Assembly (NCBI GenBank): GCA_009746045.1
Contig: RPFO01000072.1
Span: 1,833,269-1,897,268, forward strand
Length of the DNA: 64,000 bases
Direction: 5' to 3'
DNA from: Mesostigma viride
Lineage: Eukaryota > Streptophyta > Mesostigmatophyceae > Mesostigmatales > Mesostigmataceae
The translations under genes were made by a program, and so were the position numbers. Positions within the stretch are counted from its first letter, which is position 1, and each line of letters opens with the position of its first letter. A model generated the notes under the pieces. It searched no databases, had not been told where the DNA came from, and saw only the letters and a program-made list of their open reading frames with translations. Below are positions 1 through 64,000 of this stretch, piece by piece.

Positions 1-427
1 CTGAACCAGCGCGGACAGCGGAGCGGCGCAGTTACAAGTCCAATTGTACACGAACAAGTGTACTACCAAGTTCCAAGTCCATTTTCAATCCTGATTCTCG
101 CCAGGTTCTCGCGCCAAGATTCTTGGGCGTTGGCCGGTGACCGTTGGTGCATCTGCCCGCAGGTTTACAACAACGACTTCAAACGACTTAAAACGTAAGC
201 GGAACCGCCCACACGACTTAAAACGTCCACTACCGGTAGCAAAATCGAGCGAGAATCGGCACCATAATTATGCCATTTCACGGTCAGGCCGACGAGCTAG
301 CAATTCTAACTGCATAGCTTGGAAAGTTCTACGCTATCGCCACCTGTTTAATTTTTAATACTGTGTACGCTATCGTTAGAGGTCAGGATAGCATTGCCTG
401 CCGGCTTCCTTCATAGAATCAGGCACA
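1..427. other. Upstream flank, no gene recognised
   Basis: No convincing coding exon is visible. A short direct repeat of the form acgacttaaaacgt occurs near 183-225. The stretch may hold the promoter and 5' UTR of the ankyrin-SAM gene that starts at 428, but no TATA box or other regulatory motif could be identified with confidence. Confidence 0.5.
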
Positions 428-3400
428 ATGCAGGCTGCCATGCGCGGTGCTGTGGTCGGAGGGGATGTGGATCGTGTAAGAAGGTTAGCGAGCAAAAAGG
501 CGGACTTCATAGCCGCAGACCAGGTAGGTTGTCCCTTATTTTTTCTCGAAATTGCGTATATTGGCATCCTTCCCAACGGTTTGATTGCTTAGCTTAGATC
601 AAAGCTTGAGTGCTTTGCACGCACGCGTCGACCCTTGTCGAGGTTCGCTTGCGGTTTCGACAGTGGAAGCACTCAATGCTGACACGGCCTTTGGTTGCCA
701 TCGCTTATGCATGTACGCTTATGAAATGGGGACGCTGTGTCCTGTCCATCCGCGCGCCCTGCCCACCTCTGGGTGTGTGTCTCAGATGGGCTGCACCTTG
801 CTGCACAGGGCCGCCGTTACTCAAAATAGAAGCATGATCAAGATGCTTCTAGAGCTGGGAAAAACTCCCTGCGAGGTGCAAGACCAGGTATGCCCGTGGC
901 CTTGCGGCCCCCTGCGCTTAGCCGTGTTTATTAGAAGCGTGGACGTATTGAGGTTTTACCACATGTCCCCCGGCAGCGTTTTGGAATGAACCCGCCGTAC
1001 GGGATCCACCTCGGTCGCGCACGGTTGCCTTGTCCACGTAGCAGCATTGTTTTAGTATTGCCTAAAGGCTTGCATCAGTATCCCATGTGTCATGGCTCCA
1101 TGGCATGGACAGATTTTGTAGTATGGGCCTGCCTACATTTGCAGAACCCTAGAGCTGGCCTATTGCCCCTTCTTGTCTCTCTTGACTTGTCTTCCCCTAC
1201 TTTCACCAACCAACCGCCCGTGTCACCAACTCTCACCACCCACCCACCCACCCACCCACCCACCCACCCACCCACCCACCCACCCACCCACCCACCCACC
1301 CACCCTCTTTGGCCTCAGCCCTCTGATTTTTACCCACTCACCTGGGCTAATCCCCTTCTGCACCCACCCACGCACCCAAAACATGACCAGGATGGCCACA
1401 CGCCCCTGCACGACGTGTGTGACTGGGGGGACGCCACGTCCGCTCGCCTGCTGCTGCAGCATGGCGCGTCTGTGCGTACCACTGACAAGGTGAGCGGCTG
1501 CGCACGCCCTGCCTGTCAATCGTTCAGAAGCCGTTCGTTGTGCGTGCAACTTGCATTTCATGCAATGATTACATGCTAAACACTTTACTGTGCACATTCA
1601 AGTGCAGCATCACCCCCACACATGCACACACCGATACCCCACGACCCTGTCTTTCTCTTCACCTCAGTATGCCAATTCTTTCACCAGGCAATTCCATTTC
1701 ATCACGCCTATACCTCTCCCTTTGCCGATACCTACCCTCGCCTATACCTCACAACGCCTACACCTCTCGTCGTGCCAGCTTCCCTCATCGCATGCACTTG
1801 CCTGGCCTGCAGGCACATCTCCCTGTCACAACAAGGGATCTTGACAGGTCAACATTGATGCCTCCTTGACACGCCGATTGCTGGTCATCCATCACCACGC
1901 CCACGCCACCTATAACCCTTCCCCTGGTGCTACAGGAGGGCTGGACGCCGCTCCACTTCTGTGCCTACCGCGGGCACGTCAAGGCGGCGGGAGTTTTGCT
2001 GGCGTATGGCGCTGACCTGGACGCCAGGGACAAGGTGGGCGATACAGTGACGCTCACTATAGCGATGCAGCGTGGCTTAAAGTATCAGGTAATCGAGCAC
2101 TGTTCACTCAGCACATGCCTCTGTGGTAATGTAGCATCACGGTTTGGGGATGCACAGCAAGCAGTGCTGCATGTGCATGGGGCGAAATTGGCGGCACGAT
2201 GTTGTCCTCGACGCTAATGAAAAGTGTGTCAAACAGCCAGCCCCAAGAAAAGCGATAGGGGCGAGCCGATAGTGGATAGGGGTCAAAGAAAATGATGCCA
2301 ACAGCTGGAGGCATGCAGATACAAGAGCTGGAAGCATGCATGTGGCCTGCCAGGGACGCCTGGGCCCATGAAAGTTCAGTCAATGGGGTATGCCCTGCAG
2401 GTATATAGAAAGCTGAGTATCTGTATGTTCTTTCCTGGCATACATCCGGCCTTATGTCCGTCCCCTTGTCCCTTTTCACCCCCTCCGCCACAGAACGGGC
2501 AACGCCCCATGGACCTGAGCATGCACGAGAGCCACTTTGCGATGACGCAGTACCTGCGGGACATGGGGGCCTCTGCCAGTAGCGGTCGCGCGACATTGCC
2601 CATGAAGGGGTGTGCCTCCGCCCCGGCCTCTGGTCGAAGCTCGCCGTGTTCCACACGCTCCGCCCCACGCTATCACCAGGTAGGGTTCCCGTTGTACAGC
2701 TGCAACGCTTGATTTCGGTGTGTAGGCGGTGCCACCAGGTAGGCGCCGGTAGGCTTCCCCTGGTAGAGTGATCACGGGTACCCTATGGTAGAGTGATCAC
2801 GGGTACCCTATGGTAGAGTGATCACGGGTACCCTATGGTAGAGTGATCACGGGTACCCTATGGTAGAGTGATCACGGGTACCCTACACAACGGGTATTCT
2901 ACGTACACAAAAGTAGATGCTGGAAGGCAGCAAGGGTGCAGTTCACGATTGTAGCTTTATTCACGCGGTACAGCCGGTACTAGCAAGTTGGTGTTGGTGA
3001 TGGGGCCTTGTTGTTTGCCGCAGCGCGCCCCGTCTCTTTACCGCAGCATGCCTTTTTTGTTCGCTGCATCAATACACTACCATCAATCATTTTTTCCCCC
3101 ACAATTCACGCTGCCACTATGGGGGACGCGCCTGACCGGTTCAGGGAGTACAAGCTCATGGGGGGAAAGCACAAGGAGATGCTCACCCATACTGGGGGAA
3201 GTTGTGTGCTGGACGTATCTTTCATTCCCTGTACCAGTGGGCAACGTGCTCGTTTGTTGGGCAAGCTTGTGTGGGGCACGCTTCTTGAAGAGGGCTGCCG
3301 CTCACCTTAGAATGCACGCACCAGCACATGTCTTAATCACAACCCGCTGCCTGTGCCCGTGCGCGCAGGCAGGCGCTGGCTCCACTTCAGCAGAGCCTCA

Positions 3401-4550
3401 GGTGCCCCTGGCAGGGGTGGCCACCGCCATGCCTCGCCCCCGCACGGTGAGGCGTGCACTCAGGAGCTGTCATCAGGACCCCGTCGGTGGCAGCGCTAGC
3501 ATCCACCCGGGATTTTCAGAATCCAACATGAGGGAGCACGGCGCCAGGACCGCGGACCACGGGATGATGCCACCTGGCACGTGGGCAAAGCCCAGCATGA
3601 CGCGTTCGGCGCTGGGGGGCGCAGCCATGACTGCCGACCTGCCGCGGGGCGCCGCAGGCAGGCAGCCTGCAGGGACCCACAAGCGCCAGGGGAACATGGC
3701 GGACATCACCAACAGTGCGTCCGCCTACACCGAGGGATCCCCCTGCAAGAAGCTTCGAACGGTCCACGAAGCGGAAGCCTTTCCTGCCGGCACCGAGGCC
3801 TGTGGTGGCGTGGATGTGGGTGATGATGGCCGGCGCCGCAAGTCCTGCCACAGCCGGCTGTCGTCACTACCTGAAGACTTTGCTCCGATGGTGATATCGT
3901 CACCCCCAGCGGTGGTCGCCCCTCGGCGCCAGTCGCTCTCGCACCTGACCGCGAGGCCGGCCGAGCGCGCAGGGGTCCCTGGCCAAGCCACCGGTGGCCT
4001 GCAGCCGCGGGCGGCTCCTTTTGCAATGGATCATTTCGGCGTCGGACCTGGTGGCCTCGGGTGCATCGGGTCGCAGGGCACGGACAACCTGATGCCGACC
4101 TTCTTTTCACCTGGGAAAAACCACCCACGTGAGCCAGCGTCCAAGAGAGATGCTTCCAGTGGCCACCTGCACCGCCGGACACGGCAGCAGGGACACGCGA
4201 TGGCAGCAGGGGGGGCCTCCCTGGGAGGGGTGGGCGCGACGCGGAGGGCCTCCATGGGATCCGGCCGGCCGTCGCTGAGTGGGTCCCTGCCAAGGTCGTC
4301 CCAGGGTGGGTCTAAGCGGCGCATGGAGCATTGGGACGCGGGCGAGCTGTGTTCGTGGGTGGATGCGTTAGACATGGGCATTGACAGCCACCGGCTGGTT
4401 CAGCGGGGGGTCACGGGGCGCGCTCTCAAGAACGCAAGTGCCGCGGAGCTGGCGTTCATTCTGGGTATCAATATGCACCAAGCGCTCCGGGTAGCCCACG
4501 AGGTGGCCGCGTGTCGAGTCAGTGGCGGGCAGGCGGTGGCGTGGCGTTGA
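428..4550 (+). CDS. Ankyrin-repeat / SAM-domain protein, multi-exon
   Basis: Proposed exons are 428-523, 786-887, 1391-1489, 1936-2034, 2494-2679 and 3369-4550. All junctions are GT-AG and phase 0, and joined they give about 587 residues. Exons 1-5 form an ankyrin domain; exons 3 and 4 are each exactly 99 nt and encode one 33-residue repeat (DGHTPLHDVCDWG..., EGWTPLHFCAYRGH...). The start is the ATG at 428, whose first residues already read as an ankyrin-type helix; the next ATG is at 440. The middle of the last exon is long, low in hydrophobic residues and rich in S, G, R and P, so probably disordered. The C-terminus (about residues 513-587) reads as a SAM domain (WDAGELCSWVDALDMG, then the helix 5 segment INMHQALRVAHEVAA). 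Ankyrin and SAM modules both mediate protein-protein contacts, so an adaptor or scaffold is likely; no enzyme domain is visible. A further exon between 3047 and 3210 (residues around FREYKLMGGKHKEMLTHTGG) is possible but its splice sites are weak. Confidence 0.75.
1233..1310. repeat. (CCCA)n microsatellite inside an intron
   Basis: About 19 near-perfect CACC/CCCA tetranucleotides lie in the intron between ankyrin exons 2 and 3 of the SAM-domain gene. The proline/threonine/histidine-rich open frames across it arise from the repeat and are not genes. Confidence 0.9.
2761..2885. repeat. 25-bp minisatellite, five copies
   Basis: Five essentially identical 25-bp units start at 2761, 2786, 2811, 2836 and 2861 (core tggtagagtgatcacgggta). 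They lie in the intron upstream of the last exon of the ankyrin-SAM gene. Each unit contains tgatca. Confidence 0.95.
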
Positions 4551-5308
4551 GGCCTAGAGGAGGACCGCTGATGTACAATGCCTTCTTAGAAGGAAATGTT
4601 TGGCAGCACAGTGTGTTACGGACTGCCAATACTTGTACGGCAACACGCGCCTTTCCACGACACGAATGGCTGCCCCCCAAGACTGGGGCACACCTGGGAA
4701 TCGTGGATGCATTTTAAGCTATGGCAATGCAATCAAATCTTAGTTAGAGTGCGCCGGGCCAATCCAATCTTGGGGCGCATGCTTGGAGCTAGGGTTTCCA
4801 CCCTGAGAGATCTTCTCGATCTCTGTTGGCCCATTTTCATTTTCTCATTTGTTTTTCGCATATCTGTTGCCGCGCAGCATACCGTCCCGCGCGCTTGATT
4901 TTTTATAGTTAGTCTTGCCGATCAGATGATATAGACATGAGGGCGTCAGAAGCCCATGTGCACTTAATCAAGCCATGTTCATGCAATCGTGATTTAAACA
5001 TGAGGCGCTCAGCACATACCGGCTGCAGCTTGGCGCCTGATCTTGATATATCATTTTTCGCATGCAAATGTATATACTTAGTATTCCCAACAATCTTGAA
5101 GCCTTGTGCCATAAACACGATCTTCTGCTCTTTTGTTACGTGTACTACAAAATTTTATTAATAATGAATTGCAGAAATTCCATGTTTTTTTTATTTTTAT
5201 TACAGCTTTTCTTTCAGGTGTCATGCATGCAAGAACTCATGCCCACCGGATGGAATTAAATTTAATTTAATTTATTTCATAACCTGACTCTGTTGCGATT
5301 TCAATCAT
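4551..5308. other. Intergenic, AT-richer, no gene seen
   Basis: This is the 3' flank of the ankyrin-SAM gene. Base composition becomes AT-rich after about 4700, with a tttaatttaatttatttca run near 5260. No coding exon or RNA gene could be recognised, and no polyadenylation signal could be assigned. Confidence 0.4.
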
Positions 5309-5490
5309 CTAGCACATACTCCCTTGCTTGATGGATGGAGGTGAGCGAAGCCACAAAACCGAACTAAGCTCTGACTTTATAAGCTAATCTAGAAAATCCT
5401 AGCTAATCTTCTCGATCAGCAAAGCGCCCCTTCCTCCTGAGGGGGGGGGGCGCTTGCCCACATGCAGGGGCTGGCGTAGGCCGGGGTGAG
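5309..5490 (+). repeat. Dispersed repeat family 1, diverged copy
   Basis: This segment resembles 9092-9298 and 19141-19330. Shared features in order are a tagcacata...cc start, a gatgg(a)tgg block, an AAGCC(G/A)C block, ctaac/ctatct blocks with tctagaaaatccta, and a G-rich ggggggggcttgcccaca end followed by ggctggcg. This copy is the most diverged of the three. Confidence 0.6.
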
Positions 5491-6361
5491 ATTGAGCCAA
5501 GCTAAATAGGGGCCGGATCCTGCAGCCGCCGGTCCAGAATGTCTGGCCCCTATTTCCATACTAGGGGCCCGTGCAGCTACCGGCACCAATTCTAGCTAGC
5601 CCCCATCTTTTCGGCCCCTATAGGGGAGATTCCAGGGGCCGAATTTTTATGCAACCGCCAGCCCTAGATTCGGGCCCCCATATTGTACAGCAGGCGCGGC
5701 ATGCCGCATCATGCCACGTGGCGTCCCATCTTGCCATGCCCCGGATGCCAGCTATGTACGGGCCTACGGATGCCTACACAAAAAACTGTGTCGGCATCCG
5801 TCCTCACGCCGCGCCGCGCTATACTGTCATGCAGTCTGCAGATGTCTTGCCCAGTTCAGTTCAGTTCAGTTCAGTTTAGTTGGAATCCCACGCCGGTCAT
5901 ATCCAACAGAGATAGTTTGGCGACGTAAGTAGCTCGGATGGTAACCTTACTAGGGTACTGTGATCTATGTCTTGCCCAGTAATTGCCTGTTGCCGGAGAG
6001 GCATGCCGGCATCAAGCCACGTGGCGCCTCATCTTGCCACGTGGTGCCGCATCTTGCCACGTGGTGCCGCAGCTCGGCCACGTAGCGCTGCGCTATTGGG
6101 GGCCAGTAATACGGGGCCACCGCCGCCGACCCTCACCGTTTTACTCGCCAGCCCCTATTTCAATTTAGGGGCCGGCGCTTACCGCAGCAGTCAGGCCCTG
6201 GGACGGGCCCCTAGTATCCAGGAAATTTTGCCTGGCCGGAGATGTCGGCCCCGGCGTCCTGCTGGCGTGTACAGCCTGGACAATGGTCCGCCACCTAGTC
6301 TGCTTGTTCTACATAGCAGTCCAAGCAAGAGAGAGGGATCGAGGAAATGCGGTGTTCAAAG
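5491..6361. other. Repeat-rich intergenic DNA with AGGGGCC/GGCCCCT motifs
   Basis: Short inverted motifs ggcccctat / ataggggcc recur about every 40-100 bp between 5500 and 6170. A (CAGTT)n run lies at about 5850-5875. A 21-bp minisatellite with core cttgccacgtggtgccgcat lies near 6030-6075, and parts of 5690-5760 and 5985-6050 resemble each other. No gene is visible. Confidence 0.5.
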
Positions 6362-6600
6362 GTAGCTGGGACCACTAGGTCGGCCAGCAACTGACTGCTG
6401 TGTATAGTTCAGGGCGCAACTTTACCAATCTTTCTAGGAATGTCCTTGTTGGGGCCAGGGCAGGTCAGGATATGCCGCCCTGGCTGGCCGCCAAGCCGTT
6501 GGGGGCCGGCCAGACAGAGGGCGGTGTCTACCTAACTGGTGCGAGCAAGGTGTCCTTCGAATGCCATCGACTATGCGCTGCCTATAAATCTTGTCCGTAG
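6362..6600 (-). pseudogene. Fragment of LINE 3' end (reverse transcriptase C-terminal region)
   Basis: The sequence is clearly homologous to 22,224-22,460, including ctgggaccacta, gggccaggccaggtcag-like and gccggccagac blocks and the gtgcgagcaaggtgtcct block. In that second copy the minus strand reads as the C-terminal tail of a non-LTR retrotransposon polymerase (RRIAFVGHLART). This copy has stops and indels and is not functional. It shows that the same element family inserted at least twice in the window. Confidence 0.6.
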
Positions 6601-6739
6601 TTAATTAATAACATATGTAACTCCGTTGATGCAGACGATATGCGGTTTAAACTTTTGTGTAATTATTTTTCTAATGAGATTAGCATAGTCTGCCGTGGCA
6701 TGCCTTTGCGCATGACACGCAAGTACTTACTTACTTACC

Positions 6740-7037
6740 TATAACTCCATTGTGAGTATATGTAGCACATCTCAGTCCCGGAGAAGGGGCATATGGCTTT
6801 TAATACATTCTGGGCTACTTCCTGCAAGAGTGGAATGTAAGCAACACTTAACTCTAGGTGCCTCAAGGGCACCGGCACCACCATGCTGTCTCGGGTTCAA
6901 CCCAACTAAGGGGATCCCGGCACGGGGGAGGAAGATCATCATGGCTATACAAGGGCTAGGGCATGGCTTCTCGACAGAGAGCATCTCTCTGCATAATAGG
7001 CATGTAGCATGGCTAAATTCCATGGGGGTCCCATTAT
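6740..7037 (+). repeat. Dispersed repeat family 2, copy a
   Basis: A block of about 300 bp begins ataactcc(g/a)ttg.gagtatatgtagcacat, contains ggggcatatgg, atacattctgggctac, ggaagatcatcatggct and gcatggcttctcgacagagag, and ends at ccatgggggtcccattata. It matches 7110-7374 in the same orientation and 12112-12410 inverted. Upstream sequence (6601-6739) partly matches 18,960-19,080 inverted. Confidence 0.8.
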
Positions 7038-7109
7038 AGGCATTAAATTAAATTAAATTACATTAAATTATAACATGCCTCCGTTGGGAGATTAATTAAT
7101 TAATTAGGA

Positions 7110-7374
7110 ACATAACTCCGTTGGGAGTATATGTAGCACATAGCCCTGAGAAGGGGCATATGGGCCTATAATACATTCTAAGCTACTTCCTGCAAGGGTG
7201 GGAATGTAAACAACACTTGCTCTAGGTGCACCAGGGCACCCGCACCCTCATGGTCTATCACGCTATGCCCGGGTAAGGGGGGAGCATGCCTGTGAGGGGG
7301 AAGATCATCATGGCTATACAAGAGCTATGGCATGGCTTCTCAGCAGAGAGTGACTCCCTGCATGGGCACAACAT
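7110..7374 (+). repeat. Dispersed repeat family 2, copy b
   Basis: This is a second, slightly diverged copy in direct orientation to 6740-7037, separated by an attaattaatta stretch. It lies just downstream (on the minus strand) of the ORF1p-like gene that ends at 7518, so it may be part of that element's 3' region. Confidence 0.75.
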
Positions 7375-7517
7375 TACTAAATAAGGCTATGCATCGTCTG
7401 GAGTGTGGCACATCATAGGCACACATGTACATGATTAAATAAAGCGCGGGGCTTAGCTGGGATAGTGCCTCTAGGAGGCGTACATGTACATGGCCACGGT
7501 CTATCTATTCTGCACTA

Positions 7518-8927
7518 CTACTGCTGTATTCCCCTAAGCTGGGGCGTCTGGAGTCGCTGGGGCCGCGGGGGGGGGGGGGTCGCCTGCCAGGGCTTGTGGC
7601 CGACGTAGATGGCCGCCCCCTTCCAGTACACCGGCTGCCCCGCCTTGGTCTGCCGGAGCTCGAGGTAGGTCGGCCATAGCTCCCGTCGCCGTTGTTGCTG
7701 CGCCAGGGTCAAGTCGTCATCAAGGGTGAAGAGAGTCTTCTCGAGCCGCTTGCGGCGTCTGAGAAAAGAAATCTTGTCCGCCGGGGTCTTAAAGGTGAGG
7801 AGGAGCGGGGGCGGCCCTGCCTTACCCCGCGCGCGGGGAAGGCGGTGGGCAGCCAGCTCTATCTCACCGTTAAGGCCCATGCGACCAAGGATTTCTCTCT
7901 CAAACGCACGCAAAAGCTTCTCGGAATTCTCACCTTCCTCCATCTTGAAGTTCTTGACAATGACGTTGAGGCTGCGCTTGGCGAGCTCGGCCTCCTCGCG
8001 GAGGTCAAGCGTCTGCCGTTGAAGCTGGGCTGCGACGGCGGAGGTGGTGGAGGTGGTATGTTGCTTAAGCATGTCCGCCCAGGTGGTGATGGGAGGAGCA
8101 TCGCCGGCCAGGCCAGCCGAGGCTGGCTTGGCGGCAATGTCCTTCACCGCCTGGGCGGTGAGGCCTGCGGTATTCTGCAGAACCTCGATAGCAATGGCGT
8201 TGTCCTTAAGACGCTGGTCGATGTCACGGAGCTGGGCGGTGATGGCGTCGGAGGTGGAGGTGGTGGCGGTGGAGGAGGCGAGGAGGGTGGAGGTGGCGGT
8301 GGAGATGGTGGAGGTGGCGGTGGAGAGGAGGGGGAGCTCGGCAGCCAACGTGCTGCCCATGACCGCCACATCTGCTGCGATGGGGGCCACGTGCTGCTCG
8401 AGGGCCTCCTTGAGGAGTGAGCGGATGGAGGATTCGGTTAAGGTGGTGGTGAGGGGCTTTGGGGGCCAAAGCTCCTCGAGGGAGCGGCCGAGGAGGGAGA
8501 AAAGGACGCGAATCTGAAGGTGGGGGCGGCGGCATTTGAGGATTTGGTCGAAGTTGTGGGTGCGTCTCTGGAAAGCATCGGTGAGGCGGCCCTGATGGAA
8601 GAGTTGCTTGCACATCTCGAGAAGCGAGGCATACGATCCGAAAAACACGTAGCTCAGGATCTTGTCGGGGTTGAGCTTGTCAAAAAAGCCGGGCGGGCTG
8701 GCGTCAAAGTCGAACTCCTCCCAGGTCGGCTCGGCAGGGCGACTGCGCTTGGGTTCAGGCGACGCTGCTGGCGAGGCGGCCAGCGGGGGCTGGGCGACCA
8801 CTAGAGCTTGGCTAGTGGCGCCGCTGCCTTCTGGACCGGTTGGCGAAGCTGCAGCCGGGGCTGCAGACGTATTTTCATTGCTAAGCGCAGCCGCCAGGCT
8901 GCGTTGCGTCGAGAGGCGTTTGCTCAT
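7518..8927 (-). CDS. ORF1p-like protein of a retroelement, copy A (intact)
   Basis: A single open frame of 469 codons. Residues 1-65 are A/S/P-rich and low-complexity, with PKRSRP as a possible nuclear localisation signal. Residues 85-175 hold a conserved helical block (LSYVFFGSYASLLEMC). Residues 200-230 are an S/T/A run and 230-315 are helical, possibly coiled coil. Residues 318-385 (SLNVIVKNFKMEEG... LLLTFKTPADK) and 398-425 (LDDDLTLAQQQRRRELWP) resemble the RRM and C-terminal domains of L1-type ORF1 proteins, which bind element RNA as chaperones. This is a resemblance judged by eye. No reverse transcriptase follows, so the element is non-autonomous, truncated or domesticated. A paralogue lies inverted at 10,650-11,995 with a conserved 5' flank of about 140 bp. 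Confidence 0.65.
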   Translation of the reverse strand: MSKRLSTQRSLAAALSNENTSAAPAAASPTGPEGSGATSQALVVAQPPLAASPAASPEPKRSRPAEPTWEEFDFDASPPGFFDKLNPDKILSYVFFGSYASLLEMCKQLFHQGRLTDAFQRRTHNFDQILKCRRPHLQIRVLFSLLGRSLEELWPPKPLTTTLTESSIRSLLKEALEQHVAPIAADVAVMGSTLAAELPLLSTATSTISTATSTLLASSTATTSTSDAITAQLRDIDQRLKDNAIAIEVLQNTAGLTAQAVKDIAAKPASAGLAGDAPPITTWADMLKQHTTSTTSAVAAQLQRQTLDLREEAELAKRSLNVIVKNFKMEEGENSEKLLRAFEREILGRMGLNGEIELAAHRLPRARGKAGPPPLLLTFKTPADKISFLRRRKRLEKTLFTLDDDLTLAQQQRRRELWPTYLELRQTKAGQPVYWKGAAIYVGHKPWQATPPPPRPQRLQTPQLRGIQQ

Positions 8928-9080
8928 CGTATATTGCGTAATAGCTTCGGAGAATTAGATCAGCATGTGCGTCATAAAAAGACGCGTCGATTGTGATATT
9001 CACGGCTAAATTCGGTGCTCAAACGTGAAAGTTATGAGCTCCGCCGTCAGCCATGGCTACCTCGTGGCTCGTGGCTGATA
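8928..9080 (-). repeat. Conserved 5' flank of element copy A
   Basis: Read on the minus strand, this matches 10,513-10,649, the region upstream of copy B. Shared blocks include ccacgaggtagccatggct, gagctcataactttcacg, tgagcaccgaatttagccg and gacgcacatgctgat. It forms the inner ends of the large inverted repeat and probably holds the 5' UTR or internal promoter of the element. Confidence 0.8.
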
Positions 9081-9091
9081 GCTGGGCATAG

Positions 9092-9298
9092 CGTTGGGAG
9101 ATCATGTAGCACATATTCCATTATGGATGGGTGGGGTGGAGGAAGCCGCGTAATCAAACTATCCTAACTCTAAGCTATCTAGTCTAGAAAATCCGAACTA
9201 TCTATCTAGTCTAGAAAAATCCTAACTACACTACTCATCAAAACGCCTCCTCCTCTTGGGGGGAGGGGGCTTGCCCACAGGGTCGGGCGTGTGAGCCT
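9092..9298 (+). repeat. Dispersed repeat family 1, copy
   Basis: It starts gttgggagatcatgtagcac and ends in a G-rich ggggggagggggcttgccca block before cgggcgtgtgagcc. It is closely related to 19,141-19,330 and more distantly to 5309-5490. Its opening resembles that of family 2, so the two families may share a terminus. Confidence 0.75.
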
Positions 9299-9512
9299 TG
9301 CATCCATCCATCCATCCATCCATCCATCCATCCATCCATCCATCCATCCATCCATCCATCCATCCATCCATCCATCCATCCATCCATCCATCCATCCATC
9401 CATCCATCCATCCATCCAATGATCCATCCATCCATCCATCCATCCATCCATCCATCCATCCATCCATCCATCCATCCATCCATCCATCCATCCATCCATC
9501 CATCCATCCATC
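9299..9512. repeat. (ATCC)n microsatellite
   Basis: More than 50 tandem tetranucleotides, broken once by aatg at about 9418-9421. The MDGW- or HPSI-type open frames through it are an artefact of the repeat. It lies between the two divergent ORF1p-like elements. Confidence 0.97.
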
Positions 9513-9520
9513 GGGGTTAA

Positions 9521-9637
9521 TGCTCCGTGACTCCGCGACGCGAGCACGAGTTTAATTATATAATTCATTAATGTAGTCCAGCAGCAAATCAAAATTAATT
9601 AATTAAACTCGTGCTCGCGTCGCGGAGTCACGGAGCA
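9521..9637. repeat. Perfect 38-bp inverted repeat with 41-bp spacer
   Basis: Arms 9521-9558 and 9600-9637 are exact reverse complements (arm starts tgctccgtgactccgcgacg). Transcripts or single strands could fold into a long hairpin. The same ttaatgctccgtgactcc ... gcacgagtttaattata block recurs at about 12,441-12,489, just outside element copy B, so one arm is a dispersed sequence. Confidence 0.95.
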
Positions 9638-10030
9638 CGTGTCTATTAAATAATTAATTAATGTGCACAAAATTAATTAATTCCTTAACTAGCTTATTAA
9701 TTAATTGGCGTGTCACGAGTTGAATACAAAATTTAAACTGATGAATTGGCGTCTCCGCATGTGCAGAGGACATGCATGGGGGTGCTAGTCCTCTTTAAGT
9801 GATTTGGAGAAAGATGATGGACATGGCCACGTGGGCCCATGGTCATGAATTTATTGATTAATTAATAGACACGTGACTGTGCAGGTCATAGAGGCCAACA
9901 AGCCCCATGCAGTGGGGAAGGAACGTGTTTTCACACGAGGGCGGCATGCCAACCAAGACCCCTAGGGTCGCGACCATCACAAAGAGAACATAGAACTGTT
10001 TTGTAGATCGCTTTGACCGGTAGGATTGCG
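9638..10030. other. AT-rich spacer, no gene seen
   Basis: TTAATTAA-type runs dominate 9640-9720 and 9850-9870. No coding potential was recognised. It joins the hairpin to the (TCCC)n tract. Confidence 0.5.
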
Positions 10031-10035
10031 TGCAC

Positions 10036-10442
10036 CCCTCCCTCCCTCCCTCCCTCCCTCCCTCCCTCCCTCCCTCCCTCCCTCCCTCCCTCCCTCCCTC
10101 CCTCCCTCCCTCCCTCCCTCCCTCCCTCCCTCCCTCCCTCCCTCCCTCCCTCCCTCCCTCCCTCCCTCCCTCCCTCTCCCTCCCTCCCTCCCTCCCTCCC
10201 TCCTCTCCCTCCCTCCCTCCCTCCCTCCTCCCTCCCTCCCTCCCTCCCTCCCTCCCTCCCTCCCTCCCTCCCTCCCTCCCTCCCTCCCTCCCTCCTCCAT
10301 CCATCCATCCCTCCCTCCCTCCATCCACCCACCCTAAACCCTAGCTCCCTCCCTCCCTCCCTCCCTCCCTCCCTCCCTCCATCCATCCAGCCTAAACCCT
10401 CCCTCCCTCCCTCCCTCCCTCCATCCATCCATCCATCCATCC
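10036..10442. repeat. (TCCC)n microsatellite with (ATCC)n interruptions
   Basis: A long CCCT/TCCC tract with a few frame-breaking dropouts runs to about 10,293, followed by mixed (ATCC)n and (TCCC)n blocks separated by cctaaaccct. The poly-PS and poly-GR open frames are repeat artefacts. The cctaaaccct pieces resemble telomeric CCCTAAA but are only single copies. Confidence 0.97.
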
Positions 10443-10512
10443 GGGTTAATCCATCCATCCGGGTGGTCCTTAGCGCCTTGCATCCACCTACTCGCATCCA
10501 TCCACAAAATTC

Positions 10513-10649
10513 CGGCCACGAGGTAGCCATGGCTGTCGGAGCTCATAACTTTCACGTTTGAGCACCGAATTTAGCCGTGAATATCACTATCGCTTCGTCT
10601 TTCTAAGACGCACATGCTGATATAATTTTCCGAATCTAAAACGCAATAT
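10513..10649 (+). repeat. Conserved 5' flank of element copy B
   Basis: This is the inverted counterpart of 8928-9080. It ends at the ATG of copy B and carries the same agctcataactttcacgttt and gagcaccgaatttagccgtg blocks. Confidence 0.8.
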
Positions 10650-11995
10650 ATGGCGCACAAACGCGCCTCGACGCAACGCAGCCTGGCGGCTGCGCTCGGC
10701 AATGAAAATTCTGCAGCTCAGGCTGCAGCTTCGCCTTCAGGTCCGGCAGGCGGCGATGACACTAGTCGTGCACTGGTGGTCGTCCAGCAACCCCCCGGGC
10801 TTAACGCCTCGCCATCTGCATCGCCTGACCCCAAGCGCACCCGCCCAGCCGACGACACAGGAGGGTCTTCACGCCCAGAACCGAGCTTTCGGCCCCGGCC
10901 TTTCAAGGTCGCAGATTACGACTGGGCCACCATTTCTCCGACCGATGCTCTGCGCTGCATCTTCTTCGGGGATTACGCTTCGCTTTACGACCTGTGCCTC
11001 CATTTCCACTCCATCAATCGCCTCCTCGCCCCGGACGGCAGCCGCTGGGCCAACATCTACGGGCTGTCCGGCTGCGTCCGCCCCCATCTCCAGCACGCCA
11101 TCCTCAACTCCCTTCTCCAGCGCTCTGACGGCGAGATCTGGGCTCCACCCCTTTCCGTCCCCACCCTCCGCTCCATCCTCACGGAAGCCTTTCAGCAGCA
11201 CGTGACCCCCTTGCTGCCGACATAGCAGCAATCGGCGGCACGCTGACTGCTGAACTTCCTCACATTTCCACCGCCGCCGCCTCCACCTCCACGGCCATTT
11301 CCGCCTCCACTGCCGACATCAAAGCCCAGCTCCTCGACCTCGACCAACGCCTTCAAGCCACCGCCAACGCCCTTGAGAGCTTGCATGACACCGCCGGCCT
11401 CACCGCCCAGGCGGTGAAGGACATCGCCGCCCAGCCGGCGCCTGCTGGCTCGGCCGGCGATGCTCCCTCCACCTGGGCGGACTTGCTTAAGCAGCACACC
11501 ACCTCCACCACCTCCACCATCTCGGCACAACTCAAGCAACAAGCCCTCGACCTTCGCGAGGAAGCCGACATCGCCCGGCGCAGCCACAATGTCATCGTCA
11601 AGCACTTCGACCAGCAGGCAGGTGAGACCTCCACGAGCCTTCTTGAGGCATTTAAGCGCGCCATTCTTGCCCCCATGTTACTCACTGGTGAGCTGGACAT
11701 GTCGGCTGTCCGCCTCCCCCGCGCGCGGGGGAAGGCTGGCCCGGCCCCCGTGCTCCTCACCTTTAAGTACATGGCGGACAAGCTGGCGTTCCTTAAATGC
11801 CGCAAGAAGCTCTCGGAGACTCGCTTCACGCTGGACGACGACTTGACCCTGGCCCAGCAACAACGGCGACGCGAGCTATGGCCGGCCTACCTTCAGCTCC
11901 GGCAGAGCGCAAGGGGGAAGCCGGTATACTGGAGGGGGGCGGTCATCCACGTTGACCACAAGCCCTGGCAGCCCCCTCCTGCCACCTCAGACTAG
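10650..11995 (+). pseudogene. ORF1p-like protein of a retroelement, copy B (one frameshift)
   Basis: This paralogue of the 7518-8927 protein starts MAHKRASTQRSLAAALGNEN (copy A: MSKRLSTQRSLAAALSNEN). The frame is open from 10,650 to a stop at 11,223-11,225, then continues in another frame from about 11,213 to 11,995. Adding one C in the run at about 11,206-11,210 would rejoin the frames: residues before the break (QQHVTP) and after it (ADIAAIGGTL) align with QHVAP and ADVAVMGSTL of copy A. The C-terminal blocks (SHNVIVKHF, LDDDLTLAQQQRRRELWP) are preserved. It could be a recent pseudogene or a base-calling error in a C run. Confidence 0.65.
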
Positions 11996-12111
11996 GAATA
12001 TATATACCAGTAGTGTAGATTAGTAAGGCTTAGCCTAGCATGTGGCCCACGCGCATGTGCGCCCATAATGGCCCCCATGGATGATGCCTTCAACATTTAG
12101 CCATGCTTTGT
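11996..12111 (+). other. 3' flank of element copy B
   Basis: A short stretch between the stop codon and the family 2 repeat, containing ccataatggcccccatgg, which resembles the end of family 2. No gene is visible. Confidence 0.4.
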
Positions 12112-12410
12112 CTATAATGGGACCCCCATGGATGTTGCATTAAGAACTTAGCCATGCTATGCCATGCAGAGAGATGCTCTCTGTCGAGAAGCCATGCCCT
12201 AGCCCTTGCATAGCCATGATGATCTTCCTCCCCCGTGCCAGGATCCCCTTAGCTGGGTTGAACCTGAGACAGCATGGTGGTGCCGGTGCCCTTGCGGCAC
12301 CTAGAGCAAGTGTTGCTTACATTCCCACCCTTGCATGAAGTAGCCTAGGATGTATTTAAAGCCATATGCCCCTTCTCAGGGATATGTGCTACATTGACTC
12401 CCAACGGAGT
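12112..12410 (-). repeat. Dispersed repeat family 2, inverted copy c
   Basis: Read on the minus strand it matches 6740-7037, for example gcatggcttctcgacagagag and ggaagatcatcatggct. Together with 6740-7374 it forms the outer ends of the large inverted structure around the two ORF1p-like genes. Confidence 0.85.
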
Positions 12411-12704
12411 GATGTTGATAATTAATTAATTAATTAATCCGGGTTAATGCTCCGTGACTCCCCAGTGGAAGCACGAGTTTAATTATATACTTAATTAATG
12501 TGCACATGTGTGTGCATGGGCAAAAGCTGGCTAACTCAATCAAAAGACGATATAATAATTTAGTACTTAATAAGTTAATTAATAAGACATGTGCACCGTG
12601 TGTACAACAGGCATCAGTAATCACCGATAAGTAAACCAAGGCAACCACGATGTTAGATCATGGATCCAAGTCGACAAAGCTGCTGTCACGGTATCCTACA
12701 TGTC
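12411..12704. other. AT-rich spacer, no gene seen
   Basis: It contains attaattaatta runs and a copy of the gctccgtgactcc / gcacgagtttaattata block also seen in the hairpin at 9521-9637. It is the 3' flank of the kinase gene. Confidence 0.5.
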
Positions 12705-13886
12705 CTAACCCCTGACACGCGGGAGGGGCACCGTGTTCCGTGGTGTCCCTGGAGCGTTCTCTGGGCAAGGCCTGGAAACAAAAGGCCGAGCATTGCGAAA
12801 CAACTCCTCCACTTCAGACATCGTGGGTAGCTTGAAAGCAAGGGGGCCCAACCTTTTGGTGTGGTAATAGACATTGTGACACAAGTTAAATAGCCCTGAA
12901 TCCACAGAATTCACGAAGAGAGCGCGGCCCTTATGCCGGAACAAGGATACCACCATTACAAGGAAGGAGTACACATCATGGTCTCGCTGCGCTGTCACCA
13001 CCCCTCCTGGCATGCCGGGCTGGTCCACTGTTGCGGGATGCCACCGAGGCTGACGATCCTTACCAGCCTGATGCGTGAAAATCCGTTCCCCCCCTCTTGT
13101 CGCCAGGCCGAGATCTGCAATACGGATTATCGGATGTGAACTTCCTGGCGCCATGGTGTAGAGAAAATTATCGAGCTTGACGTCATTGTGTATAATGTTA
13201 ACGCCGTGCAAGCCAGCCAATGCCTTTGCACAGTCTGCAAGGACGCTGGGTGAGCAAACTTCGAAAAAACGCTGATTTTCCGGGGCATCACGGGCAGCAT
13301 GCAAGTCACCACTCATTCTCTCCATGACAATACCACCTACTTCACCGCACGTGGACCAGAGCCCTTCTACTGCAGGGCAGACCTGCGGGCCAGCTATAGA
13401 CATGAAACCGGCCTCCTTGGCCACTGCCACAACGGCGGTTATAACAGCCTCCTGGTAGTTTACCAGCAGCGTGTCTCGTCGAAGGCTTGCCAGCTTTACC
13501 ACTAGCGTAGCCTCGCCACCTGGTGCACTCGAGCTAGCAGGGATAGCGTATAACGTGCCATGAGCACCTTTTCCTATACGGTCACCTGACAATTTCACTG
13601 CGATGAAATGCGTCAACTTGCTAGCGCTGTGAGAAACCTTTTGATCATAATTCGTGAGCCGCTGCAATGCAATGCTCCAATCGGACGGTGCATTGGTTTG
13701 CAGCTCAACGTCCCTGCAAGCGTGCGAGTCCGCGCCGTTGAACACACGCGACACCCTATGCAACGCGGTGCATGTGCGCAGTCTGTAAGTCCGTGAATTA
13801 AAAGCCTGTCTCGCCCTTAATGCCGACAGGGTTCCCGGCGACAGGTCCTGTCTGTTGGTCGACATTTTTCTTTTGCAGCTGGCCAT
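12705..13886 (-). CDS. Protein kinase-like protein, intronless
   Basis: An open frame of 393 codons with the motifs of a eukaryotic-type Ser/Thr kinase in order: glycine loop GKGAHG (105-110), candidate ATP-anchoring lysine in VVKLA (K131), possible helix C glutamate E146, catalytic loop HNDVKLDN (233-240, HND in place of HRD, with D235, K237 and N240 kept), DLG in place of DFG (258-260), and an aspartate in the HDVYSF segment (about D304). The key catalytic residues are present, so activity is plausible. The first 95 residues have no recognisable domain; M8 is an alternative start. The C-terminus after about 365 is short and proline-rich. No transmembrane segment or neighbouring partner gene is evident. 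It is closest in style to divergent kinases of protists and large DNA viruses; the exact family cannot be assigned. Confidence 0.8.
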   Translation of the reverse strand: MASCKRKMSTNRQDLSPGTLSALRARQAFNSRTYRLRTCTALHRVSRVFNGADSHACRDVELQTNAPSDWSIALQRLTNYDQKVSHSASKLTHFIAVKLSGDRIGKGAHGTLYAIPASSSAPGGEATLVVKLASLRRDTLLVNYQEAVITAVVAVAKEAGFMSIAGPQVCPAVEGLWSTCGEVGGIVMERMSGDLHAARDAPENQRFFEVCSPSVLADCAKALAGLHGVNIIHNDVKLDNFLYTMAPGSSHPIIRIADLGLATRGGERIFTHQAGKDRQPRWHPATVDQPGMPGGVVTAQRDHDVYSFLVMVVSLFRHKGRALFVNSVDSGLFNLCHNVYYHTKRLGPLAFKLPTMSEVEELFRNARPFVSRPCPENAPGTPRNTVPLPRVRG

Positions 13887-13987
13887 CGTCGGTAGGTATG
13901 AATGATGTCGATGTCCGTGAATTACGATGATACACGAGGTAGTCTATACCTAGGATCGAGAGCTTCTTCTTGTATGGCAATGCCGGC
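13887..13987. other. Kinase 5' flank
   Basis: A short region upstream of the kinase ATG. No promoter motif was recognised. It ends in the palindromic repeat array. Confidence 0.4.
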
Positions 13988-14480
13988 AGGGCGATGACGG
14001 TGACGGCCGTCACCGTCATCGCCCTCGACGGGCGTGATGAAACGGACCTGGTTGATAGGCGGCAGCTATTGACAATATAGGCCGTTTTTTATTACTCCGA
14101 ATAAAGAGTTAAGAGGTTGGCCCTCGCCAGGGCGATGACGGGGCGATGACGGGGCGTTCACGCGCGTGATGAATAGAACCTGTTTGATAGGCACCGGCTA
14201 TTGGTAATATAGTTTGTTGATTAAGAGAAGAGTTTAGATGTTGGCCCGTCGAGGGCGATGACGGTGACGACCGTCACCGTCATCGCCCTCGACGGGCCCG
14301 ATGAAAAACCGATGTTTGATATGCGGCAGCTATTGGTAGTATAGGTCGTTGACTATTACTCCGAATAAACAGTTAACAGGTTAAGGCCCTCGGCCGGGCG
14401 ATGACGGGGCGATGACGGGGCGTTGACGCTCGTGATGAATAGGACCTGTTTAATAGGCGGCGGCTATCGCTAATATATAG
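13988..14480. repeat. Tandem array of about 132-bp units with large palindromes
   Basis: Four diverged units are marked by gatgaa...cctgtttgatag..gg..gctattg starting at 14,036, 14,168, 14,300 and 14,434. Units alternate between a palindromic form (gggcgatgacggtgacgg with its complement) and a simple form with two gatgacggggc copies. The 38-bp stretch 13,988-14,025 is a perfect palindrome. Arms 14,243-14,269 and 14,272-14,298 are perfect 27-bp inverted repeats separated by 2 bp. Confidence 0.9.
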
Positions 14481-14489
14481 GTCGGATAT

Positions 14490-14975
14490 TTGTGTAGCAC
14501 CCCCCTCCTTCCCACGGCAGGTACGCAGCGACTCGCTGTTGTGCTGGCTGCAGTTGTGTACCACCTGTACGGTTTTTGTGTACCACCCCGCTCCTTCCCA
14601 CGGCAGGTACGCAGCGACTCGCTGTTGTGTTGGCTGCAGTTGTGTACCACCTGTACGGTTTTTGTGTACCACCCCGCTCCTTCCCACGGCAGGTACGCAG
14701 CGACCCGCTGTTGTCCTGGCTGCAGTTGTGTACCACCTGTACGGTTTTTGTGTACCACCCCGCTCCTTCCCACGGCAGGTACGCAGCGACCCGCTGTTGT
14801 CCTGGCTGCAGTTGTGTACCACCTGTACGGTTTTTGTGTACCACCCCGCTCCTTCCCACGGCAGGTACGCAGCGACTCGCTGTTGTGCTGGCTGCAGTTG
14901 TGTACCACCTGTACGGTTTTTGTGTACCACCTCCCTCCTTCCCACGGCAGGAATGCAGCGACCCGCTGTCGACCC
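14490..14975. repeat. 86-bp minisatellite, six copies
   Basis: The marker cggcaggtacgcagcgac recurs at 14,515, 14,601, 14,687, 14,773 and 14,859, with a variant at 14,945, an exact 86-bp period. Copies differ at one or two positions. Because 86 is not a multiple of three and the unit has no stop in several frames, long spurious open frames appear on both strands. Confidence 0.97.
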
Positions 14976-15263
14976 GCTATTGCACTAAACCGCGTGCATC
15001 ATTGCACATTAGGTGTGGCAGAATATCACCATGCACCCTCCTTCCCACACAAATCTCTGCTGCCCATGTGCGGCGTGGACATACAACAACAACTACTACA
15101 ACAGGCTTTTTCCCGCAAATCTCACCACCCGGTTCTCAAGTCGAACGACGACATAACTTTTACGAGTCCATTTTTCCTCGCATAGTGACTAACTAACTGT
15201 ATCGCGGCGTGAACACTCCCGCAGACATCTCAGGTGCAGGCGGCAGCCTTTGCATTAGCGGAC

Positions 15264-16508
15264 ATGTCGAATGATACAGGGGAGCGGTCCCCCATGAGCT
15301 CGGCGGATACGGGATCCTATCCCTCCGACTCGGAGGAGTCATTCCGGTCGGGAGGGACACTGTATTCGACGGAGTCGTTGCCGGCGGTAGTCGAAGAATT
15401 TTTGCGGACCCATTGCGATTTGGCAACGGTAACCGAGAATCTGTCCTTATCGCAGAAGAGCATTGCCGGACGATTACACCGCATGAGGGTTGCTGACCAG
15501 CACAGGCCTGATGAGCCGGCATGGTTCGGCCAAGATATGGAGCCCGGAATCCTCGGGTGCATTGTTGACCTACTCGGCCCCCTGGAACGCGCGAGGGTCA
15601 GCGTAATGAGCAAAGAAGTGCGTTTGATAGTGCAGCAGCACAAGTGGCAGATCAAGACCGGTATTCATTGGAGGGAGGCGGAGCATTTGGAGGCAGAGTA
15701 CGGCCCTATTGACGACATCGCAGCACCTACGCGCATGCTCATCACTGGCACCTTATTCGATCCCACCCGGGCTAATCCCATCAGGAATAACAGCATCACG
15801 TTGGAGCTGTCTGCATCCACCCTGGAGGCATACGGCACCACATTTCGCAAGCTCATGTCGGATGTGAAGTCGCGTCTGCGCCGGCAGCCTCCCACCTGCC
15901 TGGGGAACTTGTTCTCGCTTCGCGACATTCCCGCAGACCTGGGCAGTCAGTGGAGCATGGAATACGTTGCCCAGTGGCGGCAACATGAAGACGAAAGGCG
16001 CGGCCACGACCTGCTGCCCCCAGAGGAAATGGAGAGGCAGCTCGTGGCAGAGTGGAACCACGTATGGCAGTCGCCGATCATGTGGGGTCTGTACAGCATT
16101 GTGGTCTTCACCAGCTGCCAGGCTTGGGGAGAGGGGTGGGAGTCCGCGGGGCATACTAGGGACTATTGGGATCGTGCAGGGTGGGCAACTTTGCTGGAGT
16201 CCATGCCTACACTTGATCCCGTGGTTCTCGCCGGCGCCGTCTTGTTGACGCACCCAGCGGCTACCAACGTCCTTAAAGAGCGGTTGCAGGAGCCCTGCAC
16301 GTTGCGGCTGCTGCGTGGAAGAGGGTCGCACCTGGTTGAGGAGGCACGGACAACGTGCATGCGCGACGGCAATCGATTTGGGCGGTCTACCCAGAACACG
16401 TATGGGCAGGCAGGACGCTTTCTGGGCGAGTGTGGCCGGTGGCTCTACACTATCAGTCGGAGTGCCGTCCCGACCCTCATGGGCGTGAAAGTGGTTACTC
16501 GTATCTAG
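15264..16508 (+). CDS. Unknown 414-residue protein with weak F-box-like segment
   Basis: An uninterrupted frame from the ATG at 15,264 to TAG at 16,506-16,508. The frame is also open upstream to a GTG at 15,234, so an upstream exon is possible; a cag at 15,231-15,233 could act as an acceptor. The N-terminus (1-45) is S/D/E-rich and probably disordered. Residues about 91-125 (DMEPGILGCIVDLLGPLERA then SVMSKEVRLIV) have the L..IL..L......R.S.V.K..R pattern of an F-box, which recruits SCF ubiquitin ligases; this is a weak match. The rest is Trp-rich and mixed helical with no domain I recognise and no signal peptide. Codon-like periodicity and length argue for a real gene; function is unknown. 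Confidence 0.6.
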   Translation: MSNDTGERSPMSSADTGSYPSDSEESFRSGGTLYSTESLPAVVEEFLRTHCDLATVTENLSLSQKSIAGRLHRMRVADQHRPDEPAWFGQDMEPGILGCIVDLLGPLERARVSVMSKEVRLIVQQHKWQIKTGIHWREAEHLEAEYGPIDDIAAPTRMLITGTLFDPTRANPIRNNSITLELSASTLEAYGTTFRKLMSDVKSRLRRQPPTCLGNLFSLRDIPADLGSQWSMEYVAQWRQHEDERRGHDLLPPEEMERQLVAEWNHVWQSPIMWGLYSIVVFTSCQAWGEGWESAGHTRDYWDRAGWATLLESMPTLDPVVLAGAVLLTHPAATNVLKERLQEPCTLRLLRGRGSHLVEEARTTCMRDGNRFGRSTQNTYGQAGRFLGECGRWLYTISRSAVPTLMGVKVVTRI

Positions 16509-16911
16509 AACACCAGTCTTTGTGGATGCGTTTCAGTCAGCTGTGATCGAGTTGCTGGTGGTTGTTACCTGTGGGACATTTCTTGTGGGGGGAGACTTGG
16601 TCCATATCTCAGGCTTGTCTTACATGATGCAGTGGCACTTTGGTGCTGGAGGGTTAATTGTGGCCCGGCCTGCCGGTTTAGCTTCAGTGCTCTCATGTCG
16701 GCCTTTCCCTTGGCCTGTCGTGGTCTTGTTGTTACCACCTATTGACAGTGCCAATATCTTTTGACAAGAGCTTTCAGTTATGTCTACTGTTTTATTTTCA
16801 GGTCGTCTGTGACTGACGCCACATGGGATGAGATAGGAGGTACTCGGCTATCATTGGTAATTACTTTAATGCATGCCCATTGGGCCATGCATAGTGTATA
16901 TTTTTTATGCA
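16509..16911. other. 3' flank of the 414-residue ORF, no gene seen
   Basis: GT-rich sequence with short open frames only. No repeat or RNA gene was recognised. Confidence 0.4.
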
Positions 16912-17117
16912 TCCAATTGCTGCTTTAGTTCCATTGGAGTGAGGGGCTGCCAGAGAAACATGTTTATTACAAATACGTGTTAGGCACACGTCCAAGCCAT
17001 TAGCTAACCTAAGAATCTGCAGTTTCTAAGCTAACTAGGCCACACAACAAGGGCCGAAACATCATACCAGTCATAAGGACCTGGGCCAGTCAAGAGGACC
17101 TGGGCTTTGTAACATCC
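16912..17117 (+). repeat. Block X, copy 1
   Basis: 206 bp starting tccaattgctgctttagttc and ending tttgtaacatcc. It is repeated essentially identically at 17,461-17,666. Confidence 0.95.
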
Positions 17118-17144
17118 GTCTGGCAGCAAGGGTGGGTGGGTGGG

Positions 17145-17460
17145 AGCTGCAAAGAGGGGTGGTTGTTGCCCCGCCACAACCCTAAGTATCCACCGTCTAC
17201 CTAGTCGTAGGTGGGGTGACGGACGCCAGCCCACAGACCAACAGGCCAGTGGCGCCGCGCCGTCCCCGGTCCACAGGACTGCCCCCGGTCCACAACACAA
17301 ATTGGACCCGGTCCACAGTACCGTCCCCGGTACCCCCCCCCCACAACACCGTACCCCCCCCCCTAGTACTGGCTACCTAGTCAGACCTGTCTACTGCGGC
17401 CTCCCCTCCCCCTTTGAGACTTCCGCAGGTCATAGATAGAACGAGCGTGAGCTCACAAAA
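17145..17460 (+). repeat. Block Y, copy 1
   Basis: 316 bp starting agctgcaaagaggggtggtt and ending gtgagctcacaaaa, with C-runs and repeated ccggtccaca motifs. It is repeated at 18,608-18,924 with a one-base difference in a C run. It directly abuts block X copy 2. Confidence 0.95.
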
Positions 17461-17666
17461 TCCAATTGCTGCTTTAGTTCCATTGGAGTGAGGGGCTGCC
17501 AGAGAAACATGTTTATTACAAATACGTGTTAGGCACACGTCCAAGCCATTAGCTAACCTAAGAATCTGCAGTTTCTAAGCTAACTAGGCCACACAACAAG
17601 GGCCGAAACATCATACCAGTCATAAGGACCTGGGCCAGTCAAGAGGACCTGGGCTTTGTAACATCC
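17461..17666 (+). repeat. Block X, copy 2
   Basis: The second copy of 16,912-17,117, identical in length. The join with block Y copy 1 is exact, with no spacer. Confidence 0.95.
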
Positions 17667-18607
17667 CGCACCCACTACCTGGCCACTTGGCCGCAAGCTG
17701 TCGTATGGCCCAGACTTCTCGTCGCCCCCCTTGTCCCCTGCCGCTACCAGTGCTTCATTAACCAGGCGGCAATACAAGGGGGAAGCCAAAAGTATCCCCG
17801 TAGGGACCCCCCACTGCGGGGGGGTTCTCACCCATGTGGGCACTGCCCTCGGCAGCCACCCCTGCAGGCTCGGCAATTCTTTGTACACCTTTCTTCACAG
17901 GCATAGCACCCCCGGCACCCCAATGACGCAGCTGCGTCTGGGATCCGCTATCGCCCCGCCCTAACATCCTTCCCCTTCCCCGCTGTGCACCGTCAGTCCC
18001 AACAACTCGTCCCCGCTTAAATTACGCGGCAACGACCCCGCCATTCCGCGCTGGCCGCCGGCCGCTGTCGCCTCACTTGGCACGAGGAAATGTTAGGCTG
18101 TTTAGGGTGCTGCCCCCCCTGGCGCTGGGGCTGCAGCCACCCCGCTCCTATGCTGGCCTGGGGGCTCGATTCCCCCTTCTTCCCATGCTCGTATAGCGCG
18201 CTCATGCACTATTCATTGACGATATTCATTAGCCAGGCCCAGCACATACGATACACAACGAACTTGCCTGCGGCGTATTCCCCCTCCGCCTGTAGCTGTT
18301 GCCACCCTAGCACCACGATTGCCCCGCTTTAGTTGTCCGATCAAGAGTCACTCCCGCGTCTATCCAGACCCCTCCCGCGAGCCCGGGGTGGCGAGTACAA
18401 CGCAGCAAAAATAAAACAATCTGGCACTGGCAGCTACCGCCTGCACTTCGAACGGCAAGTTATTGGGGTGCTGCCGACCCCCGTCGCGCAGCCGTCATAA
18501 CCTTAAATAAAACAGGCCCCCGAATAATAATTCGGAGGCCGGTAGCTGTGATTTACATTCGGCACCGCCATAGCAGTGCACACACGCCGTCAGTGGGCCG
18601 TCGACAC
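17667..18607. other. Spacer between duplicated blocks, no gene seen
   Basis: GC-rich sequence with short open frames only. An imperfect inverted repeat, gcccccgaat/attcggaggc, lies at about 18,515-18,540. No conserved coding exon was recognised. Confidence 0.4.
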
Positions 18608-18924
18608 AGCTGCAAAGAGGGGTGGTTGTTGCCCCGCCACAACCCTAAGTATCCACCGTCTACCTAGTCGTAGGTGGGGTGACGGACGCCAGCCCACAGA
18701 CCAACAGGCCAGTGGCGCCGCGCCGTCCCCGGTCCACAGGACTGCCCCCGGTCCACAACACAAATTGGACCCGGTCCACAGTACCGTCCCCGGTACCCCC
18801 CCCCCACAACACCGTACCCCCCCCCCCTAGTACTGGCTACCTAGTCAGACCTGTCTACTGCGGCCTCCCCTCCCCCTTTGAGACTTCCGCAGGTCATAGA
18901 TAGAACGAGCGTGAGCTCACAAAA
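18608..18924 (+). repeat. Block Y, copy 2
   Basis: The second copy of 17,145-17,460. The sequence following it differs from that following copy 1. Confidence 0.95.
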
Positions 18925-19140
18925 TGCACGCCATTATGTATCGCTGGGTCCATCCCATCAAATGCTTGTTTATTGCCAGGTCTGGTGGAAGTCCGTAAGT
19001 ACTTGCGTGTCATGCGCATGGGCATGTTTATAGTACTATGCTAATCTCTTTAGAAACATAATTACACGGAAGTTACAAATCTCATCTGCATCATGCCCCA
19101 AGACACTACATTAACCTATCAAATAAAATTATAACATGCC

Positions 19141-19330
19141 TCCGTTGGGAGATGATGTAGCACATATTCCTTGCTGAATGGGTGGAGGTGGGTCAAGCCG
19201 CGACATCGAAATAAGGTAACTCTAACCTATCTAGTCTACAAAATCCTAACTACACTTCTCCCCAAAGCGCCCCTTCCGCTTTGGGGGAGGGGGCTTGCCC
19301 ACAGGGGCTGGCGTGTCAGCCGGGACATTG
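19141..19330 (+). repeat. Dispersed repeat family 1, copy
   Basis: It begins tccgttgggagatgatgtag and ends in gggggagggggcttgcccac and ggctggcgtgtcagcc. It is the best match to 9092-9298. The preceding sequence (18,960-19,080) partly matches 6620-6740 inverted. Confidence 0.8.
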
Positions 19331-19499
19331 GTCATCCACCTCTTCTTGTTCTGCATAGGAACAGCTAGAGAGCGAAGAAGTGCGGTGTGGGGACCCCTTC
19401 TCGTGGTAATGCGTTACATGTACTCCCCACCGGGCTTTGCTCTTCATGGGTTCATAAAGACAACAATTATTCAGTAAGAATTTAATAAATTAGGAACAT

Positions 19500-19620
19500 A
19501 GATCCGTTGGGAGTCACTGTTACACATGTCACTGTTACACATATATACCTGCAAAGGGGCATATGATTTTTAATACATTCTGAGCTACAACCTGCACGTG
19601 CATGGGTTTAGTTAACTGGC
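19500..19620 (+). repeat. Dispersed repeat family 2, partial copy
   Basis: It carries the opening gatccgttgggagt, then ggggcatatga and atacattctgagctac, as in 6740-7037. The rest of the family sequence is missing or diverged. Confidence 0.65.
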
Positions 19621-20521
19621 ACCTATACTAGAGGCCTGACATGGGGTGGAGCTTCAGTGCTTCCCCGCCTTCTCCTTCTCCCACACTGGGTGCTCCGCCT
19701 CCTTCTTCTCCGGCCCTGCCCGTGGGTGCACCGGCCCCGCCTCCTCCTTCTCCTCACGGGACGATTCGCGCTCCACGCATGGCAGCAGCATCAGTTAGCA
19801 CGGGCAAGACATAGCAGTAACCGCGCTATGGCTGTTCTAGCACCAGCCTAGCAGCCTGCCATGATCAGTCAGCAAACCCACGACAGCTAAACCCTTGGCT
19901 GACACAACCAGTCCATGCATCATTAAGTATGGGTACGGGGAAAGCTTCCCGCATATCCATGCCCATATGGATGGCAGCAACACAAGGACTGGCACCCTAG
20001 CCCCCCCGTGCACACACAAAAACGTGGGTCGTGGCTTCCACGCCCCATCCGTCATGCATGACAGCGCGTAATTTACTCGCATTCACACCGGGCTGCATCC
20101 CAGCGCCGTTGCTGTCCCCATGTGACACGTCGGCTGATTAAGCAGATACACAGCTGAGTCTGATGTAAACCGCTAAACCCCAAACCCATGCACACCACAG
20201 TCAAGGACGCGTGCATGTCAAGCCATGCCAATTGTGAACCGTACAGCAATTTACTTTTCAAGCCTGAAGAGGTGTATAGGAGATAGTAGCCTGGAAGAGG
20301 TTACAGGGGCACATGTCCATTAGCGAGCGGAACAACACAGCATACACCCTACAAGCGTACCGCACAATGTCCTCCTGCAATTGTCTGCAGATCTCCCAAT
20401 GCCGCAGACATCTCCACTGCTCTCATGGCGATTGCAAATGCTTGATGCCGCACCTCTGCTTACAGCAGAAAAGCTTCCTCGGGCGAGGCACCTGACTGGA
20501 ACCAACACCCATTCCTTGGCT
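19621..20521. other. Intergenic, no gene recognised
   Basis: Short overlapping open frames on both strands without recognisable domains. It is probably the 3' flank of the minus-strand gene remnant at 20,522-21,632. Confidence 0.35.
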
Positions 20522-21632
20522 TCACAACGTGGCCATGACAGCATCGTGAATCTGCTTCGCCAACGCCCACACTTCAGGACCCGCGCCCTGCACCGCCATG
20601 GCCACAGGCTGCACCGCTGCAATCGATGCAGCATTCACTGCCTGCGCCGCACCATGTACTGCATGCACGAAAGCCAATCCTGGCTCGGTTATCATGGTCT
20701 TGCCCGATTCCTGCTGCTTCTTCTTCTTCGATGCGGTCATGCGCACTTTATAACCCTTCCTCTCCAAGCACGCCTTCAGCACCTGGCTCGTGCGGTGCTG
20801 AATATGCTTCTGAAGGCGCGCCTTCTAAACACGAAATGTTGGCAATGTATGATTCCCAAACGGCATGATAGGCACATAATCAGTCCCATTAATTGCTTTG
20901 CGGCAGTCAATGCACCAGAACACCTGTTGAAAAAAGAAGGTTATGCGCGCTAGCGATTACCCGCGGCAAGAAGCAATCAACACGCCTCGCTAACAACTGC
21001 AACCACAATGTAATTCATGACGGGCCACTCACCGCTACCCTGCTCTCCTGATTCAATGTCTCCCCATTCTCAAGGCCTCCATTGTAAACCTCTCCGTCTT
21101 CACCATCGTCATCGTCTTCCTCTTCCTCCACTCCGACGTATCCGTGTTTCCTTTTCCTAAGATACCTAGGGTTGTTCAAGTCGTATGTGCGGCGTTGGCA
21201 CACTTCCAACAAAATTTTGGCCGCCTCTACCCATTACCATTTATTCGTACTATCATAACATATCCAGGCGTTTGAAAAATCATTCCCTCGTTCGAACTTC
21301 TACCCCTGGGCGTCCATGACGAGGCAGTCACGACGGGACGCAGATGCACAAAAATAAAACAAGGCGACATCCCTTCAATCATTGACCAAAAAACAGAATA
21401 CGCGCAGAACTTGGATTTCAACACCACGCACCCATTACCAGCGAGCACGGCTGGCCTGCAACCGCCATCATTTCATAACCAGAAGCCAGGGCCCACACTC
21501 CATCCCGTTACCTCATCTTCCACGCACGGCTTCCGCTGCTTCCCTCTGCTCTTTCGCATTCTCCGCCAGCAACCTCGCCTTCTCCTCGTCCAACAATCCA
21601 CTAAGAATAAAATCCCCTCTATTGGACGCCAT
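20522..21632 (-). pseudogene. Spliced minus-strand gene remnant with an in-frame stop
   Basis: Three exon-like pieces are visible. Piece 1 begins at an ATG at 21,632-21,630 (MASNRGDFILSGLLDEEKAR) and loses its frame near 21,513. Piece 2, about 21,219-21,033, has a strongly acidic run (VEEEEDDDDGEDGE) after a basic stretch (RYLRKRKH). It ends at a good gtgagt donor, and a 109-nt intron (21,032-20,924) ends in ttttttcaacag. Piece 3 begins FWCIDCRKAINGTDYVPIMP, in phase with piece 2, and meets TAG at 20,825-20,827. The same frame then stays open for another 100 codons to 20,522 with protein-like sequence (TSQVLKACLERKGYK, a KKKK run, an alanine-rich helix). The family is not recognised. It is most simply a gene inactivated by one nonsense change; a sequencing error or a short functional form ending at TAG are alternatives. 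The piece 1/piece 2 junction is unresolved. Confidence 0.4.
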
Positions 21633-22099
21633 TCAGACGAACTTTGCTAGCGTCTTTTCACCGGCCCCAGCACACATAATCTATAGCCGCTTAATGACAA
21701 CGGCCGACAACGACAACTGATGAATAGGCGAAAAAGGCTGATAACTACTACATTTTTATATTTCGCTGCATTTGCTAATAGACACGCACGTTCTCCCACT
21801 TCTCCATTACAATATAATTATCCATCTGGCCGTGTACAGGCAAAGATCCCCGAAGTAGCTTACTGAAACGTATCTTACAGCATCGGATCACTGGCACCTA
21901 ATCTACAGGTGGTAGATTACCAACCAAGACCCGTCGCGGTAATTTACTCTGTCGGTAATGTACTACCAAAGATGTGCAGTCGTAACGTTACTCTTACTTA
22001 CGGCTAGTAAAATTACTACCATATCATCCTACGTAGTAATGATTACGGCGTTGGATCTCACGCCTCGGATCTAGGTAGTAAGATAAGACCTCGTAATTT
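21633..22099. other. Intergenic, no gene seen
   Basis: Sequence rich in gtaat/attac motifs (for example taatttactctgtcggtaat) and otherwise unremarkable. It may hold the promoter of the gene remnant to its left on the minus strand. Confidence 0.35.
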
Positions 22100-23445
22100 A
22101 CGCCTCGGATGCTTTTTACCACCCTCGTACGAAAAGTATAGTGTGACAATCTTCTGCCACCGCGTCTTGTCCTGCATGGCACTCCAAAGACGGGAGAGAG
22201 AGTGGATGCGGTTCTCAAACTGGGCTGGGACCACTAGCTAGGTCGTCCAGCAACATCTGGATGTAGTTCGTGACAGGTTTCCCTACCCTTTTGGGAATGC
22301 CCTTGGGGCCAGGCCAGGTCAGAATGTGTCGCCCTGGCTGGCCAAGCTAGCCGCTGGGGGCCGGCCAGACCAAGGGCGGTGTCGACCTGGCTGGTGCGAG
22401 CAAGGTGTCCTACAAATGCTATCCTACGCTGCCTAATCTCGTCCGAAATACGAGGCATACCATGATATTACAAAGACTCTGATGACGGGCGCTCGGAAAA
22501 CCCTACGTTAAGGACCTGTCGGAGCATCCTGTAAACCGTGCCGTTGAGCCTAGCTGCCAGTTTGGGTGTGATTGTCCACGCCTCGGCGCCATACGTGAGC
22601 ACCGTGAGGACGAGGACCTCAGAAGAGCATGCGCTTGCGGTGCTCGCCCAGGCCCTTCGAGCGCCAGTAGGTGTTGAGCGAACGGAGCCTGGCCCAGGCC
22701 AGGCCGATGCGGGCTGTCCACATCGTCTGCAGTGTCAGGAAGCCAACTCCCCAACAGTTTGAATCGATCGCGGAACGGGACCTCCGTCCCGTCTAGCAGG
22801 CGCGGCAGCGGTGGTGTACTGGAGGCCCCAATCACCATCGCCTCAGTTTTGACACTAGCTAATCTCCAACCCCACCGCCCGAGCCTCCAGGCCCAGACAG
22901 TCCAGCCAGGTCTGAATGTGCTCGGGGCTCTCGATGAGGGTGGTGTCATCCGCATAAATCAGGTCGGCAAGGCGGTAACCAGGTCTAACCCCGCCATGCT
23001 CTTTCTCGTTAAGGATGTCCAAGCCTGGCTCGAACCCCTTAAGAGCAGTAAAGCGCGCACGTGCCCGGCGCATGACGTGATCCACGACAATCATGAACAG
23101 GTTGATGGGGACAGGACACAACCTTGCCACACCCCGTGGTGAAGGGGGAATGGTGGGGTGGTGCCTTCCGCAGTCCGCACTACTGCATGTGAGCCCTCAT
23201 ACAGTCGGCGAATGGCAGCAATAAACGCAGGTGGTACCCGATCCAGAGCTAGCTAGGATGGCCCAAAGAGCCTTCCAGAGAACCGTGTCAAAGGCCTTGA
23301 TATAGTCAACAAAAATGAAGACCAGCGGCAAACTGTCAGGGGGAAGGCGACGCACCTCCTCCATCAACCGGCGCGCGACAAACACAGCCATGACAGTGTT
23401 ACTACGCCATGCAGAGGAGGATGACACCCGGTATGACGAGGGGGT
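22100..23445 (-). pseudogene. Decayed non-LTR retrotransposon reverse transcriptase (LINE ORF2)
   Basis: Read on the minus strand, pieces in three frames give the landmarks of a LINE polymerase in order: FVARRLMEEVRR, then motif A FVDYIKAFD (about 23,313-23,287), motif B GVWQGCVLSP (23,135-23,106), motif C YADD (22,956-22,945), then SVKTEAMV and KLLGSWL downstream blocks, and a C-terminal RRIAFVGHLART and KTRWQKIV tail. Frameshifts separate A from B, B from C, and C from the tail, so it cannot make an active enzyme. The N-terminal endonuclease region is absent. The related fragment at 6362-6600 comes from the same family. Confidence 0.85.
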
Positions 23446-25097
23446 GATGGAGGCGGAGTAACAAAAACAAGGCTATCTACACGAGGGCGAGCATGAGGAG
23501 CAGGACGAGAATGGAGGCCCGCATCTGATTCACTATGATTTAAGTCTGAGCTTCTTCAAAGGACATAAACTTCTTGTATTTGGAGACATTACATGTACGC
23601 GACTGAACGAATTTCCTAGCATCGGCCCACGATAAGAAAATAGATGCCCATTGAGGGGTAATAGCTACGTAGTATTTCGCTAAACTATTATTGAGCACTA
23701 GTCGAATGAGAAGGAGCAGGAAAAGGACGTCTCTGGCTCATGTTAACGCACCTGGTAGGTCTTGAGTACTCAGGTAAGGCGAATGAGGAGTAGGCGACTT
23801 AGCTGAGGTATCTGGATCACCGAAATCACGAGGGCGGCAAGGGTCCAGCGCTTGTGGTCCTAAGTCAGCGACCCAATGAGGTTCTGCGAGTGCGGCCGCC
23901 TAATAAGCAGCAGCACGAAAAAAGAGGTGGAGCCTACAAAGACGCTAAACGTCTCACTAACGCTGAAAGGAAACCATCACCTGTCTACGACAATAAAACA
24001 ACACCCTAAAGAAAACACTAATGCCGAAAGAGGGAAAGGAGCTATCTATTGAGGGTTTTCCGCTGTGAGCAGGTCTAATTACTAGTCAGGCGTGTCCCGA
24101 ATCGGGCAGCACTACTCTGCTAGCTTGCCGGCGACCCGCCGGCATTACCTGGCAAGGCTGTGCTGACTTCGTATTCCCGGTCGCGGAAGGGTAGGGGTGT
24201 GAACATTTGGCTTCTGCTGCAGGGGATGGTCGTCACGTTCACTACCTAAACTACCTCCGAGTCCATTGTTGCGGCTCTGTTCTCTACCTCCTCCTCTACC
24301 TAACCCACGTCTAATACTATACCTAAGTTAGTGAGGCCGCCTCCTTAATCCCTGTGCGAAAGACGAACGTGACGAGCTGCCGGATCTCAATGCATTAACA
24401 TAAGTACGACTGTAATATGCCATAGGCCATTGCAACCAAAACCCGTTTACTCCAGGATAACGAAGGAAACACTACTACACTGCCATGACCCTAGCTATAT
24501 GTGTCAATTCACGCCGTGTGCCAACACGAGGGGTAGGACGTGCATAAATGATCACTAACGGTCCAGCATGCTCGGGCCGACATGGCCCTCGCCTACAGAT
24601 GCACAGATTCACGCTGGTTCACTACATTCTACCCGAAGGATAAGGACCACTACTAAGTACGCGGCGCGACGCCAAATGCATATCCACTGCACCACGGTAC
24701 CGGGACAACAGTGTCCACCGGTACAAGCTACACGTAAACCTAGGAATGACTGAGGCAAAGGACCTAATTTACGTCCGTAACTGTGACAGATTGTTACGCG
24801 ACGTAACACCGTGGCATTGGTACGCTTGTCAGTGTGACTTGAAGAAGCTACGCTAGGATGCTTTGCCCCATGTCAAGCCTTTGCGCGGATTATAATGATG
24901 TAATTAGTGAATTTGTAAATGGATACAAATGGTTTGCTGAACATTTATTGAGTTAATTAATTAATTTACAAGTAGACGTGCACGTGAATGTGCATTAGTC
25001 CTCGGTGGGAGGGAAATGGAATGGAGATATGTGCATTAGTGCGTATCGAACATTTATGAATACACATATGACTGTGGCAGTGTGCCACCAATTGACT
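23446..25097. other. Long gene-poor stretch
   Basis: No open frame longer than about 60 codons and no recognisable repeat, RNA gene or domain. The left part may be decayed 5' sequence of the LINE. AT-rich ttaattaattaa runs occur near 24,950. Confidence 0.4.
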
Positions 25098-25349
25098 TTA
25101 CAGCTTAGTGCCCTCCTTCATGTCCAAAAGCCATGAAGTCAGTGCCCGCTGGGCATCCCGGCCCATGTCCCGCGCCGGTTCTATTCGATCTTGGTGGGAA
25201 GCCCGCGGGGGTTCCCCAGCATCGGGAAGGCCAATTAAGGCTTGCACCCGCCATGCAAGGGCTAGCCCAAACTCTTGAGTAAATTGGTATTTCACAGAAC
25301 TGTAATGTGGTAAGTAAACTCCAGTGCACGAGTTTTCCAGCATCCACAA
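25098..25349 (-). CDS. Possible exon or small ORF, unknown
   Basis: An 83-codon frame whose C-terminal two thirds look protein-like (QEFGLALAWRVQALIGLPDA and RDMGRDAQRALTSWLLDMK). A second overlapping frame of similar length is open on the same strand, so at most one is real. No domain is recognised and no splice partner was identified. Confidence 0.2.
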   Translation of the reverse strand: MWMLENSCTGVYLPHYSSVKYQFTQEFGLALAWRVQALIGLPDAGEPPRASHQDRIEPARDMGRDAQRALTSWLLDMKEGTKL

Positions 25350-25743
25350 TCAACTTGAAAATATATGGCCAGGCGGCCCAGGCCTATACAAGAGATGAAA
25401 CACTTAATGCTGCGACGCAGAAACAGATCCCTCCATGCATAATTTCGGCGCCACTTTAAATCTTATGTGGATGTACTCAACAGTCATGCAACTCGCACTC
25501 TCATAGCATCAAGCCTGGTGACGAAGTCTGCTCGTAGGAGAGCTTTCAAGATCCAACCCAGTCGGCAGGCCCATACAACCTGCAGTCAAAAAGAAGAAGA
25601 AAAACAAGAGTATGTCCAAGGCATTCAGCAACATGCATGGCTAGGATGGCATGAGTGCAGTACAGTTGAACCCAAAAGTGCCGTGCATGCTTCGCTCCAG
25701 CCAATGTCAAGCTTCATGATGAACGGTGCTACAATCTTTCTTG

Positions 25744-25822
25744 ACGTGACTCATCAAGATATGTTGCGATGCCAATCATTACACAAGGTATCGTTATCAA
25801 TTAATACACCTTTACTCTGTAT
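25744..25822 (+). repeat. 79-bp direct repeat, copy 1
   Basis: It starts acgtgactcatc and ends ttactctgtat, and includes aaggtatcgttatcaatta. It is repeated at 25,919-25,997 with about ten differences. A third partial copy (caaggtatcgttatcaatt) lies at about 26,433. Confidence 0.85.
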
Positions 25823-25918
25823 CAAACCAGCCGGATTAACGGTTTACAGACTATGGGTTAAATCCCAGCAATGCTCTTCGGTGCACGTTGCTTGTCACTG
25901 GCCTGCAGCCACTGACCA

Positions 25919-25997
25919 ACGTGACTCATCCAGAAATGTTACGATGCCAAGAATTACAAAAGGTATCGTTATCAATTAACACACCTTTACTCTGTAT
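25919..25997 (+). repeat. 79-bp direct repeat, copy 2
   Basis: The second copy of 25,744-25,822, 175 bp downstream. It is followed by an imperfect inverted repeat ccagggtct / gaccctgg at about 26,018-26,042. Confidence 0.85.
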
Positions 25998-26042
25998 TAT
26001 CCTTTTACACTTTTACACCAGGGTCTAAATATGACCCTGGTC

Positions 26043-27261
26043 TAAAAGTACACCTAATTAAAATTTAAAGTAATACTACGCTACGCACTCTGGGCGTTGG
26101 CCACCTGAGGCGCGGGCGTCCAGCGTGAAACCGCAGGTGGGCTTGCCGCGTTGACTATGAAGTGGAGAATGGGGACAGGCGGACGCTATGGTGTGGAGAA
26201 CAATCCAACGGTGCTAATCGCTTCATCCAACGGATGCCAATATCTTGCCAGTGTTCGCCTGGCGCGGCGCTTAACATACATAAGGGATTACGAGACATCC
26301 TGTAACATCAGGGCCCTCAGATCAAAACTCAAGAACTGTACACTTTTGACTTCATGTCCCACTCTCGTGGCGTTCCCGAACCCTGCTGTTTAACCCTGTG
26401 GTGGTCGTTAAACTTGTGAAAACCTTTGGAGCACAAGGTATCGTTATCAATTGTCGTACACTAGCGAACCAACGCATAATAGGTAGTGCACCCACAAGTG
26501 CAGGCGCAATCATGCTGGGAGCACAAGCCGCAAGCAAACATGCACAGTGAGGGTCGCAACTGTTGCAGTGTGCGGTCTAGTTTTGACAGGATGAAGAGGC
26601 TTGTGGGGAGTGGGGGGCAAATGCTGTCCTCCGTCACCTGTCCGTCCCCTCTACATGGTATAACCAGGCCCAGTTGTGAAAAATAGTTAAGTTCTGGCTG
26701 CAAACACATTGATAGGAGTGTAACATTGCAGCAGCATCGAGCAGTGCCGGAGACTTTGAAACGAAACGCGAATCGTTTTCTTCTACCAGCATCTCGCTGA
26801 GGGAGGAAGCCAGGGATGCGGCAACCTTGATGCAACACCAGGTATAATGACTTCTAACAGCCACTTGAGCGGGGCAGGCAGTGGCCATGGTGGGGAACCA
26901 AGGCGAAGGTAAAGAGCAAGAAAAGGCATAAGGTCATGCACCAGGCATTGGGTTAAGTAAGCTGAGGAGAACGGCGTCGGTTAGCAAGCAAGCACGCTTG
27001 CAATACACAAGAGGGGGTATTTTATACGCTCTTAAAAAGTGACAACTGTTAGAAGAAAAGAAGGACGAGGCTTTTCAAGTAAGAATTTCAAAACAGGGTC
27101 CCACAAGCCACCCAGGTCAGGCAGTCTGCTTGGCCACGAGCTAGCGCTATATCCACGAGGCCACGAAAGTGTATATTCCGTACAGGCAACAACACTTTTT
27201 GGGCAGGTGACGCTCACCTTTGTGGTTGTGGCGGGTGCTGCCAGTGCCCTCTCCAGTGCTC
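26043..27261. other. Intergenic or 3' flank, weak coding hints
   Basis: On the minus strand, a frame near 26,830-26,690 looks somewhat protein-like (SLSEMLVEENDSRFVSKSPA), but no splice junction connects it in phase to the ankyrin exon at 27,262-27,357. Otherwise nothing was recognised. Confidence 0.3.
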
Positions 27262-27357
27262 TTACCGCCCCGCGTTGTGCTGCTCCAGGAACTGCACAAC
27301 CTCGGAGCGCTTGAAGCGCTTGGCCACGTCCAGTGCCGTGTCGCCACGCCGCCCACG
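27262..27357 (-). CDS. Ankyrin exon, probable last exon of the array gene
   Basis: Read on the minus strand, an acceptor cgctgcctgcag is followed in phase 0 by 31 codons and TAA. The encoded end is an ankyrin repeat with a truncated second helix (GDTALDVAKRFKRSEVVQFL...). The phase and domain type match the array exons upstream, so it is the natural 3' end of that gene, after an intron of about 4.1 kb. It differs from the array exons in starting three residues earlier relative to the T-x-L motif and in its divergent sequence. A donor-like gtaagag overlaps the stop, so the exon could instead be internal, but then the phase would change. Confidence 0.6.
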   Translation of the reverse strand, partial: RGRRGDTALDVAKRFKRSEVVQFLEQHNAGR

Positions 27358-30300
27358 CTGCAGGCAGCGAGGTGATAGGGGTAAGGAACAGCAAGTCACC
27401 CAGCCGTGTTATTGATCATCTTCCACCCTGTACCCGAGTGTAAGACTGCGCCACTGAAACAACTGTCCCACACCTAACAGACTAGAGGCAAATTATCCTG
27501 GTCAAAACTCTATTGCATTTCATTATAAACCAGCAGACGCCCGCACCGTGCAGTCCCTCTTGTGGTGGCAGTTAGCTGAGATACCTCGAGGCTGACTTGT
27601 GGCCGGAGCCACACAGGGGAACATACAATGTGACCGGAGTTATTCTGGCGGAGACTGAATAACGGTGCCGAGCGCCGGTTGTGGCGCGACGCACACACGT
27701 GTACGCAAGTTACGTAGCTAGCAACTAGTCTAGTGGACGTTGTGCGTAGTAACGTTGCTCCAGTTCTAGAAGCCTCTAGAACCTGGACACGTGGCGGACA
27801 ATTGAGCGTAGTCCAGTTGTCCTAGGGAACTCGTGTGAGTGATGTGTCCACGACATATAATGTGTGCCCACATATGGAGTGAATAATGACAAGGAACGCC
27901 CGATCCCTGGCGTTGCTGCATCCCTCACATTGTCACACTGAGTCCCCAACGTCTCCGACGTACATCTATATCTAACTGCGGCAACAGCATGCCATGTGTA
28001 CCGGGCAAGCACGACAACCCAACAGCTCTATCATCCAGGGTATAGCCTTGTAGTAGAAGTATCATAATGCCATTGAGGGTTTAATAGGGTGGCAACACGA
28101 AAGTTTCGGCGCAGTGGAGAAACATAGTTACTGTTCTAACAACCGTTGAATCCAGGGTAACCTGACTCTATATTAAAACAGTGCGTGGAGCACATACAAA
28201 AGGCGGGCCACATTCCGGCCGCTGATGCTCATGGGAACACTTATTGCTTATCAAAGGCTCGCCTTACCCCCCCCAAACGCAGGGAGGGTGGGCGGGAAAA
28301 GAAAAGAGGCCAACCTTGGCTAGGTGGGTTTGCTCTTGTCTTTTTTGCGTGTCGCACGGCCTTGGCCCGGACGGCATTTTTCAGCCACGCAAATTCAGCG
28401 TCTGAACAAATGACACAAATTGGCTTTCTAATTGCCGTCGGCTATTATACGTAAGTATGCCTGGGCTATTAGGTCACAGATTGCGTGAGAGACAGATTCT
28501 AGATCTAGTTAATCACTAGAGTAACGTCATTAACAAAGAAACCTAGACAGACTGTGGCAGGTTTATATCTCAATGTGGCTACTGCCACCTGGTCAGGAAA
28601 CTGGCCAAATCTTGTGCCACTGCCGATCCGGATCAGGCCGAACCGGCCTCAAAATGTATCTCACGTAAACCCTATAACCTAGCCTGCATAGCGGCAACCC
28701 TTCCATCTCAATATAAAGAAACTATGTTCAGAGAACCAAGATTCTGTTAGCCGTGGAACTCCAGGGTAACCAGATTTTTTATTTAAGGGAAACGACACAC
28801 CTAGAGTGCACTTTTCTGGAAACCATACCTATGCATGTGATAAAATCCAATGATGATTGGGAACCATAAGTATGATTGAAAAAAAAAATCAAACCACTTG
28901 GGGGGGGTACTACCCCCCACCATGCGCCCTCTATGAGCTAAAACTAGAAAAAGACGCTATTTATGGTCTATTTTTGCGAGGAGAATGGGCAAACCAAGTG
29001 TGACCAAATCATATATTTCCATAAAATCCCCGCCCTTGCAATAAATACTGGCTACTCAGGACCACAAAATAAGCATGTTTACAATAATTGATGGGGGTTA
29101 GCGGAAACACGTATTTTTAGGTGCCTAACAAAAATAATCAAATCATAGAAATATGCAACTGGGTCAAAAATTATACTAAAAAATGGCTCAGGGTGGGAAT
29201 TTCATAGTCCCAAATTTTTAGCTCATTCTGACCACGTTTACTCATATTGATGGATGGTCAAGTGCAAAAACAAAAATGACGGGAAAAACCTGTCATTAGC
29301 ACACGCGTCACTCCAAAAACACCCTTGCCCACAGCAAACTGGGCCAAAACAAGCGCGATTGATTAGTTTATTGTATCATTAAGCTTGCCACAAAATTACA
29401 GGTCATTCTGACCTAATTTTCTCACATTACACCACGTTATAGCTGCTATCCTGCATGTACACCATGGCATGAGGGACACCATAAAGCACATTCCTAAGCT
29501 TGGCCCCTGCAAATTGGCAGAACCACGTGAAACAAATGCTAGATGCTTGAAGAATACATCCACCCTCTTGAACCATTGTGAGCAGGTAGGATCATGCACT
29601 TGCGGGAATCACTCACAGCCAACACCAAGTCATGATGCGAATTGCTAAAAGGGTCATCCTTTATCGTCATAAGCAACTGATCCTTGTCATCTAGGAAGCC
29701 CAAGCGATGTTTCATGGAAGTAAAACAGGTGGGGAGAAGATAGGTAACTCACACATGCTCGCCTGCCCTACAACTTGTTTTCCAGCAGGCTGAAAACCCA
29801 AGACGGGCGTATATGAGCTTGCCAGCTCCTTGAAATGGTGATGCCGCTCCCAGGCAGCTAGGGTCCTTGACTATACGATACATGTCTACCATGTGAAAAC
29901 CTCCATAAAGCAAGCGTAGCAATTAAAGCCATATATCTGCCCGATCGATACTTGGTAGCTTTAAAAAGCATGGCATAGGCAGCGTTAGGCAAACCATCGA
30001 AAGCTGCGGAAAATCTGATAGCGCAACTGCAACAAGTGGCCAACAAGATGGCAAGAACAACCCGCAAACGGCGCCAAAAGCTGCGTGGCAGGAACATTTA
30101 GAGTGCAAACAGATTGGGCGGAGACATGCGGCAAATGAACGTACCACGTCCGGCATTATTTCCTACCCAGGCGCACAAGAAAAGCCAGTCATCCATGGAA
30201 GGCTTGGACACGGATCTGGCAGGCCTGAAGGATAAAACTTTAGAAATGACGGGAAATTGCCGCAGAGCGAAGGCGCTTAGGCTATTTTGATTGTTGCCAT

Positions 30301-33300
30301 TACTAAACGCTTCTTCCTGCATAATATAACTCCAATTCTACCATCCCAGGCACACATTCTACATTATTTATTGCTGCCAGATTTTCGGATTTGACCCCCG
30401 TGCTAATCTGTATGAAGAAAGGCGGTGACTTTTCAGATAGTGCATATCTGACTATGAAACTCCATACTAGAACATCGTTTTAAACCATCCGCCTAATTTG
30501 TTCGCTTGGATCTAGGCCCATTAGGAGAATTCTTACGGAACGCGCGTCGCCATGGCTACCACCGCACGAGGTGCGCGCATTGTGCATCAAAATTTCACGG
30601 TCTGGGGGTACCGTCGATACCGGCGTGATGTTTTGGCGCGAAAAAATGCGGGGGTGTCGCGTCACCTTAAGCCAGGTACAGCCAATCACAATGTCCGAGA
30701 ATCCTCCAACATCACTGCCGTAAACAAGGACATCAGTACCATCACGGAGGACAGAGCCGCGTGACTCACGACAGAAAATCGGGCCATGAAGAGCATCATC
30801 AAAGATCCCAGGCACTTGCTGCTGGCAGCATCAATGGCAAGGACAGGCTGAACGCACTACCCATGCCTCCCAGCAAACGAACGGCCCTCAGGACAGCCAG
30901 GCGGTCAGGTTGAGGAAGGACCGAAAATGCGGGCTAGACACCTGTTCAGATCACCTTGAGAAGGCTTGGTAGTGAAAAGGTTCAGGAAATAAAGGCACCT
31001 CACCACGTGCCACTCGGGTCAATGGAACTGGCCATTCCTGACCCGTTGCCACAAGAGAAGGGGAAAGGGGGGAAGGGCGGGGAGCATGATCTCACAGACT
31101 GGTGTGCAATTAAGTAGTGTTTGAAAAACTATACAGCACAACCAGGTCATACGCATATTATCTCTCGGAGTCCTGGCCCTGAGTACGGTAGTGAAAGTGA
31201 GATCGGTAGTTCGTGATCCAGATTCCAGTAGCCACGATTGCTGCCTGGCAGAGCCATCCACTTCATGGGCAGCAGGCATCCCATGGGGTGCACGGCATGT
31301 CAACATAACAATATCCCACTGGCAGGGTACCCAGTGCTGGGAACGTAACAGTGCCCAGTGCAGTTGGTAGCAAGCCTGACACCATGAGTGGTATAAAAGC
31401 CCTTTGCCCACCCTACAGCATCCTTGCGCTGCACATATACAAAAACTGCGTACTGAAACACATCCGCTTGGGGTCATTAGGGTAAAGGGATAGCTGACCT
31501 TGAGATTCGCCTCCTTGTTCGCACCGCTCGCGACCAGGTGCTTCACGACCTCCAGGTGGCCATTCTGTGCTGCAGCGTACAGCGGTGTGGCAGCATTCTG
31601 CAAGCACCAGCCCCACATGTCATCGTGAGGACCAGATGGAACGTGAGAACCCACTGAGCCAGGAGATGTGGCTGCAGTGAATGAAACAGACCTACGCGTC
31701 ATGCGCACACCCATGCACCTCATGGCCCCTGATCATGGCCGCAGCCAAACTCATGAGCCTGCCAGCGGCCCCACAGTTGTGCCTGCCTTTCCAACATTTT
31801 GCAGGCTAACTCATGTACCGCCAAGTGCAACGTCCAACCAGCCTCCACCCGAACTAACATCGCTGCAGAAAACAAGGGCATTGATACAACCACGGAGGAC
31901 GGGGCTTTACTGATGTGGCTGGGGATGAGCCGTGTGATCCTTGTGAGAGAGTGATGCCATAACGAACATCAGCAAACATTCCAGGCACTCAGTTGCTGCT
32001 GCCAGCATGGCATGTACAGGCTGAACGCACTGCATATGCCTCCCAGCAAACAAATGGCCCCCTCAGGACAGCCAGACAGTCAGGATGGGGAAGGCCTGAA
32101 GGCGCCGGCCAGACACCTATTCAGATCACCTTTAGAAGGCTTGGTAGTGAAAAGGTTCAGGAAATGGAGGCACCTTACCGCGTGCAACTCGGGTCAATGG
32201 AACTGGCCGTTCCTCACCCGTTGCCACAAGAGAAGGGGGGGAGGGGGCAAGGGCGGGGAACATGATCTCACAGGCCGGTGTGCAATTAAGTAGTATTTGA
32301 AAAGCTATACGGCACAACCAGGTCATATGCTTGTTATCTCTCGGAGTCCTCGCTCTGAGCACGGTAGTGAAAGTGAGATTGGTTGTCCGTGATCCAGATT
32401 CCAGTAGCCACGATTCCTGCCTGGCAGCGCCATCCACCTCATGGGCAGCAGGCATCCCATGGGGTGCACAGCTCGTCAACATCGCAATTTCCCACTGGCA
32501 GGGTGCCCGGTGCTGGGAACGTAACAGTGCCCAGTGGAGTTGGCAGCAAGCCTGACACCATCGGTGGTATAAAAGCCCTTTGCCCACCCTGTAGCATCAT
32601 TGCGCTGCACATATACCAAAACTGTGTGCAGAAGCACATCTGCTGGCGGCCATCAGGGTCTAGGAAAAGCTGACCTTGGTCTTCGCCTCCTTGTTCGCAC
32701 CGCTTGCAACCAGGTGCTTCACGACCTCCAGGTGGCCCTTCAGTGCTGCAATGTACAGCGGTGTCCAGTCATCCTGCAAGCAGCAGCCGCACATGTCCCC
32801 GTGAGGACCAGATGGAGCGTGAGAACCCACTGAGCGAGGGGATGTGTCTGCAGTGAATGAGACAGACCTACGCGTCATGCGCACACCCGTGGACCTCATG
32901 GCCCCCGATCATGGCCGCAGCCGAACTCATGAGCCTGCCAGTGGCCCCACAGTTGTGCCTGCATTTCCACCACTTTGCTGGCTAACTCATGTACCGCCAG
33001 ATACAACATGCAACTTGCCTCCACCCGAACTAACATCGCTGCAGAAAACAGGGGCATCAGTACAAGCACGGAAGACGGGGCTTTACTGATGTGGCTAGGG
33101 TCCGATGAGCCGTGTGATCCTTGTGAGAGAGTCATGCGATTAGGAATATCAGCAAACATGCCAGGCACTCAGTTGCTGCTGCCAGCATGGCACGGACAGG
33201 CTGAACGCAAGGCACATGCCTCCCAGCAAACAAATGGCCCCCTTAGGACAGCCAGGCGGTCAGGATGGGGAAGGCCTGAAAGCGCGGGCCATGCACCTGC

Positions 33301-36300
33301 TCAGATCACCTTGAAAAGGCCTGGTAGTGAAAAGGTTCAGGAAATGGAGGCCCCTTACCACGTGCAACTCGGGTCAATGGATTTGATCGTTCCTCACCCG
33401 TTGCCACAAGAGAAGGGGGGAGGGGGCAAGGGCGGGGAGCATGATCTCACAGGCCGGTGTGCAAGTAAGTAGTGTTTGGAAAACTATCCGGCACAATCAG
33501 GTCATGCGCGTGCTATCTCTCGGAGTCCTGGCCCTGAGTACGGTAGTGAAAGTGAGATCGGTAGTCCGTGATCCAGATTCCAGTAGCCACCAGTCCTGCC
33601 TGGCAGAGCCATCCACCTCCTGGGCAGCAGGCATCCCATGGGGTGCACAGCTCGTCAACAACGCAATTTCCCACTGGCAGGGTGCCCAGTGCTGGGAACG
33701 TAACAGCGCCACGTGGAGTTGGCAGCAAGCCTGACACCATCGGTGGTGTAAAAGCCCTTTGCCCACCCTACAGCATCATTGCGCTGCACATATACCAAAA
33801 CTGTGTGCAGAAGCACATCCGCTGGCAGACATCAGGGTCAAGGAAATGCTCACCTGGTCCTTCGCCTCCTTGTTTGCATCGCTCGCAACCAGGTGCTTCA
33901 CGACCTCCAGGTGGCCCTTCTGTGCCGCAATATGCAGCGGTGTCCAGTCATCCTGCAAGCAGCAGCCGCACATGTCCCCGTGAGGACCAGATGGAGCGTG
34001 AGAACCCACTGAGGGAGGGGATGTGTCTGCAGTGAATGAGACAGACCTACGCGTCATGCGCACACCCATGGACCTCATGGCCCCCGATCATGGCCGCAGC
34101 CGAACTCATGAGCCTGCCAGTGGCCCCACAGTTGTGCCTGCATTTCCACCACTTTGCTGGCTAACTCATGTACCGCCAGATACAACATGCAACTTGCCTC
34201 CACCCGAACTAACATCGCTGCAGAAAACAGGGGCATCAGTACAAGCACACAAGACGGGGCTTTACTGATGTGGCTAGGGTCCGATGAGCCGTGTGATCCT
34301 TGTGAGAGAGTCATGCGATTAGGAATATCAGCAAACATGCCAGGCACTCAGTTGCTGCTGCCAGCATGGCACGGACAGGCTGAACGCAAGGCACATGCCT
34401 CCCAGCAAACAAATGGCCCCCTCAGGACAGCCAGGCGGTCACGATGGGGAAGGCCCGAAAGCGCGGGCCACGCACCTGCTCAGATCACCATTAGAAGGCC
34501 TAGTAGTGAAAAGGTTCAGGAAATAAAGGCACCTTACCGCGTGCAACTCGGGTCAATGGATTTGATCGTCCCTTACCCGTTGCCACAAGAGAATGGGGAA
34601 GGGGGGAAGGGCGGGGAGCATGATCTCACAGACCGGTGTGCGATGAAGTAGTGCGTGAAAAACTATCCGGCACAACCAGGTCATACGCGTGCTATCTCTC
34701 GGATTCCTGGCCCTGAGTACGGTAGTGAAAGTGAGATCGGTAGTCCGTGATCCAGATTCCAGTAGCCAGCTTCATGCCTGGCAGAGCCATCCACCTCCTG
34801 GGCAGCAGGCATCCCATGGGGTGCACAGCTCGTCAACAACACAATTTCCCACTGGCAGGGTACCCGATGCTGGGAACGTAACAGCGCCACGTGGAGTTGG
34901 CAGCAAGCCTGAAACCATCCATGGTATAAAAGCCCTTTTCCCACCCTACAGCATCAATGCGCTACACATATACCAAAACTGTGTGCAGAAGCACATCCGC
35001 TGGCAGACATCAGGGTCAAGGAAATGCTCACCTGGTCCTTCGCCTCCTTGTTTGCATCGCTCGCAACCAGGTGCTTCACGACCTCCAGGTGGCCCTTCTG
35101 TGCCGCAATATGCAGCGGTGTCCAGTCATCCTGCAAGCAGCAGCCGCACATGTCCCCGTGAGGACCAGATGGAGCGTGAGAACCCACTGAGCGAGGGGAT
35201 GTGTCTGCAGTGAATGAGACAGACCTACGCGTCATGCGCACACCCATGGACCTCATGGCCCCCGATCATGGCCGCAGCCGAACTCATGAGCCTGCCAGTG
35301 GCCCCACAGTTGTGCCTGCATTTCCACCACTTTGCTGGCTAACTCATGTACCGCCAGATACAACATGCAACTTGCCTCCACCCGAACTAACATCGCTGCA
35401 GAAAACAGGGGCATCAGTACAAGCACGGAAGACGGGGCTTTACTGATGTGGCTAGGGTCCGATGAGCCGTGTGATCCTTGTGAGAGAGTCATGCGATTAG
35501 GAATATCAGCAAACATGCCAGGCACTCAGTTGCTGCTGCCAGCATGGCACGGACAGGCTGAACGCAAGGCACATGCCTCCCAGCAAACAAATGGCCCCCT
35601 CAGGACAGCCAGGCGGTCACGATGGGGAAGGCCCGAAAGCGCGGGCCACGCACCTGCTCAGATCACCATTAGAAGGCCTAGTAGTGAAAAGGTTCAGGAA
35701 ATAAAGGCACCTTACCGCGTGCAACTCGGGTCAATGGATTTGATCGTCCCTTACCCGTTGCCACAAGAGAATGGGGAAGGGGGGAAGGGCGGGGAGCATG
35801 ATCTCACAGACCGGTGTGCGATGAAGTAGTGCGTGAAAAACTATCCGGCACAACCAGGTCATACGCGTGCTATCTCTCGGATTCCTGGCCCTGAGTACGG
35901 TAGTGAAAGTGAGATCGGTAGTCCGTGATCCAGATTCCAGTAGCCAGCTTCATGCCTGGCAGAGCCATCCACCTCCTGGGCAGCAGGCATCCCATGGGGT
36001 GCACAGCTCGTCAACAACACAATTTCCCACTGGCAGGGTACCCGATGCTGGGAACGTAACAGCGCCCAGTGGAGTTGGCAGCAAGCCTGAAACCATCCAT
36101 GGTATAAAAGCCCTTTTCCCACCCTACAGCATCAATGCGCTACACATATACCAAAACTGTGTGCCGAAGCCCATCCAGTGCCGGCCATCAGGGTCAAGGA
36201 ATTGCTGACCTTGGTCTTCGCCTCCTTGTTCGCACCGCTCGCAACCAGGTGCTTCACGACCTCCAGGTGGCCATTCTGTGCTGCAATGTACAGCGGTGTC

Positions 36301-39300
36301 CAATCATCCTGCACACAGCGGCCACACATGTCCCAGTGAGGACCAGATGGAACGTGAGAACCCACTGAGCGAGGGGATGTGTCTGCAGTGAATAAAACAG
36401 ACCTACGCGTCATGCGCACACCCATGCACCTCATGGCCCCTGATCATGGCCACAGCCAAACTCATGAGCCTGCCAGCGGCCCCACAGTTGTGCCTGCCTA
36501 GTTTCCACCACTTTGTTGGCCAAGGTAAGTACCGCCAAGTACAACGTGCAACTTGCCTCCACCCGAACTAACATCGCTGCAGAAAACAAGGGCATCAGTA
36601 CAACCACGGAGGACAGGGCTTTACTGATGTGGCTGGGGATGAGCCGTGTCATCCTTGTGAGAAAGGCATGCCATTAGGAACATCGGCAAACATTCCAGGC
36701 AGTTGCTGCTGCCAGCATGGCACGGACAGGCTGAACGCACGGCATATGCCTCCCAGCAAACAAATGGCCCCTAGGACAGCCAGGCGGTCAGGATGGGGAA
36801 GGCCCGAAAGCGCGGGCCAGACACCTGCTCAGATCATCTTAAGAAGGCCTGGTAGTGAAAAGGTTCAGGAAATGGAGGCACTTCACCGCGTGCAACTCGG
36901 GTCATGGGTTTCACCCGTTCCTCACCCGTTGCCACAAGAGAAGGGGGGAGGGGGGAAGGGCGAGGAGCATGATCTCACCGGCCGGTGTGCAAATAAGTAG
37001 TGTTTGGAAAACTATCCGGCACAACCATGTCATACGCATGTTATCTCTCGGAGTCCTGGCCCTGAGTACGGTAGTGAAAGTGAGATCGGTAGTCCGTGAT
37101 CCAGATTCCAGTAGCCACGATTCCTGCCTGGCAGAGCCACCTGCCTCATGGGCAGCAGGCATCCCATGGGGTGCACAGCTCGTCAACATCCCAATTTCCC
37201 ACTGGCAGGGTGCCCAGTGTTGGGAGCGTAACAGTGCCCAGTGCAGTTGGCAGCAAGGCTGACACCATCGGTGGTACAAAAGCCCTTTGCCCACCCTACA
37301 GCATTATTGCGCTGCACATATACCAAAACTGTGTGACCAAGCGCATCCGCTGGCAGGCATCAGGGTCAAGGAAAAGCTGACCTTTTCCTTCGCCTCCTTG
37401 TTTGCACCGCTCGCAACCAGGTGCTTCACGACCTCCAGGTGGCCATTCTGTGCTGCAATGTACAGCGGTGTCCAGTCATCCTGCATGCAGCAGCCACACA
37501 TGTCTCCGTGAGGACCAGATGGAACGTGAGAACCCACTGAGCGAGGGGATGTGTATGCAGTGAATAAAACAGACCTACACGCCTCATGCGCACACCCATG
37601 CACCTCATGGCCCCTGATCATGGCCACAGCCAAACTCATGAGCCTGCCAGTGGCCCCACAGTTGTGCCTGCCTAGTTTCCACCACTTTGTTGGCCAAGTT
37701 AAGTACCGCCAAGTAAAACGTCTAACTAGCCTCCACCCTAACTAACAAACATGCAGAAAACAAGGGCATCAGTACAACCACGGAGGACGTGGCTTTACTG
37801 ATGTGGCTGGGGATAAGCCGTGTGATCCTTGTGAGAGAGTCATGCCATTCGGACTATCAGCAAACATGCCAGGCACTCAGTTGCTGCTGCAAGCGCGGCA
37901 CGGACAGGCTGAACGCACTGCACATGCCTCCCAGCAAACAAATGCCCCCCTCAGGACAGCCAGGCGGTCACGATGGGGAAGGCCCGAAAGCGCGGGCCAG
38001 ACACCTGCTCAGATCACCTTGAAAAGGCCTGGTAGTGAAAAGGTTCAGTAAATTGAGGCACCTCACCGCGTGCAACTCGGGTCAATGGAACTGGCTGTTC
38101 CTGACCCGTTGCCACAAGAGAAGGGGGGAGGGGGGAAGGGCGGGAAACATGATCTCACAGGCCAGTGTGCAATTAAGTAGTATTTGAAAAACTATCCGGC
38201 ACAACCATGTCATACGCGTGCTATCTCTCGAACTCCTCGCCCTCAGTACGGTAGTGAAAGTGAGATCGGTGGTCCGTGATCCAGATTCCAGTAGCCACGA
38301 GTCCTGCCTGGCAGACTATCCACCTCACGGGCAGCAGGCATCCCATGGAGTGCACAGCTCGTCAACATTGCAATTTCCCACCGGCAGGGTGCCCAGTGTT
38401 GGGAGCGTAACAGCGCCCAGTGCAGTTGGCAGCAAGGCTGACACCATCGGTGGTACAAAAGCCCTTTGCCCACCATACAGCATCATTGCGCTGCACATAT
38501 ACCAAAACTGTGTGCCGAAGCGCATCCGGTGCCGGCCATCAGGGTCAAGGAAATGCTGACCTTGGTCTTCGCCTCCTTGTTCGCACCGCTTGCAACCAGG
38601 TGCTTCACGACCTCCAGGTGGCCATTCTGTGCCGCAATATGCAGCGGTGTCCAGTCATCCTGCACACAGCAGCCAAACATGTTCCCGTGAGGACCAGATG
38701 GAACGTGAGAACCCACTGAGCGAGGGGATGTGGCTGCAGTGAATAAAACAGACCTACGCGCCATGCTCACACCCATGCACCTCATGGCCCCTGATCATGG
38801 CCACAGCCAAACTCATGAGCCTGCCAGCGGCCCCACAGTTGTGCCTGCCTAGTTTCCACCACTTTGTTGGCCAAGTTAAGTACCGCCAAGTACAACGTGC
38901 AACTTGCCTCCACCCGAACTAACAACGCTGCAGAAAACAAGGGCATGGGTACAACCACGGAGGACAGGGCTTTACTGATGTGGCTGGGGATGAGCCGTGT
39001 GATCCTTGTGAGAAAGTCATGCCATTAGGAACATCAGCAAACATGCCAGGCAGTTGCTGCTGCCAGCATGGCACGGACAGGCTGAGCGCACGGCATATGC
39101 CTCCCAGCAAACAGATGGCCCCTAGGACAGCCAGGCGGTCAGGATGGGGAAGGCCCGAAAGCGCGGGCCAGACACCTGCTCAGATCATCTTAAGATGGCC
39201 TGGTAGTGAAAAGGTTCAGGAAATGGAGGCACTTCACCGCGTGCAACTCGGGTCATGGGTTTCACCCGTTCCTCACCCGTTGCCACAAGAGAAGGGGGGA

Positions 39301-42300
39301 GGGGGGAAGGGCGAGGAGCATGATCTCACAGGCCGGTGTGCAAATAAGTAGTGTTTGGAAAACTATCCGGCACAACCATGTCATACGCATGTTATCTCTC
39401 GGAGTCCTGGCCCTGAGTACGGTAGTGAAAGTGAGATCGGTAGTCCGTGATCCAGATTCCAGTAGCCACGATTCCTGCCTGGCAGAGCCACCTGCCTCAT
39501 GGGCAACAGGCATCCCATGGAGTGCACAGCTCGTCAACATCGCAATTTCCCACTGGCAGGGTGCCCAGTGTTGGGAGCGTAACAGTGCCCAGTGCAGTTG
39601 GCAGCAAGGCTGACACCATCGGTGGTATAAAAGCCCTTTGCCCACCCTGTAGCATCATTGCGCTGCACATATACCAAAACTGTGTGCGGAAGCGCATCCG
39701 GTGCCGGCCATCAGGGTCAAGGAAATGCTGACCTTGGTCTTCGCCTCCTTGTTTGCACCGCTTGCAACTAGGTGCTTCAGGACCTCCAGGTGGCCATTCT
39801 CTGTCGCAGTATGCAGCGGTGTCCAGTCATCCTGCACACAGCAGCCAAACATGTTCCCGTGAGGACCAGATGGAACGTGAGAACCCACTGAGCGAGGGGA
39901 TGTGTCTGTAGTGAATAAAACAGACCTACGCGTCATGCGCACACCCATGCACCTCATGGCCCCTGATCATGGCCACAGCCAAACTCATGAGCCTGCCAGC
40001 GGCCCCACAGTTGTGCCTGCCTAGTTTCCACCACTTTGTTGGCCAAGGTAAGTACCGCCAAGTACAACGTGCAACTTGCCTCCACCCGAACTAACAACGC
40101 TGCAGAAAACAAGGGCATGGGTACAACCACGGAGGACAGGGCTTTACTGATGTGGCTGGGGATGAGCCGTGTGATCCTTGTGAGAAAGTCATGCCATTAG
40201 GAACATCAGCAAACATGCCAGGCAGTTGCTGCTGCCAGCATGGCACGGACAGGCTGAGCGCACGGCATATGCCTCCCAGCAAACAGATGGCCCCTAGGAC
40301 AGCCAGGCGGTCAGGATGGGGAAGGCCCGAAAGCGCGGGCCAGACACCTGCTCAGATCATCTTAAGATGGCCTGGTAGTGAAAAGGTTCAGGAAATGGAG
40401 GCACTTCACCGCGTGCAACTCGGGTCATGGGTTTCACCCGTTCCTCACCCGTTGCCACAAGAGAAGGGGGGAGGGGGGAAGGGCGAGGAGCATGATCTCA
40501 CAGGCCGGTGTGCAAATAAGTAGTGTTTGGAAAACTATCCGGCACAACCATGTCATACGCATGTTATCTCTCGGAGTCCTGGCCCTGAGTACGGTAGTGA
40601 AAGTGAGATCGGTAGTCCGTGATCCAGATTCCAGTAGCCACGATTCCTGCCTGGCAGAGCCACCTGCCTCATGGGCAACAGGCATCCCATGGAGTGCACA
40701 GCTCGTCAACATCGCAATTTCCCACTGGCAGGGTGCCCAGTGTTGGGAGCGTAACAGTGCCCAGTGCAGTTGGCAGCAAGGCTGACACCATCGGTGGTAC
40801 AAAAGCCCTTTGCCCACCCTACAGCATCATTGCGCTGCACATACACCAAAACTGTGTGCCGAAGCGCATCCGGTGCCGGCCATGAGGGTCAAGGAAATGC
40901 TGACCTTGGTCTTCGCCTCCTTGTTTGCACCGCTCGCAACCAGGTGCTTCACGACCTCCAGGTGGCCATTCTCTGTCGCAGTATGCAGCGGTGTCCAGTC
41001 ATCCTGCACACAGCAGCCAAACATGTTCCCGTGAGGACCAGATGGAACGTGAGAACCCACTAAGCGAGGGGATGTGTGTGCAGTGAATAAAACAGACCTA
41101 CGCGTCATGCGCACACCCATGCACCTCATGGCCCCTGATCATGGCCACAGCCAAACTCATGAGCCTGCCAGCGGCCCCACAGTTGTGCCTGCCTAGTTTC
41201 CACCACTTTGTTGGCCAAGTTAAGTACCGCCAAGTACAACGTGCAACTTGCCTCCACCCGAACTAACATCGCTGCAGAAAACAAGGGCATCAGTACAACC
41301 ACGGAGGACAGGGCTTTACTGATGTGGCTGGGGATGAGCCGTGTGATCCTTGTGAGAAAGTCATGCCATAAGGAACATCAGCAAACATTCCAGGCACTCA
41401 GTTGCTGCTGCCAGCATGGCACGGACAGGCTGAAGGCACGGCATATGCCTCCCAGCAAACAGATGGCCCCCTCAGGACAGCCAGGCGGTCAGGATGGGGA
41501 AGGCCCGAAAGCGCGGGCCAGACACCTGCTCAGATCATCTTAAGATGGCCTGGTAGTGAAAAGGTTCAGGAAATGGAGGCACTTCACCGCGTACAACCTG
41601 GGTCATGGGTTTCACCCGTTCCTCACCCGTTGCCACAAGAGAAGGGGGGAGGGGGGAAGGGCGAGGAGCATGATCTCACAGGCCGGTGTGCAAATAAGTA
41701 GTGTTTGGAAAACTATCCGGCACAACCATGTCATACGGCACAACCATGTTATCTCTCGGAGTCCTGGCCCTGAGTACGGTAGTGAAAGTGAGATCGGTAG
41801 TCCATGATCTAGATTCCAGTAGCCACGATTCCTGCCTGGCAGAGCCACCTGCCACATGGGCAGCAGGCATCCCATGGAGTGCACAGCTCGTCAACATCGC
41901 AATTTCCCACTGGCAGGGTGCCCAGTGTTGGGAACGTAACAGTGCCCAGTGCAGTTGGCAGCAAGGCTGACACCATCGGTGGTATAAAAGCCCTTTGCCC
42001 ACCCTACAGCATCATTGCGCTGCACATACACCAAAACTGTGTGCCGAAGCGCATCCGGTGCCGGCCATGAGGGTCAAGGAAATGCTGACCTTGGTCTTCG
42101 CCTCCTTGTTTGCACCGCTCGCAACCAGGTGCTTCACGACCTCCAGGTGGCCATTCTCTGTCGCAGTATGCAGCGGTGTCCAGTCATCCTGCACACAGCA
42201 GCCAAACATGTTCCCGTGAGGACCAGATGGAACGTGAGAACCCACTAAGCGAGGGGATGTGTGTGCAGTGAATAAAACAGACCTACGCGTCATGCGCACA

Positions 42301-45300
42301 CCCATGCACCTCATGGCCCCTGATCATGGCCACAGCCAAACTCATGAGCCTGCCAGCGGCCCCACAGTTGTGCCTGCCTAGTTTCCACCACTTTGTTGGC
42401 CAAGTTAAGTACCGCCAAGTACAACGTGCAACTTGCCTCCACCCGAACTAACATCGCTGCAGAAAACAAGGGCATCAGTACAACCACGGAGGACAGGGCT
42501 TTACTGATGTGGCTGGGGATGAGCCGTGTGATCCTTGTGAGAAAGTCACGCCATAAGGAACATCAGCAAACATTCCAGGCACTCAGTTGCTGCTGCCAGC
42601 ATGGCACGGACAGGCTGAAGGCACGGCATATGCCTCCCAGCAAACAGATGGCCCCCTCAGGACAGCCAGGCGGTCAGGATGGGGAAGGCCCGAAAGCGCG
42701 GGCCAGACACCTGCTCAGATCATCTTAAGATGGCCTGGTAGTGAAAAGGTTCAGGAAATGGAGGCACTTCACCGCGTACAACCTGGGTCATGGGTTTCAC
42801 CCGTTCCTCACCCGTTGCCACAAGAGAAGGGGGAGGGGGAAGGGCGAGGAGCATGATCTCACAGGCCGGTGTGCAAATAAGTAGTGTTTGGAAAACTATC
42901 CGGCACAACCATGTCATACGGCACAACCATGTTATCTCTCGGAGTCCTGGCCCTGAGTACGGTAGTGAAAGTGAGATCGGTAGTCCATGATCTAGATTCC
43001 AGTAGCCACGATTCCTGCCTGGCAGAGCCACCTGCCTCATGGGCAGCAGGCATCCCATGGAGTGCACAGCTCGTCAACATCGCAATTTCCCACTGGCAGG
43101 GTGCCCAGTGTTGGGAACGTAACAGTGCCCAGTGCAGTTGGCAGCAAGGCTGACACCATCGGTGGTGTAAAAGCCCTTTGCCCACCCTACAGCATTATTG
43201 CGCTGCACATATACCAAAACTGTGTGACCAAGCGCATCCGCTGGCAGGCATCAGGGTCAAGGAAAAGCTGACCTTTTCCTTCGCCTCCTTGTTTGCACCG
43301 CTCGCAACCAGGTGCTTCACGACCTCCAGGTGGCCGCTATATGCTGCAACGTACAGCGGTGTCCAGTCATCCTGCATGCAGCAGCCAAGCATGTCCCCGT
43401 GAGGACCAGATGGAATGTGAGAACCCACTGACCGAGGGGATGTGGCTGCAGTGAATGAGACAGACCTACGCGTCATGCGCACACCCATGCACCTCACGGC
43501 CCCTGAGCACGGCCACAGCCAATCTCATGAGCCTGCCAGCGGCCCCACAGTTGTGCCTGCCTAGTTTCCACCACTTCGTTGGCCAAGGTCAGTGCCGCCA
43601 AGTACAACGTGCAACTTGCCTCCACCCGAACTAACAACGCTGCACAAAACAAGGGCATCAGTACAACCACGGAGGACGGGGCTTTGCTGATGTGGCTGGG
43701 GATGAGCCGTGTGATCCTTGTGAGAGAGCCATGCCATTAACAACATCAGCAAACATTCCAGGCACTCAGTTGCTGCTGCAAGCGCGGCAAAAAGAAGGGC
43801 CGAAAGCGCGGGCCAGACACCTGTTCAGATCACCTTTAGAAGGCCTGGTAGTGAAAAGGTTCAGGAAATGGAGGCACCTCACCGTGTGCAACTCGGGCAA
43901 TGGATTTGGCCGTTCCTCACCCGTTGCCACAAGAGAAGAGGGGAGGGGGGAAGGGCGGGGAGCATGATCTCACAGGCCGGTGTGCAATTAAGTAGTACTT
44001 GAAAAACTATACGGCACAACCAGGTCATAGGCGTGGTATCTCTCCGATTCCTCGCTCTGAGTACGGTAGTGAAAGTGAGATTGGTTGTAAGATCCAGATT
44101 CCATTAGCCACGACTCCTGCCCGGTAGAGCCACCCAACTCATGGGCAGCAGGCATCCCATGGGGTGCACAGCTCGTCAACATCGCAATTTCCCACTGGCA
44201 GGGCGCTCAGTGCTGAGAATGTAACAGTGCCCAGTGCAATTGGTAGCAAGCCTGACAACATAAGTGGTAAAGCCCTTTGCCCACCCTACAGCATCATTGC
44301 GCTGCACATATACCAAAACTGTGTGCTGAAGCGCATCCGCTGGCGGCCATCAGGGTCAAGGAAAAGCTTACCCAGCCCTTTGCCTCCTTGTTCGCACCGC
44401 TCGCAACCAGGTGCTTCACGACCTCCAGGTGGCCATCCCATGCCGCAATATACAGCGGTGTGCAATCATCCTGCAAGCAGCAGCCACACAAGTCCCCGTG
44501 GGGACCAGATGGAACGTGAGAACCCACTGAGCGAGGGGATGTGTCTGCAGTGAATGAAACAGACCTACGCGTCATGCGCACACCCATGGACCTCATGGCC
44601 CCTGATCATGGCCACAGCCAATCCCATGAGCCTGCCAGCGGCCCCACAGTTGTGCCTGCCTAGTTTCCACCACTTCGTTGGCCAAGGTCAGTGCCGCCAA
44701 GTACAACGTCCAACTAGCCTCCACCCTCACAAACATCGCTGCAGGAAACAAGGGCATGGGTACAACCACGGAGAGCAGGGCTTTACTGTTCTTGCTAGGG
44801 ATAAGCCGTGTGATCCTTGTGAGAGAGTCATGCCATTAGGAACATCAGCAAATATTCCACGCTGCTGCTGCTGCCAGCATGGAACGGACAGGCTGAACGC
44901 ACTGCATACGCCTCCCAGCAAAAAAACGACCCCGTCAGGACAGCAAGCAAGGCGGTCAGGATGGGGAGGGCCCGAAAACGTGGGCCAGACACCTGTTCAG
45001 ATCACCTTTAGAAGGCGTGGTAGTGAAAAAGTTCAGGAAATGGAGGCACCTCACCGCGTGCAACTCGGGTCAATGGAACTGGCCGTTCCTCACCCGTTGC
45101 CACAAGAGAAGGGGGGGAGGGGAGAAGGGCGGGGAACACGATCTCACAGGCCAGTGTGCAATTACGTAGTATTTGAAAAACTATCCAGCACAACCAGGTC
45201 ATACACATGTTATCTCTCGGATTCTTTGCCCCGAGTACGGTAGTGAGAGTGCGATCGGTCGTCCGTGATCCAGATTCCAGTAGCCACGATTCCTGCCTGC

Positions 45301-48300
45301 CAGAGCAATCCACCTCATGGGCAGCAGGCATCTTATGGGGTTCACTGCTCGTCAACATCACAATATCCCACTTGCAGGGTGCCCAGTACTGGGAATGTAA
45401 CAGCGCCCCGTGAAGTTGGTAGCCTGACACCATCGGTGGTGGAGCCCTTTGCCCACTCTACAACATGATTGCATTGCTCATATAGACCAAATCTGGCAGT
45501 GTGTGGAAGCACATCCGCTGGCGGCCATCAGGGTAAGGGGATAGCTGACCTTGGTCTTCGCCTCCTTGTTCACACCGCTCGCGACCAGGTGCTTCACGAC
45601 CTCCAGGTGGCCATTCAGTGCCGCAGTATGCAGGGGGGTCCAATCATCCTGCACACAGCAGCCACACATGTCCCTGTGGGGACCAGATGGAACGTGAGAA
45701 CCCACTAAGCGAGGGGATGTGACCGAAGTAAATGAAACAGACCTACACGCATCATGCGCACACCCATGGAGATCACGCCCCCTGATCATGGCCACAGCCA
45801 GTCTCATGAGCCGGCCAGCGGCCCCACACTTGTGCCTGCCTAGTTTCCACCACTTTGTTGGCCAAAGTTAAGTACCGCCAAGTACAACGTCCAACTAGCC
45901 TCCACCCGAACAAACATCGCTGCAGAAAACAAGGGCATCGGTACAACCACGGAGGACGGGGCTTTACTGATGTGGCCGGGGATAAGCCGTGTGATCCTTG
46001 TGAGAGAGTCACGCCATAAGGAACATCGGCAAACCTTTCAGGCAGTTGCTGCTGCCAGCATGGCACGGACAGGCTGAAGGCAAAGCATATGCCTCCCAGC
46101 AAGCAGATGGCCCCTTTAGGACAGCCAGGCGGTCAGGATGGGGAAGGCCCGAAAGCGCGGGCCAGACACCTGTCCAGATCACCTTGAGAAGGCCTGGTAG
46201 TGAAAAAGTTCAGGATATGGAGGCACCTCACCGCGTGCGACTCGGGTCAATGGATTTGGCCGTTCCTCACCCGTTGCCACAAGAGAAGGGGGGGAGGGGG
46301 GAAGGGCCGGGAACATGATCTCACAGGCTGGTGTGTGATTAAGTTGTACTTGAAAAACTATCCGGCATAGTACTTGAAAAACTATCCGGCACAACGATGT
46401 CATAGGCATATTATCTCTCGGATTCGTCGCCCTGAGTACGGTGATGAAAGTAAGATCGGAAGTCCGTGATCCAGATTTGAGTGGCCGCGATTCCTGCCCG
46501 GCAAAGCCATCCACCTCATAGGCAGCAGGCATCCCCGGGGGTGCACAGCTCGTCAACATCACAAAATCCCACTGGCAAAGTGCCCAGTGCTGGAAACGTG
46601 ACAGCACCCCGTGAAGTTGGTAGCAAGCCCGAAACCATCGGTGGCAAAGCCCTTTGCCCACCTAACAACATGATTGAATTGCTGATATCCAAAACTGTGC
46701 ATGGAAGCACATCCGCTGGCGGCCATCACGGTCAAGGAAAAGCTGACCTTGCTCTTCGCCTCCTTGTTCGCACCGCTCGCAATCAGGTGCTTCACGACCT
46801 CCAGGTGGCCCTTCTCTGATGCAATGTACAGCGGTGTGGCATCATTCTGCACGCAGCAGCCCCACATGTTCTCGTGAGGACCAGATGGAACACGAGAACC
46901 CACTAAGGGAGGAGATGTGTCTGCAGTGAATGAGACAGACCTACGCGTCATGCGCACACCCATGCACCTCATGGCCCCCTGATCATGGCCACCGCCAAAC
47001 TCATCAGCCTGCCAGCGGCCCCACAGTTGTGCCTGCCTAGTTTCCACCACTTTGTTGGCCAAGTTAAGTACCGCCAAGTACAACGTCCAGCTAGCGACCA
47101 CCCTAACAAACATCGCTGGAGAAAACAAGGGCATGGGTACAACCACGGAGGACGGGGCTTTACTGATGTGGCTGGGTATGAGCCGTGTGATCCTTGTGAG
47201 AGAGTCATGCCATTAACAACATCAGCAAACATTCCAGGCTGCTGCTGCGGCCAGCATGGCAGGGACAGGCTGAATGCACGGCATATGCCTCCCAGCAAAC
47301 AAATGGCCCCTAGGACAGCCAGGCGGTCAGGATGGGGGAGGCCTGAAAACGTGGGCCAGACACCTGTTCAGATCACCTTGAGAAGGCCTGGTAGTGAAAA
47401 AGTTCAGGAAATGGAGGCACCTCACCGCGTGCAACTCGGGTCAATGAACTCCGCCGTTCCTCGCCCATTGCCACAAGAGAAGGGGGGGAGGGGAGAAGGG
47501 CGGGGAACATGATCTCACAGGCCGGTGTGCAATTACGTAGTGTTTGAAAACCTATCCGGCACAACCAGGTCATACACATGTTATCTCTTGGAGTCCTTGC
47601 CCTGAGTGCGGTAGTGAAACTGAGATCGGTAGTCCGTGATCCAGATTCCAGCAGCCACGATTCCTGCCTGCCAGAGCAATCCACCTCATGGGCAGCAGGC
47701 ATCTTATGGGGTTCACTGCTCGTCAACATTGCAATTTCCCACTGGCAGGGTGCCCAGTACTGGGAATGTAACAGCGCCCAGTGGAGTTGGCAGCAAGCCT
47801 GACACCATCGGTGGTGTAAAAGCCCTTTGCCCACCCTACAGCATCATTGCGCTGCACACAGACCAAAACTGTGTGCAGAAGCACATCCGCTGGCGGCCAT
47901 CAGGGTCAAGGAAATGCTGACCTCGTCCTTCGCCTCCTTGTTTGCACCGCTCGCAACCAGGTGCTTCACGACCTCCAGGTGGCCATTCTCTGCCGCAATA
48001 TGCAGCGGTGTCCAGTCATCCTGCATGCGGCAGCCAAGCATGTCCCCGTGAGGACCAGATGGAATGTGAGAACCCACTGAGCGAGGGGATGCGGCTGCAG
48101 TGAATGAGACAGACCTACGCGTCATGCGCACACCCATGCACCTCATGGCCCCTGATAATGGCCACAACCAAACTCATGAGCCTGCCAGTGGCCCCGCAGA
48201 TGTGCCTGCCTTTCCACCACTTTGCTGGCTAACTCATGTACCGCCAAGTACAACGTGCAACTTGCCTCCACCCGAACTAACAACGATGCAGAAAACAAGT

Positions 48301-51300
48301 GCATTGATACAACCACGGAGGACGGGGCTTTACTGATGTGGCTGGGGATGAGCCGTGTGATCCTTGTGAGAGAGTGATGCCATAAGGAACATCAGCAAAC
48401 ATTCCAGGCACTCAGTTGCTGCTGCTAGCATGGCACGGACAGGCTGAACGCACTGCACATGTCTCCCAGCAAACAAAGGCCCCCCTCAGGACATCCAGGC
48501 GGTCAGGATGGGGAAGGCTCGAAAACGCGGGCCAGACACCTGCTCAGATCAACTTAAGAAGGCCTGGTAGTGAAAAGGTTTAGGAAATGGAGGCACCTCA
48601 CCGCGTGCAACTCGGGTCAATGAATTTGGCCGTTCCTCACCCGTTGCCACAAGAGAAGGGGGGGAGGGGGGAAGGGCGGGGAGCATGATCTCACAGGCCG
48701 GTGTGCAATTAAGTAGTGTTTGAAAACCTATCCGGCACAACCAGGTCATACACATGTTATCTCTCGGAGTCCTGGCCCTGAGTACGGAAGTGGAAGTGAG
48801 ATTGGTAGCCCGTGATCCAGATTCCAGTAGCCACGATTCCTGCCTAGCAGAGCCATCCACCTCATGGGCAGCAGGCATCCCATGGGGTGCACAGCTCGTC
48901 AACATCGCAATTTCCCACTGGCAGGGTGCCCAGTGCTGGGAACGTAACAGTGCCCAGTACAGTTGGCAGCAAGCCTGACACCATAAGTCGTATAAAAGCC
49001 CTTTGCCCACCCTACAGCATTATTGGGCTGCACATATACCAAAACTGTGTGCTGAAGCGCATCCACTGGCAGGCATCAGGGTCAAGGAAAAGCTGACCTT
49101 GGCCTTCGCCTCCTTGTTTGCACTGCTCGCAACCAGGTGCTTCACGACCTCCAGGTGGCCTCTCTGTGCCGCAATATGCAGCGGTGTGGCATCATCCTGC
49201 AAGCAGCAGCCACACATGTCCCCGTGAGGACCAGATGGAACGTGAGAACCCACTGAGCGAGGGGATGTGTCTGCAGTGAATGAAACAGACCTACACGCCT
49301 CATGCGCACACCCATGCACCTCATGGCCCCTGATCATGGCCACTGCCAAACTCATGAGCCTGCCAGCGGCCCCACAGTTGTGCCTGCCTTTCCACCACTT
49401 CGTTGGATAAGTTAAGTACCGCCAAGTAAAACGTGCAACTAGCCTCCACCCGAACTAACAACGCTGCACAAAACAAGGGCATCAGTACAACCACGGAGGA
49501 CAGGGCATTACTGATGTGGCTGGGGATGAGCCGTGTGATCCTTGTGAGAGAGTCACGCCATAAGGAACATCAGCAAACATTCCAGGCACTCAGTTGCTGC
49601 TGCCAGCACGGCACGGACAGGCTGAACGCACTGCATATGCCTCCTAGCAAACAAATGGCCCCCTCAGGACATCCTGGCGGTCATGATGGGGAAGGCTCGA
49701 AAACGCAAGCCAGACACCTGCTCAGATCAACTTAAGAAGGCCTGGTAGTGAAAAGGTTTAGGAAATGGAGGCACCTCACCGCGTGCAACTCGGGTCATGG
49801 GTTTCACCCGTTCCTCACCCGTTGCCACAAGAGAAGGGGGGAGGGGGGAAGGGCGGGGAGCATGATCTCACAGGCCGGTGTGCAATTAAGTAGTACTTGA
49901 AAAACTATACGGCACAACCAGGTCGTACACATGTTATCTCTCGGAGTCCTGGCCCTGAGTACGGAAGTGGAAGTGAGATTGGTAGTCCGTGATCCAGATT
50001 CCAGTAGCCACGATTCCTGCCTAGCAGAGCCATCCACCTCATGGGCAGCAGGCATCCCATGGGGTGCACAGCTCCTGGACATCGCAGTTTCCCACTGGCA
50101 GGGTGCCCAGTGCTGGGAACGTAACAGTGCCCAGTACAGTTGGCAGCAAGCCTGACACCATAAGTGGTATAAAAGCCCTTTGCCCACCCTACAGCATTAT
50201 TGCGCTGCACATATACCAAAACTGTGTGCTGAAGCGCATCTGCTGGCAGGCATCAGGGTCAAGGAAAAGCTGACCTTGGCCTTCGCCTCCTTGTTTGCAC
50301 TGCTCGCAACCAGGTGCTTCACGACCTCCAGGTGGCCACTCTGTGCCGCAATATGCAGCGGTGTGGCATCATCCTGCAAGCAGCAGCCACACATGTCCCC
50401 GTGAGGACCAGATGGAACGTGAGAACCCACTGAGCGAGGGGATGTGTCTGCAGTGAATGAGACAGACCTACACGCCTCATGCTCACACCCATGCACCTCA
50501 TGGCCCCTGATCATGGCCACAGCCAAACTCATGAGCCTGCCAGCGGCCCCACAGTTGTGCCTGCCTTTCCACCACTTATTTGGATAAGTTAAGTACCGCC
50601 AAGTAAAACGTCTAACTAGCCTCCACCCGAACTAACAACGCTGCACAAAACAAGGGCATCAGTACAACCACGGAGGACGGGGCTTTACTGATGTGGCTGG
50701 GGATGAGCCGTGTGATCCTTGTGAGAGAGTCACGCCATAAGGAACATCATCAAACATTCCAGGCACTCAGTTGCTGCTGCCAGCACGGCAGGGACAGGCT
50801 GAAAGCACGGCATATGCCTCCCAGCAAACAAATGGCCCCCTCAGGACAGCCAGGCGGTCAGGATGGGGAAGGCCCCAAAGTGCGGGCCAGACACCTGCTC
50901 AGATGATCTTGAGAAGGCCTGGTAGTGAAAAGGTTCAGGAAATGGAGGCACTTCACCGCGTGCAACTCGGGTCATGGGTTCCACCCGTTCCTCACCCGTT
51001 GCCACAAGAGAAGGGGGGAGGGGGGAAGGGCGGGGAACATTATCTCACAGTCCGGTGTGCAATTAAGTAGTGTTTGAAAAACTATCCGGCACAACCAGGT
51101 CATATGCGTGCTATCTCTCAGATTCCTTGCACTGAGTACGGAAGTGAAAGTGAGATCGGTCGTCCGTGATCCAGATTCCAGTAGCCACGAAGCCTGCCTG
51201 GCAGAGCCATCCACCTCATGGGCAGCAGGCATCCCATGGGGTGCACAGCTCCTGGACATCGCAGTTTCCCACTGGCAGGGAGCCCAGTGCTGAGAATGTA

Positions 51301-54300
51301 ACAGTGCCCAGTGCAATTGGTAGCAAGCCTGACACCATCAGTGGGATAAAAGCCCTTTGCCCACCCTACAGCATTATTGCGCTGCACATATACCAAAACT
51401 GTGTGACCAAGCGCATCCGCTGGCAGGCATCAGGGTCAAGGAAAAGCTGACCTTTTCCTTCGCCTCCTTGTTTGCACCGCTCGCGACCAGGTGCTTCACG
51501 ACCTCCAGGTGGCCATTCTGTGCTGCAATGTAAAGTGGTGTTGAATCATCCTGCAAGCAGCAGCCACACATGTTCTCGTGAGGACCAGATGGAACGTGAG
51601 AACCCACTGAGCGAGGGGATGTGTCTGCAGTAAATTGAAATATACCTACACGCCTCATGCGCACACCCATGCACCTCATGGCCCCTGATCATGGCCACAG
51701 CCATTTTCATGACCCTGCCAGCGGCCCCACAGTTGTGCCTGCCTAGTTTCCTCCACTTTGTTGGCAAAGTTAAGTACCGCCAAGTACAACGTCCAAAAAG
51801 CCTCCACCCGAACTAACATCCTTGCAGAAAACAAGGGCATCATTACAACCACGGAGGACATGGCTTTACTGATGTGGCTGGGGATGAGCCGTGTGATCCT
51901 TGTGAGAGAGTCATGCCATTCAGACTATCAGCAAACATTCCAGGCACTCAGTTGCTGCTGCCAGCGCGGCACGGACAGGCTGAACGCACTGCACATGCCT
52001 CCCTGCAAACAAATGGCCCCCTCAGGACAGCCAGGCGGTCACGATGGGGAAGGCCCGAAAGCGCGGGCCACACACCTGTCCAGATCACCTTGAGAAGGCC
52101 TGGTAGTGAAAAGGTTCAGTAAATTGAGGCACCTCACCGCGTGCAACTCGGGTCAATGCAACTGACTGTTCCTGACCCGTTGCCACAAGAGAAGGGGGGA
52201 GGGGGGAAGGGCGGGAAACATTATCTCACAGTCCGGTGTGCAATTAAGTAGTATTTGAAAAACTATCCGGCACAACCATGTCATACGCGTGCTATCTCTC
52301 GAACTCCTCGCCCTGAGTACGGTAGTGAAAGTGAGATCGGTGGTCCGTGATCCAGATTCCAGTAGCCACGATTCCTGCCTGACACAGCCATCGACCTCAT
52401 GGGCAGCAGGCATCCCATGGGGTGCACAGCTCGTCAACATCGCAATTTCCCACTGGCAGGGTGCCCAGTGCTGAGAACGTAACAGCGCCCAGTGGAAACG
52501 GCAGCAAGCCTGACACCATCGGTTCTAAAGCCCTTTGCCCACCCTACAGCATCATTGCGGTGCACATATACCAAAACTTTGTGCTGAAGCGCATACGCTG
52601 GCGGCCATCAGGGTCAAGGAAAAGCTGACCTTTTCCTTCGCCTCCTTGTTCACACCACTCGCAACCAGGTGCTTCACGACCTCCAGGTGGCCGTTATATG
52701 CTGCAACGTACAGCGGTGTCCAGTCATCCTGCATGCAGCAGCCCAGCATGTCCCCGTGAGGACCAGTTGGAATGTGAGAACCCACTGACCGAGGGGATGT
52801 GTCTGCAGTGAATGAGACAGACCTACGCGTCATGCGCACACCCATGCACCTCACGGCCCCTGATCATGGCCACAGCCAATCTCATGAGCCTGCCAGCGGC
52901 CCCACAGTTGTGCCTGCCTAGTTTCCACCGCTTCGTTGGCCAAGGTCAGTGCCGCCAAGTACAACGTGCAACCAGCCTCCACCCGAACTAACATCGCTGC
53001 AGAAAACAAGGGCATCAGTACAACCACAGAGAACGGGGCTTTGCTGATGTGGCTGGGGATAAGCCGTGTGATCCTTGTGAGAGAGTGACGCCATTATCAA
53101 CATCAGCAAACATTCCAGGCACTCAGTTGCTGCTGCAAGCGCGGCACGGACAGGCTGAAAGCACTGCACATGCCTCCCAGCGAACAAATGGCCCCCTCAG
53201 GACAGCCAGGTGGTCAGGATGAGGAAGGGCCGAAAGTGCGGGCCAGACACCTGTTCAGATCACCTTTAGAAGGCCTGGTAGTGAAAAGGTTCAGGAAATG
53301 GAGGCACCTCACCGTGTGCAACTCGGGCAATGGATTTGGCCGTTCCTCACCCGTTGCCACAAGAGAAGAGGGGAGGGGGGAAGGGCGAGGAGCATGATCT
53401 CACAGGCCGGTGTGCAATTAAGTAGTACTTGAAAAACTATACGGCACAACCATGTCATACGCGTGCTATCTCTCCGATTCCTCGCTCTGAGTACGGTAGT
53501 GAAAGTAAGATTGGTTGTAAGATCCGGATTCCAGTAGCCACGAGTCCTGCCCGGCAGAGCCATCCACCTCATGGGCAGCAGGCATCCCATGGGGTGCACA
53601 GCTCCTGGACATCGCAGTTTCCCACTGGCAGGGAGCCCAGTGCTGAGAATGTAACAGTGCCCAGTGCAATTGGTAGCAAGCCTGACACCATAAGTGGTAA
53701 AGCCCTTTGCCCACCCTACAGCATCATGGCGCTGCACATATACCAAATCTGTGTGACCAAGCGCATCCGCTGGCGGCCATCAGGGTCAAGGAAAAGCTTA
53801 CCCAGCCCTTTGCCTCCTTGTTCGCACCGCTCGCAACCAGGTGCTTCACGACCTCCAGGTGGCCCTTCTGTGCCGCAATGTACAGCGGTGTGGCATCATT
53901 CTGCACGCAGCAGCCACACATGTTCCCGTGAGGACCAGATGGAACGTGAGAACCCACTAAGCGAGGGGATGTGTGTGCAGTGAATAAAACAGACCGACAC
54001 GCATCATGCGCACACCCATGGAGATCACGCCCCCTGATCATGGCCACAGCCAATCTCATGAGCCTGCCAGCGGCCCCACAGTTGTGCCTGCCTAGTTTCC
54101 ACCACTTCGTTGGCCGAGTTAAGTACCGCCAAGTACAACGTCCAACTAGCGTCCACCCTGACAAACATCGCTGTAGAAAACAAGGGCATCAGTACAACCA
54201 CGGAGGACGGGGCTTTACTGATGTGGCTGGGGATGAGCCGTGTGATCCTTGTGAGAGAGTCATACCATTAGGAACATCAGCAAACATTCCAGGCAGTTGC

Positions 54301-57300
54301 TGCGGCCCGCATGGCACGGACAGGCTGAATGCACTGAAAAAGCCTCCCTGCAAACAAACGGCCCTCAGGACAGCCAGGCGGTCAGGATGGGGAAGGCCCG
54401 ACAACGTGGGCCAGACACCTGTCCAGATCACCTTGAGAAGGCCTGGTAGTTAAAAGTTCAGGAAATGGAGGCACCTCAACGCATGAAACACAGGTCAATG
54501 GATTTGGCCGTTCCTCACCCGTTGCCACAAGAGAAGGGGGGGAGGGGGGAAGGGCCGGGAACATGATCTCACAGGCCGGTGTGTGATTAAGTTGTACTTG
54601 AAAAACTATCTGGCACAACGATGTCATAGGCATATTATCTCTCGGATTCAGCGCCCTGAAAACGGTGATGAAAGTAAAATCGGAAGTCCGTGATCCAGAT
54701 TCGAGTGGCCGCGATTCCTGCCCGGCAAAGCCATCCACCTCATAGGCAGCAGGCATCCCAGGGGGTGCACAGCTTGTCAACATCACAAAATCCCACTGGC
54801 AAAGTGCCCAGTGCTGGGAACGTGACAGCACCCCATGAAGTTGGTAGCAAGCCCGAAACCATCGGTGGCAAAGCCCTTTGCCCACCTAACAACATGATTG
54901 AATTGCTGATATACCAAAACTGTGCGTGGAAGCACATCCGCTGGTGGCCATCACGGTCAAGGAAAAGCTGACCTTGCTCTTCGCTTCCTTGTTCGCACCG
55001 CTCGCAACCAGGTGCTTCACGACCTCCAGGTGGCCCTTCTCTGATGCAATGTACAGCGGTGTGGCATCATTCTGCACGCAGCAGCCACACATGTTCCCGT
55101 GAGGACCAGATGGAACGTGAGAACCCACTGAGCGAGGGGATGTGTCTGCAGTGAATGAGACAGACCTACGCGTCATGCGCGCACCCATGCACCTCACGGC
55201 CCCTGATCATGGCCACAGCCAAACTCATCAGCCTGCCAGCGGCCCCACAGTTTTGCCTGCCTAGTTTCCACCACCGACTTCGTTGGCTAACTAAAGGACC
55301 GCCAAGTACAACGTCCAACTAGCCTCCACCCTCACAAACATCGCTGGAGAAAACAAGGGCATGGGTACAACCACGGAGGACGGGGCTTTACTGATGTGGC
55401 TAGGGATAAGCCGTGTGAACCTGGTGAGAGAGTCATGCCATTAACAACATTCGCAGACATTCCAGGCTGCTGCTGCGGCCAGCATGGCACGGACAGGCTG
55501 AACGCACTGCATATGCCTCCCAGCAAACAAACAGCCCCCTCAGGACAGCAAGCAAGGCGGTCAGGATGGGGAGGGCACGAAAACGTGGGCCAGACACCTG
55601 TTCAGATCACCTTTAGAAGGCCTGGTAGTGAAAAAGTTCAGGAAATGGAGGCACCTCACCGCGTGCAACTCGGGTCAATGAATTCCCCAGTTCCTCGCCC
55701 GTTGCCACAAGAGAAGGGGGGAGGGGGGAAGGGCAAGGAACATGATCTCACAGGCCGGTGTGCAATTAAGTAGTAATTGAAAACCTATCCGGCACAACCA
55801 CGTCATACACATGAAATCTCTCGGATTCTTTGCCCCGAGTACGGTAGTGAGAGTGCGATCGGTCGTCCGTGATCCAGATTCCAGTAGCCACGATTCCTGC
55901 CTGCCAGAGCAATCCACCTCATGGGCAGCAGGCATCTTATGGGGTTCACTGCTCGTCAACATCACAATATCCCACTGGCAGGGTGCCCAGTACTGGGAAT
56001 GTAACAGCACCCCGTGAAGCCGGTAGCAAGCCTGACACCATCGGTGGTGGAGCCCTTTGCCCACTCTACAACATGATTGCGCTGCACATATACCAAAACT
56101 GTGTGACCAAGCGCATCCGCTGGCAGGCATCAGGGTCAAGTAAAAGCTGACCTTGGTCTTCGCATCCTTGTTTGCACCGCTCGCAACCAGGTGCTTCACG
56201 ACCTCCAGGTGGCCATTCTCTGCCGCCGTATGCAGTGGTGTGGCATCATCCTGCACACAGCAGCCAAGCATGCCCTCGTGAGGACCAGATGGAACGTGAG
56301 AACCCACTGAGCGAGGGGATGTGTCTGCAGTGAATGAGACAGACCTACGCGTCATGCGCACACCCGTGCACCTCACGACCCCTGATCATGGCCATAGCCA
56401 AACCCATGAGCCTGCCAGCAGCCCCACAGTTGTGCCTGCCTAGTTTCTACCACTTCGTTGGCCATGGGAAGTACCGCCAAGTACAACCTCCAACCAGCCT
56501 CCACCCGAACTAACAACGATGCAGAAAACAAGGGCATGGGTACAACCACGGAGGACGGGGCTTTACTGATGTGGCTGGGGATGAGCCGTGTGATCCTTGT
56601 GAGAGAGTGATGCCATTAGGAACATCAGCAAACATTGCAGGCACTCAGTTGCTGCTGCCAGCATGGCACGGACAGGCTGAACGCACTGCACATGCCTCCC
56701 AGCAAACAAATGGCCCCCTCAGGACAGCCAGGCAGTCAGGATGGGGAAGGCATGAAGGCGCCGGCCAGACACCTGTTCAGGTCACCTTTAGAAGGCCTGG
56801 TAGTGAAAGGTTCAGGAAATGGAGGCAGCTCACCGCGTGCAACTCCGGTCAATGGAACTGGCCGTTCCTCACCCGTTGCCACAAGAGAAGGGGGGGAGGG
56901 GGGAAGGGCGGGGAGCATGATCTCACAGGCCGGTCTGCAAGAAGTAATTGAATAACTATCCGACACAACGAGCTCATGCAAGTGCCATCTCTCGGACTCC
57001 TTGCCCTGAGTACGATAGTGAAAGTGAGATCGGTAGTCCGTGATCCAGATTCCAGTAGCCACAAGTCCTGCCTGGCAGAGCCATCCGCCTCATGGGCAGC
57101 AGGCATCCCATGGGGTGCACAGCTCGTCAACATTGCAATTTCCCACTGGCAGGGTGCCCAGTGCTGGGAACGTAACAGCGCCCCGTGGAAACGGCAGCAA
57201 GCCTGACACCACTAGTTCTAAAGCCCTTTGCCTACCCTACAGCATCATGGCGCTGCACATATACCAAAACTGTGCGCAGAAGCACATCCGCTGGCAGCCA

Positions 57301-60300
57301 TGAGGGTCAAGGAAATGCTGACCTCGGTCTTCGCCTCCTTGTTCGCACCGCTCGCAACCAGGTGCTTCACGACCTCCAGGTGGCCATTCTGTGCTGCAAT
57401 ATGCAGCGGTGTCCAATCATCCTGCAAGCAGCAGCCACACATGTTCCCGTGAGGACCAGATGGAACGTGAGAACCCACTAAGCGAGGGGATGTGTCTGCA
57501 GAGAATAAAACAGACCTTCGCGGCATGCGCACACCCGTGGACCTCATGGCCCCTGATCATAGCCACACCCAAACTCATGAGCCTGCCAGCGGCCCCACAG
57601 CTTGTGCCTGCCTTTCCACCACTTTGTAGGCTTACTCAAGTACCACCAAGTACAACATCCAACTACCCTCCACCCTGACTAACAACGCTGCAGAAAACAA
57701 GGGCATTGGTGCAACCACGGAGGACGGGGCTTTACTGATGTGGCTGGGGATAAGCCGTGTGATCCTTGTGCGAGAGTGATGCCATGAGGAACATCGGCAA
57801 ACATTCCAGGCACTCAGTTGCTGCGTCCAGCATGGCATGGACAGGCTGAACGCACTGCATATGCCTCCCAGCAAACAAACGCCCCCCTCAGGACAGCCAG
57901 GCAGTCAGGATAAGGAAGGCCCCAAAGCGCGGGCCAGACACCTATTCAGATCACCATGCGAAGGCCTGTTAGTGAAAAAGTTCAGGATATGGAGGCACCT
58001 CACCGCGTGCGACTCGGGTCAATGGATTTGGCCGCTCCTCATCCGTCAACAGAAGGGGGGAGGGGGAAAGGGCGAGGAACATGATCTCACAGGCCGGTGT
58101 GCCATTAAGTAGTATTTGAAAAACTATCCAGCACAACCGGGTCATGTGCGTGCTGTCTCTCGGATTCCTGCCCTGCTTACGGTAGTGAAGGTGAGATCGG
58201 TAGTCCGTGGTCCAGATTCCAGTAGCCACAACTCCTGCTTGGCAGAGCCATCCACCTCATGGGCAGCAGGCATCCCATGGGGTGCACTGCTTGTCAACAT
58301 CGCACTTTCCCACTGGCAGGGTGCCCAGTGCTGGGAACGTAACAGCGCCCAGTGGAGTTGGCAGGAAGCCTGACACCATCGGTGGTATAAAAGCACTTTG
58401 CCCACCCTACAACATGATGGCATTGCTCATGTAAACCAAATCTATGTGTGGAGGCACATCCGCTTGCGGCCATCAGGGTAAAGGAAAAGCTGACCTTGGC
58501 CTTCGCCTCCTTGTTCGCACCGCTCGCAACCAGGTGCTTCACGACCTCCAGGTGGCCATTCTCTGCCGCAAGGTACAGCAGCGTGGCATCATGCTGCGCG
58601 CAGCGGCCACACATGTCCACGTGAAGACCAGATGGAACGTGAGAACGCACTAAGCGAGGGGATGTGTCTGCAGGGAATGAAACAGACCTACGCGTCATGC
58701 GCACACCCATGCACCTCATGGCCCCTGATCATCACCACAGCCCAACTCCTGAGCCTGCCAGCGGCCCCACAGTTGTGCCTGCCTAGTTTCCACCAATTCC
58801 TCCGATAACTAAAGTACCGCCAAGTACAACATCCAAAAAAGCCTCCACCCAAACTAACATCGCTACAGAAAACAAGGGCATTGGTACAAACACGGAGGAC
58901 GGGCTTTACTGATGTGGCTGGGGATGAGCCGTGTGATCCTTGTGAGAGAGTGATGCCATAAGGAACATCAGCAAACATTCCAGGCAGTTGCTGCTGCCAG
59001 CATGGCACGGACAGGCTGAGCGCACTGCACATGCCTCCCAGCAAACAAATGGCCACCTCAGGACAGCCAGGCGGTCAGGATGGGGAAGGCCCCAAAACGC
59101 GGGCCAGACAACTGGACAGATCACCTTTAGAAGGCCTGGTACTGAAAAGGTGCAGGAAATGGAGGCACATGACCGCGTGCAACTCCGGTCAATGAATTTG
59201 GCCGTTCCTCACCCGTTGCCACAAGAGAAGGCGGGAGGGGGGAAGGGCGGGGAACACGATCTCACAGGCCAGTCTGCAAGAAGTAATTGAATAACTATCC
59301 GACACAACCATCTCATGCGCGTGATATCTCTTGGATTCCTGCCCTGCTTACGGTAGTGAAGGTGAGATCGGTAGTCCATGATCCAGATTCCAGTAGCCAC
59401 AAGTCCTGCCTGGTAGAGCCATCCGCCTCATGGGCAGCAGGCATCCCATGGGGTGCACAGCTCGTCAACATCCCCATTTCCCACTGGCAGGGTGCCCAGT
59501 GCTGGGAACGTAACAGTGCCCAGTGGAGTTGGCAGCAAGCCTGACACCATCGGTTCTAAAGCCCTTTGCCCACCCTACAGCATCATTGCGCTGCACATAT
59601 ACCAAAACTGTGCGCAGAAGCGCATCCGCTGGCAGCCATCAGGGTCGAGGAAATGCTGACCTTGAGTTTCGCCTCCTTGTTCGCACCGCTCGCAACCAGG
59701 TGCTTCACCACCTCCAGGTGGCCATTCCATGCCGCAATATGCAGCGGCGTCCAGTCATCCTGCACACAGCAGCCACACATGTTCCCGTGAGGACCAGACG
59801 GAACGTGAGAACCCACTAAGCGAGGGGATGTGTCTGCAGTGAATGAGACAGACCTACGCGTCATGCGCACACCCATGGACCTCATGGCCCCTGATCATCA
59901 CCACAGCCAAACTCATGAGCCTGCCAGCGGCCCCACAGGTTGTGCCTGCCTTTCCACCACTTTGTTGGCTAACTCAAGTACCACCAAGTACAACATCCAA
60001 CTAGCCTCCACCCTGATTAACAACGCTGCAGAAAACAAGGGCATTGGTACAACCACGGAGGACGGGGCTTTACTGATGTGGCTGGGGATGAGCCGTGTGA
60101 TCCTTGTGAGAGAGTGATGCCATGAGGAACATCGGCAAACAGTCCAGGCAGTTGCTGCTGGCAGCATGGCACGGACAGGCTGAACGCACTGCACATGCCT
60201 CCCAGCAAACAAATGCCCCCCTCAGGACAGCCAGGCGGTCATGATGGGGAAGGCCCCAAAGCGCGGGCCAGACACCTGGACAGATCACCTTTAGAAGGCC

Positions 60301-63269
60301 TGGTAGTGAAAAAGTTCAGGATATGGAGGCACCTCACCGCGTGCAACTCGGGTCAATGGATTTGGCCGCTCCTCACCCGTTGCCACAAGATAAGGCGGGA
60401 GGGAGGAAGGGCGGGGAACATGATCTCACAGGCCGGTCTGCAAGAAGTAATTGAATAACTATCTGACACAACCAGCTCATGCAAGTGCTATCTCTCGGAC
60501 TCCTCGCCCTGAGTACGGTAGTGAAAGTGAGATCGGTAGTCCATGATCCAGATTCCAGTAGCCACAAGTCCTGCCTGGCAGAGCGATCCACCTCATGGGC
60601 AGCAGGCATCCCAGGGGGTGCACAGCTCGTCAACATCCCCATTTCCCACTGGCAGGGTGCCCAGTGCTGGGAACGTAACAGCGCCCAGTGGAGTTGGCAG
60701 AAAGCCTGAAAGCATCGGTGGTATAAAAGCACTTTTCCCACCCTACAACATGACGGCATTGCTCATGTAAACCAAATCTATGTGTGGAGGCACATCCGCT
60801 TGCGGCCATCAGGGTCAAGGAAAAGCTGACCTTGGCCTTCGCCTCCTTGTTTGCACCGCTTGCAACCAGGTGCTTCACGACCTCCAGGTGGCCATTCTGT
60901 GCCGCAATGTACAGCGGCGTGGCATCATGCTGCACGCAGCAGCCACACATGTCCACGTGAGGACCAGATGGAACGTGAGAACGCACTAAGCGAGGGGATG
61001 TGTCTGCAGGGAATGAAACAGACCTACGCGTCATGCGCACACCCATGCACCTCATGGCCCCTGATCATCACCACAGCCCAACTCCTGAGCCTGCCAGCGG
61101 CCCCACAGTTGTGCCTGCCTAGTTTCCACCAATTCCTCCGATAACTAAAGTACCGCCAAGTACAACATCCAAAAAAGCCTCCACCCAAACTAACATCGCT
61201 ACAGAAAACAAGGGCATTGGTACAACCACGGAGGACGGGCTTTACTGATGTGGCTGGGGATGAGCCGTGTGATCCTTGTGAGAGAGTGATGCCATAAGGA
61301 ACATCAGCAAACATTCCAGGCAGTTGGTGCTGCCAGCATGGCACGGACAGGCTGAGCGCACTGCACATGCCTCCCAGCAAACAAATGGCCACCTCAGGAC
61401 AGCCAGGCGGTCAGGATGGGGAAGGCCCCAAAACGCGGGCCAGACACCTGGACAGATCACCTTTAGAAGGCCTGGTACTGAAAAAGTTCAGGAAATGGAG
61501 GCACATGACCGCGTGCAACTCCGGTCAATGAATTTGGCCGTTCCTCACCCGTTGCCACAAGAGAAGGCGGGAGGGGGGAAGGGCGGGGAACATGATGTCA
61601 CAGGTCGGTCTGCAAGAAGTAATTGAATAACTATCCGACACAACCAGCTCATGCAAGTGCTATCTCTCGGACTCCTCGCCCTGAGTACGGTAGTGAAAGT
61701 GAGATCAGTAGTCCATGGTCCAGATTCCAGTAGCCACAAGTCCTGCCTGGCAGAGCGATCCACCTCATGGGCAGCAGGCATCCCATGGGGTGCATAGCTC
61801 GTCAACATCCCCATTTCCCACTGGCAGGGTGCCCAGTGCTGGGAACGTAACAGCGCCCAGTGGAGTTGGCAGAAAGCCTGAAACCATCGGTTCTAAAGCC
61901 CTTTGCCCACCCTACAGCATCATGGCGCTGCACATATACCAAAACTGTGCGCAGAAGCACATCCGCTGGCAGCCATCAGGGTCGAGGAAATGCTGACCTC
62001 GGTCTTTGCCTCCTTGTCCGCACCGCTCGCAACCAGGTGCTTCACGACCTCCAGGTGGCCATTCTGTGTCGCAAGGTACAGCGGCGTGGCATCATGCTGC
62101 ACACAGCAGCCACACATGTTCCTGTGAGGACCAGACGGAACGTGAGAACCCACTAAGCGAGGGGATGTGTCTGCAGTGAATGAGACAGACCTACGCGTCA
62201 TGCGCACACCCGTGGACCTCATGGCCCCTGATCATGGCCACAGCCAAACTCATAAGCCTGCCAGCGGCCCCACAGCTTGTGCCTGCCTTTCCACCACTTT
62301 GTAGGCTTACTCAAGTACCACCAAGTACAACGTCCAACTAGCCTCCACCCAAACTAACATCGCTGCAGAAAACTAGGGCATTGGTACAACCACGGAGGAC
62401 GGGGCTTTCCTGATGTGGCTGGGGATGAGCCGTGTGATCCTTGTGAGAGAGTCATGCAATTAGGACTATCAGCAAACATTCCAGGCTGTTGCTGCGGCCA
62501 GCATGGCACGGACAGGCTGAACGCACTGCACATGCCTCCCAGCAAACAAATGGCCCCCTCAGGACAGCCAGGCGGTCAGGATGGGGAAGGCCCGAAAGCG
62601 CGGGCCAGACACCTGCTCAGATCACCTTGAGAAGGCCTGGTAGTGAAAAAGTTCAGGATATGGAGGCACCTCACCGCGTGCAACTCGGGTCAATGCATTC
62701 CGCCCTTCCTCACCCGTTGCCACAAGAGAAGGCGGGAGGGGGGAAGGGCGGGGAACACGATCTCACAGGCCAGTGTGCAATTAAGTAGTATTTGAAAAAC
62801 TATCCGACACAACCAGCTCATGCGCGTGCTGTCTCTTGGATTCCTGCCCTGAGTGCGATAGTGAAAGTGAGATCGGTAGTCCGCGATCCAGATTCAAGTA
62901 GCCACGATTCCTGCTTGGCAGAGCCATCCACCTCATGGGCAGCAGGCATCCCAGGGGGTGCACAGCTCGTCAACATCCCCATTTCCCACTGGCAGGGTGC
63001 CCAGTGCTGGGAACCTAACAGCGCCCAGTGGAGTTGGCAGAAAGCCTGAAAGCATCGGTGGTATAAAAGCACTTTGCCCACCCTACAACATGATGGCATT
63101 GCTCATGTAAACCAAATCTATGTGTGCAGGCACATCCGCTTGCGGCCATCAGGGTAAAGGAAAAGCTGACCTTGGCCTTCGCCTCCTTGTTCGCACCGCT
63201 CGCAACCAGGTGCTTCACGACCTCCAGGTGGCCATTCTGTGCCGCAAGGTACAGCGGCGTGGCATCATG
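27262..63269 (-). CDS. Giant ankyrin-repeat gene, 5' end outside window
   Basis: Proposed model: 28 exons of 99 nt inside the tandem array plus a terminal exon at 27,262-27,357, giving at least 955 residues, nearly all ankyrin. Every array exon has an AG acceptor (usually tgcag) and a GT donor (gtcagc, gtgagc or gtaagc) in phase 0, so any set of exons splices in frame. Each repeat fits the 33-residue ankyrin consensus, with TPL(H/Y) opening helix 1, then GHLEVVKHLVAS and GANKEAK. Stacked repeats would form a long solenoid for protein binding. No other domain, signal peptide or membrane segment is visible, but the N-terminus is missing. Units could also belong to several shorter transcripts; only RNA data can tell. 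Confidence 0.6.
27358..30689. other. Presumed long intron or spacer, no exon recognised
   Basis: It lies between the terminal ankyrin exon and the first array unit. It is AT-rich from about 28,750 to 29,400, with a short ggggggta/tacccccc palindrome near 28,905. No ankyrin-like exon was found on the minus strand, and other open frames are short and featureless. Confidence 0.4.
31499..31597 (-). CDS. Ankyrin exon, unit 1 (most 3' in array)
   Basis: Variable residues: 1 N, 2 A, 3 A, 7 Y, 8 A, 11 Q, 12 N, 25 G, 31 N, 32 L, 33 K. It is the most divergent array copy (A at position 2, N at 31), as expected for an edge unit that escapes homogenisation. Donor gtcagc. Confidence 0.85.
32675..32773 (-). 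CDS. Ankyrin exon, unit 2
   Basis: Variable residues: 1 D, 3 W, 7 Y, 8 I, 11 L, 12 K, 25 G, 32 T, 33 K. Leucine at position 11 is shared only with unit 13. Confidence 0.85.
33854..33952 (-). CDS. Ankyrin exon, unit 3
   Basis: Variable residues: 1 D, 3 W, 7 H, 8 I, 11 Q, 12 K, 25 D, 32 D, 33 Q. The donor is gtgagc rather than the usual gtcagc. The encoded repeat is identical to that of unit 4. Confidence 0.85.
35032..35130 (-). CDS. Ankyrin exon, unit 4
   Basis: Same residues as unit 3 (D at 25, D at 32, Q at 33) and the same gtgagc donor. The flanking intron is nearly identical to that of unit 3, a recent duplication. Confidence 0.85.
36210..36308 (-). CDS. Ankyrin exon, unit 5
   Basis: Variable residues: 1 D, 3 W, 7 Y, 8 I, 11 Q, 12 N, 25 G, 32 T, 33 K. 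This matches the array consensus. Confidence 0.85.
37382..37480 (-). CDS. Ankyrin exon, unit 6
   Basis: Variable residues as unit 5 except 32 E. A 2-nt insertion about 95 nt upstream of the acceptor (near 37,576) shifts the open frame outside the exon, while the exon itself is intact. Confidence 0.85.
38561..38659 (-). CDS. Ankyrin exon, unit 7
   Basis: Variable residues: 1 D, 3 W, 7 H, 8 I, 11 Q, 12 N, 25 G, 32 T, 33 K. Confidence 0.85.
39733..39831 (-). CDS. Ankyrin exon, unit 8
   Basis: Variable residues: 7 H, 8 T, 10 T, 11 E, 12 N, 32 T, 33 K. It carries the only V18L change in the otherwise fixed GHLEVVKH framework. Its intron is nearly identical to that of unit 9. Confidence 0.85.
40905..41003 (-). 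CDS. Ankyrin exon, unit 9
   Basis: Residues 8 T, 10 T and 11 E as in unit 8, but with V18 restored. The repeat is identical to unit 10. Confidence 0.85.
42090..42188 (-). CDS. Ankyrin exon, unit 10
   Basis: Identical repeat to unit 9. The introns on both sides carry the same 13-bp duplication (near 41,735 and 42,920), marking a very recent copy event. Confidence 0.85.
43273..43371 (-). CDS. Ankyrin exon, unit 11
   Basis: Variable residues: 3 W, 7 Y, 8 V, 11 Y, 12 S, 32 E, 33 K. Tyrosine at position 11 is shared only with unit 19. Confidence 0.85.
44372..44470 (-). CDS. Ankyrin exon, unit 12
   Basis: Variable residues: 3 C (unique), 7 Y, 8 I, 11 W, 12 D, 32 G, 33 W. Donor gtaagc, shared only with unit 20. 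The downstream intron has lost about 80 bp. Confidence 0.85.
45550..45648 (-). CDS. Ankyrin exon, unit 13
   Basis: Variable residues: 3 W, 7 H, 8 T, 11 L, 12 N, 26 V, 32 T, 33 K. Upstream intron markers (agaccta cacgcatcatg, gagatcacgcccc) reappear only in unit 20. Confidence 0.85.
46748..46846 (-). CDS. Ankyrin exon, unit 14
   Basis: Variable residues: 1 N, 3 A, 7 Y, 8 I, 10 S, 11 E, 12 K, 22 I, 32 S, 33 K. Nearly the same as unit 21. Confidence 0.85.
47922..48020 (-). CDS. Ankyrin exon, unit 15
   Basis: Variable residues: 3 W, 7 H, 8 I, 11 E, 12 N, 32 D, 33 E. Confidence 0.85.
49098..49196 (-). CDS. Ankyrin exon, unit 16
   Basis: Variable residues: 3 A, 7 H, 8 I, 11 Q, 12 R, 25 S, 32 A, 33 K. 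It has the 2-nt upstream insertion also seen in units 6, 17 and 18. Confidence 0.85.
50275..50373 (-). CDS. Ankyrin exon, unit 17
   Basis: As unit 16 but 12 S. Serine at 25 is shared only with unit 16; the two are recent duplicates. Confidence 0.85.
51452..51550 (-). CDS. Ankyrin exon, unit 18
   Basis: Variable residues: 3 S (unique), 7 Y, 8 I, 11 Q, 12 N, 25 G, 32 E, 33 K. Confidence 0.85.
52630..52728 (-). CDS. Ankyrin exon, unit 19
   Basis: Variable residues: 3 W, 7 Y, 8 V, 11 Y, 12 N, 26 V, 32 E, 33 K. Close to unit 11, eight units away. Confidence 0.85.
53802..53900 (-). CDS. Ankyrin exon, unit 20 (mosaic)
   Basis: Variable residues: 1 N, 3 A, 7 Y, 8 I, 11 Q, 12 K, 32 G, 33 W. The donor side (gtaagc, G32-W33) matches unit 12, while intron markers upstream of the acceptor match unit 13, so the unit looks recombinant. 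Confidence 0.85.
54973..55071 (-). CDS. Ankyrin exon, unit 21
   Basis: Variable residues: 1 N, 3 A, 7 Y, 8 I, 10 S, 11 E, 12 K, 32 S, 33 K. It differs from unit 14 only at residue 22 (V versus I). Confidence 0.85.
56152..56250 (-). CDS. Ankyrin exon, unit 22
   Basis: Variable residues: 3 A, 7 H, 8 T, 11 E, 12 N, 29 D, 32 T, 33 K. Confidence 0.85.
57323..57421 (-). CDS. Ankyrin exon, unit 23
   Basis: Variable residues: 3 W, 7 H, 8 I, 11 Q, 12 N, 32 T, 33 E. Confidence 0.85.
58495..58593 (-). CDS. Ankyrin exon, unit 24
   Basis: Variable residues: 1 H, 3 A, 5 L (the only loss of the TPL proline), 7 Y, 8 L, 11 E, 12 N, 32 A, 33 K. Flanks match units 26 and 28. Confidence 0.85.
59661..59759 (-). 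CDS. Ankyrin exon, unit 25
   Basis: Variable residues: 3 W, 7 H, 8 I, 11 W, 12 N, 32 L, 33 K. Confidence 0.85.
60831..60929 (-). CDS. Ankyrin exon, unit 26
   Basis: Variable residues: 1 H, 3 A, 7 Y, 8 I, 11 Q, 12 N, 32 A, 33 K. Confidence 0.85.
61998..62096 (-). CDS. Ankyrin exon, unit 27
   Basis: Variable residues: 1 H, 3 A, 7 Y, 8 L, 10 T, 11 Q, 12 N, 27 D, 32 T, 33 E. Confidence 0.85.
63171..63269 (-). CDS. Ankyrin exon, unit 28 (most 5' in window)
   Basis: Variable residues: 1 H, 3 A, 7 Y, 8 L, 11 Q, 12 N, 32 A, 33 K. The unit's upstream intron reaches the window edge; the next exon would be expected near 64,340, outside it. Confidence 0.85.
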
Positions 63270-64000
63270 CTGCACGCAGCGGCCACACATGTCCACGTGA
63301 GGACCAGATGGAACGTGAGAACGCATTAAGCGAGGGGATGTGTCTGCAGGGAATGAGACAGACCTACGCGTCATGCGCACACCCATGGACCTCATGGCCC
63401 CTGATCATCACCACAGCCAAACTCATGAGACTGCCAGCGGCCCCACAGCTTGTGCCTGCCTAGTTTCCACCAACTCCTTCGATAACTCAAGTACCGCCAA
63501 GTACAACATCCAACTAGCCTCCACCCGAACTAACAACGCGGCAGAAAACAAGGGCATTGGTACAACCACGGAGGACGGGGCTTTACTGATGTGGCTGGGG
63601 ATAAGCCGTGTGATCCTTGTGAGAGGGTCATGCCATTAGGAACATCAGCAAACATTCCAGGCAGTTGCTGCGTCCAGCAGGGCACGGACAGGCTGAACAC
63701 ACTGCATATGCCTCCCAGCAAACAAATGGCCCCCTCAGGACAGCCATGCGGTCACGATGGGGAAGGCCCCAAAACGCGGGCCAGACACCTGGACAGATCA
63801 CCTTTAGAAGGCCTGGTAAAGAAAAGGTGCAGGAAAAAGAGGCACATGACCGCGTGCAACTCCGGTCAATGAATTTGGCCGTTCCTCACCCGTTGCCACA
63901 AGAGAAGGCGGGAGGGAAGAAGGGCGGGGAACACGATCTCACAGGCCGGTCTGCAAGAAGTAATTGAATAACTATCCGACACAACCAGCTCATGCAAGTG

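Follow-up and report, generated by a model that had tools for sequence, protein, structure and literature searches.

What kind of protein is encoded by a long tandem series of identical-length exons, each specifying a single ankyrin repeat, how does the number of these exons change, and what might the resulting repeat stack bind? These questions are raised by a 64,000-nucleotide stretch of the genome of the streptophyte alga Mesostigma viride (contig RPFO01000072.1, positions 1,833,269 to 1,897,268; hereafter the window). Using comparisons with sister loci, protein models and the intervening introns, we identify the exons as part of a gene (gene W) with a U-box-kinase head. We consider it probable that these repeats serve for recognition, as the arm of a U-box-kinase protein that resembles a receptor and resides in the cytoplasm; this arm would change by in-frame duplication and deletion of units and by diversification of its surface.

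On the minus strand between positions 63269 and 31499, all 28 ankyrin exons are exactly 99 nt in length, free of stops, preceded by AG and followed by GT, and their 27 spacings range from 1099 to 1198 bp. This reproduces the first-pass annotation, which had described 28 such phase-0 exons about 1.17 kb apart and had held that the array runs off the window; indeed, six more 99-nt exons lie beyond the window edge, and in gene W as a whole 34 of 34 ankyrin exons are 99 nt long with AG and GT, the window containing 28 of these (Table 1). The span first given, 30690..64000, is incomplete, as it omits the six upstream exons and a terminal TAA exon at 27357-27262. Each 99-nt exon codes for one ankyrin repeat in phase 0 (e.g. 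DDWTPLYIAAQNGHLEVVKHLVASGANKEAKTK). Exon u28, the one single ankyrin exon scanned against the Pfam Ank model, matched it (PF00023) with 31.8 bits (cut-off 21.1), a model derived from the 28 window exons gives each of them 72-90 bits, and 23 of the 33 repeat positions are identical in 26 or more of the 28 repeats. Long plus-strand ORFs are also present within the array. A plus-strand reading of the array was rejected, the ankyrin frame with its splice sites being on the minus strand, and Rfam and tRNA scans of the 64-kb window returned no match. For a kinase ORF in the window, no relative was recovered at E 0.001.

Table 1. Features of gene W in window coordinates, including those upstream of the window, and location of two sister genes
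Feature	Position	Strand	Remarks
Gene W, 3' part in window	27262..64000	-	5' part extends to window coordinate 73991 (C113:1907259); whole gene C113:1860530-1907259
Terminal exon, 96 nt, C-cap half-repeat RGRRGDTALDVAKRFKRSEVVQFLEQHNAGR + TAA	27262..27357	-	AG acceptor, phase 0
Ankyrin exon u28	31499..31597	-	
Ankyrin exon u27	32675..32773	-	
Ankyrin exon u26	33854..33952	-	
Ankyrin exon u25	35032..35130	-	
Ankyrin exon u24	36210..36308	-	
Ankyrin exon u23	37382..37480	-	
Ankyrin exon u22	38561..38659	-	
Ankyrin exon u21	39733..39831	-	
Ankyrin exon u20	40905..41003	-	
Ankyrin exon u19	42090..42188	-	
Ankyrin exon u18	43273..43371	-	
Ankyrin exon u17	44372..44470	-	
Ankyrin exon u16	45550..45648	-	
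Ankyrin exon u15	46748..46846	-	
Ankyrin exon u14	47922..48020	-	
Ankyrin exon u13	49098..49196	-	
Ankyrin exon u12	50275..50373	-	
Ankyrin exon u11	51452..51550	-	
Ankyrin exon u10	52630..52728	-	
Ankyrin exon u09	53802..53900	-	
Ankyrin exon u08	54973..55071	-	
Ankyrin exon u07	56152..56250	-	
Ankyrin exon u06	57323..57421	-	
Ankyrin exon u05	58495..58593	-	
Ankyrin exon u04	59661..59759	-	
Ankyrin exon u03	60831..60929	-	
Ankyrin exon u02	61998..62096	-	
Ankyrin exon u01	63171..63269	-	First of window, seventh ankyrin exon of gene W
Five ankyrin exons upstream, beyond window	from 64344, 65504, 67248, 68421, 69587	-	
N-cap ankyrin exon, VGQTPLHRAARAGHLNLVQRLVANGANMEAKDT, beyond window	70946-71044	-	
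Linker exon, 96 nt, beyond window	72252-72157	-	
First exon, U-box + protein kinase, beyond window	73991-72753	-	C113:1906021-1907259
Gene A (14 repeats) and gene B (50 repeats)			Both on C1690, at 6899003-6920257 and 6953260-7017245

The first exon of gene W (1239 nt; phase 0 end, followed by GTGAGG) starts MDPPAQFLCPIS, and its frame opens MDPPAQFLCPISCDIMRDP, with the U-box from the first residues. A tblastn search aligned its single frame (73946-72759) over 398 aa, with 87% identity, to P0115, an entry in EukProt (jgi/Mesvir1/21410/Mv20885-RA). The Pfam scores were obtained from P0115, in which the U-box (45.4 bits, cut-off 21.4), the kinase domain (Pkinase, 121.2 bits, cut-off 31.7) and Ank all exceed their cut-offs, and the head of gene W, placed through its identity to P0115, is predicted to combine a U-box E3 ubiquitin ligase with a protein kinase. 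What we take to be the catalytic lysine and the DLKPxN, DFG and APE motifs are retained in five of the five array-linked heads examined; in the same five, leucine replaces the arginine that precedes the catalytic aspartate. Passages of PMC3411088 assign characterized plant non-RD receptor kinases, which usually have cysteine or glycine at that site, a role in microbial recognition; the non-RD-type leucine of the array-linked heads would be a hint at most in that direction.

At the other end, C-cap exons with AG and a stop also terminate the sister arrays, and resemble that of gene W with 97% identity over 31 residues in gene B and 81% over 27 in gene A; taken by itself, the terminal exon of gene W matches the Pfam Ank model only marginally (14.2 bits, E 0.06). 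As all exons are symmetric in phase 0, the predicted gene W protein comprises 1598 residues with the linker and 1566 without it. The donor of the linker exon reads AT in gene W as against GT in genes A and B and in the genes on C1735 and C2023; this could be a true defect of the gene, an erroneous base in the assembly or a change that is tolerated, and skipping of the linker would preserve the frame. Thus, the initial description of the locus as a bare ankyrin solenoid holds for the coding of one repeat per exon, but the solenoid is the arm of a predicted U-box-kinase protein.

Four genes possess a head, an N-cap, repeats and a C-cap with AG and a stop, namely W with 34 repeats, A with 14, B with 50 and gene 1 of C2023 with 11. 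In genes A and B, whose heads and C-caps are present, 64 of 64 ankyrin exons have AG and GT. C2023 codes for three heads; its gene 1 (978791-994682) is seen whole (N-cap, 10 repeats and C-cap), with a GC donor in one repeat exon (C2023:988131). In the 10 kb examined, C1735 shows a head, a linker, an N-cap and repeats one to three. The genome search for further 99-nt ankyrin arrays that the first-pass annotation proposed thus uncovered sister genes with 14, 50 and 11 repeats, and, with the 34 of gene W, these numbers lend support to its claim that repeats are gained and lost without effect on the frame. A motif scan of the genome allowing up to three mismatches gave 201 matches versus none in a reversed control, and AG and GT flank 132 of the 135 repeat-model matches in eight array-bearing regions, the exceptions being partial matches at C1790:1334368 and C777:4353025 and the above GC donor. 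Three arrays, one at 7.05 Mb of C1690 and the others on C777 and C1790, are head-less in the stretches examined. Some other arrays are interrupted by a minisatellite and a retroelement-like frame. No retrocopy with joined repeats was found among the 150 of 1043 candidates that were scored; the scored set did contain long frames with joined repeats, but these were rejected as retrocopies, being other ankyrin genes (34-63% identity).

The gene model P0115 also provides a view of predicted splicing in this family. Its residues 1-400 are identical to the head at C2023:978836, and it consists of the head, the linker, the N-cap (981738), exons 982449, 990494, 991652 and 992793 and the C-cap (994620) of C2023, joined precisely at the predicted borders, with its five ankyrin exons letter-identical. 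It is an annotated gene model rather than a sequenced cDNA, and omits the six C2023 exons that lie between 982449 and 990494 (5 repeats versus 11 in the assembly), which could mean that the array is shorter, that exons are skipped, that the assembly is collapsed or that the model is wrong. The suffix -RA in its name is presumably in MAKER style. Passages of the two Mesostigma genome papers describe annotation with MAKER using assembled transcripts as evidence for strain CCAC 1140 (PMC7027972) and with PASA and EVM for strain NIES-296, and give a mean intron of 1142 bp for the latter (PMC6947507). Among 84 introns the predominant donor hexamer is GTCAGC (64), followed by GTAAGC (10) and GTGAGC (7), and a pyrimidine tract before the acceptors is not evident (C+T 48% versus 54% in mid-intron). 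While just 143 of 1058 intron columns (13.5%; columns with less than 5% gaps, 84 introns of three genes) are invariant, all four splice-dinucleotide columns are, and the conservation of the splice sites is thus above chance.

The introns also record how the units multiply. Neighboring introns of window units 18-21 and 24-26 are 1-4% apart, and these units are, by this measure, probably recent copies; in gene B a near-identical three-repeat block occurs in three consecutive copies (exons C1690:6982521-6991908). The proposal that exon and intron duplicate as one unit does not always hold: in 19 of the 28 units the exon is closest to one unit and the intron that follows it to another, and two more units give ties. 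For instance, the differences between u18 and u19 fall mostly in the first 210 unit columns, so the copied piece seemingly consisted of an intron and the next exon. For 72 of 84 introns the nearest relative lies in the same gene, most commonly in the adjacent unit (20) or at a distance of three units (13). Unequal exchange between units would be the simplest cause of this pattern. An apparent divergence of the array edge (0.234 for the last unit) was discarded as a product of an arbitrary 1081-bp cut that extended beyond the homologous part; over the 716 nt that are homologous, this unit shows 86.9% identity.

To what extent are the exons protected as the units multiply? In genes W, A and B, 98 of 98 exons code for one solenoid repeat per symmetric exon, and none has a stop or a change in length, while a pair of gene W introns differs by 0.54 indels for every 99 nt. 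The conservation of frame, splice sites and core led us to reject a non-coding or chance repeat. Over 378 pairs in the window, divergence per site is 0.122 in exons and 0.116 in introns, the latter including the arbitrary cut of the last unit (0.107 over 30 clean gene W units). Within the exon, divergence is uneven, the first 25 nt differing at 0.205 per site and the middle at 0.043. An elevated mutation rate at the border of the exon was rejected as the cause, since divergence is 0.104 in the first bin that is purely intronic and 0.124 and 0.144 in the final two complete intron bins; this exclusion is only partial because three or four inner intron bins reach 0.20-0.22. A block free of synonymous change in gene W (codons 13-16, 19 and 20) was likewise considered and did not fully hold, as positions 18 and 22 change often in gene B.

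We then examined six repeat positions (33, 1, 3, 11, 12 and 24; the contact codons), which we take to correspond, shifted by the TPLH motif, to those randomized in DARPins. Surface positions of this kind form the DARPin paratope, as described in parts of PMC8683736. On trees of the introns (30 of 34 units in W, 12 of 14 in A and 42 of 50 in B, leaving aside the N-cap, the last exon and any unit whose intron is shorter than 1000 or longer than 1150 bp), first and second positions of the contact codons underwent 4.00, 2.50 and 5.50 changes per site in W, A and B, respectively, as against 1.24, 0.64 and 1.80 for the introns, 1.15, 0.72 and 1.56 for the first and second positions of the other codons and 2.59, 1.07 and 3.52 for their third positions. 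Contact codons thus change 3-4 times faster than introns, in counts that recombination between exon and intron inflates, an effect evident from the third positions. When the tree is built from exons instead, the six codons still change most (7.50 per site), compared with 6.07 at fourfold third positions and 1.50 at core positions. Likewise, pN of the six codons is 1.46 (W), 1.72 (A) and 1.30 (B) times the core synonymous rate, and core pN/pS is 0.16, 0.18 and 0.24; pS is also raised at the variable codons (0.285-0.344) by multi-base codon swaps, and pN/pS there is therefore near 1 to 1.5. Across 95 internal exons the entropy of the six positions is greater than that of the other 27 (Mann-Whitney P 0.0019), even with position 24 hardly varying (serine in 92 of 95), and five of the six fall among the eight most variable positions, a set chosen after inspection of the data. 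This suggests positive selection on the contact face of the arm, with frame and predicted fold apparently kept and change steered to the binding face. The varying binding surface that had been supposed from the window is hence borne out, in that variation concentrates on the predicted ankyrin binding face.

The constancy of the framework (the 23 near-invariant positions) would also suit a scaffold, in which the long arm holds a large or polymeric house-keeping partner such as cytoskeleton, scales or membrane proteins, repeat number tunes length or avidity and the surface changes by relaxation. The best-scoring solved matches to P0115 are animal Ankyrin-1 and Ankyrin-2, long ankyrin stacks that function as scaffolds. 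Nevertheless, relaxation alone should remain within the intron rate, and the contact codons of three genes are 3-4 fold above it, even if recombination between exon and intron inflates this count; moreover, 77 of 84 repeats are distinct, and 69 of 84 are distinct at the eight variable positions alone. We therefore regard a scaffold as unlikely, but as the alternative to be taken most seriously.

A largely dead array, i.e. selfish tandem DNA growing by unequal crossing-over with most copies unspliced, could account for the AT donor of the gene W linker, the GC donor and the six exons absent from P0115, and the minisatellite and retroelement-like frame that break other arrays. We find it improbable: the 98 exons are devoid of stops and length changes though their introns are about 11% apart and carry indels, the core pN/pS is low (0.16-0.24), and W, A, B and gene 1 of C2023 all have an open head, N-cap and C-cap. 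Finally, near-identical units with introns 1-2% apart exist and may be miscounted in the assembly, and P0115 has 5 repeats versus 11, but a repeat number and order arising from misassembly of a few real units is very improbable given intron divergence of 8-14% in the middle 80% of 378 unit pairs, far beyond read error, the same build at several loci and the 113x PacBio coverage and optical maps that passages of the NIES-296 paper report for the published assembly (PMC6947507).

Under the preferred reading as a receptor arm, the protein would have the order U-box, protein kinase (lacking the arginine that usually precedes the catalytic aspartate), linker, N-cap, 33 variable repeats and C-cap. 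Unequal crossing-over between similar introns would add or remove units, singly or in blocks and always in frame. The arm would bind a diverse or fast-changing protein target, and binding would switch or direct the kinase and ubiquitin-ligase head, so that the receptor ubiquitinates or phosphorylates. The most likely role would be recognition of foreign or symbiont proteins within the cell, a putative immune function of the ankyrin-U-box-kinase genes. Genomes of 'Ca. Megaira' have been recovered from Mesostigma sequencing libraries, according to parts of PMC10132079, and this bacterium is a possible target of the arm. More speculatively, and with low confidence, the genes might furnish an early-branching streptophyte with a DARPin-like repertoire independent of NLRs and of the brown-algal receptors, in which phase-0 exons are gained by duplication, lost by deletion and perhaps passed over in splicing, the arms differ among individuals, strains or single cells, and proteins of 'Ca. 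Megaira' are perhaps read.

The closest parallel is provided by the brown-algal LRR-ROC-COR (ROCO) genes, proposed as candidate immune receptors; as described in passages of PMC11378527, these have one repeat per exon of constant length and phase and one fixed signaling domain, as do the ankyrin arrays, and the exon shuffling and diversifying selection on repeats described for them may have counterparts in Mesostigma. However, they combine 72-nt phase-2 LRR exons with a ROC-COR GTPase in stramenopiles, as opposed to 99-nt phase-0 ankyrin exons with a U-box-kinase in a streptophyte, and alternative splicing is reported for them (PMC11378527). In Mesostigma, one gene model omits six exons. The brown-algal NB-ARC-TPR genes likewise join an exon-shuffled solenoid to a signaling domain (Teng 2023 and Zambounis 2012, via passages of PMC11378527), but with TPR and NB-ARC in place of ankyrin and U-box-kinase. 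Having neither LRR and ROC-COR nor TPR and NB-ARC, the Mesostigma genes thus work like the brown-algal class without being members of those families. Nebulin, IG and EGF expansions also involve several domains duplicated at once, in some families along exon borders, but nebulin differs in having exon borders inside domains, and passages of PMC1553488 claim no fast-changing binding face. DARPins resemble the arms in their caps, 33-residue internal repeats, constant framework and varied paratope positions; they differ in being man-made, with few internal repeats and no enzymatic head. Kinase and ankyrin domains are combined in RIPK4 and ANKK1, RING and ankyrin in the plant E3 XB3, and U-box and kinase in plant U-box kinases. 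Several of all these proteins act in immune signaling; none is known to join U-box, kinase and ankyrin in that order with one exon per repeat.

If the receptor reading is true, exon-per-repeat receptor arms have two or more origins among algae that differ in the type of repeat and in the signaling head, one origin being close to the base of the lineage toward land plants. With 11-50 repeats, modular exons and a nearly constant head, the genes would offer a clean natural system for the evolution of repeat number and paratope, and could show whether exon skipping makes variants and how plant-lineage algae might sense intracellular bacteria before or beside NLRs. Titles and abstracts of the literature, in which subscription papers are poorly covered, yielded none on exon-per-repeat ankyrin arrays or U-box-kinase-ankyrin receptors, and the word 'Ankyrin' has no occurrence in the main text of either Mesostigma genome paper (PMC6947507, PMC7027972).

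Among the 240 relatives listed, P0115 is the sole protein whose precomputed Pfam annotation lists a U-box, a kinase and Ank together. It alone matches a 33-residue stretch at 28 of 33 positions, the next protein reaching 24 (best 120 of 5126 proteins), and a second protein search gave identities of at most 60% (best 120 of 3464). Within the Mesostigma genome, a survey that scored 113 of 182 candidate heads against P0115 recovered seven with at least 90% identity, eight with 59-82% and six with 44-47%, all stop-free and near full length. A distant head located on C1480 is followed about 1 kb downstream by a 410-residue frame with six uninterrupted ankyrin repeats, and the two probably form one gene. 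With its six repeats in a single frame, the exon-per-repeat organization is seemingly not family-wide.

Ankyrin exons of the same length as those in the window array recur on C1790, where the 99-nt exons are bordered by AG and GT in eight of the nine matches. Their repeats are of a different type (LLASGADKDAK) from those of the window array, a minisatellite fills the introns, and the U-box-kinase head, i.e. the first-exon product combining a U-box with a protein kinase, is absent from the 20 kb read around this array. In the window itself a fragment of a separate ankyrin gene is recognized both by Pfam Ank (24.2 bits) and by the model built from the 28 exons of the array (18.7 bits). In the Mesostigma protein Mesvir1/15757 (P0020) a TIR domain comes after nine ankyrin repeats, which gives this alga another receptor-like ankyrin architecture.

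Features in the window and on C1790, C777 and C1107, other contigs of the same genome
Feature	Location	Strand	Details
Ankyrin gene fragment	window 986-1579, 1936-2034	+	Pfam Ank and array model matches
Second array, 99-nt ankyrin exons	C1790:1334368-1350508		9 matches
Protein kinase ORF	window 12705-13886	-	393 aa; Pkinase 33.4 bits
Tandem kinase-match cluster	C1107:652064-1348148		23 matches
Mutually related protein pair	window 7518-8927; 10650-11995	-; +	LINE ORF1-like
Open frame	C777:4354525-4358364		1280 aa; near stray ankyrin exon
86-bp tandem repeat; CATC / CCCT microsatellites	window 14489-14969; 9301-9512; 10036-10442		5.6 copies (86-bp repeat)

Scoring of 7999 candidates recovered no relative, at E 0.001, for the kinase ORF lying outside the array gene; many of the C1107 kinase matches fall within frames of ~1160 residues. 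The protein pair in the window resembles LINE ORF1, and the C777 frame is similar to a copia-type retroelement.
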